Origin: Martelella sp. HB161492
Lineage (GTDB): Bacteria; Pseudomonadota; Alphaproteobacteria; Rhizobiales; Rhizobiaceae
NCBI RefSeq assembly: GCF_013184775.1
Contig: NZ_JAATVV010000009.1
Span: 124,001-188,000 of the forward strand
DNA length: 64,000 nucleotides
Direction: 5' to 3'
The translations under genes and the position numbers were made by a program. Under the pieces are notes generated by a model. That model worked only from the letters and a program-made list of their open reading frames with translations, was not told the DNA's origin and did no database searches. Positions 1 through 64,000 of the stretch are shown one piece after another (within the stretch, counting starts at the first letter, position 1; every line of letters begins with the position of its first letter).

Positions 1-261
1 GGGAAGGACTGCGGTAATCCTTCGCGCCGAAGACCGACGGAACGCATCAATCATGATGAGCAGTTCCATCAGGTGGTCATTGGTGGGGAATGACGTCGAC
101 TGGACAACGAAAACGTCCTCGCCGCGTACATTTTCCTGGATCTCAACGAAAATTTCCTGGTCAGCAAATCGTCTGACGCTGGCCTTCCCCATGGGGACGT
201 TGAGATAGTTGCAGATCGCATCGGCGAGTTGCCGATTCGAATTGCCTGCGAAAACTTTCAT
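1..261 (-). CDS. prs: Ribose-phosphate pyrophosphokinase, N-terminal part
   Basis: The gene runs off the left edge; only the first 87 codons are present. The product makes PRPP from ribose 5-phosphate and ATP in the cytosol, feeding purine, pyrimidine, histidine and NAD synthesis. The visible part begins [16 protein letters not shown] and continues with [20 protein letters not shown] and [19 protein letters not shown], the conserved opening of class I PRPP synthetases. The start is the only ATG that fits the family's usual N-terminus. Identification is secure although the catalytic loop and PRPP-binding signature are outside the window. Confidence 0.95.
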
Positions 262-407
262 TTCAGCTCGCCCATTGCCGTCGTTATGGTCGCCTTTTAC
301 CGCTCCCAGATGCGAATGCAAGTCGCTTGAGCGGTACAGTGGTGTTTTTCCGTCGATTTATGACGGAAGGGTGTCATTTCGGTGTCGCGCTTGGGTCTCG
401 CGGAGCA

Positions 408-1322
408 TCACCCCTGCGAATCCAGCCAGACCATCAGATCGGCGACGCTCTTCTGACCGATGGTCTCCATGGTCTGGTTCGGAACGGCGCTCCAGGGGTC
501 GCTCGACGTTGTCGGCGGTACCTCCTGCTGGCCCTGAATGCGATGAACGCGCTGGCCCTTGGCATCCATGACATCCCAGACATAGATCACCGCGACGCTG
601 TCATCCTTTTTCACCGCCGAGAAATAGCCCTTGAGGCTGAGATCTGCATTGTCATCGCTCATCGGCTCAATGGTGAGCCCGGCAGCACGTGCCCCTTCAC
701 CGAGACGCGAGGAGAGCGGCTGCAGCTTGTCATCCGGCGCTCCGACAATCGGCAGGAATCGGATCGAACTGGCATTGGCAAGCGACGTTGTCTGAGATGC
801 ACCGGCTGTGCTGGGGGCCACTGTCTGTGGTGCAGGGGCCGCCGTTGCGACGGGTTGCGGGCTAGACGCCTGGACCTGTTGCGGGGCTTGCGCGGGCTGC
901 TGAACGGATGCGGTCAAGGCCGGCGCCGTTGCCTGGCCGGCCGGCAGGGCCGGCGTGTCGTTTGAAAGACTGGCGGCCTGCGCACCAAATGTGCTTGGCG
1001 CCCGGCCAATGCCGGGTGTGTCGTTCAGCGTCGTCGCCGAGGCCGTCGCAGCTGCAGTGACCCCCGCATAGGTCGTTGGCGGGCTTGCCTGCTGATAGGT
1101 TTGTTGCTGTGATCCGGTCGATGGTGGCGGCAGGCTCTGGCTGGTGACGCTGTCGTCGGGAACCGTTGCCGCAAGCGGGCTTGTCTGCATCAGTGTCGGC
1201 TGACCATTGCCGCCAATAGCCTGCGGCGGGGACTGGCTTACATTCAGTGCATCACTCGTCGTGCATGCCGTGAGTGTCATGGCCAACAATGCAAGGCCCG
1301 CAAATTTGCCCGCCACGTTCAA
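408..1322 (-). CDS. Predicted lipoprotein with low-complexity Pro/Gln/Ala/Thr region
   Basis: A 304-residue protein. The first 20 residues form a lipoprotein signal peptide ending in a lipobox (LTAC, lipidated Cys20), so the mature protein should be membrane anchored and face the periplasm. Residues of about 25-185 are rich in Ala, Pro, Gln, Thr and Ser and probably disordered. The last 120 residues look folded (FLPIVGAPDDKLQPLSSRL, then KGYFSAVKKDDSVAVIYVWD) and contain a conserved-looking VAVIYVWDVMDAKGQRVHRI stretch. I do not recognise a function. It lies 176 bp downstream of the M24 gene on the same strand and may be read with it or separately. Confidence 0.8.
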   Translation of the reverse strand: MNVAGKFAGLALLAMTLTACTTSDALNVSQSPPQAIGGNGQPTLMQTSPLAATVPDDSVTSQSLPPPSTGSQQQTYQQASPPTTYAGVTAAATASATTLNDTPGIGRAPSTFGAQAASLSNDTPALPAGQATAPALTASVQQPAQAPQQVQASSPQPVATAAPAPQTVAPSTAGASQTTSLANASSIRFLPIVGAPDDKLQPLSSRLGEGARAAGLTIEPMSDDNADLSLKGYFSAVKKDDSVAVIYVWDVMDAKGQRVHRIQGQQEVPPTTSSDPWSAVPNQTMETIGQKSVADLMVWLDSQG

Positions 1323-1498
1323 TCCCTTGCTTCGTTTCCGCGCGCAGCAGCCGATCGACCGCTGTCGTCTGTCACGCGTATCTGTTTCTTCGATATGTCA
1401 GCGATGTGAGAGGCCGACGTCCAAGTCCTTAAACCACTTGTCTTAAAGCTTCCTGATGCAGCCGTGTGATATTGTCAATTCTGCGGCGAAGGGACCGA

Positions 1499-2650
1499 TC
1501 AACGGTGGATCATGCTCAGCGGATGGCGTGACAGCGGCCGTGGTGCATTTTCTGTGGTCAGATAGGTTCGACCGAGCGTCATGGCGGTACCGGTATCGGA
1601 ATCCATGATGATCATATGGACGAAGAGCGACATGCCCGGCGCGATGGCCTGCATATTGCCGGTATGAAACATCTGGTGCTCCATCCATGAGGGGGCAAAG
1701 CGGGCGCCCAGCGAATAGCCGCAGGCATTCAGCCGGTGGCGGGAGAGGCTGAAGGCGTCCATGACCTCGGCGTGGCGGTCAAAGACGCTGCCGAAATTAT
1801 TGCCGGGGCGAAGAATTTCCTCGATCGCCTCGATACACTCATGGCAGGCCCGATAGAGTTCATTGTGCCTGTCGGAAGGCTTGCCGGTCAGAAGGGTCCG
1901 CATCGCGGCAACGTGATAGTGGCGGTAGACGCCCGCCCATTCGAGGGTCAGCTGATCATCCTGATCGAGACGGCGGCGGCCGGTTTTGGAGCGGCACAGA
2001 AGCGCTGCCTCACCGGAGCCGATGATGAAATCATTGGCAGGCGGATCGCCGCCGCCGGAATAGACGGCGGCGTGCATGGCGGCAAGAATATCGGCCTCAC
2101 TGCCACCGGCGACGGATAGCGGCAGGGCCGCATCCAGCGCATCATCGCAAAGCGCTGCGGCCCGTTCGATATAGGCGATCTCTGCCGGGCTCTTGATCAG
2201 GCGCAGCTGGCTGACAAGATAGGAGGCGTCTTCGAGCTGGCAAAAGGTCTGAAGCTGGCTTTCGATCTGGTTGGCGACACGCCCGGTCATGCCGTGGGTA
2301 TCGTATTCCACCCCGACCCTGGCGCCCAGCAGGTCGAAGTCCGACATCAGCTCCTTCAGGTCGCGACTCGGGTCGCTCTGCCCGCGATCGACCCAGATGC
2401 GGATATCGGCAATGTTGGAGGTCAGCCGCGCCTGCCTCAGATCGGCGGACCGGGTCAGAAGTGCCATGCGGCCATCGGCGGTGACGACAAGGCATTGGAA
2501 GAACACGAAGCCGAATGTGTCAAAGCCAGTCAGCCAGTACATGCTTTCCTGGGCGAAGAGCAGGATTGCATCCAGTTTTCGGGCCTTGAGGCCGGCTGTC
2601 AGCCGTTCCAGGCGGTCCTGATATTCTTCGCTCGAAAATACCGGTTCCAT
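1499..2650 (-). CDS. M24 (Xaa-Pro peptidase / ectoine-hydrolase-like) family protein with altered active site
   Basis: A 383-residue protein of the creatinase/aminopeptidase P (pita-bread) fold. The creatinase N-terminal domain occupies roughly residues 1-140 and the catalytic-fold domain the rest. M24 metallopeptidases carry five metal ligands (two Asp, one His, two Glu). Here the usual His motif GHGIG is replaced by CGYSLGA near residue 310, the usual Glu of the EPG-type motif is replaced in LFVHMIIMD, and the first Asp region reads LEWAGVYRHYHVA. It is therefore probably not a standard metallopeptidase; a metal-free hydrolase, as in creatinase or ectoine hydrolase (DoeA), is more likely. 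The start codon directly abuts the pgeF stop, so the two are cotranscribed. Confidence 0.8.
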   Translation of the reverse strand: MEPVFSSEEYQDRLERLTAGLKARKLDAILLFAQESMYWLTGFDTFGFVFFQCLVVTADGRMALLTRSADLRQARLTSNIADIRIWVDRGQSDPSRDLKELMSDFDLLGARVGVEYDTHGMTGRVANQIESQLQTFCQLEDASYLVSQLRLIKSPAEIAYIERAAALCDDALDAALPLSVAGGSEADILAAMHAAVYSGGGDPPANDFIIGSGEAALLCRSKTGRRRLDQDDQLTLEWAGVYRHYHVAAMRTLLTGKPSDRHNELYRACHECIEAIEEILRPGNNFGSVFDRHAEVMDAFSLSRHRLNACGYSLGARFAPSWMEHQMFHTGNMQAIAPGMSLFVHMIIMDSDTGTAMTLGRTYLTTENAPRPLSRHPLSMIHR

Positions 2651-3451
2651 CTAGTGCTCTCCAAGTGCAATGGCAGAGATCTGCCGGCCATAATCCGGTT
2701 CACGCCGATGCGTGGTTCTACGGTAGGAAAATAGTCCGTCCTCATCGCCATAGGTGCAGTGATCCATGATCTCGAAACCGACGCCTGCCGCGCCGAGCTT
2801 CTCTCCGACAAAGGCCGGCAGATCGAACATGGCATGGCCCCGGTTGATCGATGGCGAGAAGAAACGGTGATTGTCGGCATTGTGTTCCTTGAATGTCGCG
2901 ACAAATTCCGGGCCAACTTCATAGGCGGCGCGAGAAATGGCAGGTCCGAGGCAAGCCGTGATGTTGGCGCGGCTGGCGCCCATCTTTTCCATCGCCGCGA
3001 TGGTTGCTTCCAGAATGCCTGTCACGGCGCCGCGCCAGCCCGAATGTGCCGCCGCGATAACGCCCGCCTCAGGATCGGCAAACAGCACCGGCCCGCAATC
3101 GGCCGTCAGTACGCCGAGCACAAGGCCGGGCGTGCGCGTCACCAGCGCGTCGGCTTTCGGCTGGTCGCCGGAAAAGGGCGCGGATACCGTCACCGCATCG
3201 GCGGAGTGAACCTGATGAACCGTGACGAGATTTTCGGTCCCGGCACCGAACCATCTGGCAACGCGGCTGCGGTTCTCGTGAACATCCTCGGCCTTGTCCT
3301 TGGAGCCGGGGCCGCAATTGAGGCTGGCATAGATACCGGTCGAGACACCGCCCACACGGGAGAAAAAACCATGACGGATGGATGTTCCGGCCGTCTTTTC
3401 TGCAAGACGTGAACTTTGCAGGGGAGCCAGATCCGGCGTCCTGTTGAGCAT
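2651..3451 (-). CDS. pgeF: Peptidoglycan editing factor PgeF (YfiH, multicopper polyphenol oxidase fold)
   Basis: A 266-residue DUF152/YfiH family protein. In E. coli the family (PgeF/YfiH) removes mis-incorporated L-Ser from peptidoglycan precursors, and related proteins act as purine nucleosidases; the older name is laccase-domain protein. The diagnostic metal-site motifs are visible: VHQVHSADAV (first His), LTADCGPVLF (Cys) and AAHSGWRGAV (second His). The gene sits in a minus-strand run after lgt and midA (57 bp from midA) and touches the following M24 gene, indicating one transcript. Confidence 0.92.
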   Translation of the reverse strand: MLNRTPDLAPLQSSRLAEKTAGTSIRHGFFSRVGGVSTGIYASLNCGPGSKDKAEDVHENRSRVARWFGAGTENLVTVHQVHSADAVTVSAPFSGDQPKADALVTRTPGLVLGVLTADCGPVLFADPEAGVIAAAHSGWRGAVTGILEATIAAMEKMGASRANITACLGPAISRAAYEVGPEFVATFKEHNADNHRFFSPSINRGHAMFDLPAFVGEKLGAAGVGFEIMDHCTYGDEDGLFSYRRTTHRREPDYGRQISAIALGEH

Positions 3452-3508
3452 GGCGCGCTTCCTCGTTTCAGGTTTTGATAGCGATGGTGGTTGGCGCAGG
3501 CGCCAATG

Positions 3509-4609
3509 TCAATCGGCGGGTAAGAATGGCGGCAGCGCGATTGTCGCACCGGAGACGGCGAGCACCTTGAACAGGTCCCCCATTTCACCAGCGCCATTGC
3601 CGGCTAGACGCTGCGCGGCCTCGATGATCGTCTTCTGCGTCGTCGTGTCGCGGCCACGGCCCAGCTGCGATGCGCGGGCGCCAAGGCCGAGACCGGCGAG
3701 AAAATCGCCCTGCATCAACGGTGGGTGCACATGCAGGCCGGCAGCTGCAGCGACGGATGCCAGTGCGAAGAAGTCGACATGGCTGGTCAGATCGGCCTCA
3801 CCCGGATGGGCCAGAACAGGATCAAATCTGTGCCGATAAAGGGCCTGCAGCGTATCACCCGTGCCGGGCTGCAGATGGCCGTAATCGATGATCAGCGCCG
3901 TGCCGTTATCCCGCTTCAGGCGTTGAGAAATCTCTGCCATCAGCGCTTCGCGGGCCGGCGCGATTTCATAAAGGCTTCCCTCGGGCTGGGTATCGGCATC
4001 CGGTGGCAGTGATCCGGGATCCAGCCGTGCCGGCCCGGTTCGAAAGGCGAGCGTTCCCGCGTCATCAAGGCCGACCAGCCGTTCGAAAAAGCCGCCGCCG
4101 GTCTTGACGAATTGGCGGATCGGCAGGGCGTCGAAAAGCTCATTGGCGACAAAGAGCGTAAAACCTTCCGGAACGGCCTCCAGCCGGTCGACCCAGTGGA
4201 GTTTCTGCTGGTGCTGGCTAAGCGTTTCGCGCTGCCGTTTGCGAAGTTCCGGGCTTGTTTCGAGCAGATAGACCGAAACGCCAGCATAGAGGGCAGGGGC
4301 GAGGCGGGCGATCACCTTCAGCATGTCAGCCATCATCGTGCCGCGCCCGGGGCCGCCCTCGATCAGCACCACGCGATCCGGACGGCCATGGGCCTGCCAG
4401 GCGGCGACAAGACAGGTGCCGACCAGTTCGCCGAACAGCTGAGAGATTTCCGGTGCGGTGGTGAAGTCACCGGCACGTCCGAGCGGGTCGCGGGTCAGGT
4501 AATAGCCATATTCGGGATCGGCAAGGCAGAGCTGGAAATAGACGCTGACCGGGATCGGGCCGTCTTCAGCGATCATGCGCACCAGTTTTTCGCCGAGTGC
4601 CGTGATCAC
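3509..4609 (-). CDS. SAM-dependent methyltransferase of the NDUFAF7/MidA family
   Basis: A 366-residue member of the DUF185 (MidA/NDUFAF7) family of class I SAM-dependent arginine methyltransferases. In mitochondria the homologue methylates a complex I subunit; the bacterial substrate is not established. Motifs seen: DPLGRAGDFTTAPEISQLFGE near residue 40, the SAM-binding stretch VVLIEGGPGRGTMMADML, and FVANELFDALPI. The start codon is GTG within a GTGA overlap with the lgt stop, which fixes both ends and shows translational coupling. pgeF follows 57 bp downstream. Confidence 0.9.
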   Translation of the reverse strand: MITALGEKLVRMIAEDGPIPVSVYFQLCLADPEYGYYLTRDPLGRAGDFTTAPEISQLFGELVGTCLVAAWQAHGRPDRVVLIEGGPGRGTMMADMLKVIARLAPALYAGVSVYLLETSPELRKRQRETLSQHQQKLHWVDRLEAVPEGFTLFVANELFDALPIRQFVKTGGGFFERLVGLDDAGTLAFRTGPARLDPGSLPPDADTQPEGSLYEIAPAREALMAEISQRLKRDNGTALIIDYGHLQPGTGDTLQALYRHRFDPVLAHPGEADLTSHVDFFALASVAAAAGLHVHPPLMQGDFLAGLGLGARASQLGRGRDTTTQKTIIEAAQRLAGNGAGEMGDLFKVLAVSGATIALPPFLPAD

Positions 4610-5466
4610 GCCGGCGTGCCCGTTTCATACCGGCGGGCGCGGTTTATGGCAAACCAGACGCCCCACAGGCCCACGGCAAGCATGGGCAGGGACAGGATCA
4701 TGCCCATGGTCAGCCAGCCGCCATAGAGATAGCCAAGCTGGATATCCGGCTGGCGGAAAAATTCGACGAAGATCCGCGACAGGGCGTAAAGGCAGATGAA
4801 GACGCTCGATGTCAGCCCCGGCTTCTTCAGCGTGCCGAGGAAACGCACCAGCATGAACAGGACCAGCAGGCTGAAAAGCCCCTCGAGGCCGGCTTCATAG
4901 AGCTGGCTCGGGTGGCGCGGCAAGGGGCCGCCGGTGGGAAACACCATCGCCCAGGGCACGTCGGACACCCGGCCCCACAGCTCGCCATTGATGAAATTGG
5001 CGATCCGGCCGAAGAAAAGCCCGACCGGCGTTACCGTCGCGATCAGGTCGAACAGGCTCCAGGTGGAAATCCGGTTGCGGTGCGAAAACAGGATCATCAC
5101 CGTGATCATGCCCAAGAGGCCGCCATGGAAGGACATGCCGCCATCCCAGATCCTGAAGATCAGCAACGGATCTGCGGTCAATTGCGGCAGGTCGTAAAAC
5201 AGCATGTAACCGAGCCGCCCGCCGATGATGATTCCGAGCACCGACCAGGTGATGAAATCGTCGAGCTTGTTCTGCGTCAGCGGCGGCGTTGCACCGCGCC
5301 AGAGCTGCGTCTGCTTCAGCAGGTAGCGGGCATAGAGCCAGCCGATGAGGATGCCCGCGACATAGGCGATGCCATACCAGTGCACGGCAAGCGGGCCGAG
5401 GCTGAAGGCTATCGGGTCGATATTGGGGTAGCTGAGCGAGGCTTCGACGATCTGATCTGGCTGCAA
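4606..5466 (-). CDS. lgt: Prolipoprotein diacylglyceryl transferase Lgt
   Basis: An integral inner-membrane enzyme that moves diacylglycerol from phosphatidylglycerol to the lipobox Cys of prelipoproteins, the first step of lipoprotein maturation. Family motifs are present: GPLAVHWYGIAYVAGI near the start, the H-box region RIWDGGMSFHGGLLG, and the signature FFGRIANFINGELWG, with a final transmembrane stretch before the C-terminus. The reading frame stays open far upstream, antisense to ubiK, but homology begins only at about the YPNIDPIAFSLGP segment. No ATG is suitably placed, so I chose a TTG at 5466 with GGAA ahead of it, giving 286 residues, close to the family norm. The start is the uncertain part. 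Confidence 0.88.
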   Translation of the reverse strand: MQPDQIVEASLSYPNIDPIAFSLGPLAVHWYGIAYVAGILIGWLYARYLLKQTQLWRGATPPLTQNKLDDFITWSVLGIIIGGRLGYMLFYDLPQLTADPLLIFRIWDGGMSFHGGLLGMITVMILFSHRNRISTWSLFDLIATVTPVGLFFGRIANFINGELWGRVSDVPWAMVFPTGGPLPRHPSQLYEAGLEGLFSLLVLFMLVRFLGTLKKPGLTSSVFICLYALSRIFVEFFRQPDIQLGYLYGGWLTMGMILSLPMLAVGLWGVWFAINRARRYETGTPA

Positions 5467-5628
5467 GGGCTGAGTTCCATTATGATGGCGGCGAAGATGG
5501 CCGGTCTTTGTGACGGGGTCAAGACGTCGCTTTGGTGGCTTTTGGTCTTGCGTGTCAGCGCGGCTGTCACTACTTGAGTTCTGGAACGGGCGCCAAGCCT
5601 GCCCGGCATTTTCATGAGGGAGACAGGA

Positions 5629-5889
5629 ATGAGCACCGGTACAAATCGCATTCTTGATGATCTGGCCAAGCTGATGACGGACGCCGCCGGCACCGTGCAG
5701 AGCGCTGGCAAGGATGTAGAGACCGCCTTCAAGGCACAGGCCGAGCGCTGGCTCAACAGCATGGACATCGTCAAGCGCGACGAGTTCGAGGCCGTGCGTG
5801 AAATGGCCATCAAGGCCCGTGACGAGAATGAGGCGCTGGCGGCGAAAATTGCCGCTCTGGAAGCCAGACTCGCCGACAAGGCGGAGTAA
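5629..5889 (+). CDS. ubiK: UbiK family accessory factor (coiled-coil, ubiquinone synthesis)
   Basis: An 86-residue protein of the BMFP/UbiK (formerly DUF526/YqiC) family. UbiK in gammaproteobacteria binds UbiJ and helps late, oxygen-dependent ubiquinone synthesis at the membrane. The N-terminal half (RILDDLAKLMTDAAGTVQS) is amphipathic and the C-terminal half (VKRDEFEAVREMAIKARDEN and on) is a coiled coil with heptad Leu, as in the family. I chose the ATG at 5629 because AGACAGGA precedes it; an ATG at 5614 lacks a good ribosome site. It is transcribed divergently from lgt and followed by a strong terminator. Confidence 0.85.
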   Translation: MSTGTNRILDDLAKLMTDAAGTVQSAGKDVETAFKAQAERWLNSMDIVKRDEFEAVREMAIKARDENEALAAKIAALEARLADKAE

Positions 5890-5977
5890 GCGTATCTGTC
5901 GTTGACGCTTCAATGCTAGCGGCGACAACGCAATGAATCAGGGCGTTTGCCCGTTTGACGCTGCTTTTGATCACAGG

Positions 5978-6005
5978 AAAGGCCCCGGTTTTTTGCCGGG
6001 GCTTT
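5978..6005 (+). terminator. Intrinsic terminator after ubiK
   Basis: A GC-rich hairpin with CCCCGG paired to CCGGGG across a T-rich loop, extended by AAAG/CTTT outer pairs with one bulged G, about 90 bp beyond the ubiK stop. It fits a stop signal for the ubiK transcript. The rest of the gap 5890-6313 shows a run of eight A and an AT-rich stretch just before the next gene that probably holds its promoter; I see no gene there. Confidence 0.7.
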
Positions 6006-6313
6006 CTGTTTTGCGCCTTTGCCGAGTTTTTCCCACATTTCTTTCAAAAAAAAACCGGCCTGTGGACATGCCGAAAAAAGCCAGTGTCATGAATCGCTTA
6101 AGAGTCTCACCTGAATCATTTTCGCAGCTTCTGGGTGCTGGCTTGGCACCGTTCTGGCGATCTTGGGGCTTCCGTTCCCTGAGCCGCGTTATAGACTGAT
6201 TTTAAAAGATGATTCGAAATTTTGGAATTCGGTGGAGCGTGGCTTCAGGCGCTGGTGTTCGTTACTGCGATACCGCATTGTAAGCTTCAGGTCTTCAACC
6301 TGAAAGGTGATTG

Positions 6314-6814
6314 ATGAGCCTTCTCGAGTGGGAAATGGAACGGCAGTCCAATCCGGTGGACATGATTGAGTTCGTGGCCTCCAGCAATGACTGGTCGTTT
6401 GAGCGTTCCGGTGAGGATGAGATTGCCATGACGGTTGGCGGCCGCTGGGCCGACTATCATGTTTCCTTCTCCTGGATGGCGGATTGCGAGGCGCTGCATC
6501 TGGCCTGCGCCTTTGATCTCAAAGTGCCTGACAGGCGCATGAACGAGGTCGTCAAGCTGCTGACGCGGGTCAATGGTCAGGTGCTGATGGGGCATTTTGA
6601 CTTCTGGCGGCAAGAAAGCGTTGTCGTCTTCCGCCAGTCCCTGCTTCTGGCCGGTGGTGCCGAACCGACCAATCAGCAGGTCGAAGGATTGCTGTCCTTC
6701 GGGCTTGATTCCTGCGAGGCCTATTTTCAGGCGTTCCAGTTCGTCGTCTGGTCGGGCATGTCTGCCGATGAGGCGCTGGCGGCCGTTCTCTTCGAAACCG
6801 TGGGGGAAGCCTGA
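6314..6814 (+). CDS. YbjN domain-containing protein
   Basis: A 166-residue soluble protein beginning MSLLEWEMERQSNPVDMIEF. It matches the alphaproteobacterial YbjN family (type III secretion chaperone-like fold; E. coli YbjN affects motility and stress responses, mechanism unclear). Recognisable family segments are WSFERSGEDEIAMTVGGRW and LLLAGGAEPTNQQVE. I chose the ATG at 6314, preceded by GAAAGGTG, over the TTG directly before it. Its stop overlaps nothing, and proC starts 1 bp beyond, so the two form an operon, an arrangement that recurs in rhizobia. The exact role is unknown. Confidence 0.85.
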   Translation: MSLLEWEMERQSNPVDMIEFVASSNDWSFERSGEDEIAMTVGGRWADYHVSFSWMADCEALHLACAFDLKVPDRRMNEVVKLLTRVNGQVLMGHFDFWRQESVVVFRQSLLLAGGAEPTNQQVEGLLSFGLDSCEAYFQAFQFVVWSGMSADEALAAVLFETVGEA

Positions 6815-6815
6815 G

Positions 6816-7637
6816 ATGTCGTCACTTGCTGGACTTGGCAAACTGGTACTGGTCGGTGCCGGCAATATGGGCGGCGCGATGCTGTCCGGCTGGATCGCCG
6901 GCGGTATCCGGCCTGACAATGTTCTGGTGATCGATCCCAACCCGTCTGATTCCATTCGCGCGCTGATGGACCGCAGCGGCGTCAGCTATGCCATGCTTCC
7001 GCCGGAAAATGTCACGGCCGATATCCTTGTCCTCGCGGTCAAGCCGCAGGTCATGTATGCGGTGCTTGAAACGCTTGCGCCGGTGATCGGCCCCGATACG
7101 CTGGTGATCTCGATTGCCGCGGGCAAGACGCTGTCCTATTTCGAGGAACGTCTCGGCGCGCTTGCCATGATCCGCACGATCCCGAACACGCCGGCGATGG
7201 TCAAGAAGGGCATGATCGGTGCCTTTGCCAATGCGCGCGCCGGGGCGCAGCAGAAAGCGGATGCCGAAACGCTGCTGTCTGCGGTCGGCCAGGTCGAGTG
7301 GGTGGAAAAGGAAGCCGATATCGATGCGGTCACGGCCGTTTCCGGCAGTGGTCCGGCCTATGTCTTCTATCTGGTCGAGTGCATGGCGGAGGCCGGGCGC
7401 AAGCTTGGCCTGCCCGAAGACCTTGCCATGCGGCTCGCGCGCGGTACGGTGATCGGCGCTGGCGCACTGCTTGAAGGTGCCGGCGATGATGCCGCGACTT
7501 TGCGCAAGAATGTGACCTCGCCGGGCGGCACCACGGCTGCAGCCCTTGCACATCTGATGGCCGAGGATGCGCTTCAGCCCGTCTTTGACAAGGCGCTCGC
7601 CGCCGCGCGTGCGCGTTCCGAAGAGCTTTCGGGCTGA
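6816..7637 (+). CDS. proC: Pyrroline-5-carboxylate reductase
   Basis: A 273-residue cytosolic enzyme that reduces 1-pyrroline-5-carboxylate to L-proline with NAD(P)H, the last step of proline synthesis. The Rossmann motif VLVGAGNMGG lies at residues 11-20. The C-terminal dimerisation domain carries the family signature around AVSGSGPAYVFYLVE and ends with the conserved RKNVTSPGGTTAAAL. The ATG at 6816 follows the YbjN stop by one base, with GGGGGAAG as the ribosome site inside the upstream gene. csaA follows 40 bp later. Confidence 0.95.
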   Translation: MSSLAGLGKLVLVGAGNMGGAMLSGWIAGGIRPDNVLVIDPNPSDSIRALMDRSGVSYAMLPPENVTADILVLAVKPQVMYAVLETLAPVIGPDTLVISIAAGKTLSYFEERLGALAMIRTIPNTPAMVKKGMIGAFANARAGAQQKADAETLLSAVGQVEWVEKEADIDAVTAVSGSGPAYVFYLVECMAEAGRKLGLPEDLAMRLARGTVIGAGALLEGAGDDAATLRKNVTSPGGTTAAALAHLMAEDALQPVFDKALAAARARSEELSG

Positions 7638-7677
7638 TCGCCGGCCGGTTAACCAATCCCATCCGGGGAACAGACAT

Positions 7678-8022
7678 ATGGCTTCCGACGAAATCAGCTT
7701 TGACGATTTTATGAAGGTCGATATCCGTGTCGGCACGATTGTCGAGGCGGAGACTTTTCCTGAAGCGCGCAAACCCGCCTACAAGCTTCGCATTGATTTC
7801 GGCAGCGAGATCGGCATCAAGCGCTCATCGGCTCAGATTACGGTGCACTATGCGCCCGACAGGCTCGTGGGACGTCAGGTTCTGGCGGTGGTGAATTTCC
7901 CACCGCGCCAGATCGGTCCGGTGCGCTCCGAGGTGCTGACACTCGGTTTTGCCGATGGTGATGGTGCCATCGTGCTCGCAGGTGTCGATATTGCGCTGCC
8001 CAATGGCCAGCGCCTGATGTGA
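7678..8022 (+). CDS. csaA: CsaA-type tRNA-binding / export-related chaperone
   Basis: A 114-residue protein consisting of one tRNA-binding (EMAP/Trbp111-type OB fold) domain. CsaA of Bacillus has chaperone and SecA/preprotein-binding activity; the fold also binds tRNA in the Trbp111 group. The family pattern FMKVDIRVGTIVEAE near the start, KRSSAQITVHY in the middle and the C-terminal SEVLTLGFADGDGAIVLAGVD distinguish CsaA from the MetRS-linked domains. The ATG at 7678 is preceded by GGGGAACAG. It lies downstream of proC, probably on the same transcript. Confidence 0.9.
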   Translation: MASDEISFDDFMKVDIRVGTIVEAETFPEARKPAYKLRIDFGSEIGIKRSSAQITVHYAPDRLVGRQVLAVVNFPPRQIGPVRSEVLTLGFADGDGAIVLAGVDIALPNGQRLM

Positions 8023-8058
8023 GCCAAGGCTGCCCATACGTCACGCCGGAATAGTCCT

Positions 8059-9510
8059 TCACACCGGAATTGCGATGACGGCGCGCAGGCCGCCGAGCGG
8101 GCTGTCGTCAAGCGTGACATTGCCGCCGTGGCTGCGGGCGAGATCCCTGGCGATGGCAAGACCGAGACCGGTACCGGACGAATCGAGATTGCGCGCATCA
8201 TCAAGCCTGAGGAACGGCTTGAACACATCCTCGCGCCTTTCTGCGGGAATGCCGGGGCCGTCATCGTCAAAGATGATGGTCACCCATTTGCGCTCGTGGC
8301 GTACGGTGACGTCCAGCCGGTTGGCGTAACGGCGCGCATTGGATGCCAGATTGCCGACAAGCCGGGCAAAGGCGTTGGGCCGCACCTCAATCTCGTCGTC
8401 GCCTTCGATCGTATAGTTCAGGATTTTTCCGTGAAGTTCGAAATCTTCCTGCTGGCGCTCCATCAGGGCGCCGAGGCTGACGGTGTCGGATGTCTCCTCG
8501 CCATCGCCGCGGGCAAAGTCGATATAGCCCTGCAGCATGCTCTGCATTTCTTCGACATCTTCATTGAGCGCCTCGATCTCGGGAGAGCTGTCCAGCAAAG
8601 CGAGTTGCAGCTTGAAGCGTGTCAGGATCGTCCTGAGATCGTGGCTGACGCCATTGAGCATGGTCGTCCTTTGCTCGATCTGGCGTTCGATGCGTTCGCG
8701 CATCAGCACGAAGGCGAGGCCGGCGCGGCGAATTTCCACGGCGCCGCGTGGCGTGAAGGGGGCGGTTGATCTCTGACCCTTGCCGAAATTCTCCGCCGCG
8801 CGGGTCAGTGAAAGGATCGGGCGGATCTGGCCGCGCAGGAACAGTGTGGCAATGCCGATCAGCACCAGTGACGTTCCAACCATCCAGAGAATGAAGATGT
8901 GGGTATTGGACGCATAGGTCATGCTGCGCCGGGCGAAGACGCGCAGAATGCCCTTGTCGAGCTTGATCCGGATTTCGACAAGGCGGGAATTGCCGACCGT
9001 GTCGATGAAGAAGGGGCGGCCGATGCGCTCGGAGATCTGCTGGGCAAGCACCTGATCCAAAAGGCCGAAGAAGGGTTTCGGCAGCGGCGGCGGCAATTGT
9101 CCGTCCGGCTCGATTGCCACCCGCAGGTTCATGTCCTCGCGGGCAATCCGGATGATATCGTCATAGGTGTCCGGACCGGTGCTTTCGATCAGATCGATGA
9201 TGGCGGCGATATCGCCGGTTACCGCGGCGGAAAGCCGCTCTGTCACCATCTGCCAGTGGCGCTCCATGAACACCGTGGCAATGACAGCCTGCAGCAACAG
9301 CATCGGCATGATGATGATGAGCAGCGAGCGGGCATAGAGGCCGCGCGGCAAGCGGTGATGGACGAAACGCGCGAAGGTCTTGTAGGAGCCGAGAATCTGG
9401 CGTCCGGGCGGCACGGAAGGAACGCTGCACAGGCTGGACCAGAGCCGCCGGTTGAGATTTCCCCACCGCCGCAAAAAGGTGAGCAGCCGCTGTTTCAGTC
9501 GTGCTGGCAT
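8059..9510 (-). CDS. Two-component sensor histidine kinase (EnvZ-like)
   Basis: A 483-residue membrane kinase. An N-terminal transmembrane helix (LLIIIMPMLLLQAVIATVF), a periplasmic segment of about 140 residues, and a second helix (FILWMVGTSLVLIGIATLFL) are followed by HAMP, a HisKA domain with the phospho-acceptor in NGVSHDLRTILTR, and an HATPase domain with the N-box NLASNARRYA, the G1 box DDDGPGIP and GTGLGLAIARDLARSHGG. The layout is that of EnvZ-type kinases. It starts 3 bp after the response-regulator gene and must be its partner. The signal sensed cannot be read from sequence. Confidence 0.93.
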   Translation of the reverse strand: MPARLKQRLLTFLRRWGNLNRRLWSSLCSVPSVPPGRQILGSYKTFARFVHHRLPRGLYARSLLIIIMPMLLLQAVIATVFMERHWQMVTERLSAAVTGDIAAIIDLIESTGPDTYDDIIRIAREDMNLRVAIEPDGQLPPPLPKPFFGLLDQVLAQQISERIGRPFFIDTVGNSRLVEIRIKLDKGILRVFARRSMTYASNTHIFILWMVGTSLVLIGIATLFLRGQIRPILSLTRAAENFGKGQRSTAPFTPRGAVEIRRAGLAFVLMRERIERQIEQRTTMLNGVSHDLRTILTRFKLQLALLDSSPEIEALNEDVEEMQSMLQGYIDFARGDGEETSDTVSLGALMERQQEDFELHGKILNYTIEGDDEIEVRPNAFARLVGNLASNARRYANRLDVTVRHERKWVTIIFDDDGPGIPAERREDVFKPFLRLDDARNLDSSGTGLGLAIARDLARSHGGNVTLDDSPLGGLRAVIAIPV

Positions 9511-9513
9511 GCG

Positions 9514-10212
9514 CTAGTCCCGGCTCAGCCGATAGCCGATGCCGCGCACCGTCTGGAGATAGCGCGGATTGGCCGGGTCGGTCTCGATCTTGCGGCGCAG
9601 CCGGTTGATCTGAACATCGATCGTGCGCTCGTTGATGTCAGAGGTCGAACTGGCGAGATCAAGCCTGCCGACGGTTTCCCCCACCTTGGATGCCAGCATC
9701 GACATGATGTCCTGCTCGCGATCCGTGAGCCGGATCAGCTCACTGCCCTTCTTCAGCTCCTTGCGGGCGAATGAATAGGCATAGGGGCCGAACATGACGA
9801 CCTCAATGGTTCGGGGCTGCACGGTCTGGCTGCGCCGCAGGATATTGCTGATCCGCAGCAGAAGCTCCCGTGGCTCGAAAGGTTTGGCAAGGTAGTCGTC
9901 AGCACCGGCTTCAAGCCCGGCAATGCGGGCGTCCGCCTCGGCCCGCGCCGTCAGCAGCAAAACCGGAACATCGCGGATTTCGCGCAGGCTCGATGTGAGC
10001 GAAAGCCCGTCCTCCCCCGGCATCATCACGTCGAGCACAAGAAGATCGAATTCCAGCCCTTCAAGCTTGCGGCGGGCATCGGCGGCATCGCTGGCCGTGG
10101 TGACCCGGTAGCCACTCTCGCCGAGATAGCGTTTCAAAAGGGTTCGGATGCGGGTATCGTCATCAACGATGAGAATATGGGCCGCATCGTCGGCGGGCAT
10201 GGTGCTGCTCAT
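9514..10212 (-). CDS. OmpR-family response regulator (PetR-like)
   Basis: A 232-residue regulator with a receiver domain (acidic pocket IVDDD, phospho-acceptor Asp in LLVLDVMMPGEDG, Thr in LLLTARAE, Lys in YLAKPF) and a C-terminal winged helix ending in RGIGYRLSRD. Gene order marR - ompR-like - kinase resembles the petP-petR locus described in Rhodobacter capsulatus and the homologues so named in rhizobia, so it may be petR; I make that link from order and domain type only. Targets are not evident. Confidence 0.92.
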   Translation of the reverse strand: MSSTMPADDAAHILIVDDDTRIRTLLKRYLGESGYRVTTASDAADARRKLEGLEFDLLVLDVMMPGEDGLSLTSSLREIRDVPVLLLTARAEADARIAGLEAGADDYLAKPFEPRELLLRISNILRRSQTVQPRTIEVVMFGPYAYSFARKELKKGSELIRLTDREQDIMSMLASKVGETVGRLDLASSTSDINERTIDVQINRLRRKIETDPANPRYLQTVRGIGYRLSRD

Positions 10213-10248
10213 CGGTTCAACTGGCCTCCGGATTGATTCTGTCTGCGT

Positions 10249-10791
10249 TCAGCATTTCTGCTGGGCCGTATCGCACATCTTTTCGAGAAAGCTGAATACG
10301 GTTTGCCTTTCGCCCGGTGCAAGCTCTTCCATTGCGCCTTCAATGCGTCGCAGCTGTGGCGCGACCAGTGTGCAGCGCAGGGTTTCGCCCTTTTCTGTGA
10401 GAAAGAGGCGGCGCTGGCGGCGATCGCTCGGGCCGGCGGCCTGGCGCACATAGTCCATATCGATCAGCTGTTTCAGAACGCGTGCGAGGCTCTGCTTGGT
10501 GATCTTGAGAATATCAAGCAGGTCCGCGACAGTCATGCCGGGATGGCGGCCAACGAAGTGGATGACGCGATGATGGGCGCGACCGAAACCAAGTTCTGCC
10601 AGAATGGCGTCGGGGTCAGAGACGAAATCGCGATAGGCGAAGAACAGCAGTTCGACAATCCTGAACTCATCCGTTTCCTCCAGTGGACTATCGGCGCGCT
10701 CCGCGTCTTTTCTGGCTTCACTCAACACGATATTTCGATCCCCGGTCCTTGTCGATGCTGCTTCATTCCGGCACTTGGCAGGAACGGTCAT
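10249..10791 (-). CDS. MarR-family transcriptional regulator (PetP-like)
   Basis: A 180-residue MarR winged-helix protein. The DNA-binding core is GMTVADLLDILKITKQSLARVLKQLID followed by the wing PSDRRQRRLFLTEKG, in which the DRR motif is diagnostic. The first 35 residues are charged and probably disordered. It is the first gene of the marR / response-regulator / kinase operon, 36 bp before the regulator. Two Cys residues close to the C-terminus could sense redox state, but that is speculation. Confidence 0.88.
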   Translation of the reverse strand: MTVPAKCRNEAASTRTGDRNIVLSEARKDAERADSPLEETDEFRIVELLFFAYRDFVSDPDAILAELGFGRAHHRVIHFVGRHPGMTVADLLDILKITKQSLARVLKQLIDMDYVRQAAGPSDRRQRRLFLTEKGETLRCTLVAPQLRRIEGAMEELAPGERQTVFSFLEKMCDTAQQKC

Positions 10792-10908
10792 TCTGACATA
10801 GGTTTAGCGCCGTTCGACGCCGGTGAGAAGGGCAAAGGGCCGGCTTTCCGGGGCAAAGAGGAAGTGTGTCGCGCTTGCGGGTGCGAAGTCATAGAGAGGG
10901 CCAGCCAG

Positions 10909-11556
10909 ATGGCAAAGCTTCAGGCCGGGATCATTCCGGTAACGCCGCTGCAGCAGAACTGCACGGTCATGTTCGATGCGGAAACCCGTCAGGGCGTGAT
11001 TGTCGATCCCGGCGGCGATGTCGATGTGATCATTCAGACGCTCGAGGAGAATGGTCTGACGCTTTCGGCGATCTGGCTGACCCATGGCCATCTCGACCAT
11101 GCCGGCGGCGCGATGGAGCTGAAGGAGAGGCTTGGGCTTGAGATCATCGGTCCGCACGAGGCTGACAAGCCGATCCTCGAAAACATCGAGGAAAGCGCCA
11201 AGCGCTTCAACATGGAAGGCATGGTGCATAACGCCTATCCGGATCGTTTTCTCAATGATGGCGAAACGGTCAGTTTCGGCGAGCATGTCTTCGAGGTCTA
11301 TCATTGCCCCGGCCATGCGCCCGGACATGTCATTTATTTCAACCGGGAACAGGGCTTCGCCCATCTCGGCGATGTGCTGTTCAACGGCTCTGTCGGGCGC
11401 ACGGATCTGCCCGGCGGTGACCACCAGACCCTGATGAATTCGATCCGCGACAAGGTTCTGCCGCTCGGCGATGACGTCGGCTTTATCTGTGGGCACGGGC
11501 CGGGCGGACGCATTGGTGAGGAACGCAGGACCAATCCGTTCCTCAAGGGGCTATAG
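10909..11556 (+). CDS. MBL-fold metallo-hydrolase (YcbL / glyoxalase II-like)
   Basis: A 215-residue metallo-beta-lactamase fold hydrolase. Metal-ligand motifs are THGHLDHAGG (close to THxHxDH), CPGHAPGH for the third His, LGDVLF for the bridging Asp and ICGHGPGG for the last His. Short single-domain members such as YcbL act on thioesters like S-lactoylglutathione; the substrate here is not proven. I chose the ATG at 10909 because AGAGAGGG precedes it and homology starts there, although the frame is open far upstream, antisense to marR. Confidence 0.9.
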   Translation: MAKLQAGIIPVTPLQQNCTVMFDAETRQGVIVDPGGDVDVIIQTLEENGLTLSAIWLTHGHLDHAGGAMELKERLGLEIIGPHEADKPILENIEESAKRFNMEGMVHNAYPDRFLNDGETVSFGEHVFEVYHCPGHAPGHVIYFNREQGFAHLGDVLFNGSVGRTDLPGGDHQTLMNSIRDKVLPLGDDVGFICGHGPGGRIGEERRTNPFLKGL

Positions 11557-11669
11557 TGCGCCGTGCATCCTTTTGGGCGCCCCAGGACGCTCAATCTTAT
11601 TGAGCCGATGCGCTTGAGCCCGGTCCATGTCCGGTGCCGGTATTGACAGGCGTCGGCAGGGTGGGCTCA

Positions 11670-11695
11670 AGCGCTTCCCCGATTTGGGAAGCGCT
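11670..11695 (+). terminator. Hairpin downstream of the MBL-fold gene
   Basis: A perfect 10-bp stem (AGCGCTTCCC with GGGAAGCGCT) and a six-base loop, followed by CTCCATTTTC. It is 114 bp past the stop codon and probably ends the transcript, although the T-run is weak. The rest of 11557-12144 holds no convincing gene: one 83-codon open frame there lacks a family signature and a good ribosome site. Confidence 0.5.
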
Positions 11696-12144
11696 CTCCA
11701 TTTTCGTCAGTCACGGACCAGAGTGACCCTGCCGCACGGGCAGGCAGGCAATATGCCGTTCGAGCTTCAGTTGTTCGGGCGGAAGCCGGGCGGCGCGATA
11801 TTCCATGCCAAGCTAACAGGCCAAACGGCCAGTGAAATGCGCCAGATCAATGCAGCGCGGTCACAAGCCATGCCTTAACGGGTGCAAGAGCAAAGAAGAT
11901 TGCAGAAATCGCGTCGCGGAAGGCGCGAGAAAGGCGAAGTCGATGCGCAATTGCCGCTTCGTTGCGGATAATTGGCATATAAATGCAGGCGCCTGCGCGC
12001 GAAGCGCCCACGTTTGACGAAACGGTCTTAACAGCTGTTGCAAAACATGCGTTCTGCTTCAGCGGCAAAGCCGGTAAAATGTCACAAAACCCCCCCTGCA
12101 GACGCGCGGTCTCCAGTCTTTAGGTCTTGCCGTGCTGATCGGGC

Positions 12145-12360
12145 TCAGCCTGCGATCTGCAGGTTGACGGCCTTCGGGCCCTTGCCGCGACGATCCGGCT
12201 CGGTGTCGAAGCTGACCTTCTGGTTTTCAGTCAGTCCGGTCAAACCGGAAGACTGAACGGCGGAAATATGGACGAAAATGTCCGCGCCGCCATTGTCCGG
12301 CTTGATGAAGCCGTAGCCCTTGTCTGTGTTGAAAAATTTTACAGTGCCTGTTTCGGCCAT
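12145..12360 (-). CDS. Cold-shock domain protein (CspA family)
   Basis: A 71-residue single cold-shock domain (OB fold) that binds single-stranded RNA and DNA. RNP1 is seen as KGYGFIKP and RNP2 as DIFVHISAV, and the length is typical. The ribosome site AAAGGACC lies 8 bases before the ATG. The gap upstream (12361-12778) has no gene; its proximal part would be a long 5' leader containing GC-rich short hairpins (GCCC-TTCAC-GGGC and a CCCTCCGGGAG stretch), as is common for temperature-regulated csp genes. Confidence 0.95.
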   Translation of the reverse strand: MAETGTVKFFNTDKGYGFIKPDNGGADIFVHISAVQSSGLTGLTENQKVSFDTEPDRRGKGPKAVNLQIAG

Positions 12361-12778
12361 TCTCTGGGTCCTTTGCTCTCCGCCCTCGCTTTCTCCCGGA
12401 GGGGGATCATTCCAATGCTCGATCGCCCGTGAAGGGCAGCGCAGGCAGTTCTTGAATTGTGAGGAAAGGTACCGTTGTTACCGCGGCTCTCGATTATCCC
12501 GGGACGCAACCTCAGGTTAATCCTAAAGAGATACCGCCCGGAATATTAGCGTTTCCGGCGCGCATGGATTATTGGTCTTCCCGTGCTCGCAAAATGCCCG
12601 AACGCCGTTACAATGCGGTGTTTGCTGGATATTTGCAAGCGAAACTTTGCTGCAAAAGTCATGGTTGCGGCCTTTTCCGTCCGCTGTATCGCACATGATG
12701 GTTGTTTAGTGGTGCCTGGCAAGGTCATTTTTCTTTCCGGCTCTTGCGCATCGCGAATAGGCGCAGAAACGATATTGC

Positions 12779-13672
12779 TCAGACTTGATTTTGTTTTTTC
12801 CGTCCAAGTTCAGGCAGAAGCTCAACCATGATGATCGCCAGAAACATCAATGCGCAGCCAAGATAACCTGCCGGGACAAGCCTTTCGTGAAGAAAGAGCG
12901 CCGCGCCGAGCGCGCCGAATAATGTTTCCATTGACAGGAAGATTGCCGCCTGCGGCGCAGTCGTATAGCGCTGGCCAATCACCTGCAGGGCAAAAGCGAC
13001 GCCGGAAGAGACGACGCCGACATAGAGGATCTCAGTCCATGATCCGGCAATCGAGGCCAGGCTGATATGTTCGCCGGTGATGAGGCCGGCAGCCACGCCC
13101 AGAATTCCGCAAACGAGAAACTGCACGGCTGACAGCATCAAGGGTCTGCCGCTCGGACCGACGAAAAGGCCCACAAGGGTCATCTGCGCGGCCCAGAAAA
13201 GCGCACAGAGAATGGTCAGCCAGTCGCCGACATTCAGTTTTGAAAGGTTGCCGCCGGACAGAAGGTAGATGCCGCCAAGGGCCATGAGGGCTGCGGGCCA
13301 GACGACCGGGTGGGGTGGCTTTCGCAGGATGATGAGGGCTATAGCCGGCACGGCGAGCACGTAAAGACCGGTGAGAAAGCTGGAATTGGTGACGCTGGTG
13401 TGGATGATGCCAACCTGCTGCAGGGCGGAGCCACCGAACAGGGCGATGCCAATGAGCGCGAAATGGCCATAATCGTGGCGGACAAGGCGCCGTTGCGATC
13501 TGGCGCCCTCGGCGAGCGCGAATGGAAGAACCACGAGCGCGGCCAGAAGGAAACGGATGCCAATAAACCAGTAGGGTCCGATATAGGCCATGGCGGTGGA
13601 TTGGGCGACGAAGCCGCCACCCCAGATGGCTGCTGCGAGAAGAAGGATGCCGTTTGCTTGTAGTCGGTTCAT
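12779..13672 (-). CDS. DMT-superfamily (EamA) transporter
   Basis: A 297-residue integral membrane protein with about ten transmembrane helices in two EamA repeats (first from ILLLAAAIWGGGFVAQSTAM, second from VGDWLTILCALFWAAQMTL). Family members export metabolites or amino acids; the substrate is unknown. The ATG at 13672 was chosen because the first helix begins immediately after it (MNRLQANGILLL); longer starts add a basic, non-conserved extension. It is transcribed divergently from the DUF1176 gene across a 258-bp gap in which I see no other gene. Confidence 0.85.
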   Translation of the reverse strand: MNRLQANGILLLAAAIWGGGFVAQSTAMAYIGPYWFIGIRFLLAALVVLPFALAEGARSQRRLVRHDYGHFALIGIALFGGSALQQVGIIHTSVTNSSFLTGLYVLAVPAIALIILRKPPHPVVWPAALMALGGIYLLSGGNLSKLNVGDWLTILCALFWAAQMTLVGLFVGPSGRPLMLSAVQFLVCGILGVAAGLITGEHISLASIAGSWTEILYVGVVSSGVAFALQVIGQRYTTAPQAAIFLSMETLFGALGAALFLHERLVPAGYLGCALMFLAIIMVELLPELGRKKQNQV

Positions 13673-13930
13673 CGGTGGTTCATGCAGTTTGTTGATAAGC
13701 TCGCCGCGTCGTTGCGCTTTTCGCGGAAAAGGCGGATTTCTGCGTCGCATAAACCCGGCGCTGAGCGATAGCAAGGATCAACCGCTCATGGGCCCGGAGA
13801 TGCTGGTGGATGGCTGTTGCTGTAACGCAATTGGTTCGCCATATCGTGACGGATTTGCTAGAAGGCATGTTTGAAAATGCAAGCGACATTTGAACTGGCG
13901 CTGGACTTGGCAGGAGAGGGGACGCGTGGG

Positions 13931-15025
13931 ATGAAGATTTGCAAAGCTCTGACGGGGACCGTCCTTGCCGTCGGCTTGAGCCTTGTGAGCCTTGCTGTGC
14001 CGGCGTCCGCCTTCGAATTCCGCCAGTTCGGCGACTGGGGCGTCAGCTGCGACAACGCCTATGACTGCACGATCTCGTTCAATCCCGCCACTGCTCCGGC
14101 TGACAAGGCGGGGCTGAGCGGACTTCAATGGCATCGCACCATCGATCCGTCATCGCCGCTGCTGATGTCGCTGCCCTTTCCGCCCGGCTTTTCGCAGAAG
14201 GCAGATGCGAAGGGCAATTTCACCATCGCTGTGGACGGTGTCGAGCGTTATAGTGTCGCGGTCAAGGATCTGAGCCGCGACGATGTGCTGGGCACGTTCG
14301 GGGTCAAGGAGCCGGATGGGCTCCGTAGCCTGTTCTCCGCCATGACCAAAGGACGGGTGGCGACGATCAGCTTTAGTGGCGCTGCGGGCGTCATCTCAAG
14401 CGATATCAAGCTTGACGGTCTGGAAGATGGTGGTCGCTTTATCGACAACCTTCAGGAACGCAACGGCCGGACCGATGCGCTGATTGCTTTCGGGGCGACA
14501 CCACCGCCGACCAATGCACCGGTTCACGCGATTGACAGCCTGTCCCAGCTGCCGGATTCGGTTCTGCGCAACCTGAGTGACGAAAAGAGCGTGTGCTACA
14601 CGACCGATGATCAGCTGGCGCAGGCGGATGCCTTTTCTTTCGAGACCTCGACGGGGACCGCCATCATCTTGCCCTGCGGTCCGAGCGGGGCCTATAACCA
14701 GCCCTACCAGATCTATGTCGGCAACGGCGAAGCCTTTCACCGCTCCGAATTTCCCAATGTCAGCGATGCCGGTATTACCGTTCTGGAGACGGTCTACAAT
14801 GTCAGCTTTGATCTCAAGGAGCGCAAGCTGACGTCAGTCTATCTCGGCCGCGGGCTGGGGGATTGCGGTGTTGCCCATTACTGGAACATTGATGACAGTG
14901 CGACGGGCAATCCACTCGTTCTGACGGAAGAGCGCGGAAAAAGCGCATGTGACGGGAGTGGCGTCGGGGCCGACAAGTGGCCGGTTACCTGGTCGGCTGA
15001 TCAGCGCGACACGACGGAAAAATAA
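13931..15025 (+). CDS. DUF1176 family exported protein
   Basis: A 364-residue protein with a cleavable signal peptide (MKICKALTGTVLAVGLSLVS, cleavage near AVPASA-FEF). The mature sequence matches DUF1176: FRQFGDWGVSCDNAYDCTIS near its start, paired Cys residues that could form disulphides, and a C-terminal Cys pair around LGDCGVAHYW and GKSACDG. It should be periplasmic. The family has no established function. The ATG at 13931 gives a good signal peptide and has GGAGAGGGG upstream; an in-frame upstream start would bury it. A strong terminator follows. Confidence 0.85.
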   Translation: MKICKALTGTVLAVGLSLVSLAVPASAFEFRQFGDWGVSCDNAYDCTISFNPATAPADKAGLSGLQWHRTIDPSSPLLMSLPFPPGFSQKADAKGNFTIAVDGVERYSVAVKDLSRDDVLGTFGVKEPDGLRSLFSAMTKGRVATISFSGAAGVISSDIKLDGLEDGGRFIDNLQERNGRTDALIAFGATPPPTNAPVHAIDSLSQLPDSVLRNLSDEKSVCYTTDDQLAQADAFSFETSTGTAIILPCGPSGAYNQPYQIYVGNGEAFHRSEFPNVSDAGITVLETVYNVSFDLKERKLTSVYLGRGLGDCGVAHYWNIDDSATGNPLVLTEERGKSACDGSGVGADKWPVTWSADQRDTTEK

Positions 15026-15041
15026 GGTTTTACAATTCCAG

Positions 15042-15061
15042 GCCCGCGCTGTTGCGCGGGC
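15042..15061 (+). terminator. Intrinsic terminator after the DUF1176 gene
   Basis: GCCCGCGC pairs with GCGCGGGC around a TGTT loop, followed directly by ATTTTTG. It sits 16 bp after the stop codon and lies between convergent genes. Confidence 0.9.
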
Positions 15062-15093
15062 ATTTTTGTCTGGCCTTCATGCAGACTGGAGGA

Positions 15094-15492
15094 TCAGAGC
15101 AGGCCGGAGCTTTCACGGTTGCGGCGCTCCTCGTCGCTTGCAAATGAGGAGATGCTTTCACGCCATAGGAAAGACGCGCCAACCACCATGGCTATGAAGG
15201 TGGCCATCAGGCCTGCCATGACAAGATCCCTGGTCAGCATGCCCGATGCCAGGCTCTCCGGCGCTGCTATCGTCGCCCCTTGCGGGAACATGAGATAGTA
15301 GTTGAGCAGAAGGGCGGAGGGGTGCTGCAGCGCCGTCACACCGTCAGCCTGGGCGAGCGGTGCGACATAATTTCCGGCCGGTGCGGCAAGGGCCGGCGTT
15401 GCTGCTGCCAGAAGTCCGAGCGATGCCAGCAGCATTTTCGTCCTGCCGATTGGGGCGGAAACGATGCGGGCAGCATATCTTTTCAGTTCCAT
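15094..15492 (-). CDS. Small exported/membrane protein, unknown function
   Basis: A 132-residue protein. Residues of about 18-38 (MLLASLGLLAAATPALAAPA) form a signal peptide or anchor, and a second helix (DLVMAGLMATFIAMVVGASF) lies near the C-terminus, followed by a charged tail. I do not recognise the family. The ATG at 15492 has AAAGGAAA just upstream and is preferred to one seven codons earlier. The 402-bp gap that follows, up to aspartate aminotransferase, is AT-rich with TTAATGTCAGGTTAAT and probably contains promoters for both genes; no other gene is seen. Confidence 0.65.
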   Translation of the reverse strand: MELKRYAARIVSAPIGRTKMLLASLGLLAAATPALAAPAGNYVAPLAQADGVTALQHPSALLLNYYLMFPQGATIAAPESLASGMLTRDLVMAGLMATFIAMVVGASFLWRESISSFASDEERRNRESSGLL

Positions 15493-15831
15493 GACCCGTT
15501 TCCTTTCGAACAACCTTTCGATGTGAACTAATTAACCAACAGATTGCGTTCTGAGATGGGCCGAAACTGGGTCAGTGCAACAAAATTTAAGGCAGATTTA
15601 TGATTATATTAATGTCAGGTTAATTCGGTTCGCACTGACCTTATCTTTCATGACTTTGCGCCTGTGGATATTGCCCGCCGCCTTTGCATCTGATCGCCTG
15701 CAGGCGCTGGCGTGGCGGGAAGATTGTGGCTGATACGTCAAGAAAGACGCCGAAAAAGCGGCCGCCTTGAAACTGGCGGACCGATTGCTCTTGAAACCGG
15801 CGCAAAAGTGCGATTAGACCAATGACGCTGA

Positions 15832-17097
<1,266 letters not shown>

Positions 17098-17123
17098 TAT
17101 AGCGGTTTCGACCATTTGATCTT

Positions 17124-17147
17124 GAGGCGGGCAGCAATGCCCGCCTC
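17124..17147 (+). terminator. Intrinsic terminator after aatA
   Basis: A perfect 9-bp stem, GAGGCGGGC with GCCCGCCTC, around a six-base loop, followed by TTCTGGTTTT, 26 bp past the aatA stop. Confidence 0.85.
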
Positions 17148-17238
17148 TTCTGGTTTTGCAGCGCTGGCTTAACAACTTGGTCAAAAGGCGTTATAGCGGC
17201 GACATATTTCATCTCCTCAACAGGTTCCTTTCGCCGAT

Positions 17239-18402
17239 ATGTCTGCCGTTTTGCCTCTTTCTGCCCATGGCCGCAAAGCCTTACATTCGGTTTGTCTCGC
17301 CGTTTTTCTGACCGTCTTTCTGATGCTTGCCGGTGGTCATGCGCAGGCACAGCAGGCCGGTACGTCGGCACCATCTCCTGCGGGGACTGCGTCAGCCGGC
17401 ACGGAACCGAACCTTTTGATCGGCACGCATGCTGCCCCGCCTTTCGTTGCCCAGCGTGCCGATGGCGGCTGGTACGGGATCAGCATTGACCTGCTGAATG
17501 AGATCGCCGATGAGGTCGGCTTCACCTATAAGCTTGTCGACATTGACAAGGACGACCTCGTCGCCAGCGTTCAGAGCGGCAAGATTGATGCGGCCATTGG
17601 TGCTGTGCCGATCAATGGCAAGGACGAGGCGCGGATCGACTTCACCCAGCCCTACTATCACAGCGGCATTGGCGTTGCGGTCCACGACACCAATCCGGTC
17701 GAGCTTTCCTTCATCTTCAAGCTGATGACGTCACCGACGTTTCTGTCGACCATCAGCCTGCTGATCGGTCCGGTGTTCTTCTTCGGCGCGCTGATCTGGC
17801 TGCTGGAGCGGCGTGCCAATCCGCAGCAATTCGAGCACCGGCCCGGACGCGGCGTTTTCAGTGGCTTCTGGTGGGCGACGGTGACGATGACCACAGTCGG
17901 TTATGGCGACAAGGCGCCGGTGACCTTTCTTGGCCGCCTCATCGCCATGGCATGGATGTTCATTGCCCTGCTGCTTGCCAGTGTCACCACCGCCCAGCTG
18001 GCCGCCGGCTTGACATCGAGCATGCGCGAGAGCGTGGTGGCCGGCTTTGGTGATCTGGGGCATGTTCGTGTCGGCACGGTTTCAGGCTCTCCGGCTGAGA
18101 CGGCGCTGAAGGCGCTCAGTATTCCTGCATCCGGCTTTGACAACATCGAAGCCGGCCTTGCGGCGCTGTCCGCCCACAAGATCGATGCCTTTGCCTATGA
18201 CAAGCCGGTTCTGGACTGGGTCGTGCAGTCAAAGGCCGGCATCAAGGTCAGCGATATCGTATTTTCCGAGGAAAGCTACGGTCTGATCCTGCCGCAGAAG
18301 GATGCGCTGCGCGAACCGATCGATGTCGCCATTCTGAACCTGCTCGACACCAAGCAGTGGGATCTGGTTCTCAAGCGCTATATGCCGGACTTACCGGACT
18401 GA
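17239..18402 (+). CDS. GluR0-like ligand-gated potassium channel
   Basis: A 387-residue protein in which a periplasmic solute-binding domain (SBP_bac_3) is split by an ion-channel pore, the layout of prokaryotic ionotropic glutamate receptors such as Synechocystis GluR0. After a signal peptide (about 1-37), binding lobe S1 (55-155) holds the conserved Arg132 before DFTQPYY. TM1 (about 168-190), a pore helix with the potassium selectivity filter TVGYGD at 219-224, and TM2 (about 230-255) follow. Lobe S2 (265-387) contains FAYDKP, whose Asp would hold the ligand's amino group. An amino acid is the likely ligand. The 3' end overlaps the convergent LysR gene by 25 bp. Confidence 0.88.
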   Translation: MSAVLPLSAHGRKALHSVCLAVFLTVFLMLAGGHAQAQQAGTSAPSPAGTASAGTEPNLLIGTHAAPPFVAQRADGGWYGISIDLLNEIADEVGFTYKLVDIDKDDLVASVQSGKIDAAIGAVPINGKDEARIDFTQPYYHSGIGVAVHDTNPVELSFIFKLMTSPTFLSTISLLIGPVFFFGALIWLLERRANPQQFEHRPGRGVFSGFWWATVTMTTVGYGDKAPVTFLGRLIAMAWMFIALLLASVTTAQLAAGLTSSMRESVVAGFGDLGHVRVGTVSGSPAETALKALSIPASGFDNIEAGLAALSAHKIDAFAYDKPVLDWVVQSKAGIKVSDIVFSEESYGLILPQKDALREPIDVAILNLLDTKQWDLVLKRYMPDLPD

Positions 18403-19292
18403 TTGCCTTCGTCGACATAAGCGCGCATGCCAAGATAAAGGGCGTCGAATGCCGCACGGCAGTGGGGCGAGCGTCCGAGGTCTTCATGCATGGTGATATA
18501 GACAGGAAGCGACAGCGGAATGGCGCCTTCAAGAACCTCGACAAGATCCGCCTCCCGGCGGCCGAGCTGCAGCTGGCTGAGGCCAATGCCAAGGCCGGCA
18601 CGAATGGCGGCAAGCTGGGCAAGGTTGCTGTCTGTCCTGATCCTGAAATGCGGCAAGGCGAGATCGGGAAAAGCACGCATGCTGTCGCGGACATAGCTGA
18701 GTTCGCGATCAAAGCCGATCACCGTATGGCGAGCAAGATCATCGAAGGTCTGCGGTATCCCGTGTCGTTGCAGATAGCGGCGATGGGCAAAGCAGCCAAT
18801 GCCGATCCGCCCGGCAAGGCGCATTCTCAGCGCATCCTGCCGCGGCTCGACCATGCGAAGAGCGATATCGGCCTTACGCAGCAACAGGTCCTCCACCGAG
18901 TCGGAGATTGACAGCTCAATTTCGAGCGCCGGGTGTGCTTCAAGCAGCGGCTCGAGCACAGCCGGCAGAACCTCAACGCCGATCACCTCACTGACGCTGA
19001 TGCGCACCGTGCCGGAGACCTGACCGGCCGTCTGTGATGCCGCGCGGCCAAGCGCTGATGCTGTTGCCGCCATGGCCTTGGCCAGCGGCCGCATAGAGAG
19101 GGCAACCTCGGTTGGCTGCAATCCCTGCTGGGACCGGGTGAACAGCGGTTGTCCCGCCGCAGCTTCCAGCGCGGCGATATGCCGGCCAATGGTCGGCTGC
19201 GTCAGTGCAAGCTCACGCGCGGCCGCCGACAGCGAGCCTTTTTCCAGCACGGCCAGCAAGGTGCGATAATGGTCCCAGCTCAGATCACTCAT
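18378..19292 (-). CDS. LysR-family transcriptional regulator
   Basis: A 304-residue LysR regulator: winged helix at 1-65 (LSAAARELALTQPTIGRHIAALE) and a two-lobe co-inducer domain from about residue 92. It is transcribed divergently from the dehydrogenase gene at 19389 across 96 bp, the classic position for a LysR regulator controlling its neighbour. Its 3' end overlaps the channel gene. The inducer is unknown. Confidence 0.9.
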   Translation of the reverse strand: MSDLSWDHYRTLLAVLEKGSLSAAARELALTQPTIGRHIAALEAAAGQPLFTRSQQGLQPTEVALSMRPLAKAMAATASALGRAASQTAGQVSGTVRISVSEVIGVEVLPAVLEPLLEAHPALEIELSISDSVEDLLLRKADIALRMVEPRQDALRMRLAGRIGIGCFAHRRYLQRHGIPQTFDDLARHTVIGFDRELSYVRDSMRAFPDLALPHFRIRTDSNLAQLAAIRAGLGIGLSQLQLGRREADLVEVLEGAIPLSLPVYITMHEDLGRSPHCRAAFDALYLGMRAYVDEGNQSGKSGI

Positions 19293-19388
19293 ATATTTAT
19301 GTATAGCAACGGCAGAATTTTATGCAATTCCGTATGGGGGGCATGTGAGCGCATCATGCATTCATCACGATTGCGATGGAGATGAGCG

Positions 19389-20402
19389 ATGATTGAGGCA
19401 AAAGGGCTTGAGCGGCCAACGGCACTGGTTCTGGGCGCCGGCGGCGGCATTGGCGGCGCCGTGGCAAAAGTGTTGTCTGCACGCGGCTTCAGGATCAAGG
19501 CACTGTCGCGGCGTGCGGAGCAGATGCGTGTGGTCCGGCCCGAATATGAATGGATCTCCGGCGATGCCATGAATGGCGAGGATGTCACCAGAGCAGCAGC
19601 GGACGCGACGCTGATCTTTCACGGCGTCAATCCGCCAGGCTACCGGAACTGGGAGACGCTGGCCGTGCCGATGCTCGACAATACGATCGCCGCAGCGCGG
19701 GCGAATGCGGCGCTGATCCTCTTTCCCGGCACGGTCTACAATTTCGGCCGCGAGCAGTTGCCGTCACCGGAAGAGGATGCGATCCAGACGGCGACGACGA
19801 AGAAGGGACGGATCCGCATCACGATGGAGAACCGTCTGCGGGATGCCGCCGAAAGCGGCACGCAGGTTATTATCGTCAGGGCAGGGGACTATTTCGGCCC
19901 CGAAGTGGCCAATAGCTGGTTCAGCTATCTGGTCAAATCCGGCCGGCCGGTGCGCTCCGTCACCCGGATCGGCCGCAAAGGCGTCGGTCATCAATGGGCC
20001 TATCTGCCGGATGTGGCGGAAACAATGGTGCAGCTGGTCGAACGCCGCAGCGCGCTCGGCGCCTTTTCACGCTTCCATTTTGAGGGAACCTTCGATGCGG
20101 ATGGCGAACAGATGCTTAAGGCCATCGGCCGGGTCGCCGGATGCGACAATCTGAAGGTCAGGAACTTCCCCTGGTGGATGGTGCCGCTTGCCGCGCCCTT
20201 TGTCCCGGTGATGCGGGAGGTGCGGGAAGTGTCCTATCTCTGGCGGGAGACCCTGCACATGCGCAATGACCGGCTGGTCGCGGTGCTCGGCGCGGAGCCG
20301 CGCACGCCGCTGGACACGGCGATCCGCGTGACGCTGATTGGCCAGAACTGCCTGCCCGGGCCGGATGCCATTCCGCTTACAGCCCCAGCACGGACAGCAT
20401 GA
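19389..20402 (+). CDS. NAD(P)-dependent epimerase/dehydratase-like protein
   Basis: A 337-residue Rossmann protein of the atypical/extended SDR type. The nucleotide-binding motif ALVLGAGGGIGGAVA is at residues 12-26. Later landmarks are FPGTVYNFG (in place of the usual YxxxK tyrosine segment), ITMENRLRDAAESG with a possible catalytic Lys absent, and VRAGDYFGPEVANSW. The reaction is unknown. It is probably controlled by the divergent LysR gene, and its last 26 bp overlap the 3' end of the calcium/proton antiporter gene. Confidence 0.82.
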   Translation: MIEAKGLERPTALVLGAGGGIGGAVAKVLSARGFRIKALSRRAEQMRVVRPEYEWISGDAMNGEDVTRAAADATLIFHGVNPPGYRNWETLAVPMLDNTIAAARANAALILFPGTVYNFGREQLPSPEEDAIQTATTKKGRIRITMENRLRDAAESGTQVIIVRAGDYFGPEVANSWFSYLVKSGRPVRSVTRIGRKGVGHQWAYLPDVAETMVQLVERRSALGAFSRFHFEGTFDADGEQMLKAIGRVAGCDNLKVRNFPWWMVPLAAPFVPVMREVREVSYLWRETLHMRNDRLVAVLGAEPRTPLDTAIRVTLIGQNCLPGPDAIPLTAPARTA

Positions 20403-21480
20403 GGAAGGTCGCAAAGAGCACGAAATGCGTCATGCCTTCGATCGCGTTGGTTTCGCCGTCATTGACGTTGATGGCGGCGGCGACCAGCGTGATGGCGACC
20501 ATGGTGATCTGAACCGGTGTCATGGCCATGATAAAGGGCTGGCCGGTGAACAGTGCGATGGCCTCCACCACGGGCACGGTCAGGATGACGGTGGAGAGCG
20601 ATGCTCCAAGGGCGATATTCATCACTGCCTGCATGCGGTTGCCAAGGGCTGCGCGCAGGGCGGTGAGGATCTCCGGTCCTGCCGAGATGGCGGCGACGAG
20701 AATAGCCATCAGCGCCAGGGGCGCGCCGGTCCCCTCGAGCCCGTGATTGAGGAAGGAGGACATGAACTCGGCGAGAATGCCGATCAGGAGGACGCCAGCG
20801 ATGATGACGCCGATGGAGAAGGTGGTCGAGCCATTTTCGCCCTCCTCGCCGTGCTCCGCGCCGCCTTCGGTGACGGCGTGCTGTTTTTTCGGCGCGCGGT
20901 AGGAGAAGAAATAGCTGTGCTGGCCGACCTGCATCTTCAGGAAAAGGGCATAAAGCGCGAGCATGGCGACAATGGTGAAGCCGGAATAGAAGTGCCATTT
21001 GGCCTGCGGAACAAAGTCGGGCACGATCATCGATATGCCCATCGCCGTCAGGATCATCACGGAATAGGTTTTGCCGGAATCGCTGTTATAGGGCTGTTCG
21101 CCATGTTTGAGGCCGCCCAGAAGGGCGGCAAGGCCCAGTATGCCGTTGATATCCAGCATGACGGCCGAATAGATCGTATCGCGCACCAGCGTCGGCTGTT
21201 CGCTTTCCGACATCATGATCACCAGGATCAGCACTTCCACGGTCACCGCGGAGAGCGTGAGGATCATCGTGCCATAGGGATCGCCCGCCTTTTCAGCGAG
21301 AATTTCCGCATGATGGGCAACGCGCAGCGAGGCGCAGGCGATCGATGCCACCAGCAGCGCGGCAATGATCAGCAGTACCGGCCGCGAGGCATGGGCAAGC
21401 AGGTGTTCGAGATAATAGGCGATTGCCGCCACCGGCAATGCCTGAAGCAGTAAAAGCTCGCCCCTCAGCGCGCGCAGCAT
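20377..21480 (-). CDS. chaA: Calcium/proton antiporter of the ChaA (CaCA) family
   Basis: A 367-residue inner-membrane antiporter with about eleven transmembrane helices in two inverted repeats. The two alpha-repeat signatures are seen: HHAEILAEKAGDPYGTMILT with SAVTVEVLILV, and ISAGPEILTALRAALGNRMQ with NIALGASLSTVILTVPV. An acidic, cytosolic loop with EGGAEHGEEGENG separates the halves. It would expel Ca2+ (E. coli ChaA also Na+ and K+) in exchange for protons. Single gene on its strand; the 3' end overlaps the SDR gene. Confidence 0.92.
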   Translation of the reverse strand: MLRALRGELLLLQALPVAAIAYYLEHLLAHASRPVLLIIAALLVASIACASLRVAHHAEILAEKAGDPYGTMILTLSAVTVEVLILVIMMSESEQPTLVRDTIYSAVMLDINGILGLAALLGGLKHGEQPYNSDSGKTYSVMILTAMGISMIVPDFVPQAKWHFYSGFTIVAMLALYALFLKMQVGQHSYFFSYRAPKKQHAVTEGGAEHGEEGENGSTTFSIGVIIAGVLLIGILAEFMSSFLNHGLEGTGAPLALMAILVAAISAGPEILTALRAALGNRMQAVMNIALGASLSTVILTVPVVEAIALFTGQPFIMAMTPVQITMVAITLVAAAINVNDGETNAIEGMTHFVLFATFLMLSVLGL

Positions 21481-21579
21481 GGCATATCCCCAAAACGAGG
21501 TTGGTGTGATCCCTTATCCGGTATCAACGTGGCAGGCCGGCAAAGGTTTCGGCGCACCACGCGGATTGTTCCAAGGCTT

Positions 21580-22695
21580 TCAGCCGCCAAGGAAAGGATA
21601 ATCGATATAGCCCTCGGCGCCGCCGCCATAGAGCGTGCGCTGGTTCAGCGGATTGAGCGATGCGTTGATCCTGAGGCGCCTGACATAATCCGGGTTGGCG
21701 ATGAAGGCCCGGCCAAAGCCGATCAGATCGGCGCGTTCCTTCTCCAGTGCCTCGATCGCCTGGTTGCGGTCATAGCCATTATTGACCATCCAGGCACCGG
21801 TGCCATCCGTGCGGTAATAGGTCTGGCGCATTTCATCATAATCAAAGGGCCGCCCACCCTGGCTGAAACTGCGCTCGCCGCCTGTCGCGCCCTCAATCAC
21901 ATGCACATAGGCAAGATCATAGGCCGAAAGCTGGCTGGCGATATAGTTGAAGAGGCCCTGCGGTGCGTCGTCATGCACATCGTTTGAGGGCGTGACCGGC
22001 GACAGCAGCACCGCGGTGCGGCCGGAGCCGATCTCGCGGCTGACCGCGCCAACGATGTCGAAGAGGAAGCGGGCGCGATTCTCGATCGGTCCGCCATAAA
22101 GATCCGTGCGCTGATTGCTGCCCGAGCGCAGGAACTGGTCGATCAGATAGCCGTTGCCGGCGTAGATCTCAACACCATCAAACCCGGCCGCCATGGCGTT
22201 GCGGGCGGCCTTTCGGTAATCATTGATGATCTCCGAAATCTCGAATGGCTTGAGTGCGCGCGGCATCGACGTCTCGACGAAATCGCCGGTTCCGTCCGGA
22301 TAGACGACAAAGGTCTTGGCCTTTGCCTGAATCGCCGAAGGTGCGACGGGCGGATCGCCAAAGGGCTGGAGCGATTTGTGCGAAATGCGCCCGACATGCC
22401 AGAGCTGGCAGAAGATCTTGCCGCCGCCCTCGTGCACGGCGCCGGTCACCTGGCGCCAGCCGGCAATCGCTTCATCCGTATAAAGTCCGGGAACATCCGA
22501 GAAACCCTGCGCCTGTTCGGTGATCGCGGTTGCTTCGGAAATGATCAGGCCAGCGGTGGCACGCTGCCGGTAATATTCCACATTGAGCTCATTTGGTACC
22601 GCTTCAGGGGAGCGGTTGCGCGTCATGGCCGCCATAACGATGCGGTTCTCCAGCGTAACATCACCGATGGTGATTGGGTCGAAGAGATTTGCCAT
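21580..22695 (-). CDS. Old yellow enzyme family alkene reductase (NemA-like)
   Basis: A 371-residue FMN-dependent oxidoreductase. Features of the family: ITLENRIVMAAMTRNRSPE at the start, QLWHVGRIS, the active-site GFDGVEIYAGNGYLIDQFL (NemA family usually has His-Ala-Asn-Gly-Tyr; here Tyr-Ala-Gly-Asn-Gly-Tyr, so the His is replaced), RSGSNQRTDLYGGPIENRARF and FGRAFIANPD near the end. It would reduce activated alkenes such as N-ethylmaleimide, or nitrate esters. The missing HxxN-type His may alter substrate binding. Confidence 0.88.
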   Translation of the reverse strand: MANLFDPITIGDVTLENRIVMAAMTRNRSPEAVPNELNVEYYRQRATAGLIISEATAITEQAQGFSDVPGLYTDEAIAGWRQVTGAVHEGGGKIFCQLWHVGRISHKSLQPFGDPPVAPSAIQAKAKTFVVYPDGTGDFVETSMPRALKPFEISEIINDYRKAARNAMAAGFDGVEIYAGNGYLIDQFLRSGSNQRTDLYGGPIENRARFLFDIVGAVSREIGSGRTAVLLSPVTPSNDVHDDAPQGLFNYIASQLSAYDLAYVHVIEGATGGERSFSQGGRPFDYDEMRQTYYRTDGTGAWMVNNGYDRNQAIEALEKERADLIGFGRAFIANPDYVRRLRINASLNPLNQRTLYGGGAEGYIDYPFLGG

Positions 22696-22918
22696 GGATT
22701 CCCTTTCAGTGCCGACCGGCCGCGATGACGTCTACGAGAATTACATGATGGCCTCGCGCGGCGCAATTTCTCATCAAATGCTTTTGTTCTCTCAGTGGCC
22801 GAACCCTGTCAGGGCCTGCCGCTCAATCCGTGTCTAGTATCCTAAAATCGTTATCATAGGGTGAAACTGGTAAGAATTCGTTTACTTCGTTTCGCATTTT
22901 GCAGACTTTGAAAAGCGC

Positions 22919-23029
22919 AAAAAAAAAGGACCTCCAAAAGGGGTCCTTATGAGTTGTGAAGGTAAAACCTCCAGAGGGGAACAGCTGCTGCAGCGGGACT
23001 GGAGAGCCAACCGCCAGACGCATCAGCTA
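22919..23029 (-). ncRNA. AbcR-like small RNA, copy 1 (distal)
   Basis: An RNA of about 111 nt transcribed on the minus strand. Promoter: TTGCAA (23064-23059), 17-bp spacer, CATATC (23041-23036). It ends in an intrinsic terminator, AAGGACC paired with GGTCCTT, followed by nine T (22948-22919). It shares with copy 2 the 5' end AGCTGATGC, the central GCAGCAGCTGTTCCCCTC and TGGAGGTTTT, whereas the terminator stem differs. Two tandem RNAs beside a VtlR/LsrB-type LysR gene is the arrangement known for AbcR1/AbcR2 (alpha-r15) in Agrobacterium, Sinorhizobium and Brucella, which with Hfq repress transporter mRNAs. The family match is by synteny and architecture; I could not compare sequences. Confidence 0.78.
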
Positions 23030-23035
23030 TTAAGG

Positions 23036-23064
23036 GATATGGTTCTTTTTTGTGCGCATTGCAA
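23036..23064 (-). promoter_or_regulatory. Sigma-70-type promoter of small RNA copy 1
   Basis: On the minus strand, TTGCAA and CATATC are separated by 17 bp. The same two boxes at the same spacing occur ahead of copy 2, and sequence similarity between the copies begins just inside the predicted start. Confidence 0.65.
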
Positions 23065-23114
23065 TAGTTTTCAGCGGGCGATGCGAAAAAAAAGTTCAGC
23101 CCCTGTCAGATCGT

Positions 23115-23231
23115 AAAAAAAAAGGGCCACCGAAACCGGGGCCCTATAAGTTAGAAGGCTTCTCAAAACCTCCAGAGGGGAACAGCTGCTGCGGTGAGCC
23201 AGGGAGAAGTTGGCCACCAACTGCATCAGCT
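23115..23231 (-). ncRNA. AbcR-like small RNA, copy 2 (proximal to lsrB)
   Basis: An RNA of about 117 nt on the minus strand, upstream of copy 1. Promoter: TTGAAA (23266-23261), 17-bp spacer, CATATC (23243-23238). The 3' end is an intrinsic terminator, AGGGCC paired with GGCCCT, then nine T (down to 23115). The central block (GCAGCAGCTGTTCCCCTC then TGGAGGTTTT) is the same as in copy 1 and contains the C/U-rich, anti-Shine-Dalgarno-like segment expected for a target-binding region. Copy 2 lies nearer to lsrB, which in Brucella (VtlR) activates abcR2 directly. Family assignment is inferred from context. Confidence 0.78.
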
Positions 23232-23237
23232 ATGTGC

Positions 23238-23266
23238 GATATGCTCTTTCATTAGGCAATTTTCAA
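23238..23266 (-). promoter_or_regulatory. Sigma-70-type promoter of small RNA copy 2
   Basis: TTGAAA - 17 bp - CATATC on the minus strand. The AT-rich 23267-23340 region just upstream, between the promoter and the lsrB 3' end, is where a LysR-type activator site would lie; the rest of 23341-23578 shows nothing I can name. Confidence 0.65.
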
Positions 23267-23578
23267 TGTTCTATTGTGCATGGCAGCTATGCATTTTGTG
23301 TAAAATCACGACTATTGTGACTAAGTTCAAGTCATCCTGCATCTCTGCCTACAAATAAGGCAAAATCGCGACGGATCAATGCCGGTTCTGCGGCGCGACC
23401 GTGGCGCAGTCGTGGCGTCCGGTGTTTGGTGTTGGCCTGATTCTTGCCTGCGCAGCCGCAGCCTTGCGCTCGGCCCGGTTTTCAGGGGCCGGAACAAGGC
23501 CTCAGCGCCTGAGCGATTCGATTCTTCTGCCGGTGATGCTGACCTGACGATCGTCAGTTTCCCGCCCGCTGATCGCGC

Positions 23579-24490
23579 TCAGAAGCTCCAGTTACGGGCC
23601 TTTGAGACGATGAAATCGCGGAAGACTTTCAGCTTGGCCGAATTCTTCATTTCATCGGGATAGCAGAAATAGGTGTCGAAGGTCGGCACATCCGCATGGG
23701 TGACGAGCTGCAGCAGGCCGGGATCGCGACCGACGATATAGTCCGGCAGGATGGCGATGCCGATGCCGAGAAGCGCCGCCCGTTTGATCGAGGTCAGCGA
23801 GTTGATCTGCAGATGGGCCGGCCGCGGATTGTCGAAGGACCGCCCGGCGATCTCCAGCCAGTTGACGTCGAGCAGATAGCTCGGCGCCGGTTCGCCGAAG
23901 GAGATGATGCGGTGATTGTCGAGATCCTCGATCGTCTGCGGCTCACCATAGCGGTTGATATAGGAGGGCGAGGCGTAGACGTGCATGTGAACGGTGAACA
24001 GCTTGCGCTGAATGAGATCCGGCTGCAGCGGCTGGCGCAGGCGGATCGCGCAGTCGGCGTGGCGCATGTTCACGTCGACTTCCTCATTGTCGAGGATCAG
24101 CTGGATCTGCATGTCCGGATAAAGCTGCAGGAATTCCTGAACCTTGTCGGTCAGCCAGCCCTGGCCGAGGCCAACCGTGGTTGTCACCCGCAGTTTGCCG
24201 GATGGCTTTTCCTTGGTCTCGGTCAGGCGCATCCTTACGCCTTCGAGCTTCAGCAGCACGTCATGGGCGGTGCGGTACAGCAGCTCGCCCTGTTCCGTCA
24301 GGATCAGGCCGCGCGCATGGCGATGGAACAGCTTGACGCCGACATCCTGCTCGAGCGCGCTGACCTGGCGGCTGATGGCGGACTGGGAAAGATGCAGCTT
24401 GTCAGCCGCATGGGTAAAAGAGCCCGCCTCGGCTGCCGCATGGAAAATGCGCAGCTTGTCCCAGTCCAGAGGCATTCCTGAGCTCTTCAT
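23579..24490 (-). CDS. lsrB: LysR-family regulator LsrB / VtlR
   Basis: A 303-residue LysR regulator: N-terminal helix-turn-helix (AADKLHLSQSAISRQVSALE, residues 28-47) and a substrate-binding-like effector domain from about 98. The strongly conserved opening LDWDKLRIFHAAAEAGSFTH and the position directly after trxB and lrp identify the Sinorhizobium LsrB / Brucella VtlR orthologue, a regulator tied to oxidative stress, lipopolysaccharide and activation of the AbcR2 RNA. Only two Cys residues are seen (near 137 and 277). It starts 6 bp after the trxB stop, so it is cotranscribed with trxB. Confidence 0.9.
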   Translation of the reverse strand: MKSSGMPLDWDKLRIFHAAAEAGSFTHAADKLHLSQSAISRQVSALEQDVGVKLFHRHARGLILTEQGELLYRTAHDVLLKLEGVRMRLTETKEKPSGKLRVTTTVGLGQGWLTDKVQEFLQLYPDMQIQLILDNEEVDVNMRHADCAIRLRQPLQPDLIQRKLFTVHMHVYASPSYINRYGEPQTIEDLDNHRIISFGEPAPSYLLDVNWLEIAGRSFDNPRPAHLQINSLTSIKRAALLGIGIAILPDYIVGRDPGLLQLVTHADVPTFDTYFCYPDEMKNSAKLKVFRDFIVSKARNWSF

Positions 24491-24496
24491 GTCCGT

Positions 24497-25474
24497 CTAC
24501 TCCGCAGCGGCGAGCGTTCCCGCTTTTTGGGCAGTGAGGAAACGGTCCGCTTCCAGAGCTGCCATACATCCCATTCCCGCCGCGGTTACCGCCTGACGGT
24601 AGTTGTCGTCCGTAACATCACCAGCGCCGAAGACCCCTTCAATGCTGGTCTTCGTTGTGCCGGGCTCGGTCCAAAGATAGCCATTCGGCTTCAAGCGTAA
24701 TTGATCCTTGACAAGATCAACCTGCGGAGCGTGACCGATGGCGACGAAAACGCCATCTGCCGCGACTTCACGGGTTTCGCCTGTCACGACATTTTTCAGT
24801 CGTGCACCGCTGACTGTCGCGGGCAGGGGAGGCACTGCACTGGAACCGAGAATTTCGTCAATGGCGTGATTCCAGATTACGCTTACATTCTCAAGCGCGA
24901 AAAGCCGTTCCTGCAGGATTTTCTCGGCCCTGAAGCTATCACGGCGATGAACGACCGTCACAGTTTTCGCGATGTTTGCGAGATAAAGCGCCTCTTCGAC
25001 TGCGGAGTTGCCGCCGCCGACAACGATCACGTCCTTGTTGCGATAGAAGAAGCCATCGCATGTGGCGCAGGCGGAAACGCCGCCCCCCATGAAATGCTGC
25101 TCGCTCTCGATGCCGAGCCATTTGGCCTTGGCGCCGGTTGCCAGGATCACGGTATCGGCGGTCCAGGTAATGCCTGAATCCGTCGTTGCGACAAATGGCC
25201 GCTTGGAGAGATCAAGGCCGGTGACGATGTCATTGACGATCTCGGCACCGACATGTTCTGCCTGTTCCAGCATCTGGCTCATCAGCCAGGGGCCCTGAAT
25301 GGGATCGGCGAAGCCAGGATAGTTTTCAACGTCGGTGGTGATCATCAGCTGTCCGCCCTGATCAAGGCCGGCAATCAGCACTGGTTTCAGCATCGCGCGC
25401 GCAGCATAGATGGCAGCGGTATATCCGGCGGGACCGGAGCCGATGATCAGCACGGGGCTGTGACGATCGGACAT
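24497..25474 (-). CDS. trxB: Thioredoxin-disulfide reductase
   Basis: A 325-residue FAD enzyme that uses NADPH to reduce thioredoxin. The FAD-binding GSGPAGYTAAIYAAR is at residues 13-27, the redox-active CATC at 136-139, the NADPH motif GGGNSAVEEAL follows, and the FAD-contacting GVFGAGDVTD lies near the end. The ATG at 25474 is preceded by AAAGGAA and matches the family's start. It is first in a trxB-lsrB unit and divergent from lrp across 225 bp, probably a shared regulatory region. Confidence 0.96.
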   Translation of the reverse strand: MSDRHSPVLIIGSGPAGYTAAIYAARAMLKPVLIAGLDQGGQLMITTDVENYPGFADPIQGPWLMSQMLEQAEHVGAEIVNDIVTGLDLSKRPFVATTDSGITWTADTVILATGAKAKWLGIESEQHFMGGGVSACATCDGFFYRNKDVIVVGGGNSAVEEALYLANIAKTVTVVHRRDSFRAEKILQERLFALENVSVIWNHAIDEILGSSAVPPLPATVSGARLKNVVTGETREVAADGVFVAIGHAPQVDLVKDQLRLKPNGYLWTEPGTTKTSIEGVFGAGDVTDDNYRQAVTAAGMGCMAALEADRFLTAQKAGTLAAAE

Positions 25475-25699
25475 GTCAGTTCCTTTCAATGACACGTCTG
25501 CCCGGTCTGTGGCCGGCCAGCGCGTCCGTAAAATCTTTTCCCTCATTTATGGCTGCTCACCCCCAGCTTTCAAGGTGGTGATCTTCGCTACCAACAGAGC
25601 ATTTCAGACAGTTGAAAGATTCATGCTTGTTGTTGTAATATTATTGCGCAAATCAAGGTGGCTACGATTCACCAATCTCACATCATGAAGGAACACGGT

Positions 25700-26164
25700 A
25701 TGCGCGCCGATCTCGATGCGGTCGATCTGAAGATTTTGCGTGAACTGCAGCGCGACGGTCGTATCACCAATGTCGATCTGGCCGAGCGCGTTGGCATCTC
25801 CGCGCCGCCTTGTCTGCGCCGGGTTCGCCGCCTTGAAGAGGCCGGTATCATCGAGGGTTATCACGCCATGCTGAGCGCGCCGAAGCTCGGCTATGACCTT
25901 GTTGCTTTCTGCATGGTTGGCCTCAAGCACCAGTCGGAGGCTGAGCTCAAGGCTTTTTCCAAGGCGACCGATGACTGGCCGATGGTGCGTCAGGCCTGGA
26001 TGACCTCCGGCGAAACCGATTTCCTCTTGCATTGCGTTGCCGAAAATCTGATGCAGTTTCAGGATTTCGTTATCGAAGTTCTGACCAGCCATGAACATGT
26101 CGACACGGTGCGGACCATGCTGACGATTCGCCAGGTCAAGAAGGTCGGTCTGGTCGCGCTCTGA
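25700..26164 (+). CDS. Lrp/AsnC-family transcriptional regulator
   Basis: A 154-residue regulator with an N-terminal helix-turn-helix (RITNVDLAERVGISAPPCLRRVRRLEEAG) and a C-terminal RAM ligand-binding domain (VRQAWMTSGETDFLLHCVAEN). The Pro-Pro in the recognition helix is common in rhizobial members. I prefer the ATG at 25700, with AAGGAACACGGT ahead, over one five codons earlier. Gene order lrp / trxB / lsrB matches Sinorhizobium, where an Lrp gene sits between these and the lipopolysaccharide core genes. Confidence 0.9.
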   Translation: MRADLDAVDLKILRELQRDGRITNVDLAERVGISAPPCLRRVRRLEEAGIIEGYHAMLSAPKLGYDLVAFCMVGLKHQSEAELKAFSKATDDWPMVRQAWMTSGETDFLLHCVAENLMQFQDFVIEVLTSHEHVDTVRTMLTIRQVKKVGLVAL

Positions 26165-26255
26165 CTGCTTGAGACTGGATATTGGCCAGCCGGCAAGCGC
26201 CCGCTTTCCCGGGACGGCACGATGCGCGGTCAGGACCTCGCGGGAGGCCGACGCT

Positions 26256-27401
26256 TCAGGACGTCCGGTCCATACTCTCCTGAAGCCGCTGATAGGCGAG
26301 GAATTCCTGCTCCAGCATCGTCTGCGTGGTGAAATGCTTCAGCACATGGGCGCGGCCGGCTTCACCCATGCGCTGCCGTTCTTCCGGCGCATCCAGCAGA
26401 TGGTCGATGGCTGATGCCATGGCTTCGGCATTGCGTGGCGGCACCAGCAGGCCGGTCACGCCGTCGATGACTGTCTCGAGGCTGCCGCCATGGGCTGTGG
26501 CGATGATCGGCCGGGCCATGGCCTCGGTTTCGATTGCCACACGGCCAAAGGCTTCCGGACGTATGGAGGCGGAAACGGCAAATTCGCTAGCAAGAAGCAC
26601 TGCCGGAATATCGGAACGACTGCCGCACAATCTGACGCGGTCGGCAAGCCCGGTTTCGGCAATCAGGCTGTTCAGCGCATCGATGGTGGATTGCTGGCCG
26701 CTGCCGACAATGGCGAGGCGAGCATTGTCATGCCGGCTTTTCGCCAGCGCCTCGACGAGGAAGCGATGGCCCTTCCAGTCGGTGATCCGCCCGACAATGA
26801 CGATCAGCGGCGCATCGGCTGTGCCGCCAAGCTCGCTGCGGACCCTGGCAACCGCCTCCGGCGCGAGCGCGTCCGGATCAAACTGTGCCGGTTCGACCCC
26901 GCGCGGGGCGACAATGATCTGGTCGGCCGGGTAACCGTAAACGGATATGATGTGGTCGCGGATGAATGCGGAATTGGCAACCACCAGCGGCCCTTTCAGC
27001 ATGACACCGTTATAGATCCGTTTCAGCCGTCCAGAATGACCATAGACGCCGTGGAAGGTGGTGAGGAAACCGACCTTGCGCCGTGCCATGCGTGTTGCCC
27101 AATATCCCGCCCAGGCCGGCGCGCGGCTTCGCGCGTGCACAATATCGATCTCGTCTTTGTCTATGAGGGCGGCGAGTTTTCGCGCATTCTGCCAGATCGC
27201 CAGCGGCGACTTGGCGCCGACACCAAGGGGAATATGGCGGGCGCCGGCCTGTTCAACGGCCTCAACCAGCCGGCCGCCGGCGCTGACCACGACATTTCCG
27301 ATGCCGCGCTGGCTGAGAAATGCTGCCATTTCAACGGTTCCACGCTCGACGCCGCCGTCGCCGAGCGCAGGCAGGATCTGCATGATACGGGATTTGAACA
27401 T
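26256..27401 (-). CDS. Glycosyltransferase family 4 (GT-B) protein
   Basis: A 381-residue GT-B glycosyltransferase. The N-terminal domain opens MQILPALGDGGVERGTVEMA and the C-terminal GT1-type domain includes VIVGRITDWKGHRFLVEAL and the EX7E-type motif region PEAFGRVAIETEAMARPIIA. It should add a sugar to a growing surface glycan on the cytosolic side of the membrane. Together with the next two glycosyltransferase genes, between lrp and greA, it occupies the place of the lps core genes in Sinorhizobium; the best guess is lipopolysaccharide core synthesis. Donor and acceptor are unknown. Confidence 0.88.
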   Translation of the reverse strand: MFKSRIMQILPALGDGGVERGTVEMAAFLSQRGIGNVVVSAGGRLVEAVEQAGARHIPLGVGAKSPLAIWQNARKLAALIDKDEIDIVHARSRAPAWAGYWATRMARRKVGFLTTFHGVYGHSGRLKRIYNGVMLKGPLVVANSAFIRDHIISVYGYPADQIIVAPRGVEPAQFDPDALAPEAVARVRSELGGTADAPLIVIVGRITDWKGHRFLVEALAKSRHDNARLAIVGSGQQSTIDALNSLIAETGLADRVRLCGSRSDIPAVLLASEFAVSASIRPEAFGRVAIETEAMARPIIATAHGGSLETVIDGVTGLLVPPRNAEAMASAIDHLLDAPEERQRMGEAGRAHVLKHFTTQTMLEQEFLAYQRLQESMDRTS

Positions 27402-27544
27402 GGCATCACTCCAGAAACTCAGTGCTGAAGACGCCTATCAATGAGGCTCGTTCGAGGCAAGCATTCATACGTCTCGGATAAATATTGGCATTCCTGAAGC
27501 CGATGCGATATTGAACGGCGGTAATTCTAGATGGAGTGGCAAGC

Positions 27545-28276
27545 GTGCAGACCATCGTGTGCATGAAATGGGGAACGCGGTACCCCGCCGATTATGTCAA
27601 CCGCATGTGGTCGGCGATCAAACGCAATACCGGGCGTGAGACCCGGCTGGTCTGCTTTACCGATGATCCAAGCGGCATTGATGCTGCGGTGACGACCTTT
27701 CCGCTGCCGGACATCACCATTCCCGAAATTCTTGCCTGGACGCCCTGGCGCAAGCTCTCGCTCTGGCAGGCGCCGCTCGGTGATCTTGAGGGCGACGTTC
27801 TGTTTCTCGATCTTGATATTGTCATCACCGGCAATCTCGACGATCTGTTCGATTTTGCCCCCGGAAAATACTGCGTTTGCGAGAACTGGACCCAGAAGGG
27901 AAAAGGCATCGGCAATACGTCGATCTTCCGCTGGCATGTCGGCCGAAACACGCATGTCTTCAATGATTTCAACGCCGACGGCTATCCGATCTTCCAGAAA
28001 TACCGCATCGAGCAGACCTATATTTCCGATGTCGTCGATGACATGGTGTTCTGGCCCGAGGCGTGGTGCGTGAGTTTCAAGCATACGCTTGTTCCGGCCT
28101 GGCCGCTCAACTTCCTCAAGGTTCCGCCGCTGCCCGAGGGCACAAAGGTGGTGGCGTTCACCGGCAAGCCGGATCCCGATGAGGCCGCGATCGGCAAATG
28201 GCCGGCCGGTAAAGCCTGGAAGAAGCTCTACAAGCACGTCCGGCCGACGCCTTGGATTGACGAGAACTGGCGCTGA
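27545..28276 (+). CDS. Glycosyltransferase (GT-A type, DxD motif)
   Basis: A 243-residue protein beginning MQTIVCMKWGTRYPADYVNRM. The segment GDVLFLDLDIVITGNLDDLF carries the DxD metal/nucleotide-sugar motif (DLD) typical of GT-A enzymes resembling family 8. Later KVPPLPEGTKVVAFTGKPDPD is a conserved feature of these small rhizobial enzymes. The GTG at 27545 was chosen because GGAG lies 8 bases ahead; a GTG three codons earlier is possible. It is flanked by minus-strand sugar transferases and is likely to serve the same glycan. Confidence 0.82.
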   Translation: MQTIVCMKWGTRYPADYVNRMWSAIKRNTGRETRLVCFTDDPSGIDAAVTTFPLPDITIPEILAWTPWRKLSLWQAPLGDLEGDVLFLDLDIVITGNLDDLFDFAPGKYCVCENWTQKGKGIGNTSIFRWHVGRNTHVFNDFNADGYPIFQKYRIEQTYISDVVDDMVFWPEAWCVSFKHTLVPAWPLNFLKVPPLPEGTKVVAFTGKPDPDEAAIGKWPAGKAWKKLYKHVRPTPWIDENWR

Positions 28277-28280
28277 GACG

Positions 28281-29345
28281 TCAGCGGCGGATCATGTTCG
28301 CGATCCGGTTCTTCAATTGCAGCGTTTCGCGGAAAACGATATCGGCAAGGCTTGAGACCGGTGCGGCAATGCGCGCCGCGCGATGGGACTTCAGCTCTTT
28401 CACCGCAGGAATATAGGGGGGCGGCTCTGTGCTGGTGACGATATCGGTGATCCGCGTAAAGCAGTTATAGTCCTCGATCACCCGCCGGCGGGCTTCGATG
28501 ATGGCTGGCAGCCGTTTCTCATATTCATGATCTGCGATTGCCGCCTTCATGATGGCGACCGCTTCGTCCGGCTTGCGGATATCGAGCGCGATGAAACTGT
28601 CCTCGGGAAAGTAATCGGCCGCATTCGGAGCGCCGAAATAAAACGGCAGCGACAGGCCGAGAAAGGCATCCGACAGCTTTTCGGTGATGTGGTGCTGCGC
28701 CACGTGATTCTCGATGGCGAGGTGATATTTGAACGGATCGAGCGCCTCGGCCTTGTCGCGCATGGGCCTGCGGCCGTGGCCGTAAACTTCCATCTCAGGC
28801 AGTGCCTTGGAGGCAAATTCGGTAAAGTCATAGCGCAGCCGGTGCAGCGTATGGCCCTGACGCTTCGTCGAGCATACCGTTGAAATCAGCTGGCTCTTTT
28901 CCGGAAAGCTGTTGGCGATCATATCTGCGGTTAGGGCCGTCTCGCCACCCGTCCCATAATACCAGAAAAGCCCGACCTGGCTCCAGATCCGCCCGTCATG
29001 CCGCAGGGCAAAGGGTTCCTGGCTGGTCAGAACATGGCCGAACTGGCGCAGGAAACTGCGGGAATAGATCCGGATGGCGCTTGGTTCGCTGGTCAGCAGA
29101 AGTGTGTTTGCCGGCGGGCAGGGAAGTTGTTCCGAGCGCCCCAGGCGCCGGTCCTGACTGTCGACGGGCAAATCGTCATAGACAACCAGCCAGTCATAGT
29201 CCGGCGCATCGCTGTCGAGAATAAACTGAACGCCCCTTGATTCCTCAAAGCCCCGACGCAGTTGCCGGGAGTAATTCTGCTGTGCCGCTTTCACCATCGG
29301 GCCGCGGACAACGAATTTGATGCGTATGGGGCGGTTGTCGTGCAT
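28281..29345 (-). CDS. Glycosyltransferase family 10 (fucosyltransferase-like) protein
   Basis: A 354-residue protein. The C-terminal half has the GT10 alpha-1,3-fucosyltransferase pattern: FKYHLAIENHVAQHHITEKL, then DAFLGLSLPFYFGAPNAADYFP and SFIALDIRKPDEAV. The donor may be GDP-fucose or a related GDP-sugar. No membrane anchor is seen, as usual for bacterial members. Its stop lies 4 bp from the stop of the convergent GT-A gene, and greA lies upstream. Probable role: lipopolysaccharide core or O-chain decoration. Confidence 0.85.
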   Translation of the reverse strand: MHDNRPIRIKFVVRGPMVKAAQQNYSRQLRRGFEESRGVQFILDSDAPDYDWLVVYDDLPVDSQDRRLGRSEQLPCPPANTLLLTSEPSAIRIYSRSFLRQFGHVLTSQEPFALRHDGRIWSQVGLFWYYGTGGETALTADMIANSFPEKSQLISTVCSTKRQGHTLHRLRYDFTEFASKALPEMEVYGHGRRPMRDKAEALDPFKYHLAIENHVAQHHITEKLSDAFLGLSLPFYFGAPNAADYFPEDSFIALDIRKPDEAVAIMKAAIADHEYEKRLPAIIEARRRVIEDYNCFTRITDIVTSTEPPPYIPAVKELKSHRAARIAAPVSSLADIVFRETLQLKNRIANMIRR

Positions 29346-29398
29346 GCTCAGAGTTGTTCAGCCAGCGGCAAAGGCGGCCTTTGGCCGCCAGTGACGAT

Positions 29399-29875
29399 CT
29401 ATTTCCAGAGAACTTCAAGAATTTCGTAGGAGCGGGCACCGCCCGGGGCGTTGACTTCAACGCTGTCGCCTTCTTCCTTGCCGATCAGCGCACGCGCGAT
29501 CGGAGAGGAGATCGAAATCTTGCCTTCCTTCACGTCAGCCTCGAAATTGCCGACGATCTGATAGACCTTCTCATCGTCGGTTTCCTCGTCGACGAGCTTG
29601 ACCGTCGCACCGAATTTGATCTTCGAACCCGACATGGTCGCGGGATCGACAATTTCCAGACGTGCGGTAACATCTTCCAGTTCGCCGATGCGCCCTTCAT
29701 TATAGCTCTGGGCTTCCTTGGCGGCATGATATTCGGCATTTTCCGAAAGGTCGCCATGAGCGCGCGCTTCCGCAATTGCCTGAATGATGCGGGGACGTTC
29801 TTCCTGCTGGCGCCAGCGCAGTTCCTCGACCAGCTTGCCGGCGCCGCCCCTCGTCATCGGTACTTTTTCGACCAT
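29399..29875 (-). CDS. greA: Transcription elongation factor GreA
   Basis: A 158-residue factor that enters the RNA polymerase secondary channel and stimulates cleavage of backtracked transcripts. The N-terminal coiled coil ([20 protein letters not shown]) carries the acidic tip in [18 protein letters not shown], and the C-terminal FKBP-like domain ends in [19 protein letters not shown]. The ATG at 29875 has AAAGGAATT upstream; the open frame extends further but without homology. The 5' leader (29876-30146) has no gene. Confidence 0.95.
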
Positions 29876-30146
29876 TTCAAATTCCTTTGGCCTATTGTTC
29901 TTGCGGCGGCGGGCAGGCTTTTCTCCCACGCCTGAAAACGCCGTTCGCTCTGTGTTCAAACTTTCCTCGGCCGCCAGATCGGGATGAAAGACAGCGCTTT
30001 CCTCGCCCTCTGAGGCACACAAAAAGAAACAGGTTCCAGAGCAAGAGCCCGGAACCAGTCTCAAATCACTGCGGAATCTATAACAGAAGCATGGCCGCGA
30101 TTTCCAGATAATTCGTGGCGCGGCTTTGCGAATGCCGGTTATCCGG

Positions 30147-30178
30147 CGCGAAAAGCCCGGTTTTACGGGCTTTTCGCG
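30147..30178. terminator. Strong bidirectional-type hairpin between permease and greA leader
   Basis: A perfect 13-bp stem, CGCGAAAAGCCCG with CGGGCTTTTCGCG, around a six-base loop. Both strands place T's in the descending arm. It lies directly after the permease stop on the minus strand and should end that transcript before greA. Confidence 0.8.
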
Positions 30179-30183
30179 GAGGA

Positions 30184-31347
30184 TCAATGATGGTGATGGC
30201 CGGTTCCGCCGGTTTCGTGGTGGTGCATGTGATCATGATCTTGGTGCCCGGCATGGGCACCATTCCGGGCGATCCAGAAAAACCAGATGGCCGGGATTGC
30301 GAAGACGATATTCAGCCAGAATGTGTAGTCGATGCTGAAATGGGTCAGTTCCGTGCGAATGTCGGGCACAGTCTGCGGCACGAGGCCGAGAACGGAAAAT
30401 GCGCCATCCATGACGATACCGGCGGCAACCATGGTGACAAACATGACGCCGGCGATATAGAGCGCCATCTTCCAGCCGAAATAGCGCCGATAGGCATCGA
30501 TCAGCGGCAGGATGATCAGATCGGCATAGATGAAGGCAAGCACGCCGCCGAAGCTGGCGCCGCTTGAAAAGAGCACGGCTGCCAAGGGAATATTGCCGAC
30601 TGAACAGACGAAGGTGAAAATGGCGATGACGGGCCCGAGCACGGCATTGACGGGAATTTGCAGCCAGGCCGGAGCATCGGTCAGAAACAGGCTTTGCCAG
30701 AAGCTGGTCGGCACGAAGGCGGACAGGAACCCGCCGATCAGGAAACCGATCAGCAGATCCTTCCACAGCATCGACCATTCCATGACGAAATTCTGGGCGA
30801 TTCGGCTCGCTGCCTGGGGCTGCTTCAGCCGCGCGAGCAGGCTATCGCCCTGAAGCGGCTCCATGTGATGCTGGTGACCCTTGCCGGTTTCCTCGTGTTC
30901 ACGGGCTGCCTTTTCAAGTGGTTTGGAGAGCGTGAGGCGAACAATGACCGTCATGATGACGATCAGCACAACTCCGCCGATCCACTCGCCGAGCATGAAT
31001 TGCCAGCCGAGAAACAGAAGCAGGATGATGCCGAGCTCAAGGACGAGGTTGGTGGAGGCGAACAGAAAGGCGAGCGCATTGACGAGCGCTGCTCCCTTCT
31101 TGAACAGCGTGCGCATGATGGCGGCCGACGCATAGGAGCAGGATGAACTGGCGGCGCCGGCGGCTGTGGCAAGCGCGATCTCGCGGGGCGTTCCCCGTCC
31201 GAGACGTTTCTGCAGCGCCTCGGCCGGAACTGCGGCCTGCAGCACCGATGAGATCGTGAAGCCCAGGACCAGCGTCCAGCCGGTTTTCCAGGCCATGCCA
31301 AAGGCCATCAGCAATGCCTGGCCCAGATCGTGAAGGATGGTGTTCAT
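30184..31347 (-). CDS. Permease of the YraQ/ArsP (DUF318) family with His-rich C-terminal tail
   Basis: A 387-residue inner-membrane protein with about eight to ten helices. Features of the UPF0718/DUF318 permease family: [18 protein letters not shown] with its Cys, [37 protein letters not shown] with a second conserved Cys. Relatives include ArsP, which exports organoarsenicals using such Cys residues. The cytosolic or periplasmic tail after the last helix is very rich in His ([17 protein letters not shown], then HHHH), suggesting binding of a transition metal. No metal regulator gene is adjacent. Confidence 0.85.
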
Positions 31348-31615
31348 TGGCTTCCCCTTTCCCGTTCAAGCCCCGATGGTGGGGAATTGTTCCCGCGCAG
31401 TCTTGAAAAAAGCGCCGGAAGCGGCACGACAGCGCATAAATGGCTCTTTACGGAGGTGGTTTGCCGAGATTAGCATGTTTGCGTTGCCGGTGCATCGATG
31501 GCGTCGTTTGCAAGAACCGGCCGCGCTCATCTCATGATGATGATGTGTCCTGCACGCCCGGACGTTAAACCGGGCTGATGGATGGATCCCGCCCGGTCTG
31601 GACGAGGATTTCTCC

Positions 31616-32836
31616 ATGACAGATCTGCCCGAACGCCCCCGTTACTTTTCTCTGAGGAATGGTGACAGGGCCGCCTTGCCCTTCTCCCAGTCTGAATATG
31701 ATCTCAGGCTCAAACGTCTGCGTGCCATCATGGCGCGGCACGATCTTGACGCCGTGCTGCTGACGTCGATGCACAACATCGCCTATTATTCCGGCTTTCT
31801 TTATTGCAGTTTCGGCCGCTCCTTTGGCTGTATCGTCACCATGGAGACCTGCACCACGGTTTCCGCCAACATCGATGCCGGACAGCCCTGGCGGCGCAGC
31901 CATGGCGACAACATCATCTATACCGACTGGCATCGCGACAATTTCTGGAGGGCCGTGCAATCCATTGCCGGTTCTGTCCGACGGATCGGCATTGAAGGCG
32001 ACCACATGACGCTGTCGGCGAAGACGGCGCTCGAGGATGCCTTCGGCGCCATCACGCTTTTCGACGTGGCGCCCGAGACGATGCGCGCGCGCATGATCAA
32101 GTCTGCGGAAGAGATCGCGCTCATCCGTGCAGGCGCCCGCATCGCCGATCTTGGCGGCGCGGCGATCCGTGACGCGATTTGTGAGGGCGTCCGCGAAATC
32201 GACGTCGCGATCGCCGGACGGGATCAGATGGAGCTGGCGATCGCCGAAGCTTTTCCCGAGGCGGAATATCGCGACAGCTGGGTCTGGTTCCAGTCTGGCC
32301 TCAATACCGATGGCGCTCATAATCCGGTGACCGCGCGCCGGCTCGAGGCCGGCGATATTATGAGCCTCAACACCTTTCCGATGATTTCCGGCTATTACAC
32401 CGCACTGGAGCGGACGCTTTTTCTCGGTGAGCCGGACGCGGCGTCACGGAAGGTCTGGGACATCAATGTCGCCACCCATGAACTGGGCCTGTCGCTGATC
32501 CGCCCCGGCATATCCTGCGCTTCGATCTGCGAGGAACTCAACCGCTTCCTGAAGCAGGAGGGCATGCTTCAATACCGCTCCTTCGGTTACGGACACTCCT
32601 TCGGCATGCTCAGCCACTATTATGGTCGCGAAGCGGGGCTAGAACTGCGGGAGGACATCGACACCGTGCTCGAGCCGGGCATGGTCGTGTCGATGGAGCC
32701 GATGCTGACCATACCCCAGGGCATGGCCGGCGCCGGCGGCTACCGCGAGCATGACATCGTCGTCGTCGGGGAGACCGGCGCCGAGGATATCACCGGCTTT
32801 CCCTTTGGGCCTGAGCACAATATCATCGCGGCATAA
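31616..32836 (+). CDS. Creatinase (creatine amidinohydrolase)
   Basis: A 406-residue homodimeric enzyme that hydrolyses creatine to sarcosine and urea in the cytosol. Similarity to Pseudomonas creatinase is very high along the whole length: FLYCSFGRSFG, SANIDAGQPWRR, MIKSAEEIALIRAGARIADLG, FQSGLNTDGAHNPVTAR with the catalytic His at residue 235 (His232 in P. putida), MISGYYTALERTLFLGE and GYGHSFGMLSHYYGREAGLE, then VVSMEPM. No creatininase or sarcosine oxidase gene is adjacent, so the pathway is completed elsewhere or creatine is used mainly as a nitrogen source. GAGGATT precedes the start. Confidence 0.95.
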   Translation: MTDLPERPRYFSLRNGDRAALPFSQSEYDLRLKRLRAIMARHDLDAVLLTSMHNIAYYSGFLYCSFGRSFGCIVTMETCTTVSANIDAGQPWRRSHGDNIIYTDWHRDNFWRAVQSIAGSVRRIGIEGDHMTLSAKTALEDAFGAITLFDVAPETMRARMIKSAEEIALIRAGARIADLGGAAIRDAICEGVREIDVAIAGRDQMELAIAEAFPEAEYRDSWVWFQSGLNTDGAHNPVTARRLEAGDIMSLNTFPMISGYYTALERTLFLGEPDAASRKVWDINVATHELGLSLIRPGISCASICEELNRFLKQEGMLQYRSFGYGHSFGMLSHYYGREAGLELREDIDTVLEPGMVVSMEPMLTIPQGMAGAGGYREHDIVVVGETGAEDITGFPFGPEHNIIAA

Positions 32837-32856
32837 GGCAAGGCGGCTGCGTGGCC

Positions 32857-33297
32857 TCAGTCCGCCACCGTTTTGAGCAGGGATTCGAGGCGATCGAAGT
32901 TCTGCTCATTGGCAGCGCGCAACAGATGACTGATTGCCTCGTTTTCTTCGGTCCTGTCGAACAGCATGCGCCATGAGAGGCGCGTGCCGGCATCTTCATC
33001 GGTGAAACGCATTTCCAGGGTGAAGGCGTGGACCGGTTCATGATGGATCGCGCGGATAAACTGCCCGGCGACGACATCGGTGAACGACCAGCGATTGTCG
33101 AAATCGGTGCCGTTCGAGGCGGTCATGGTAATCAGCCAGCTGCCGCCGGGACGAAGATCAAAATCGGTGATGCTGTTGGAAAAACCGTGCGGTCCCCACC
33201 AGCGCTCCAGCATGTCGGGATCGGCAAAGGCTTCATAAAGCGTTTCGCGGGAAACGGGGAAGACCCGTTCATTGAGGATTTCGATCTTGTCAGTCAT
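32857..33297 (-). CDS. SRPBCC (AHSA1/START-like) domain protein
   Basis: A 146-residue single-domain protein of the AHSA1 branch of the START/SRPBCC superfamily. The pattern ERVFPVSRETLYEAFADPDMLERWWGP near the start, DLRPGGSWLITM, and the C-terminal TEENEAISHLLRAANEQNFD helix are characteristic. Such proteins bind hydrophobic ligands; many are paired with ArsR-type regulators, but none is seen here. It converges with creatinase, 20 bp apart. Confidence 0.85.
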   Translation of the reverse strand: MTDKIEILNERVFPVSRETLYEAFADPDMLERWWGPHGFSNSITDFDLRPGGSWLITMTASNGTDFDNRWSFTDVVAGQFIRAIHHEPVHAFTLEMRFTDEDAGTRLSWRMLFDRTEENEAISHLLRAANEQNFDRLESLLKTVAD

Positions 33298-33328
33298 GGT
33301 GCCGGTATCCTGAAATTACAGGGACAAA

Positions 33329-33500
33329 AACGGCGGGCTCTCGCCCGCGTTCAGATTGCTGAGAAACCTTGCCCTCTATCCGTCGTCATCCCCGTGACAA
33401 GCACGGGGATGACGACGGATAGAGGGGCTGCTCCACCTCAAGCATGCAATATGAATGGCTTTGTCAACAGTATGAAGGCGGACTCTCGCCCGCCTTCATA
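33329..33500. repeat. Palindromic mosaic element, copy A (short form)
   Basis: A 172-bp non-coding element between the SRPBCC start and the carB stop. The centre is a perfect palindrome with 25-bp arms and a five-base loop (33372-33426) containing the core GTCATCCCCGTG...CACGGGGATGAC. The outer arms are inverted repeats of TTCAGAYTGCTGA type (33349-33368 and 33441-33476). The two ends are hairpins of nearly the same sequence, GGCGGGCTCTCGCCCGC at the left and GGCGGACTCTCGCCCGC at the right. This copy has one core palindrome; the other three have two. Confidence 0.85.
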
Positions 33501-33532
33501 GCGCGATATCGCGCATATATCAGTCTGACAGA

Positions 33533-36500
33533 TCAGGCGTAGCTCTGCAGCGGCGCGACTTCGAGCTGGCCCTTCTTCAGCGCCCGGATCGCCTGGGCGG
33601 CGGCAAGTGCGCCGGACATGGTGGTGTAATAGGGCACCTTCTGGGTCAGCGCCGCGCGGCGCAGCGATTTCGAATCCGAGATCGTCTTGTCATTGCTGGT
33701 CGTGTTGATGACCAGCTGGACCTGACGGTTGCGGATCGCGTCCTCGATATGCGGGCGGCCTTCGCGAACCTTGTTGATCTTGATGGCGGCAATACCATTC
33801 TGCTCCAGGAAATCGCGGGTGCCGCCGGTCGCCATGACCTTGAAGCCCTCTTCGACCAGCAGCTTGATCGCCGGCAGAACCCGGGCCTTGTCTTCCTGCT
33901 TCACCGAAACGAAGACGCAGCCCTGACGCGGCAGGTCGACGCCTGCGCCCAGCTGGGCCTTGGCAAAGGCAATGGCAAAATCGCGGTCAAGGCCGATAAC
34001 CTCGCCGGTGGAGCGCATTTCCGGGCCGAGCAGCGTATCGACGCCGGGGAACCGGGCAAAGGGGAAGACGGCTTCCTTGACGGCAATGTGATCAAGCGCG
34101 CGCGGATGCGGCTTCTCCCCATATTCGCCGATCGCGTCGTCGAGCACTTCGCCGGCCATGACGCGTGCGGCGATCTTGGCGATCGGCGCACCGATGGTCT
34201 TGGCGACGAAGGGAACGGTCCGCGACGCGCGCGGATTGACCTCAAGGATGAAAATCGTGCCGTCCTTGATGGCATATTGCACATTCATCAGGCCCTTGAC
34301 GTTCAGCGCCAGCGCCAGTTCGCGGGTCTGTTCCTCAAGTTCATCAAGAATGGCGGGAGACAGCGTATGCGGCGGCAGCGAGCAGGCGCTGTCGCCGGAG
34401 TGGATGCCTGCTTCTTCAATATGTTCCATGATGCCGGCGATGAAGACGTTTTTGCCATCGCAAAGGCAGTCGACGTCCACTTCGGTGGCGTTGGTCAGGT
34501 AGCTGTCGAACAGAAGCGGGTTCTTGCCCAGCATCGTGTTGATCTGGCCCGTCTTGTCGTTCGGATAGCGCTGCTTGATGTCTTCGGTTACCAGTTCCGG
34601 TACGGTTTCCAGCAGATAGGTCGAAAGCCCGGCGTCATCATGGACGATCTGCATGGCGCGGCCACCCAGAACATAGGACGGGCGCACGACCAGCGGGAAG
34701 CCGATCTCGCCAGCGACGAGGCGCGCCTGCTCAACCGAATAGGCAATGCCGTTCTCCGGCTGGTTCAATTCGAGCTTGATCAGGAGTTTCTGGAACCGGT
34801 CGCGGTCTTCGGCGAGATCGATCATGTCCGGCGCGGTGCCGAGGATCGGAATACCGTTTTTCTCCAGCGCTTCGGCCAGCTTCAGCGGTGTCTGGCCGCC
34901 GAACTGGACAATCACACCGACCACTTCGCCGTCTTCCTGCTCGGCGCGCATGATCTCAATCACGTCTTCAGCCGTCAACGGCTCGAAATAGAGCCGGTCG
35001 GAGGTGTCGTAGTCGGTGGAAACCGTTTCCGGATTGCAGTTGACCATGATGGCTTCAAAGCCAGCATCCTTCAGCGCGAAGGCGGCATGGCAGCAGCAAT
35101 AGTCAAACTCGATGCCCTGGCCGATCCGGTTCGGGCCGCCGCCGAGAATGACGACCTTCTTGCGATTGGAGATCTGAGCCTCAGAACGGGTGGCACCGGC
35201 AAAGGGCAGTTCATAGGTCGAATACATGTAGGCCGTCGGCGAAGCGAATTCGGCCGCGCAGGTGTCGATCCGCTTGAACACCGGGCGCACACCGAGCCGG
35301 TTGCGCAGCTGGGCAACTTCCTTCGGCCGGCCATGGGTGAGGCTGGCAAGCCGCTGGTCGGAAAAGCCCATCGACTTCAGCATGCGCATATTGTCCGCAT
35401 CGTCCGGCAGGCCGTGGACGCGGAGCTTTTCTTCCATGTCGACGATGCCCTTGATCTGGGCAAGGAACCACGGGTCGATCTTGGAATGTTCGTGGACTTC
35501 TTCTTCGGAGAAACCAAGGCGGAACGCCTGGGCAACCATACGCAGGCGCTCCGGCGTCGGTGTGCCGATGGCGGCGCGTACGGCGTTGAAGGGCTCGCCG
35601 GTGTCGTAGCCGGGGATCTCGATCTCGTCGAGGCCGGTCAGACCGGTCTCCAGACCGCGCAGCGCCTTCTGCAGCGATTCCTGGAAGGTGCGGCCGATGG
35701 CCATGACCTCGCCGACCGATTTCATCGCCGTCGTCAGCGTATGTTCGGCACCGGGGAATTTCTCAAAGGCAAAGCGCGGGATCTTGGTGACGACATAGTC
35801 AATCGACGGTTCGAATGAGGCCGGCGTGGCGCCGCCGGTAATGTCGTTTTCAAGTTCGTCCAGCGTATAGCCGACGGCAAGCTTGGCCGCGACCTTGGCG
35901 ATCGGGAAGCCGGTTGCCTTCGATGCCAGAGCAGAAGAGCGCGAAACGCGCGGGTTCATTTCGATGACGACCAGACGCCCATCCTTGGGGTTGACCGCGA
36001 ACTGAACATTCGAGCCGCCGGTTTCAACGCCGATCTCACGCAGCACCGCAAGCGAGGCGTTGCGCATCATCTGGTATTCCTTGTCGGTCAGCGTCAACGC
36101 CGGTGCGACGGTGATGGAATCGCCCGTATGGACACCCATCGGATCGATATTCTCGATCGAGCAGATGATGATGCAGTTGTCCGCCTTGTCGCGAACGACT
36201 TCCATTTCATATTCCTTCCAGCCGAGGACTGATTCTTCGATCAGCACTTCGGTGGTCGGGGAGGCATCGAGGCCGGAACCGACAATCTCGAAGAATTCCG
36301 AGCGGTTATAGGCAATGCCGCCGCCCGTTCCGCCAAGCGTGAAGGAGGGACGGATAATTGCCGGCAGGCCGATCACGTCAAGCGCCTGGGCAGCAATCGC
36401 CATGGCATGGGCCATGTAACGCTGCTTGCGGTCGGTATTGCCGAGGTTCCACTTGTTTTCCAGCGCATCCAGCGCAGTGTCGAGAGCGTCGCCGGACAGC

Positions 36501-37015
36501 GTGGCCCGCAGTTCGGCGCGTTCGGCCTCGTGTTCCTGGCGATCCTTGTCCTTGATCTCGGTGGCATTGGCGAGCATCGAGCGCGGCGTTTCCAGCCCGA
36601 TCTTGGCCATGGCCTCGCGGAACAGCGCGCGGTCCTCGGCCTTGTCGATGGCATCCGGCTTGGCGCCGATCATCTCGACATTGTAGCGCTCGAGAACGCC
36701 CATGCGGCGCAGCGACAGCGCGGTGTTGAGCGCGGTCTGGCCGCCCATGGTCGGCAGCAGCGCGTCCGGGCGCTCCTTGGCGATGATCTTGGCAACGACT
36801 TCCGGCGTGATCGGCTCGACATAGGTCGCATCCGCCAGACCCGGATCGGTCATGATCGTTGCCGGGTTTGAATTGACGAGGATTACACGATAGCCCTCGG
36901 CGCGCAGCGCCTTGCAGGCCTGTGCACCGGAATAGTCAAACTCACAGGCCTGGCCGATGACAATCGGCCCCGCGCCGATAATGAGGATGGACTTGATATC
37001 TTGGCGCTTTGGCAT
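33533..37015 (-). CDS. carB: Carbamoyl-phosphate synthase, large subunit
   Basis: A 1160-residue subunit that, with CarA, makes carbamoyl phosphate from bicarbonate, glutamine-derived ammonia and two ATP for arginine and pyrimidine synthesis. Two ATP-grasp halves are seen: the first with [35 protein letters not shown] and [20 protein letters not shown], the second from [20 protein letters not shown] with [13 protein letters not shown]-terminal MGS-like allosteric domain ([20 protein letters not shown]) ends it. The length is larger than E. coli's 1073 residues because of an insertion near residue 170-210 ([19 protein letters not shown]), as in other rhizobia. I chose the MPKRQDIKS start rather than an ATG 11 codons upstream. 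Confidence 0.97.
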
Positions 37016-37363
37016 GGGTGCTTCCGTTTGTTCTCGTTCCTGCATCAAAAACCGGCACGGAGAACCGGCCGGCTTGAGCGTCGTCGCAAATTTCTAGGCT
37101 AGGAGGGCCTTATAGGCAAAACATTGCCCGAACGGAACCCCGAAAATGGCCGAAATTGGGGATTGGGCAGGCAAATGCCGAACCGAAGCGTATCGGATCG
37201 GGACTGAAACCGGGCGACTTTCCGTGAAAGTCGGATCTGACAAGCCTTGCGGCAAAGGGATGTGCAGACTTGATCTGCGTGAAAAGAATCACATTTTGCC
37301 AAATCACAAATGAACCAAATCACCGCCAGCTACGTTTACAGAGCAAACAAGAGGAGTAACAAC

Positions 37364-37486
37364 ATGATGGAATATCTGCCTCTCATCGCTTTTCAGTCGC
37401 TGTTTGCCGCGGCCGGCCTCGGCGTCCTCTACCGCATCGTCGCAACGAAAAACGCCGAAGCGGGGCGCGCGCGCCACCTGCGCTGA
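37364..37486 (+). CDS. Small hydrophobic protein, 40 residues, unknown
   Basis: A 40-codon open frame, MMEYLPLIAFQSLFAAAGLG and on, ending RARHLR. Residues of about 4-24 form one transmembrane helix, followed by a basic tail, so it is probably a small membrane protein with the tail in the cytosol. Support for translation: a strong ribosome site AAGAGGAG seven bases before the ATG and an intrinsic terminator 20 bp after the stop. I know no family. The preceding gap (37016-37363) is divergent from carB and would hold both promoters. Confidence 0.6.
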   Translation: MMEYLPLIAFQSLFAAAGLGVLYRIVATKNAEAGRARHLR

Positions 37487-37505
37487 TCCCGCATGCGCTA
37501 TCGCA

Positions 37506-37528
37506 TGGCAGGTCTTTCCGGCCTGCCA
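37506..37528 (+). terminator. Intrinsic terminator after the small-protein gene
   Basis: TGGCAGG pairs with CCTGCCA around a nine-base loop, followed by TTTTTC, 20 bp beyond the 40-codon frame. Confidence 0.85.
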
Positions 37529-37599
37529 TTTTTCTCGGCTTGACGCGAAGGCATCATCATCCCATCTCAGCCTCACCTGACCATTGAAGGTTTCGCGTC

Positions 37600-38277
37600 A
37601 TGCTCCTTGTCCATTATCTCGAAGATTCCCGTGCGCACCGCATTCTCTGGCTGCTGGAGGAGCTTGGTGTTGACTACAGCATTCGCGTCTATCGTCGCGG
37701 AGAGGATATGAGCGCCCCGGATGAACTCAAGCGGGTGCATCCGCTCGGAAAGTCGCCGGTGATCGAGGATGGTGACCGTGTCATTGCCGAGAGCGGCGCA
37801 ATCGTCGAATATCTGCTTGATACCTATGGGATGTCCTCCGGTCTCAGGCCGGCTGCCGGATCTGAAGCGCTGCAGGATTACCGCTACTGGCTGCATTATT
37901 CGGAAGGTTCGGCCATGCCGCTTCTGGTGATGAAGCTCGTCTTTCTGAAATTGCCGGAGCGCGTGCCATTCCTGATGCGGCCTGTGGTCTCTGCTGTGTC
38001 ACGCGGGGTGATGAAGGCGCTGACCGATCCGCAGCTCAAGGCGCATGGGGCCTTCTGGGAAGAGACGCTCGATCGCAGGGGCTGGTTTGCCGGTGACGGT
38101 TTTTCCGCGGCCGATATCATGATGAGTTTTCCTGTTGAGGTCGGCATGGCGCGGGTGCCTTTTGAAAGACGGCCGCAGGCCGTCCTGTCGTGGCTGGCGG
38201 CCATTCACGCGCGGCCCGGCTATCGCCATGCGATCCAGCGCGGCGGCGCCTATCGCTATGGGACGAAGGCAGAGTAG
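37600..38277 (+). CDS. Glutathione S-transferase family protein
   Basis: A 225-residue GST. The N-terminal thioredoxin-like domain has HYLEDSRAHRILWLLEELGV and the cis-Pro and Glu-Ser glutathione contacts in HPLGKSPVIEDGDRVIAESGAI. The C-terminal all-helical domain includes the N-capping FSAADIMMSFPVE motif. The helix LLVMKLVFLKLPERVPFLMR is characteristic of the fungal/bacterial GST subgroup related to MAPEG-free soluble enzymes. Substrate unknown. A MATE exporter follows 85 bp downstream on the same strand and could act with it in detoxification. Confidence 0.92.
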   Translation: MLLVHYLEDSRAHRILWLLEELGVDYSIRVYRRGEDMSAPDELKRVHPLGKSPVIEDGDRVIAESGAIVEYLLDTYGMSSGLRPAAGSEALQDYRYWLHYSEGSAMPLLVMKLVFLKLPERVPFLMRPVVSAVSRGVMKALTDPQLKAHGAFWEETLDRRGWFAGDGFSAADIMMSFPVEVGMARVPFERRPQAVLSWLAAIHARPGYRHAIQRGGAYRYGTKAE

Positions 38278-38362
38278 CTTTCGCAACAGAAAGAGGATAT
38301 GGGAGGAGGCCGCTCGGGCCCCGATATTGCCTGGCCCCTGCGTGTCAGTTTCAGGTGCTCTC

Positions 38363-39757
38363 ATGTCTGTCACAATGCCTCCTGCGCAAGCAGCCGGTCA
38401 TTCGTGGTCTCGCCATTTTCGCGAAACGCTTTCCCTTGGTATCCCGCTTATCGGTGCGCAGCTTGCCCAGCAGGGCATCAACACCACCGATATTGTCATT
38501 CTGGGCCAGTTGAGCGCGATCGATCTCGCCGCCGCTGTTATTGCCACCCAGTATTTCTTCACGCTGTTCATCTTCGGCTGCGGTCTGGCGATCGCGGTGA
38601 TGCCGATGGTGGCCCAGGCCTATGGGCGGGGCGATGAAGTGGCCGTCAGACGGTCACTGCGCATGGGCATGTGGGCATCGATTGCCTTCGGCCTCATGGT
38701 GCTGCCGCTGTTCTGGTATTCCGAGCCGATCCTGTTGGCCATCGGTCAGGAGCCGGATGTGGCGGCAAGGGCAGCGATCTATTGCCGTATCGTCGCCTTT
38801 GCGATGTTTCCGGCGCTGCTGTTCAATGTGCTCAGAAGCCTTGTCAGCGCCACGGGCCGGGCCGGTATCGTGCTCTGGGCAACGATCCTGATGCTGCTTT
38901 TGAATGCGGCACTCGCCTATATCGTCGTGCTTGGGCATTTCGGTCTGCCGCGTTTCGGCATTGCCGGCGCTGCCGTGGTTGCCTTCTCCGTGCAGCTTGC
39001 CGGCTTCCTGTTCCTGGCGATCTATATTGAGCGCGATGCGGAAATGCGGCGCTATCAGCTTTTCGTCCGCTTCTGGCGGCCCGACTGGGGTGCCCTGCGC
39101 GAAGTCGTGGCGCTCGGTCTGCCGATCGGTGTTGCCGTTCTCGCCGAGGTGTCGATGTTCACCGTCGCTTCGCTGATGATGGGCCGTTTCGGCGCCATTC
39201 CCCTTGCCGCCCACGGCATAGCCATGCAGCTTGCGGCGATCACCTTCATGGTGCCGCTCGGCCTGTCTCAGGCCGGCACCGTGCGGGTCGGCGTGTTTCA
39301 CGGGCAGGGGGATTTTGCCAATCTGAAGCGGGCCGCCATTGCCGTTGTCGTGCTCGGCCTTTGCTACGCCATGATCGGCACCATGGCTTTCGCCTTTCTG
39401 CCCGCACAGCTCGCCAGCCTGTTCATCGATACCAAGCTGCCCGAAGCCGCCGCCGTCATCGCCTATGCCGTGCCGCTGATCATCATTTCCGGCTTGACGC
39501 AGCTGGTCGATGGCACGCAGACGATGATGAGCGGTCTTTTGCGCGGGCTGAAGGATACGCGCATACCGATGGTTCTGGTGCTGATTTCCTATTGGGGCAT
39601 TGGTCTCGGCTGTGCATTTGTTCTGGCATTTCCGTTTGATCTCAAAGGGATAGGCATCTGGATCGGCTTCATGTTCGGTCTTGCGTCCGCGGCTGCGATG
39701 CTTGCCGCGCGCCTTTTCATTCTGCTGCGGCGCGAGCGTAACGCGCTTGTTGCCTGA
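38363..39757 (+). CDS. MATE-family multidrug efflux transporter (NorM-like)
   Basis: A 464-residue inner-membrane exporter with twelve transmembrane helices in two MatE domains. The first domain includes GIPLIGAQLAQQGINTTDIVILGQL and GCGLAIAVMPMVAQAYGRGD; the second includes MGRFGAIPLAAHGIAMQLAAITFMVPLGLSQA as two separate parts of the family pattern and ends with DGTQTMMSGLLRGLKDTRIP. It would extrude cationic drugs or metabolites against Na+ or H+. The ATG at 38363 was chosen from the homology start; the frame is open upstream inside the GST gene. Confidence 0.92.
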   Translation: MSVTMPPAQAAGHSWSRHFRETLSLGIPLIGAQLAQQGINTTDIVILGQLSAIDLAAAVIATQYFFTLFIFGCGLAIAVMPMVAQAYGRGDEVAVRRSLRMGMWASIAFGLMVLPLFWYSEPILLAIGQEPDVAARAAIYCRIVAFAMFPALLFNVLRSLVSATGRAGIVLWATILMLLLNAALAYIVVLGHFGLPRFGIAGAAVVAFSVQLAGFLFLAIYIERDAEMRRYQLFVRFWRPDWGALREVVALGLPIGVAVLAEVSMFTVASLMMGRFGAIPLAAHGIAMQLAAITFMVPLGLSQAGTVRVGVFHGQGDFANLKRAAIAVVVLGLCYAMIGTMAFAFLPAQLASLFIDTKLPEAAAVIAYAVPLIIISGLTQLVDGTQTMMSGLLRGLKDTRIPMVLVLISYWGIGLGCAFVLAFPFDLKGIGIWIGFMFGLASAAAMLAARLFILLRRERNALVA

Positions 39758-39802
39758 GGTCTGTGTCGCGGCTAATCTCGGCGCTCTGATGGGAGGATAA
39801 CG

Positions 39803-40399
39803 ATGCGTAACGACATCATCTTCGGGGCTTTGCTACCCTATCTGACCTTTGTGCTCGGTCAGCATTTCGGATTGTCGGTCGTGCATGCGCTGGCGCTCGG
39901 ATCCCTGTTTCCGATTGCGACGATCATCGTGTCCTATGTCGTCAGCCGCCGGATCGCCGCTGTCAGTATCATCACGCTTGCTGCAGCGCTGGCCTCGCTG
40001 GCGGGCAGTCTCTGGTTCAACAGCGCCTATCTGGCGTTGTTGAAGAATTCGCTGATTACCGGTCTGATCGGGCTTGTCTTTCTCGGTTCGCTGTTTGCGC
40101 CGCGTCCGCTGATCTTCTTTCTCGCCGCCGAGGGAAACCGGGAGAAGCAGGAAAAATACGAAGGCTTCTGGCAGACCCGTCCCGGCTTCCGCCGCACCAT
40201 GCGGGAAATGACGGGCATCTGGGCGGCCGTCCTGCTTGGTGAGGCTATCCTGCGGGCGGTTCTGATCCCGCTTCTGCCGATCGATATTTTTCTGGTTGTC
40301 AGTGAGGTGATGTGGATTGCCGTTTTCGCCGGCATGATGACCTGGAGCATCCGCTACGGCAAACGCCGGTCGAAACAGCTCGAAGATCAATCTTCATGA
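39803..40399 (+). CDS. VC0807-like integral membrane protein
   Basis: A 198-residue protein with about six hydrophobic segments (LPYLTFVLGQHFGLSVVHAL, IIVSYVVSRRIAAVSIITLA, and others) and a short charged loop (AAEGNREKQEKYEGFWQTR). The pattern resembles the VC0807 family of inner-membrane proteins of unknown function. It is 45 bp after the MATE gene with GGGAGGAT as the ribosome site, and may be cotranscribed. Element B begins directly after its stop codon. Confidence 0.75.
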   Translation: MRNDIIFGALLPYLTFVLGQHFGLSVVHALALGSLFPIATIIVSYVVSRRIAAVSIITLAAALASLAGSLWFNSAYLALLKNSLITGLIGLVFLGSLFAPRPLIFFLAAEGNREKQEKYEGFWQTRPGFRRTMREMTGIWAAVLLGEAILRAVLIPLLPIDIFLVVSEVMWIAVFAGMMTWSIRYGKRRSKQLEDQSS

Positions 40400-40401
40400 A
40401 A

Positions 40402-40655
40402 AAGGGCGCCAAAGCGGCGCCCTCAGGCTGCTGACAAAGCCATTCAGATTGCCTGTTTGGGGTGGTGTAGCCGCCCCCTCTGTCGTCATCCCCGTGCTCG
40501 TCACGGGGATCCCGGCTCTTCTGGGCATTGGATTATAAGAGTCTTTCGCCGCGCGGACGCGCGTCGGCTGGATGCCTGCGACAAGCACAGGCATGACAAC
40601 AGCAAAAAGGGGGCGAGGTTTGCCTGCAGTCTGAGGGCGCCAAAGCGGCGCCCTT
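40402..40655. repeat. Palindromic mosaic element, copy B
   Basis: A non-coding element of about 250 bp between convergent genes. Two core palindromes start 84 bp apart: ATCCCCGTGctcgtCACGGGGAT at 40488-40510 in type, and ATGCCTG...CAGGCAT at 40572-40594, separated by a GC-rich spacer with CCGCGCGGACGCGC. The arms have TCAGGCTGCTGACAAAG at the left and TGCAGTCTGA at the right. Both ends carry the same hairpin, GGGCGCCAAAGCGGCGCCC, at 40404-40422 and 40635-40653, in direct orientation. Confidence 0.85.
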
Positions 40656-40680
40656 CCTCAATTCACGGATCTGTCAGGCT

Positions 40681-41889
40681 TCAGGCGCGCTCGGAAAGAA
40701 GGGCCTCGCCCTTCTGTTCGCGCACCATGTTGATGAAGCGGCGGAAGAGGTAGTGGCTGTCCTGCGGGCCGGGGGAAGCCTCGGGGTGATGCTGGACCGA
40801 AAAGACCGGCTTGCCGACAAGGCGAAGGCCGCAGTTCGAACCGTCAAACAGCGAGACGTGGGTTTCTTCCACGCCATCCGGCAGAGAAGCCTTGTCCACG
40901 GCAAAGCCGTGATTCATCGACACGATCTCGACCTTGTTGGTGGTGAAATCCTTGACCGGATGGTTGGCGCCATGATGACCCTGATGCATCTTCACCGTGG
41001 TGCCGCCAAGCGCCAGTGCCAGCATCTGGTGACCGAGGCAGATGCCGAAGACCGGCAGGCCGCTGTCGATCAGCGCACGAATGACCGGAACCGCATATTC
41101 GCCGGTTGCTGCCGGGTCGCCGGGGCCGTTGGACAGGAAAATCCCATCGGGCTTCAGCGCCAGGATGTCTTCGGCCGAGGTCTTGGCGGGAACCACCGTG
41201 ACCTTGCAGTCCAGACCGGAAAAGAGACGCAGGATATTGCGCTTGACGCCGTAGTCGATGCAGACGACGTGATAGGCCGCATCCGTGTCTTCAAGGTTGC
41301 CATAGCCTTCGTTCCAGACCCAGGGCTTTTCGCGCCACTGCGAGGACTGGCCGGAGGTCGCCTCGATCGCCAGATCCAGACCTTCAAGGCCGCTCCAGGC
41401 TTTGGCTTCCGTCTTCAGCGCTTCGATATCGAAATGGCCGGAAGGATCGTGGGCGATCACGGCATTCGGCGCGCCATGTTCGCGGATCCAGGCCGTCAGC
41501 GCACGCGTATCGATGCCCGAAAGGCCGATAATGCCACGTGCCTTCAGCCACTGGTCGAGATGCTCGCTGGCGCGATAATTCGACGGCTCCGTAATATCGG
41601 CCTTGAAGATCGTGCCGACCGCGCCGCGTCGTGCGGCCGGTGTCAGGTCTTCGATATCTTCGGCATTGGTGCCGACATTGCCGATATGGGGAAAGGTGAA
41701 AGTGACGATCTGCCCGAGATAGGAGGGATCGGTGAGGATTTCCTCATAGCCGGTGAGGGCAGTATTGAAGCAGACTTCCGCCTGCACCCGGCCCGTCGCG
41801 CCCATTCCCTTGCCGTAGATAACCGTACCGTCTGCGAGAACCAGTACGGCGGTTGGCTTGTTGATCGTCCATGCGGATTGGCTAGTCAT
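40681..41889 (-). CDS. carA: Carbamoyl-phosphate synthase, small (glutaminase) subunit
   Basis: A 402-residue subunit that releases ammonia from glutamine and passes it to CarB. The N-terminal domain opens with VLVLADGTVIYGKGMGATG and includes CFNTALTGYEEILTDPSY. The C-terminal class I amidotransferase domain has the nucleophile in VFGICLGHQMLALALGG and the His/Glu pair in FSVQHHPEASPGP. I prefer the second of two adjacent ATG codons (41889) because AAAGGA is too near the first. carB lies 3.7 kb away on the same strand, with plus-strand genes between. Confidence 0.96.
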   Translation of the reverse strand: MTSQSAWTINKPTAVLVLADGTVIYGKGMGATGRVQAEVCFNTALTGYEEILTDPSYLGQIVTFTFPHIGNVGTNAEDIEDLTPAARRGAVGTIFKADITEPSNYRASEHLDQWLKARGIIGLSGIDTRALTAWIREHGAPNAVIAHDPSGHFDIEALKTEAKAWSGLEGLDLAIEATSGQSSQWREKPWVWNEGYGNLEDTDAAYHVVCIDYGVKRNILRLFSGLDCKVTVVPAKTSAEDILALKPDGIFLSNGPGDPAATGEYAVPVIRALIDSGLPVFGICLGHQMLALALGGTTVKMHQGHHGANHPVKDFTTNKVEIVSMNHGFAVDKASLPDGVEETHVSLFDGSNCGLRLVGKPVFSVQHHPEASPGPQDSHYLFRRFINMVREQKGEALLSERA

Positions 41890-42213
41890 CATCGTCCTTT
41901 GCGCTTCCAGCTTATCCTTGCCGCTTGTTCTTTGCGGTGCGGATCGCCATATATTGGCCGCATGATCAGGGGCGTCCGGCTGCTTTTGCAGCGGCGCGTG
42001 GCAAACACGACCAATTCTGATGCGGTTGCCGGAAAATAGTCAAACCCGGCTTGCGGGTCAATTGCCGAGGGTGCACAGTGCGCCGATAGACAAAAAAACT
42101 TCGCTGACGAGAACATTTGATTTGATCGTGGACGCTGGATTCGCTAAACGCCCCCGCTTGTTCACGAGGAAACGCCGCTGCAATCAACCCCCCGGCTTTC
42201 CCAGGAGATATGT

Positions 42214-42666
42214 ATGTTGCGCGACAAGCTCGCTTCCGCACTAAAAGATGCCATGAAAGCCCAAAAGCCGGTCTGCCTCTCAACCCTTCGTCTGGTTCAG
42301 GCAGCGATCAAAGACCGGGATATTGCCCATCGCAGCTGCGGCAAGGATCCGGTCACGGATGAGGACATCATGACGATCCTGGTCAAGATGGTGAAGCAGC
42401 GCGAGGAATCGGCGCGCCTCTACGATGAGGCCGGTCGTGCCGATCTTGCCGCGCAGGAGCGTGAGGAAATCAGCGTCATCAAGGGTTTTCTCCCCGCCCA
42501 GCTATCGGAGGAAAAGGTGCGTGAGCTTTGCGCTTCCGTCGTGGAGGAGACCGGCGCCCAGGGGCTTCGTGACATGGGCAAGTGCATCAAGGCCCTGAAA
42601 GACCGCTATTCCGGCCAGATGGATTTTTCCAAGGCCTCCGGCGTGGTAAAGGAAATGCTGAAATAG
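42214..42666 (+). CDS. GatB/YqeY domain protein
   Basis: A 150-residue protein equal to the C-terminal (YqeY) domain of GatB, the tRNA-dependent amidotransferase subunit. It begins MLRDKLASALKDAMKAQKPV and contains TLRLVQAAIKDRDIAHRS and AQEREEISVIKGFLPAQLSEE, the family core. The function of the free-standing protein is unclear; tRNA binding is proposed. It lies upstream of dnaG, as in many alphaproteobacteria. CAGGAGATAT precedes the ATG. The gap 41890-42213, divergent from carA, contains promoters but no gene that I can see. Confidence 0.92.
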   Translation: MLRDKLASALKDAMKAQKPVCLSTLRLVQAAIKDRDIAHRSCGKDPVTDEDIMTILVKMVKQREESARLYDEAGRADLAAQEREEISVIKGFLPAQLSEEKVRELCASVVEETGAQGLRDMGKCIKALKDRYSGQMDFSKASGVVKEMLK

Positions 42667-42677
42667 CATTCCCGTTT

Positions 42678-42697
42678 CCGGCGGCTGTTTCCGCCGG
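42678..42697 (+). terminator. Hairpin between yqeY and dnaG
   Basis: CCGGCGG pairs with CCGCCGG around CTGTTT, 12 bp past the yqeY stop. No T-run follows, so it may only attenuate readthrough into dnaG. Confidence 0.4.
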
Positions 42698-42781
42698 CGA
42701 TGGTACTTTTCCCGTATTGTCGTTATGGTGATGGCTGCCCGTCCGGCGAAAACAATCCGGACGGCGGGCCAAGAGGTATCG

Positions 42782-44752
42782 ATGCGTTTTCCGCCTTCCT
42801 TTCTTGACGAGATCCGCGATCGCGTTGCGATCTCGAGCGTGATCGGGACGCGCGTGTCATGGGACCGTAAAAAGACCAATGCCGCGCGCGGTGATTACTG
42901 GGCGTGCTGCCCCTTTCACGGTGAGAAGACCCCCAGTTTCCACTGCGAGGACCGCAAGGGGCGCTATCATTGCTTCGGTTGCGGGGTGACGGGGGATCAC
43001 TTCCGCTTTCTCACCGATCTGGACGGCATGAGCTTTCCCGAAGCGGTACAGGCGGTTGCCGATCTTGCCGGTGTGCCGATGCCGGCCCCCGACCCGCAGG
43101 CCGAGCGGCGCGAACGCGAACGCCGCAGCCTCGTCGAGGTGATGGAGCTGGCAACGGGCTTTTTTCAGGATCAGCTGCAGTCTGCAAATGGCAGTCGGGC
43201 GCGGGCCTACCTGCGCGAACGCGGGCTTTCCGCCCGCACCATCGATACGTTCCGCCTTGGCTTTGCCCCTGACAGCCGCAATGCGCTGAAGGAGTATCTC
43301 GCCGGAAAAGGTGTGGAAAAGGAACAGATCGAAGCCTGCGGTCTGGTGGTGCATGGCGCCGATATCCCGGTTTCCTATGACCGGTTCCGCGACCGGATCA
43401 TGTTTCCCATCCTGTCCTCGCGCGAGCAGGTGATCGCCTTTGGCGGTCGTGCCATGCGGGCTGACGCCATGGCGAAATATCTCAATTCCAACGATACCGA
43501 GCTGTTCCACAAGGGCAATGTCCTGTTCAATTTCGCCCGTGCCCGAAAGGCGCTGTCCGGTGCCGACGGTGCCAAGACGGTGATCGCCGTTGAAGGCTAC
43601 ATGGATGTGATTGCGCTCGCGCAGGCCGGAATCGGCAATGTTGTCGCGCCGCTTGGAACCGCCCTGACGGAGGCGCAGCTTGGTCTTTTGTGGCGCATGA
43701 CGCCGGAGCCGGTGCTCTGTTTTGATGGCGATGGAGCGGGCATCCGTGCGGCCGAGCGCGCAGCGGGTCTGGCGCTGCCGCTGATCAGGCCCGGCCATTC
43801 CTTGCGTTTTGCGCTGCTGCCGGACGGGCGCGACCCGGATGATCTGATCCGCGATGGCGGACGACAGGCTTTCGAGGCTGTGATGGGCCAGGCCCGGCCG
43901 CTTGCCGATATGGTTTTCGAGCGCGAGGTCGGCTCTGCCCGCAGCGATACACCGGAAAGCCGTGCCGCGATCGAGGCGCGAATCAATCAGCTGGTCCAGT
44001 CCATTGCCGATGAAAATGTCCGCCGGCACTATCAGCAGGATTTCCGCAACCGGCTTTACGCCCGGTTTCGCGGCAATGGCGGCGGCGGGCAGCGGCGTGA
44101 GGACCGCGGCCGTCAGGGTAATCGCAACCGGGCAGGGGGCGCACCCTTTGCCGGGGCAGGGTCCTTTGCCGCCTCCGATCGTCTGGCGCGGTCATCGCTT
44201 GCCAGCGCCCAGTTCCTGGCCAAGCCTTCCTTCCGCGAATGCCAGATCGCGCTTTGCCTGCTGACCCATCCGGCGCTTGCCCGCGAGGAATTTGACAATA
44301 TCGCCACCCTGACCTTCGAGAGCGCGGATATGCGTGCCTTCTGGGCCGCCTTTATTGCCAATGTCGCCCGGCCCGGCATGGATTACCAAAGGCTGGACGA
44401 GCATTTGCGCGGTGCGGGCTTTGCGGCGATGCTGGACCACTTCCAGGTTCTGGTGCGCCAGAATGTGCCCTGGATTGCGAGCCCCGATGCTGCGCTTGAT
44501 GATGTGCGGGAAGTCTTTCATCAGGCGCTGTCGTTTCATAACCGGGCGCGCTCGCTGGAGCGCCAGCGGCTGGAGCTGGAGCGTGAAATTGCCGAAGCGA
44601 TCGAGGAAAGCGATATCGAACGTCACGACCGGCTGTTTGATGCATTGCGTGCCGTGCTGAACGAAATTTCCCGGATCGAGAACCAGGAAGCCGATATTGA
44701 TGGCTTCGGCATCATGTCCGGGCGCAACGGTCAGGTGGGTGAGGCGTCGTGA
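42782..44752 (+). CDS. dnaG: DNA primase
   Basis: A 656-residue enzyme that makes RNA primers at the replication fork. The zinc-binding domain has the CHC2 pattern Cys43-x2-His46 and Cys64-x2-Cys67 (CCPFHGEKTPSFHCED, HCFGCG). The RNA-polymerase/TOPRIM core follows, with VIAVEGYMDVIALAQAGIGN and the metal-binding CFDGDGAGIRAAER and PDGRDPDDLI. A Gly/Arg-rich linker near residues 435-465 leads to the C-terminal helicase-binding domain. The start at 42782 fits the family (MRFPPSFLDEIRDRVAISSV). rpoD follows after a 442-bp gap. Confidence 0.97.
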   Translation: MRFPPSFLDEIRDRVAISSVIGTRVSWDRKKTNAARGDYWACCPFHGEKTPSFHCEDRKGRYHCFGCGVTGDHFRFLTDLDGMSFPEAVQAVADLAGVPMPAPDPQAERRERERRSLVEVMELATGFFQDQLQSANGSRARAYLRERGLSARTIDTFRLGFAPDSRNALKEYLAGKGVEKEQIEACGLVVHGADIPVSYDRFRDRIMFPILSSREQVIAFGGRAMRADAMAKYLNSNDTELFHKGNVLFNFARARKALSGADGAKTVIAVEGYMDVIALAQAGIGNVVAPLGTALTEAQLGLLWRMTPEPVLCFDGDGAGIRAAERAAGLALPLIRPGHSLRFALLPDGRDPDDLIRDGGRQAFEAVMGQARPLADMVFEREVGSARSDTPESRAAIEARINQLVQSIADENVRRHYQQDFRNRLYARFRGNGGGGQRREDRGRQGNRNRAGGAPFAGAGSFAASDRLARSSLASAQFLAKPSFRECQIALCLLTHPALAREEFDNIATLTFESADMRAFWAAFIANVARPGMDYQRLDEHLRGAGFAAMLDHFQVLVRQNVPWIASPDAALDDVREVFHQALSFHNRARSLERQRLELEREIAEAIEESDIERHDRLFDALRAVLNEISRIENQEADIDGFGIMSGRNGQVGEAS

Positions 44753-45033
44753 TTCGTTTCCGACGGGACACAGCACGTCAAGAATCGCTGATGCCTGTCA
44801 GGATTGCAGCAATAGGGGGCTTGTATTTGCCCGGCGGGATCCTAAATGTGTGTCTTGCGAGAAGCGCTCTATCTATGGATGGAACCTGCTGAGCGGTCTG
44901 ATGCGTTGTGAATAGAGCGGATTTTTCGAATAAATCACGCGTGAAATGGATTGAACGCTTGACTGACAGAGAATTTCTGGGAATCACCATTTCAGATGGC
45001 AAAGCGCAGCGAAATTTCACGATAGGTACTATG

Positions 45034-45065
45034 TGCACCCGGAGCCAAGGCTCCGCAAGGGTGCA
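45034..45065 (+). terminator. Compound hairpin between dnaG and rpoD
   Basis: TGCACCC pairs with GGGTGCA, enclosing a second stem GGAGCC/GGCTCC, followed by TTTTG, about 130 bp before the rpoD start. It probably ends dnaG transcription or attenuates readthrough. The rest of 44753-45194 contains no convincing gene; a rpoD promoter is likely on either side of the hairpin. Confidence 0.6.
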
Positions 45066-45194
45066 TTTTGTCCTGTTTCAGGGTTTGCGGATGAAATGAC
45101 TGGCCGGATGCCGTTGTCTCCTTGGAGACTTTGTTAAGCATTCGCCATTAAGCCGCTTCTGGCCAGCGGCAGAAACGTCAGGGAAGCAAAGTAC

Positions 45195-47240
<2,046 letters not shown>

Positions 47241-47270
47241 TCGGCGGAAAATGCGGATTTTGGAATGAAG

Positions 47271-47526
47271 AAAACCCGGCTGAAAGGCCGGGTTCAGACT
47301 GCTGACAAAGGCATTCATATTGCTTGTTTGAGGTGGAATAGCCTCAACCTCCGTCGTCATCCCCGTGCTTGTCACGGGGATTCAGATACATAAGGCATTG
47401 AATAGACAGGGCTTTTCTCCGCGCGGACGCGCACCCGCTGGATGCCTGTGACAAGCACAGGCATGACGTCAGTGAAGGGGGTGAGGTTTGTCAACAGTCT
47501 GAACCCGGTCGAGAGGCCGGGTTTTT
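47271..47526. repeat. Palindromic mosaic element, copy C
   Basis: A 256-bp non-coding element between the convergent rpoD and HXXEE genes. Core palindromes lie at 47359-47381 (CCCCGTG type) and 47442-47464 (GCCTGTG type), starting 83 bp apart, with CCGCGCGGACGCGC between. The left arm TTCAGACTGCTGACAAAGGC and beyond is fully preserved (47293-47345); the right arm is short (47487-47503). The end hairpins AACCCGG...CCGGGTT lie at 47273-47294 and 47502-47523, with an A-run outside the left and a T-run outside the right, so each could terminate one of the converging genes. Confidence 0.87.
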
Positions 47527-47573
47527 CGTTGATGGTGATCTCGTGCCGTTCAGCGGACTGCAGGCGGAAATGC

Positions 47574-48203
47574 TCAGGACATGAAGAGCGTTATGCTCGG
47601 GATCAGAATGACTGCGAAACAGGCCATGACGATGAAGGCGCGCTTCCATGAGCCGACGAATTTCGACAGCAGCCATGGCCCCAGAAGCCAGTAAGCAAGC
47701 GCGGTGAAAAAGCCGGGGAAATAAGCCCGCTCCCAGATGACCCACCAGACATGGGAAATCGCGTTGCCCATGGCGCCATAAATGACGAAGAAAAGAACCG
47801 GTATCAGCAGGAATTTCCTGTTTCCGGCAAAGGCGCCGATAAACGCGAGGGCAAAGACGAAATAGGAAAACATGTTGATCCCGACAAACAGCATGGTGCT
47901 GTATGGGCTTGCGCCGTAGAGCGTGGGAAATTGCTGGTAGAAACCGGTCGAGAATTCCTCAAAGAAATGGACGAATTGCCAGGCAAAAACGCCGAAATAG
48001 ATTGGGTAGAGCGTTCGCCCATCCGGGATCGGGCTCTGTTTCATGAATAGTATTGCAAAGACCGACCACGTGATGATGAGGCCGGGTACAAAGGTGGCGA
48101 GCAGCGGCCTGCCGCCGATCGCCACAAAGACAATGGCCATGACAATCGCGATCAGCGACCCGATGGCGAAATCCTTTTTTGCAAGTGTTTCAGACGTGCG
48201 CAT
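47574..48203 (-). CDS. HXXEE domain membrane protein
   Basis: A 209-residue integral membrane protein with about six helices. The name-giving motif is WQFVHFFEEF (His-x-x-Glu-Glu), and a later conserved His is in GNAISHVWWVIW, followed by YFPGFFTALAYWLLGPW; the His/Glu pattern suggests a metal site or an enzyme in the membrane. The family has no known function. It is transcribed divergently from a TetR gene, with two palindromic operators between them. Confidence 0.8.
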   Translation of the reverse strand: MRTSETLAKKDFAIGSLIAIVMAIVFVAIGGRPLLATFVPGLIITWSVFAILFMKQSPIPDGRTLYPIYFGVFAWQFVHFFEEFSTGFYQQFPTLYGASPYSTMLFVGINMFSYFVFALAFIGAFAGNRKFLLIPVLFFVIYGAMGNAISHVWWVIWERAYFPGFFTALAYWLLGPWLLSKFVGSWKRAFIVMACFAVILIPSITLFMS

Positions 48204-48221
48204 CGTTATACTCCAAAAAAG

Positions 48222-48235
48222 TCAACAGATGTTGA
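48222..48235. promoter_or_regulatory. Palindromic operator 1 in the TetR / HXXEE intergenic region
   Basis: TCAACAGATGTTGA, a perfect palindrome 19 bp upstream of the HXXEE start codon. The same half-sites recur 39 bp away (centre to centre), which is close to four turns of DNA. This is the expected binding site of the divergently encoded TetR protein. Confidence 0.7.
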
Positions 48236-48260
48236 TATAATCTCCTGACGGTTGAAAAAG

Positions 48261-48274
48261 TCAACATGTGTTGG
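48261..48274. promoter_or_regulatory. Palindromic operator 2 in the TetR / HXXEE intergenic region
   Basis: TCAACATGTGTTGG, with inner palindrome CAACA-TG-TGTTG, 30 bp upstream of the tetR start. It matches operator 1 in the AAGTCAACA-nn-TGTTG pattern. Confidence 0.68.
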
Positions 48275-48303
48275 CATAATTGCAAAAAAAGGGAGAAGAA
48301 CAG

Positions 48304-48855
48304 GTGAAGAAATCGGACAGGACGCGGGCGGCCATTCTGGCGGCTGCGCGGCTGGTTTTCGCTGAGAATGGCTATGAAGGCACAACGGTTCGCGCCGTTG
48401 CCGCGCAGGCGGACATCGATCCGGCGATGATCATTCGCTATTTCGGCAATAAGGAAAATCTCTTTGCCATGGCATCGACTGTTAACCTGTCTTTGCCGGA
48501 TATCGGTACAGCGTCAGAGGCGGAGATAGCGGTTGTTCTGGTGGGGCGCTTTCTTCAGCTTTGGGAAGGCGAGGGGGCCGGGATGGGGCTGCCAATTCTG
48601 CTTCGTTCAGCCATGACTCATGCCGCCGCGCAGGCGAAGGTCCGCGATGTTTTCAAGACGCAGGTTGTGCGGATGTTTGAAACGCGGTTTCCAGCCGCAC
48701 TGGCTGAAGAGCGGGCAGGCCTGGTCCTGTCGCAGCTCTTCGGCATGGCACTGTGCCGTTATGTTCTCGACATTCCACCGCTTAATACGATGACGGGCGA
48801 GAAGGTTATTGCCGCGATCGCACCTGTCATCGCCATACATCTTTCGCAGAAGTAG
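48304..48855 (+). CDS. TetR-family transcriptional regulator
   Basis: A 183-residue repressor. The N-terminal TetR helix-turn-helix is RAAILAAARLVFAENGYEGT with TVRAVAAQADIDPAMIIRYFGNKENLF; the C-terminal part is the variable ligand domain. The GTG at 48304 was chosen because GGGAGAAG precedes it; upstream in-frame starts lack a ribosome site. It probably represses itself and the divergent HXXEE gene through the two palindromes described. The ligand is unknown. Confidence 0.88.
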   Translation: MKKSDRTRAAILAAARLVFAENGYEGTTVRAVAAQADIDPAMIIRYFGNKENLFAMASTVNLSLPDIGTASEAEIAVVLVGRFLQLWEGEGAGMGLPILLRSAMTHAAAQAKVRDVFKTQVVRMFETRFPAALAEERAGLVLSQLFGMALCRYVLDIPPLNTMTGEKVIAAIAPVIAIHLSQK

Positions 48856-48962
48856 CAGGCTTTGGAAAGGGCGGGGAGCCGGTTACGGACATGCCGCGCC
48901 AAGGGTGGCGGCCGCGTTGCCGGAACACGCTGCTTCTGGGATCATGATGAAAATTCGGATGA

Positions 48963-49619
48963 CTATCCGACGATCAGCTGCTGGCCTGTTCCCGCAGTGC
49001 TGTCGCCGCTAAACACCGCTTTGTCATCCTCCATCCACACCTTGCCTTCGGCAAAGCATTTGAGCACTGCCGGATAGAGCTGGTGCTCGACGGTGAGGAT
49101 ACGGGCGGCGAGCGTATCGGCGTCGTCGCCGGGGATGATCGGCACGGCGGCCTGGCCGATGACCGGGCCTTCATCCATGCCTTCGGTGACGAAATGCACG
49201 CTGCAGCCCGCAATCCGCATGCCGGAATCGATCGCACGCTGATGTGTGTGCAGGCCCGGGAAGAGCGGCAGCAGCGAGGGATGGATATTGATGATCCGTC
49301 CTTCATGGGCGCGGATGAAATCGCCGGACAGAATCCGCATGAAGCCGGCAAGGCAGATGATGTCTGGATTGAGTGCGGCAAGCGCCGTCAGCATGGCGGC
49401 TTCATGCGCTGCCTTGCTGTCAAACTGCTTGCGTGGGAAGACGAATGTCTCAAGGCCAAGCGCTGCAGCTTTCTGAAGGCCGCCCGCATCAGGCTTGTCG
49501 GCAATGACGGCGACGATTTCGGCCGGAAAATCCGGCGCCTGGCAGGCTTCGGCAAGCTTGACCATATTGGAGCCGCTTCCCGAGATGAAGACAACGACCC
49601 GTTTTTTCGACCCGCTCAT
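48963..49619 (-). CDS. purN: Phosphoribosylglycinamide formyltransferase
   Basis: A 218-residue cytosolic enzyme that transfers a formyl group from 10-formyl-tetrahydrofolate to GAR, the third step of purine synthesis. The fold opens [20 protein letters not shown]. The catalytic region has the Asn-x-His pair in [20 protein letters not shown] and the catalytic Asp in [20 protein letters not shown]. Its ATG overlaps the purM stop by 4 bp (ATGA), so the two enzymes, two consecutive-branch steps, are translationally coupled. Confidence 0.95.
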
Positions 49620-50689
49620 AGATTGATCATGCCCTTGTAGACGGTCCCTGCCATATCGTCCGTGCGCGGCACGATCTGGCCAAGCCTGAAGGCGGTTTCA
49701 CCGCTTCCGGCCAGAACCTCGAGCACAGAATCAAGCTTGTCTGCCGGGCAGACACCGATCATGCCGACGCCGCAGTTGAAGGTGCGCAGCATTTCCGCCG
49801 GTGCAACACCGCCGGTGCGCGCCAGCCACGAGAAGACGGCCGGAACCGGAATGGCCGCAAGGTCAATCTCGGCGGAAAGGTGGGCCGGCAGGACGCGCGG
49901 GATATTTTCCGGGAAACCGCCGCCGGTGATATGGGCAAGTGCCTTGATGCCGCCGGTCTGGCGGATGGCCGCCAGCAGCGGCTTCACATAGATCTTTGTC
50001 GGTTCCAGCAGCGCTTCACCAAAGGTCTTGCCCGGTGCAAAGGGGGCGGGCGCGAGCCAGCCGATATTGGCCAGTTCGGCAATGCGGCGCACCAGCGAGA
50101 AGCCGTTGGAATGGACCCCGGAAGAGGCAAGGCCAAAGATCACATCGCCGACGGCGAGGTCTTCTGACGGCAGCAGGGTACCGCGTTCGGCGGCGCCCAC
50201 GGCAAAGCCGGCAAGGTCATAGTCGCCCTTGGAATACATGCCTGGCATTTCGGCCGTTTCACCACCAATGAGCGCGCAGCCGGCCTGACGGCAGCCCTCG
50301 GCAATGCCTTCGACAATGGCCGCGCCCTGATCGGGATCAAGAGCACCGGTGGCGAAATAATCGAGGAAGAACAGTGGTTCGGCACCCTGTACCACCAGAT
50401 CGTTGACGCACATGGCGACGAGATCTATGCCGACGGTATCATGCTTGCCGGCTTCGATCGCGATCTTGAGCTTGGTGCCGACGCCGTCATTGGCGGCAAC
50501 GAGAACCGGATCGGAAAAGCCGGCGGCCTTGAGGTCGAACAGGCCGCCGAAGCCGCCGATCTCACTGTCTGATCCGGGGCGGCGGGTCGATTTCACGGCT
50601 GGCTTGATCTTTTCGACCATCAGGCTTCCGGCATCGATATCGACACCGGCGTCGCGATAGGTCAGTCCGTTCTGTCTCGTCTCGGTCAT
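49616..50689 (-). CDS. purM: Phosphoribosylformylglycinamidine cyclo-ligase (AIR synthetase)
   Basis: A 357-residue ATP-dependent enzyme that closes the imidazole ring of AIR, the fifth step of purine synthesis. Family motifs: the opening [72 protein letters not shown] and [17 protein letters not shown]. The start at 50689 matches the family; the frame stays open further upstream without homology. It is first in the purM-purN pair. Confidence 0.96.
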
Positions 50690-50846
50690 GGGCGTATCCC
50701 TCATGAAAATATCAGAAGTGGGCATTGCATGGCGCGCAAGGTGTTGCAAGAGTGCGACCGCCTTCGCAGGGCGATATTGACAGTTTGAACGGCGCTTTTG
50801 CGGCCCCGGCAGCCAAAGTCGGCGGATTTTTCGCAAAATCGCTGCT

Positions 50847-51057
50847 CTATCGTCCCGGCAGCAGCGTCGTCTGAAGTTTCTGGTCCGGCCTTTTCAACGT
50901 TGTCAGCGTGAGGTGAAGCCCGTCTTCGGCAATCGTTTCAGCGCCGGCTGGTCGGGCCAGGCGGCGGGCAAAGGCTGATGCCCTTCTCCGTCAGTGCCCC
51001 GCTGAGGTGAAAAACGGCCAGCAGGATTGCTGTTGCCGTGTCTGCTTTTTCGACCAC
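50847..51057 (-). pseudogene. Possible decayed small gene with one frameshift
   Basis: In the 621-bp gap between purM and the permease gene, the minus strand shows a GTG start with GGAGCAGG ahead and about 26 coding-like codons (VVEKADTATAILLAVFHLSG and on). The reading then continues coherently only after a one-base shift (LARPAGAETIAEDGLHLTLT and on) to a TAG at 50847. No family is recognised. It may be a relic or chance. I see nothing else in the gap apart from likely promoters for purM and the permease. Confidence 0.2.
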
Positions 51058-51310
51058 TATGCCTGCTCCGGATCTGCTGACATGCCGTCGTGATGGGAAC
51101 GTGTTATCGCCGTCCCGTCTTTGTCAACAGCTGCGCTGCGAGGTCACCGATGCGCAGGGCCCTAGGCCGCAGGGCGATGCGCGGGTTTGTGCACACTGTC
51201 CACAGCCTCGCCTTTCTCTTACCTTATTCCTTTGCCCGGCGCTGATAAGGACTGTTGGAAGGTGGCGGGTTTGCCGGTATAAGCCAGAAAGGTTGATCGG
51301 GGAGTTATCC

Positions 51311-52456
51311 ATGTCGGAACGCATGACAGGCGCAGGCCTGAAAAGACAGCTTTATTTCTGGCTGCTATTTGTCGTCGGTGTGGCAATTTTCCTGTTCGTG
51401 TTTCGCAGCATCTTGCTGCCTTTCGTTGCTGGCATGGCGCTGGCCTATTTCCTGGATCCGCTGGCCGACCGGCTGGAGCGGCTGGGACTTGGCAGGGCGA
51501 CGGCAACCAGCCTGATCATGCTGCTGTTCATCGTGCTGTTCATCGCAGTCCTGCTGGTGGTCATTCCACTGCTTGTCAGCCAGGCGGCGGAGGTCGCACA
51601 GAAGCTGCCGCAATATCTCGCCCAGATCGAGCATTTCGTGCAGACATCGCGGCTTCACAACCTCGTTGACTGGGGCAACAGCCAGCTCTCGGAACTGAGC
51701 CAGAATATCGGCAAGGTGCTGTCGAGCGGCGTTTCCTTCGCGGGTACGCTTTTCGGCGGTATCTGGAGTTCGTCGATGGCGGTGATCAACGTGGTTTCCT
51801 TCGTCGTGCTGACGCCGGTTATCGCCTTTTACCTCTTGCTGGACTGGGACCGGATGATCGCCAAGCTCGACCGCTGGACCCCGCGCGCCTATGTCAAGGA
51901 TGTTCGTTACCTGACAACCGAGATCAACAAGGTCATATCCGGCTTTGTCCGCGGGCAGGGTTCGCTCTGCATCATTCTCGGTGTCTATTATGCCGGAGCG
52001 CTGTCGCTTGCCGGGCTTAATTTCGGTGCTCTGATCGGTCTTTTCGCCGGCTTTGTCAGCTTCATTCCCTATCTCGGCTCGTCCTCGGGCTTTGTCCTGT
52101 CGATGGGGGTGGCGCTGGTGCAGTTCTGGCCGGATTATGGCCGGGTCGCCATCGTGCTCGGCATCTATCTGTTCGGCCAGTTTCTGGAAGGCAATGTCCT
52201 GCAGCCGAAGCTGGTCGGATCAAGCGTACGCCTGCATCCGGTCTGGCTGATGTTCGCTCTGTTCGCCTTTGGCGTCTTGTTTGGCTTTGTCGGACTTCTC
52301 GTTGCCGTTCCTGTTTCGGCGGCTGTCGGTGTTCTGGTGCGCTTTGCCATTGACCGTTATCTGGAAAGCGATCTTTACTGGGGCGATAACGAACAGAGAT
52401 CTGCCGCGACGCAACTGGCCGATGGCCAGGAGGGAAAGGCAGAGGGCAAACCCTGA
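51311..52456 (+). CDS. AI-2E/PerM family transporter
   Basis: A 381-residue integral membrane protein of the PerM/TqsA (UPF0118) family with seven to eight helices: an N-terminal hairpin (LLFVVGVAIFLFVFRSILLP), an extended middle segment (LVSQAAEVAQKLPQYLAQIE) and a C-terminal bundle with VVSFVVLTPVIAFYLLLDWD and FVSFIPYLGS as signatures. Members export autoinducer-2 or act as Na+/H+ antiporters; the substrate here is unknown. The ATG at 51311 follows GGGGAG. It ends 1 bp before hdaA, a conserved rhizobial pairing. Confidence 0.9.
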   Translation: MSERMTGAGLKRQLYFWLLFVVGVAIFLFVFRSILLPFVAGMALAYFLDPLADRLERLGLGRATATSLIMLLFIVLFIAVLLVVIPLLVSQAAEVAQKLPQYLAQIEHFVQTSRLHNLVDWGNSQLSELSQNIGKVLSSGVSFAGTLFGGIWSSSMAVINVVSFVVLTPVIAFYLLLDWDRMIAKLDRWTPRAYVKDVRYLTTEINKVISGFVRGQGSLCIILGVYYAGALSLAGLNFGALIGLFAGFVSFIPYLGSSSGFVLSMGVALVQFWPDYGRVAIVLGIYLFGQFLEGNVLQPKLVGSSVRLHPVWLMFALFAFGVLFGFVGLLVAVPVSAAVGVLVRFAIDRYLESDLYWGDNEQRSAATQLADGQEGKAEGKP

Positions 52457-52457
52457 A

Positions 52458-53147
52458 ATGGAAAAGCGCAGTCAGCAATTGCCGCTTGATCTTGGCGCGC
52501 ACGAAATGTCGGGCCGCGATGATCTGCTGGTCTCGCCGTCGCTGGCACCGGCGGTTGAGATCATCGATCACTGGCCGGACTGGCCGGGACCGGTTGTCGT
52601 GCTTGTCGGCCCGCCGGGCTCCGGAAAGTCGCATATCGCGAATATCTGGCGTCTTTTGAGCGGGGCGACCGATGCCGGTGCTGCTGTTGTCTCCGGTCGG
52701 GTGCTGACCCCGGCAAAGGCCTTTCTGGTTGAGGATGCAGATCGGATCGGCATTGATGAAACAGCGCTTTTCCATCTCATCAACACGGTTCGCCAGCATC
52801 AGAGCCATCTGCTTTTGACGGCGCGCGGCATGCCGTCATCCTGGAAGGTGAAACTGCCGGATCTCCGCTCCCGTCTCGCCGGCGCCACGATCGTGGAGAT
52901 CGGCGCGCCGGATGATGTGCTGCTGTGGCAGGTTGTCTTCAAGCTGTTTGCCGATCGCCAGATCGAGGTCGATGACCGGGTCGTTGCCTATATTATCGCC
53001 CGTATGGAGCGCTCGCTGGAGGCGGCGCGGCTGATCGTCGAGGCGATCGATCGCTATGCTCTGGCCAAGGGCAGACGGATCACGCGATCTCTGGTGGCGG
53101 AGGTGATGGAGACGCTTGCGCTTGATGGTGACCGCAGGCAGGGCTGA
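52458..53147 (+). CDS. hdaA: DnaA-related regulatory protein HdaA
   Basis: A 229-residue AAA+ protein equal to the ATPase core of DnaA without its DNA-binding domain. With the sliding clamp it stimulates DnaA-ATP hydrolysis, preventing re-initiation. The N-terminal clamp-binding motif is QLPLDL (residues 6-11). The Walker A is GPPGSGKSH. The Walker B region is degenerate (AFLVEDADRI), as in other Hda proteins, and the sensor II region lies in RSLEAARLIVEAID. The position beside the PerM-type gene and ppk is the usual alphaproteobacterial one. Confidence 0.93.
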   Translation: MEKRSQQLPLDLGAHEMSGRDDLLVSPSLAPAVEIIDHWPDWPGPVVVLVGPPGSGKSHIANIWRLLSGATDAGAAVVSGRVLTPAKAFLVEDADRIGIDETALFHLINTVRQHQSHLLLTARGMPSSWKVKLPDLRSRLAGATIVEIGAPDDVLLWQVVFKLFADRQIEVDDRVVAYIIARMERSLEAARLIVEAIDRYALAKGRRITRSLVAEVMETLALDGDRRQG

Positions 53148-53275
53148 GCGCCGTGCCCGCCATCGGTGTTCAGGCGCTGCTTCTTACGCGGACATGGCGG
53201 TCTGTCATCGTTCCGTCGCCAAGTTCGGATAGTCGGTTGCAAAAGTTGAATATTTGGAGAGGTTGACTTTAGCTT

Positions 53276-55459
53276 ATGGAAAACACGGCTTCGATGATGT
53301 CCGGCGATGGTTTCACAGCTGGTGGTGAGGATCTGCGCACAAGCCCGCAGCGCTTCGTCAATCGCGAATTTTCCTGGCTGCAGTTCAATCGCCGTGTGCT
53401 TGAGGAAACCCTCAATCCGGCCCATCCGCTTCTGGAGCGGGTGCGCTTCCTGTCCATCTCAGCCGCCAATCTCGATGAATTCTTCATGGTCCGTGTGGCG
53501 GGGCTGGAAGGCCAGGTGCGCCAGGGCGTGACGATGATTTCCGCCGATGGCAAGACGCCGGCCGAACAGCTTTCCGATATTCTGAGCGAGGTCGACAATC
53601 TGCAGATGGAGCAGCAGGCCGCCCTTGCTGTGCTGCAGCAATATCTGACCAATGAAGGCATCCAGATCGTCCGGCCCGGCGCGCTTTCCGAAGAGGACCG
53701 GATCTCGCTGACGAGCGAATTCGAACAGGGGATCTTTCCAGTTCTGACGCCCCTGTCGATCGATCCGGCGCATCCCTTTCCCTTTATTCCCAATCTCGGC
53801 TTTTCCATGGGCCTGCAACTGGTCAGCCGGGTTGGCCGCAATCCGATGAATGCGCTGTTGCGCATGCCGCCGGCACTGAACCGCTTCGTGCGCCTGCCGG
53901 ATATTGATGGCGTCATCCGTTTCATCACCATGGAAGATCTGATCGGCATGTTCATTCACCGGCTCTATCCGGGCTATGAGGTGCAGGGCTATGGCACGTT
54001 CCGCATCATCCGCGACAGTGATATCGAAATCGAGGAAGAAGCCGAAGATCTGGTGCGCTATTTCGAGACGGCGCTGAAGCAGCGCCGTCGCGGCTCGGTG
54101 ATCCGGGTCGAGACGGATTCGGAGATGCCGGCTTCGCTGCGCCGTTTCGTGGTGGAGGAACTTGGCGTCGGCGAAGACCGCGTTGCCGTTCTGCCCGGGC
54201 TTCTGGCGCTCAACACCTTGTCGGAAATCACCAAGGTTCCGCGGCTGGATCTTCTGTTCAAGCCGTTCAACCCGCGCTTTCCAGAGCGGGTGCGCGAGCA
54301 TGTCGGCGACAGTTTCGCCGCCATCCGCGAGAAGGACTTTGTCGTCCATCACCCTTATGAATCCTTCGACGTCGTGGTGCAGTTCCTGATCCAGGCCGCG
54401 CGCGACCCGAATGTTCTGGCGATCAAGCAGACGCTTTACCGCACCTCCAATGACAGCCCGATCGTGCGTGCGCTGATCGACGCGGCAGAGGCCGGCAAAT
54501 CGGTGACGGCGCTGGTGGAGCTGAAGGCGCGCTTCGATGAGGAGGCCAATATCCGCTGGGCGCGCGATCTGGAACGCGCCGGCGTGCAGGTGGTTTTTGG
54601 CTTCGTTGAACTGAAAACCCATGCCAAGCTGTCCATGGTGGTCCGGCGCGAAGACGGCAATCTGAGGACCTATTGCCATCTGGGCACCGGCAATTACCAC
54701 CCGATCACGGCGAAGATCTATACGGACCTGTCCTATTTCACCTGCAATCCGAAGATTGCCCATGACGTCGCAGAAGTGTTCAACTTCATCACCGGCTATG
54801 GCGAGCTGGAAGAGAATATGAACCTCGCCGTCTCGCCCTATACGCTGCGCCCGCGCATCCTCCAGCATATCGAGGAGGAGATCGAGCATGTGAAGAACGG
54901 TCTGCCCGGCGCGATCTGGATGAAGATGAATTCGCTGGTTGATCCGAAGATTATCGATGCGCTTTATCGGGCCAGCGGCGAAGGCGTCGAGATCGACCTG
55001 GTGGTGCGCGGCATCTGCTGCCTCAGGCCGCAAGTTCCGGGGCTGTCGGAGAATATCCGGGTGAAATCGATTGTCGGCCGGTTCCTGGAGCACAGCCGTA
55101 TCTACTGTTTCGGCAATGGTCACGGCCTGCCGTCAGAAAATGCGCGGGTCTATCTCGGCTCGGCAGATCTGATGCCGCGCAACCTTGACCGGCGTGTCGA
55201 AGTGATCGTCCCTTTGACAAATCCGACTGTGCATGAACAGGTGCTCTCGCAGATCATGCTGGGCAATGTGATTGACAACCAACAGAGCTACGAGATACTC
55301 CCGGATGGTACTTCCCGCCGGATCGAACCGCGTGAGGGCGAGGAGCCGTTCAACGCGCAGGAGTATTTCATGACCAATCCCAGCCTTTCTGGCCGTGGTG
55401 AGGCGCTGAAATCAAGTGCGCCAAAGCTGATCGCCGGACGTATGTCTGGCCCACAATAA
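53276..55459 (+). CDS. ppk: Polyphosphate kinase 1
   Basis: A 727-residue membrane-associated enzyme that polymerises the gamma-phosphate of ATP into polyphosphate. The N-terminal domain opens with [19 protein letters not shown] and contains [18 protein letters not shown]. The catalytic phospholipase D-like domains contain the autophosphorylated His in [19 protein letters not shown] and a second His in NFHRL-type context around [20 protein letters not shown]. Length is as expected. ppx follows 13 bp later, forming the classical ppk-ppx operon. Confidence 0.96.
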
Positions 55460-55472
55460 TAGCCGGGTCTCA

Positions 55473-56993
55473 ATGGTGGAATCTGAAGCACAGGGACGGC
55501 TTGCGGGCATTTCCCCTGTCTCCGTGGTCGATATCGGATCAAACTCTGTTCGTATCGTCATTTATGAAGGACTGTCGCGTGCACCGACAATCCTGTTCAA
55601 TGAAAAGGTGTTGTGCGGGCTGGGCCGCGGCATTGCCGTCACTGGCAAGATGGATGAGGACGGCGTGGAGCGGGCGCTCAAGGCGCTGAAACGCTTCGTC
55701 GCGCTTTCCCGTCAGGCCGGCGCCGTAAAGATGTATGTGCTGGCCACGGCTGCTGCCCGTGAGGCTTCGAACGGGCCCGGCTTCATCTCGGCTGCAGAAA
55801 CGATCCTGGGCGAGGAAATTCGTGTCCTCACAGGCCGGGAGGAAGCACTTTATTCCGCCTATGGCATTATCTCCGGTTTTTTCGAGCCGGACGGGATTGC
55901 CGGCGATCTTGGCGGCGGCTCGCTGGAACTTATCGATATTTCCGGAAACGCATCGGGGCAGGGGATCACGCTGCCACTCGGCGGCATCAGGCTTTCGGAG
56001 CTTTCGGAAGGGTCGCTGGTCAAGGCGCGCGCTTTTGCGCGTAAACAGGTCAAGAAGGTCGAATTTCTGGAAACCGGCAAGGACCGCATCTTTTACGCCG
56101 TTGGCGGGACCTGGCGTAATATTGCCCGCCTGCATATGGAGATGACCGGTTATCCGCTGACCATGATGCAGGGCTACGAGCTGTCGACGGAAACGGTTCT
56201 CGCTTTTCTCGACCGGATTGGCGAAGACGAGGACCAGAAGGATCCGGCCTGGTCGGTGATCTCCAAGAACCGCCGTCAGCTGTTGCCCTTCGGCGCGATT
56301 GCCATGCGCGAAGTGCTGAATATCATGCAGCCGAAAAGCGTCTGTTTCTCCTCGCAGGGCGTGCGCGAGGGCTGGCTCTATTCGCTTCTGAATGTCGAGG
56401 AAAAGCGGCAGGACCCGCTGATCGTCGCGGCGCAGCAACTGGCGATCCTCAGGGCGCGTTCGCCGCGTCATGCCAGTGAAATTGCCGAATGGACTGGCCG
56501 CATGGTGCGCCGTTTCGGCATTGAGGAGACCACGGAGGAGACGCGTTACCGTGAGGCAGCCTGTCTGCTCGCCGATATCAGCTGGCGCGCGCATCCCGAT
56601 TTTCGCGGATCTCAGTCGCTGAACGTGATCGCGCATTCATCGCTCGTCGGCATCACCCATCCCGGTCGCGTCTTCATCGCGCTGGCCAATTACTACCGCT
56701 TCGAAGGGTTGCGCGACGATCACATGACCGATGGTCTCGCTGCGATCACCACCCCGATCTTCCTGGAGCGGGCGAAGCTTCTGGGCGGGCTCCTGCGGGT
56801 CGCCTATCTCTTCTCGGCGTCCATGCCCGGTATCGTCGGCGATCTGGATTTCGTCCCGAGCCAGAATCCGGATCTCGATCTGGAGCTGGTCGTGCCGGAA
56901 CGTTACGCCGATTTTATCGGTGAGCGTGTCGAGGGCCGGCTGCAGCAGCTGGCCAAGCTGACCAACAAGCGCCTGGCCTTTGCCAGCGCCTGA
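55473..56993 (+). CDS. ppx: Exopolyphosphatase / guanosine pentaphosphate phosphatase
   Basis: A 506-residue member of the Ppx/GppA branch of the actin/Hsp70-like ATPase fold. Phosphate-loop motifs are VVDIGSNSVRIVIYEG near residue 15, ATAAAREASNG, and GDLGGGSLELIDI. The C-terminal part, beyond the two actin-like domains, resembles an HD-type helical domain (LADISWRAHPDFRG). It removes terminal phosphate from polyphosphate, opposing ppk, or hydrolyses pppGpp; the sequence alone does not decide. Element D follows its stop. Confidence 0.93.
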   Translation: MVESEAQGRLAGISPVSVVDIGSNSVRIVIYEGLSRAPTILFNEKVLCGLGRGIAVTGKMDEDGVERALKALKRFVALSRQAGAVKMYVLATAAAREASNGPGFISAAETILGEEIRVLTGREEALYSAYGIISGFFEPDGIAGDLGGGSLELIDISGNASGQGITLPLGGIRLSELSEGSLVKARAFARKQVKKVEFLETGKDRIFYAVGGTWRNIARLHMEMTGYPLTMMQGYELSTETVLAFLDRIGEDEDQKDPAWSVISKNRRQLLPFGAIAMREVLNIMQPKSVCFSSQGVREGWLYSLLNVEEKRQDPLIVAAQQLAILRARSPRHASEIAEWTGRMVRRFGIEETTEETRYREAACLLADISWRAHPDFRGSQSLNVIAHSSLVGITHPGRVFIALANYYRFEGLRDDHMTDGLAAITTPIFLERAKLLGGLLRVAYLFSASMPGIVGDLDFVPSQNPDLDLELVVPERYADFIGERVEGRLQQLAKLTNKRLAFASA

Positions 56994-57009
56994 GGGTTGT
57001 TTTCGGACC

Positions 57010-57275
57010 TGAAGAGCGCCCGGGTGTCGCACCCGGGCTGAGCTTGCTGACAAAGTCTAAGCCCCTCTCTAACGTCATGCCTGTGCTTGTCACAGGCATC
57101 CAGCCGACGCGCGTCCGCGCGGCGAAAGACTCCGCTTATTCAAATCCTTAAGAGTATGGATCCCCGTGACAAGCACGGGGATGACGACGGAGGCAATGGC
57201 TATTCTACCCCAAACAGACAAGCTGAATGACTTTGTAAGCAGTCTGAAGCCCGGGTGTCGCATCCGGGCTCTTCG
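57010..57275. repeat. Palindromic mosaic element, copy D (inverted orientation)
   Basis: A 266-bp element between convergent ppx and the dehydrogenase gene. Core palindromes lie at 57077-57099 (GCCTGTG type) and 57160-57182 (CCCCGTG type), again 83 bp apart but in reverse order relative to copies B and C, so the element is inserted the other way round. The right arm is the complete one here (57193-57247). End hairpins GCCCGGGTG-tcg-CACCCGGGC (57018-57038) and GCCCGGGTG-tcg-CATCCGGGC (57249-57269) are direct repeats with one mismatch. Confidence 0.87.
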
Positions 57276-57279
57276 CGTT

Positions 57280-58269
57280 TCAGCGGCGCTTGTGCGGCCC
57301 GGTATCGGCATCGCCCATGGCGGACTGGATGAAGGCGATGGATGCGTGGAGCTTCTCGGTTTCCCAGGCATTCAGCGTGACGGGCAACTGTTTCAGAATG
57401 CCTTCACGCCCGATCATGCAGGGCATGCTCAACGCGACATCGCCATCATGGCCGTACTGGCCGGCAAGTGTTGTTGACGCCGGATAGATGCTGCGCTCAT
57501 CCAGAAGCACGGCCCGCGCCATGGTGATCGCGGATTGTGCCACGCCCGCATTGGTCCAGCCCTTGCCGTTCAGGACGTCATAGGCGGCCGAGACGATTTT
57601 GGCCTTGACCACGTCTGGGTTGGAAATATCTGCATGCGGTTCGAGATAATCGTTCAGCCTGTCAAAGGGGATGCCGGCGACATTCACATGGCTCAGCACC
57701 GGGAAGGCCGTGCTGCCATGCTCGCCCATCATGAAACCGGTGACCGATTTCGGGTCGATCTGGTAGGTCTCGGCAATGAGTTTGCGCAGACGTGCCGAAT
57801 CCAGCATTGTGCCGGTGCCGAAGACCCGGCCTTTCGGATAGCCGAATTCGTTCTCGGCGATATAGACCATGGTGTCGAGCGGGTTGGTGATCAGAATGAC
57901 GATGGCATCGCGGGTATATTGGGTGATGCCGGTCATGACCTCGCGGATGACGGCGCAATTGGTTCTGGTCAGGGTGGAGCGGTCCGGTTCGCCCTTGGGA
58001 TCGTTCGGATCCGGAAACACGCTCGGGCCCGCCGCAACGATGATCACGTCGGCGTCGGCGCATTGCTCATAGCCGCCGGATGTGACAGTGACATTGGTCA
58101 TATAGGTCAGCGCGGTGGCCTGAGCCTGATCGAGCGCTTCGCCAAAGGCGACATCCTTCAAGATGTCGATCACGCCGATCTCGGCAAACAGACCAATTTT
58201 CATGGCATCGGCGAGGACATAGGAACCGACATGTCCAACACCGACGACGACGAGCTTGTTCTTGTGCAT
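57280..58269 (-). CDS. Lactate/malate dehydrogenase family protein
   Basis: A 329-residue NAD-dependent 2-hydroxyacid dehydrogenase. The Rossmann motif is KLVVVGVGHVGSYVLADAM near residue 5-23; the proton-relay Asp/His pair is in the segment starting MLDSARLRKLIA and in MMGEHGSTAFPVLSHV. The substrate-specificity loop (GEPDRSTLTRTN) is unlike both standard LDH and MDH, so the substrate is uncertain; L-lactate is more likely from the EHG context. A second ATG (58269) was preferred because GAAGAG lies 7 bases before it. It converges with ppx. Confidence 0.85.
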   Translation of the reverse strand: MHKNKLVVVGVGHVGSYVLADAMKIGLFAEIGVIDILKDVAFGEALDQAQATALTYMTNVTVTSGGYEQCADADVIIVAAGPSVFPDPNDPKGEPDRSTLTRTNCAVIREVMTGITQYTRDAIVILITNPLDTMVYIAENEFGYPKGRVFGTGTMLDSARLRKLIAETYQIDPKSVTGFMMGEHGSTAFPVLSHVNVAGIPFDRLNDYLEPHADISNPDVVKAKIVSAAYDVLNGKGWTNAGVAQSAITMARAVLLDERSIYPASTTLAGQYGHDGDVALSMPCMIGREGILKQLPVTLNAWETEKLHASIAFIQSAMGDADTGPHKRR

Positions 58270-58585
58270 CATTTTCTCTTCATGTTCTTGTCTGGCGCAG
58301 CCCGGCGGCACACGCTCCACCGCGCGACGGGCTTACAGCCATTGCTGCCTTGAGGCAGGCTGATTGTTCTTCAGGAACTGACGGGTGGGCGAATGCCATC
58401 CGGGCCTGATGATCAGGTCGGGGAGACGCTAGCACGAAGCGTTCCTGACAACATTGATTTTCAGGAAGTTATCGGCGTCATTGCGCATTCACATCGGAGA
58501 ATTGGCGTCGACGCCAACGGGCAATCTTGTCTGGATGCAATCCTTGCGCGATAATCGGTTACCGACGGACGGGGAGGCGCTGTTC

Positions 58586-59173
58586 ATGTCTGACACGAAT
58601 GCCAGAATCGAGGCCTTTTATGCAGAGCCCGGACACTGGATGCAGGAAGCTCTGGCGCTCCGCGCCATTCTGCGCGAAACGCCGCTGGCTGAAGATTTCA
58701 AGTGGTCCAAGCCCTGCTACACGCTGGAGGGGGCCAATATCGCCGCCGTCTGGCGCATGAAGGAGGCCTGCACCCTGTCCTTTTTCAATGGTGTTCTGCT
58801 CGATGATGAGGCCGGACTTCTGGTGGCCGCCGGTGAAAATTCGCGCTTCATGCGCATGATCCGCTTCGTCTCGGTCGGCGAAATCGAAAGGCGCAGGAAT
58901 GTGCTGCTGGCCTATATCGCCGCGGCCATTGACAACGAGAAATCCGGACGAAAGGCGGATATCCCGAAAGCCGAAATCCATAGACCCGCGGAACTTCTGG
59001 CGGTACTGGCCAGCGATCCGGCGCTGGAACAGGCTTTCGAGGCGCTGACGCCGGGCCGGCAGCGCGGGTATTGCCTGCATTTTGCACAAGCCAAAAACGC
59101 CGCTACCCGGCTTTCGCGCATTGAGCGGAGCCGCTCCGCCATTCTGGCGGGCAAGGGGATGCATGACCGGTGA
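58586..59173 (+). CDS. YdeI/OmdA-family protein with DUF1801 domain
   Basis: A 195-residue protein. The first 120 residues match the DUF1801 fold (YdhG-like: LRETPLAEDFKWSKPCYTLE, CTLSFFNGVLLDDEAGLLV) and the C-terminal part resembles the bacteriocin-protection YdeI/OmpD-associated segment (LEQAFEALTPGRQRGYCLHF, AKNAATRLSRIERSRSAIL). The function is unknown. GGGGAGG precedes the ATG at 58586; a longer reading lacks homology. It lies divergently from the LDH-family gene. Confidence 0.82.
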   Translation: MSDTNARIEAFYAEPGHWMQEALALRAILRETPLAEDFKWSKPCYTLEGANIAAVWRMKEACTLSFFNGVLLDDEAGLLVAAGENSRFMRMIRFVSVGEIERRRNVLLAYIAAAIDNEKSGRKADIPKAEIHRPAELLAVLASDPALEQAFEALTPGRQRGYCLHFAQAKNAATRLSRIERSRSAILAGKGMHDR

Positions 59174-59203
59174 TGGCCGCCGATGCGTAGATTCAATAAG
59201 ATA

Positions 59204-59236
59204 GAGCACTGTGTGTCCAAAAGGACGCACGGTGCT
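59204..59236. terminator. Bidirectional terminator between convergent genes
   Basis: A 14-bp stem with two T-G pairs, AGCACTGTGTGTCC against GGACGCACGGTGCT, and a four-A loop, between the stop codons of the DUF1801 gene and sqdC. Confidence 0.75.
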
Positions 59237-60130
59237 TTAGGCTGCAGTTCGCGAAACCAGCTTTGCAAGCGTCTCGTAAAACAGGCCGTAGCCCCCCGTT
59301 CGCCAGCCGAGCGCATTGAGCCGGGTCGTTGTCATCAGGCTTACAGTGTCATGGGCGGCGCGTGCGGGCAGGGGATGCGGGCAGGCGGTGGCCGCCTTCA
59401 GCGGCGCCAGAATGGCATGGGTGTCGGTGACGATATCCGTGGCGTTGAAGGAGAGGCCTGAGACCTTGTGCTGCGGCGCGGACGCCAGAAGCAGGGCCGC
59501 CTTTGCCAGATCCTGGCCATGCACTTCGCTCGCGGCCCGTGAAGCGATCATTTCACCGGCAAGGTAACTGGCGAAGAGTCCGTCCCATTTGTTCGGGCTG
59601 AGCTGACCATAGACCCCGGTTGCCCGGAGGCTTGCGGTGACGAATTGTGGTGTTGCGAGAGCGGAAAGCGCCTGCTCTGCCTGATATTTGACCTGACCGT
59701 AAAGGCTGGTCGGCGCCGGAACGAGCATGTCATCAAGTTCTGTGCCGGGGGCAAAACCGTCATAGACGGCGCGGCTTGACAAAAACAGGCAGCGCTGAAC
59801 ACCCGCGGCGCGGGCAGCTTCGAACAGGGCGATGCTGCCATCGAGATTGGCGCGGATGAAACCCGCCGGGTCATCGCCTTCGCCGCCGCGATAACGGCCC
59901 GGCTGGTGCAGAAAGGCGGCATGAACGAAGATATCCACGCCATCGAAGAGGCCATCTGGATCGCGGTCGGGATCCAGAATGAGCGGGCGGTAGGCGAGCG
60001 GGGCTGCGAACATCTCCGGCGGCGGCGGCGTTCGGCCGGCCACGCTCACGCCGTGACCGCTGGCGCGAAAACCGTCCACCAGATAGCGGCCGACAAGGCC
60101 GGTGCCGCCGGAAATGAGAACATGCGTCAT
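59237..60130 (-). CDS. sqdC: NAD-dependent epimerase/dehydratase SqdC-like (sulfolipid operon)
   Basis: A 297-residue extended SDR. It opens MTHVLISGGTGLVGRYLVDG with the nucleotide-binding GGTGLVG, and carries the catalytic Ser/Tyr-x3-Lys region as LFLSSRAVYDG and SLYGQVKYQAEQAL. As third gene of the sqdB-sqdD-sqdC order seen in Sinorhizobium it fits SqdC, a reductase-like protein of sulfoquinovosyl diacylglycerol synthesis whose step is not fully defined. Its ATG overlaps the sqdD stop by 4 bp. Confidence 0.82.
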   Translation of the reverse strand: MTHVLISGGTGLVGRYLVDGFRASGHGVSVAGRTPPPPEMFAAPLAYRPLILDPDRDPDGLFDGVDIFVHAAFLHQPGRYRGGEGDDPAGFIRANLDGSIALFEAARAAGVQRCLFLSSRAVYDGFAPGTELDDMLVPAPTSLYGQVKYQAEQALSALATPQFVTASLRATGVYGQLSPNKWDGLFASYLAGEMIASRAASEVHGQDLAKAALLLASAPQHKVSGLSFNATDIVTDTHAILAPLKAATACPHPLPARAAHDTVSLMTTTRLNALGWRTGGYGLFYETLAKLVSRTAA

Positions 60131-60987
60131 GGCGTTTCAGGGTTTTTGAGGCTGGCAATCTCCGGAATGTCCTCACCGTCGAAATAGGCCCACCACAGAT
60201 CAATCAGCGGCTTGAGCTGTTCGGCACGGGGATGGTCGTCTTCCCAGGGCTTCTCATACTGATAATGCAGCACGCCGATTTCGTCCCAGCGCCACAGCGC
60301 CGGCAGGTTGAACCAGACATATTGCAGCATGTTCATGAACACAGGCAGGCCGTGCCAGTCGGGAAAGAATTCCTGCAGGAAGGTCTGATCGGTGCGCCGC
60401 CAGAAGGCATCCGGCGCATCAAGGACCTCCAGCATGAGGTTGAAGGTCTCAAGATCCGGCCGGGCGACGAAGACACCGGAATTCAGCCGGTGGAAATCGG
60501 CGACCGTTTCATAGACATTCGGTGCGGCCGAGAATTCCGGGTAGAAGAACAGCTTGTCGATATTCTTCAGCACCAGCGCATCGGCATCAATGAAGACGCA
60601 GGCGTGATATTCGGTGAGCTGCCAGAGCCGCAGCTTGCAGAAATTGTCGAGCGGCGTGTGGAAGTCCGGTTTGCGCCCCTTGGTGAAGGGGGCGTTGTCA
60701 TGGACCTTCTTGCGCGCGTGGCGCTCGTTGAAACCATCGGAAAGCGGCAGGTGATCGACGGCGATCATCCGGCAACCGATGATTTCCAGCTGCTCCAGTG
60801 CCGCGTCCGGCGTGCCGCCGGTATAGAGCACCACGATATCAGCAGGCGTTCCCGAGAGCTGCAGCGAGCGGGCAAGCGCCAGTGCGCCCATGGCATAATC
60901 GCTGTTGGTGACCAGCGTGACATAGGCAAAGGCATATCCGGCATCCGCGCTGCGGCGGATGCCATTTTCACTATCGGCTTTGATCAT
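60127..60987 (-). CDS. sqdD: Glycosyltransferase family 8, SqdD-like
   Basis: A 286-residue glycogenin-type GT8 enzyme. The N-terminal YVTLVTNSDYAMGALALARS is the family opening, and the metal/nucleotide-sugar motif DAD is in CVFIDADALVLKNIDKLFFY; FHRLNSGVFVARPD follows and a conserved His is in the C-terminal IGVLHYQYEKPWEDD. In Rhodobacter and Sinorhizobium, SqdD is the proposed sulfoquinovosyltransferase that moves the sulfosugar to diacylglycerol. It starts 4 bp after sqdB and overlaps sqdC. Confidence 0.85.
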   Translation of the reverse strand: MIKADSENGIRRSADAGYAFAYVTLVTNSDYAMGALALARSLQLSGTPADIVVLYTGGTPDAALEQLEIIGCRMIAVDHLPLSDGFNERHARKKVHDNAPFTKGRKPDFHTPLDNFCKLRLWQLTEYHACVFIDADALVLKNIDKLFFYPEFSAAPNVYETVADFHRLNSGVFVARPDLETFNLMLEVLDAPDAFWRRTDQTFLQEFFPDWHGLPVFMNMLQYVWFNLPALWRWDEIGVLHYQYEKPWEDDHPRAEQLKPLIDLWWAYFDGEDIPEIASLKNPETP

Positions 60988-60991
60988 GGTG

Positions 60992-62212
60992 TCAGGAAAC
61001 GGATTTCAGCGACTTGCCTTCGGGATCGCGATTGATCGTCTTGGCAATGTCCTTGGTCCATGCCGAGACGGCCGGAACACGCTTGCGATCAACGCGGTAG
61101 GCGAATTTCTTGGCGATATCAACGATCTCACCCAGAAGCCCTTCCTTCAGTGTGATCGGGTTGAGGCCAAGGCCGATGAACTTGTCATTCTTGACGATCA
61201 GATCGTTTTCAGCCGCTTCCTTGCGCGGATTGGGCAGCCAGGCGATTTCGACACCGGTCATCTCCGAGATCATCTTGGCCAGATCGCGCACGCGGTGGGT
61301 TTCGGTCATCTGGTTGAAGATCTCGACGCGGGAATTGCGGGCCGGCGGGTTCTTGAGCGCCAGCTCGATGCAGCGGACCGAATCCTGAATATGGATGAAG
61401 GCGCGCGTCTGGCCGCCCACGCCATGCACTGTCAGCGGATAGCCGATCGCGGCCTGGATCAGGAAGCGGTTCAGAACCGTGCCATAATCGCCGTCATAGT
61501 CGAAGCGGTTGATCAGCTGCGGATGGCGCTTGGTCTGTTCCGTATGCGTGCCCCAGACGATGCCCTGATGCAGATCGGTGATCCGCATGCCATCATTCTT
61601 GGCGTAGAAGGCAAACAGCAGCTGATCGAGGCACTTGGTCATGTGGTAGATCGAGCCGGGATTGGAAGGGTAGAGGATTTCCTGGCCAACGGTGTCGCCG
61701 TTGACGGCCTCGAACTGCACCGGCAGATAACCCTCCGGGATCGCCGCACCGACGGTCGAATAGCCGTAGACGCCCATCGTGCCGAGATGGATGAGGTGGG
61801 CATCAAGCCCGATTTCGACCAGTGCATTGAGCAGATTGTGGGTGGCGTTGACGTTGTTGTTGACCGTGTAATTCTTGTGGCGGTCGGTCTTCATCGAATA
61901 GGGCGCGGCGCGCTGCTCGGCGAAATGAATGATCGCGTCGGGACGTTCGTCTGCAAGCCACTGCTTCAGGATCTCATAGTCTTCGGCAAGGTCGATCAGA
62001 TGGAAGTGAATGCGCCGTCCGGTCTCGGCATGCCAGATGCGGGTGCGCTCCTGGATCGAATCCATCGGCGTCAGCGACTGCACGCCGAGCTCGGTATCGA
62101 TCCAGCGCCGCGACAGATTGTCGATGATGTGGATTTCGTGGCCGGCATCCGACAGATGAAGCGATGTCGGCCAGCCGATGAAGCCGTCGCCGCCCATAAC
62201 CGCAATTTTCAT
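60992..62212 (-). CDS. sqdB: UDP-sulfoquinovose synthase SqdB
   Basis: A 406-residue SDR that makes UDP-sulfoquinovose from UDP-glucose and sulfite, committing to the anionic sulfolipid SQDG. The NAD-binding motif is AVMGGDGFIGWPTSLHL; the diagnostic ligands include AEQRAAPYSMKTDRHKN, HLGTMGVYGYS and YHMTKCLDQLLF with the catalytic Tyr-x3-Lys (YHMTK), and GIVWGTHTEQTKRHPQLINR. Length matches plant SQD1 and bacterial SqdB cores. It heads the operon. The leader 62213-62300 has a TTGCAT element but no full PHO box that I can identify. Other open frames in 62213-62590 look spurious. Confidence 0.95.
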   Translation of the reverse strand: MKIAVMGGDGFIGWPTSLHLSDAGHEIHIIDNLSRRWIDTELGVQSLTPMDSIQERTRIWHAETGRRIHFHLIDLAEDYEILKQWLADERPDAIIHFAEQRAAPYSMKTDRHKNYTVNNNVNATHNLLNALVEIGLDAHLIHLGTMGVYGYSTVGAAIPEGYLPVQFEAVNGDTVGQEILYPSNPGSIYHMTKCLDQLLFAFYAKNDGMRITDLHQGIVWGTHTEQTKRHPQLINRFDYDGDYGTVLNRFLIQAAIGYPLTVHGVGGQTRAFIHIQDSVRCIELALKNPPARNSRVEIFNQMTETHRVRDLAKMISEMTGVEIAWLPNPRKEAAENDLIVKNDKFIGLGLNPITLKEGLLGEIVDIAKKFAYRVDRKRVPAVSAWTKDIAKTINRDPEGKSLKSVS

Positions 62213-62590
62213 GGATTAACTCCCGTCCGATTCAAATACAGATGTGCCTAAGGTCTGCATTAGTATGACACGAATGCAATGATTTTGTTACGGGCTATCG
62301 CAAGAGGAGACAATGCGCGGCCTGTGCCGTGCGTCGCGAGGATGGTGCCTAAGGCGGATCCGTCAATGTCGGTTCCGTTGATGTCATCATCGTCGATAGG
62401 AACCCTAGACACCTTTGGCGCCGTCGAAAGAGGCACCTGCCTTGCCCGCATGGGACGCTGCCGCAGATTGCGTCGATGGGGGAGAGGTTTCGACATGGTC
62501 TGAAAGCCGGATGTGGTTCATTGCCTTGCAATTGCCTATGCTGTCTGGCATCGCCGGTTTCGAGCCGGCGGCGATGAAGACAGGATGAGA

Positions 62591-63070
62591 ATGAGCATGA
62601 CCGAAGACATCACAGATAATGAACTTTCCGCAGCGTTCGGCGGACGTCTCGAGAACGGACTTCATCGCCTCATGCAACGGGTTTACTATGAGGATACCGA
62701 TTTTTCCGGTGTGGTTTACCACGCGCGTTACCTGCAATTTCTGGAGCGCGGACGGACGGAGTTTCTGCGTTGCCTCGGCGTTGGCCAGGCAAAGCTCAGG
62801 GAGATCGATGAAGAGGGGCTGGCCTTTGCCGTGCACCACATGGACATCACCTTCAAATGGCCCGCACGGATGGACGACATTCTCGAGATCCGCACGACCA
62901 CAAGAAGGACCACTGGCGCGCGCATGGTGCTCGATCAGGAGATCCGGGCCAATGGTGTGACCCTCATTCTGGCGATCGTCACCGTTGTGGCTGTCAACGC
63001 GAAGGGCAGGGCGCGCCGGCTGCCGGATGACCTTGCCGCGACCATGGCGCGGGGTGCAGGCCTTGATTAA
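62591..63070 (+). CDS. ybgC: YbgC-type acyl-CoA thioesterase (Tol-Pal associated)
   Basis: A 159-residue hot-dog fold thioesterase. The active-site motif YYEDTDFSGVVYHARYLQFLERGR near residue 32-55, with its catalytic Asp, is diagnostic, here split as YYEDTDFSGVVYHARYLQ and FLERGR. Family members hydrolyse short acyl-CoA or acyl-ACP and lie at the head of tol-pal operons. The ATG at 62591 has AGGA five bases before it. tolQ follows 309 bp downstream; that gap shows no gene and probably carries a tolQ promoter. Confidence 0.92.
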   Translation: MSMTEDITDNELSAAFGGRLENGLHRLMQRVYYEDTDFSGVVYHARYLQFLERGRTEFLRCLGVGQAKLREIDEEGLAFAVHHMDITFKWPARMDDILEIRTTTRRTTGARMVLDQEIRANGVTLILAIVTVVAVNAKGRARRLPDDLAATMARGAGLD

Positions 63071-63379
63071 ACATGAGTATTATGTGAAGGATTTTTTGCC
63101 TTGAGTCTCGGGCATGAAATGCCAGAATCACGGAATGCCGTGGACGGATTCACGTCGCGGCGGTGCAACAAAGTAATGATCCCTTAACCATAATGTAGTT
63201 TTATGGTGAATACGGGATTTGCCGGCCTTGTGCCTCCCTTTCACCACGATTCCGGTGAAAGAAGGTCTGAGAAACTGGGCAATCCGGTACATGCCGGGTT
63301 TCCGGCCCGGACTTGCAGGCGACCTTAAACTGTACCCACGCCCGGGTGAACGGGCTTCATATCAAGGACTTGGATTTAA

Positions 63380-64000
63380 ATGGAACAGCTTGGGTTGGAC
63401 GCGACGACGGCGAATATCGGCCTTTTGGCGCTCTTCTGGCAGGCGGGGCTGATCGTCAAGATCGTGATGCTGGGACTGATCGCAGCGTCGATCTGGACAT
63501 GGGCGATCGTGATCGAGAAATTCATCGCCTATAACAAGGAAAAACGCGCCTATAACCAGTTTGAAGATGCATTCTGGTCAGGAAATTCGCTGGAAAAGCT
63601 CTACGGCAGCCTGGCCGAACGCAAGACCAGCGGCATGGCTGCTATCTTTGTTTCGGCCATGCGCGAATGGAAGAAATCCTTTGAGCGCGGCGCACGGGCG
63701 CCGGTCGGTCTTCAGATGCGTGTCGAAAAGGCGATGGACGTGTCCATTCAGCGCGAAAGCGAAACGCTTGAAGCGCGGCTTGGCTTTCTCGCCAGTGTCG
63801 GATCGGCGGCGCCATTCATCGGCCTGTTCGGCACGGTTGTCGGCATCATGACGTCGTTTCAGGCGATCGCCGGGTCGAAGTCGACCAATCTCGCCGTTGT
63901 CGCACCGGGTATCGCCGAGGCATTGCTGGCCACCGCGATCGGCCTTGTCGCCGCTATTCCGGCGGTCATTGCCTATAACAAATTCTCAAGTGATGCCGGC
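63380..64000 (+). CDS. tolQ: TolQ, N-terminal 207 residues (runs off the window)
   Basis: The start of an inner-membrane protein of the Tol-Pal cell-envelope system, which with TolR uses the proton gradient to energise TolA. The frame reads MEQLGLDATTANIGLLALFW and has TM1 at about residues 18-40 (IVKIVMLGLIAASIWTWAIV), a cytosolic region (EKLYGSLAERKTSGMAAIF), and the family's conserved GLFGTVVGIMTSFQAI, then APGIAEALLATAIGLVAAIP in TM2-TM3. ExbB is the alternative, but the position after ybgC supports TolQ. Confidence 0.93.
   Translation, partial: MEQLGLDATTANIGLLALFWQAGLIVKIVMLGLIAASIWTWAIVIEKFIAYNKEKRAYNQFEDAFWSGNSLEKLYGSLAERKTSGMAAIFVSAMREWKKSFERGARAPVGLQMRVEKAMDVSIQRESETLEARLGFLASVGSAAPFIGLFGTVVGIMTSFQAIAGSKSTNLAVVAPGIAEALLATAIGLVAAIPAVIAYNKFSSDAG

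What the first reader, a model, noticed from the sequence alone, without database searches (positions are those of the whole stretch)
32857..57279. Four copies of a palindromic mosaic element, each bracketed by a direct repeat of a locus-specific terminator hairpin
Seen directly: elements at 33329-33500, 40402-40655, 47271-47526 and 57010-57275. The interior is shared: inverted TCAGACTGCTGAC-type ends and core palindromes ATCCCCGTG/CACGGGGAT and ATGCCTG/CAGGCAT, whose starts lie 83-84 bp apart in three copies. The flanking hairpins are unlike each other between loci (GGCGGG, GGGCGCC, AACCCGG and GCCCGGGTG stems) but nearly identical left and right at each locus, in direct orientation with the same loops (0-3 mismatches in 17-22 bases). 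At two loci the sequence outside the hairpins is itself complementary (GAAAA/TTTTC and GAAGAG/CTCTTC), as if one bidirectional terminator had been split. Inference: the element inserts into intrinsic terminators and duplicates the whole hairpin, leaving each converging gene with its own terminator. A target duplication of about 20 bp is unusually long.
Basis: partly seen in the sequence, partly recalled or inferred. Interest (0 to 1): 0.82.

Follow-up and report, generated by a model that had tools for sequence, protein, structure and literature searches.

The report
Mobile element that duplicates terminator hairpins
This rhizobial genome carries dozens of short, gene-less relatives of a jumping gene that lands on the hairpin ending a transcript and copies the whole hairpin to its other side, which suggests that the jumping enzyme reads DNA shape rather than DNA sequence.

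Summary
The four window elements are copies of a ~207 bp gene-less element (one a 123 bp deletion form) with 15-bp terminal repeats CAGAYTGCTGACAAA. Of 62 copies examined in this genome and sister G007, 58 lie between two direct copies of a locus-specific hairpin. The repeat is 17-30 bp long; its commonest edge is 1 bp outside the outermost G-C pair. Sister species have one hairpin at two of the three window sites compared. The same ends and hairpin duplication occur on full-length ISs with an IS1182-family transposase: 41 of 50 usable ISs have it, and the other nine have different hairpins on the two sides. One plasmid IS has an exact empty site with one hairpin. So the element is a MITE of an IS1182-type IS. 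IS1272, a known IS1182 member, also targets terminator hairpins but deletes them; whole-hairpin duplication was only a hypothetical branch in the literature I saw. I call this a new variant of a known kind.

The parts
33330..33351 (.). left hairpin copy (target duplication), site 1; for leftward (carB) transcription this copy carries the T-tract
   Evidence: terminator-like site on the - strand at 33348-33333
33352..33474 (+). 123 bp deletion form of the element
33475..33496 (.). right hairpin copy, site 1 (19/22 match to the left copy)
40403..40423 (.). left hairpin copy, site 2
   Evidence: single copy at the empty site in G007 (L076) and G012 (L077)
40424..40633 (+). full-length element, 210 bp
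40634..40654 (.). right hairpin copy, site 2 (21/21)
47273..47294 (.). left hairpin copy, site 3, 3' of an rpoD-type sigma-70 gene; terminator-like on the - strand
   Evidence: one copy in G007, G012, G004, G002 (and G006, see report)
47295..47501 (+). full-length element, 207 bp
47502..47523 (.). right hairpin copy, site 3 (19/22)
57016..57039 (.). left hairpin copy, site 4, 3' of a ppx-type gene
57040..57246 (-). full-length element, 207 bp, interior inverted relative to the site 2 and 3 copies; also present in G007 (L100)
57247..57270 (.). right hairpin copy, site 4 (21/24)

Best explanation
The element is a MITE (short transposon without a gene) moved in trans by an IS1182-family transposase. 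The full-length IS has the same 15-bp ends and occurs in other Rhizobiaceae and other Alphaproteobacteria; no IS1182 transposase was found in this draft genome at E 0.001. Shown by comparison: the target is a terminator-type hairpin with no shared sequence; insertion goes at the foot of the stem; the whole hairpin plus about one base pair on each side is duplicated, as a rule in direct orientation; the empty site has one hairpin. Inferred: the transposase recognises the extruded hairpin or four-way junction (cruciform), and the two transposon 3' ends attack the 5' foot of the hairpin on each strand. Those feet lie opposite each other at a junction, so the stagger seen in linear DNA equals the hairpin length. 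Gap repair then yields two hairpins. Inferred consequence: hairpin plus T-tract is preserved on the far side of the element, so insertion is mild, and flanking transcripts gain the element as 3' UTR.
For: 58 of 62 examined copies have paired locus-specific hairpins. Duplication length is 17-30 bp (MITE, 55) and 18-28 bp (IS, 41); the commonest edge is +1 bp outside the last G-C pair (MITE left 31 and right 27 of 55; IS left 21 and right 23 of 41); r = 0.82 (46 of 55) and 0.78 (35 of 41) where the independently found hairpin edge lies within 4 nt; an A- or T-tract abuts the repeat in 51 of 55 and 39 of 41, against 6.6% and 7.0% background. One-hairpin empty sites. Full-length ISs with the same ends and an IS1182 transposase (L046: NF033551 478 bits, cut-off 270) show the same duplication in 41 of 50, 30 of 41 letter-perfect; 2450 mismatched IS flank pairs have a 99th percentile of 8.5, and 40 of the 41 score 15.5 or more, L204 only 9.0. 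Exact empty site: for the IS in L219, 100 bp of joined flank with one 24-bp hairpin is present letter for letter in L221 and L222. Elements with other interiors hit the same rpoD hairpin, with duplication, in G005 and G008.
Against: Over all rows hairpin length correlates less well with duplication length: r = 0.56 (MITE) and 0.16, not significant (IS). The six IS misfits are stems that run on symmetrically through paired A/T-tracts; of nine MITE misfits five look like that, three picked another hairpin and one is off-centre. Four of 62 copies lack a pair (L009, L129, L016, L042), all with a damaged left end or left hairpin. Nine of 50 ISs have two different hairpins, which I read as recombination between copies, untested. 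In 6 of 55 MITE pairs the inverted orientation scores better than the direct one. Only 11 of 55 MITE repeats are perfect, as expected if old. No biochemistry: cruciform recognition rests on pattern alone. No IS1182 transposase was found in this genome, though 52 contigs may hide one; mobilisation in trans is inferred.
Confidence: 0.85

Rival explanations
1. Ordinary transposition with a fixed stagger; terminators are merely where insertions survive.
For: Intergenic terminators are tolerant sites; three of the four window sites lie between open frames that converge.
Against: Repeat edges sit at the stem foot on both sides, length varies 17-30 bp, and 41 of 50 ISs from many genera show it. Survival cannot set the edges of the duplication.
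Confidence: 0.04
2. The target is chosen through transcription (paused RNA polymerase, RNA hairpin or R-loop at terminators) rather than through a DNA cruciform.
For: An A- or T-tract abuts nearly all targets: 51 of 55 and 39 of 41.
Against: The two attack points straddle the hairpin symmetrically on both strands, as a four-way DNA junction predicts. 2 of 41 IS targets lack a tract by the 3-of-5 rule. IS1272 also takes stem-loops outside terminators (PMC4923244, PMC5678879, passages).
Confidence: 0.25
3. The hairpins belong to the element and were exchanged by recombination.
For: Nearly every examined copy has them (58 of 62).
Against: They differ between loci, pair only within a locus (two copies, L026 and L037, happen to share one hairpin sequence), and the empty sites already contain the same hairpin.
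Confidence: 0.01
4. The element is a Rhizobium RIME repeat that only looks like a MITE.
For: The inner ~115 bp two-palindrome core resembles repeats on Sinorhizobium and Rhizobium replicons (69.9-77.9% over 53-69% of the query in the 20 rows listed of 74 records). 70 of 297 family genomes match the element; outside G000 and G007 the listed rows cover inner units only, with at most two candidates scored per genome.
Against: Seven such repeats, read by eye with 120 bp on each side, show neither the CAGAYTGCTGACAAA ends nor paired hairpins. The ends and target behaviour here are those of the IS.
Confidence: 0.08

Closest known systems
IS1272 / TnSha1 (IS1182 family), Furi 2016 PMC4923244 and Wan 2017 PMC5678879 (passages; Wan also Discussion part 1)
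   Same: IS1182-family transposase; targets stem-loops, often transcription terminators, with no primary-sequence consensus
   Different: IS1272 removes all or part of the stem-loop and makes no target duplication; here the whole hairpin is kept and duplicated. Wan's Fig 13 'pathway b' (attack at the 5' feet, whole stem-loop duplicated) was a hypothetical branch; these sites fit it.
Other IS1182-family ISs in related genomes (L047, L050, L051, L052, L061)
   Same: same transposase family, 27-30% identical to the L046 transposase over the aligned stretch
   Different: apparent 4-bp duplications (3 of 4 matching in L050; TTAA by eye in L061); in L052 the 4 bp lie at the centre of a palindrome. 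No paired hairpins seen. The ends were chosen by a search that rewards a match, so 4 bp may be chance
Bacterial MITEs in general (review PMC10969869, passages)
   Same: short, gene-less, terminal repeats of a known IS, intergenic, many copies
   Different: the target duplication is an entire hairpin of variable length
Rhizobium-specific intergenic mosaic elements (RIME; cited in PMC2573895, passages; original paper not held)
   Same: the inner two-palindrome core resembles Sinorhizobium repeats that may be RIMEs (identity recalled, not tested)
   Different: those repeats lack the IS-type ends and hairpin pairs in 7 of 7 looked at

Membership tests
IS1182 family (full-length partner IS) | IS1182-type transposase | tested here: met
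   L046 ORF 1465-2850: NF033551 478 bits, cut-off 270; Pfam PF13751, PF05598, PF01609; two plasmid copies annotated 'IS1182 family transposase'
IS1182 family (full-length partner IS) | terminal inverted repeats around one transposase gene | tested here: met
   CAGACTGCTGACAAAC consensus at both ends, length 1484-1566 bp in 50 usable loci
MITE of this IS | same terminal repeats, no transposase gene | tested here: met
   15 of 15 consensus positions agree (CAGAYTGCTGACAAA), 55 copies against 50 ISs
MITE of this IS | same target-site behaviour | tested here: met
   whole-hairpin duplication, commonest edge +1, in both sets
MITE of this IS | mobilised by the IS transposase | not testable with these tools
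   needs an assay; no IS1182 transposase found in this genome
IS1272-like stem-loop replacement | target stem-loop deleted, no duplication | tested here: not met
   both flanks keep the hairpin
RIME | published RIME consensus | not testable with these tools
   original paper not held; only similarity of the core to other repeats was seen

The most novel reading that the evidence does not exclude
A DDE transposase that reads DNA shape: it attacks the two opposite 5' feet of an extruded hairpin, so the target, not the enzyme, sets the length of the duplication, and the insertion rebuilds hairpin plus T-tract on the far side in both directions.
Probability: 0.55. Interest if true: 0.78.

Novelty: new variant of a known kind. 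Interest (0 to 1): 0.66.

Why it matters
Target duplications are normally taken as a fixed signature of a transposase. Here the length floats with the target's secondary structure, which gives a simple assay for structure-guided DDE transposition and for cruciform extrusion in living cells. It supplies natural evidence for a branch (whole stem-loop duplication) that had been drawn as a possibility for the IS1182 family, and it shows how a transposon could target gene ends while keeping termination intact. It also suggests that IS annotation limited to short duplications will miss such elements.

Tried and rejected
Rfam scan: no family over the element at gathering score, only two ar15 sRNAs. 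Terminator consensus scan around the four sites: hits only on the far-side hairpin at sites 1 and 3 (two found against 0.1 expected; one against 0.3), none at sites 2 and 4, so it supports the far-side reading weakly. Fold of site 2: z = -7.6, the two hairpin copies and the ends pair with each other; this follows from inverted ends and repeated palindromes and says nothing about function. PDB sequence search with the transposase: no match at E 0.1. The idea that RIME-like repeats in general are this MITE was rejected on seven loci. A coding-region target in L211 was considered but could not be shown. ISfinder and the Siguier reviews were not available, so earlier notice there cannot be excluded.

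Full report
OBSERVATION. With the true ends taken as CAG...CTG, the T before and the A after belong to the target; copy L015 shows this, since both sides there carry C where the target has C. The window copies are 123, 210, 207 and 207 bp, flanked by repeats matching 19/22, 21/21, 19/22 and 21/24.

GENOME-WIDE. A BLAST of the site 2 element in the own genome gave 42 rows, with 40 of 82 first-look candidates scored, so the copy number is a lower bound. I read 37 fetched places plus the four window copies (41 copies), and 21 copies in the sister genome G007. The G007 list was itself capped, and one listed place there (C22:580611-580836) was not fetched. Paired hairpins are present in 38 of 41 and 20 of 21. 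Of these 58, 55 were scored by script and three (L033, L035, L044) called by eye because the script misplaced or missed an end. The exceptions are L009, L129 (at what looks like the same place in G007), L016 and L042, all with a damaged left end or left hairpin. Two of the 42 rows were not counted: one overlaps a counted copy, one lies beside the copy in L019. A further 19 places, picked and including probable chance pattern matches, gave eight more copies with a paired repeat scoring above 6, one weaker (L231) and ten without an acceptable pair or without two ends; in that test the repeat score helped to choose the ends, so it is optimistic.

DUPLICATION FOLLOWS THE HAIRPIN. A hairpin search that ignores the repeat places the outermost G-C pair 1 bp inside the repeat as the commonest case on both sides. 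Repeat lengths are 17-30 bp (MITE, 55) and 18-28 bp (IS, 41). Edges agree within 4 nt in 46 of 55 and 35 of 41, with r = 0.82 and 0.78 in those subsets. Over all rows r is 0.56 and 0.16 (the latter not significant, p = 0.33): the six IS misfits are stems that run on symmetrically through paired A- and T-tracts; of the nine MITE misfits five are of that kind, three found another hairpin and one is off-centre. An A- or T-tract abuts 51 of 55 and 39 of 41, against 6.6% and 7.0% background.

EMPTY SITES. Site 2: G007 and G012 have one hairpin between A-tract and T-tract. In the other ten genus members BLAST did not align that hairpin; by eye G003 has one similar hairpin and G008 one different hairpin there. 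Site 3 (3' of rpoD): one hairpin and no element end in G007, G012, G004 and G002; G006 has one hairpin but an element-like start (2 mismatches) 3 nt beyond it; G003 has one different hairpin; G005 and G008 have two hairpins around an element with similar ends but another interior; G010 and G011 have two hairpins with poor ends between; G009 has an element start beside the hairpin and no second hairpin in the ~270 bp fetched beyond; G001 has no match. Site 4: G007 carries the same insertion; the others could not be aligned. Site 1 was not compared.

THE MOBILE PARTNER. No IS1182 transposase was found in the own genome at E 0.001; in a draft of 52 contigs a repeated IS can be lost at contig ends. 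Among relatives, three IS1182-family loci have the MITE's ends and similar hairpins on both sides (L046, and the broken copies L054 and L059). With the intact L046 transposase (461 aa) as query, genome contigs gave 532 relatives, of which the best 80 were kept. I gave 66 of these 80 to the flank script; the 14 with partial matches were left out. Sixteen of 66 were dropped (14 end at a contig end, two had no second end found). Of the 50 left, 41 have the hairpin duplication (40 at score 15.5 or more; L204 at 9.0 lies near the control's 99th percentile of 8.5), 30 of them perfect. The other nine show a different hairpin on each side by eye (L164 left and L210 right are poor hairpins). Hosts of the 41 include Rhizobium, Mesorhizobium, Sinorhizobium, Shinella, Sphingomonas and Nitrospirillum. 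In plasmid pRL11 of R. ruizarguesonis RCAM 1026 the IS lies between two 24-bp hairpins; plasmids of strains TP15 and RCAM2802 hold the joined site with one hairpin, letter for letter over 100 bp; a third (L223) has one hairpin in diverged flanks. A second IS (L220) has one-hairpin sites by eye in three plasmids, differing by a point change in the hairpin.

CONSEQUENCE FOR TERMINATION. After insertion the near hairpin is followed by CAG..., and a T-tract follows only the far hairpin. The consensus scan agrees at sites 1 and 3 and is silent at sites 2 and 4. Pfam matches put carB beside site 1, carA beside site 2, rpoD beside site 3 and ppx beside site 4. That these genes are transcribed through the element is inference.

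MECHANISM. Shown: target class, edges, variable length, one-hairpin empty site. Inferred: recognition of an extruded hairpin or four-way junction and attack at both 5' feet. Wan et al. drew this as 'pathway b' (PMC5678879; passages and part 1 of the Discussion read); IS1272 itself follows the replacing pathway. Furi et al. report deletion of part of the hairpin and no duplication (PMC4923244, passages). Of 13 other loci tried, five with clear ends (L047, L049-L052) show no paired hairpins; four of them, and L061 by eye, show apparent 4-bp duplications, with transposases 27-30% identical to the query. So hairpin duplication may mark a subgroup; the 80 loci kept are 71-100% identical to the query.

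NOVELTY. No listing from the ten paper searches shows whole-hairpin duplication as an observed outcome; three listings were capped, only open-licence papers are held, and ISfinder was not available. I therefore rate it a new variant of a known kind.

Noticed in passing
window 22922-23231, - strand: Two tandem ar15 alphaproteobacterial sRNA genes (Rfam RF02345).
   Followed up: no
L126, L028, L024, L030, L034, L120: In 6 of 55 MITE pairs one hairpin copy matches the other better when inverted; perhaps later flipping of a palindrome.
   Followed up: partly
L095 and L098 (site 3 in G005 and G008): Elements with a different interior but similar ends are inserted, with duplication, at the same rpoD terminator hairpin.
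   Followed up: partly
L047, L050, L052, L061: Distant IS1182-family ISs show apparent 4-bp duplications; L052 sits at the centre of a palindrome, L061 at TTAA.
   Followed up: partly
window 40483-40597 (element core): The ~115 bp two-palindrome core resembles repeats on Sinorhizobium and Rhizobium replicons that lack the IS-type ends, as if a RIME-like unit sits inside IS ends.
   Followed up: partly
L026 and L037: Two copies at different places in this genome sit at hairpins of the same sequence.
   Followed up: no
L035, right end: The last ~13 bp of the element seem repeated between the element and the right hairpin.
   Followed up: no
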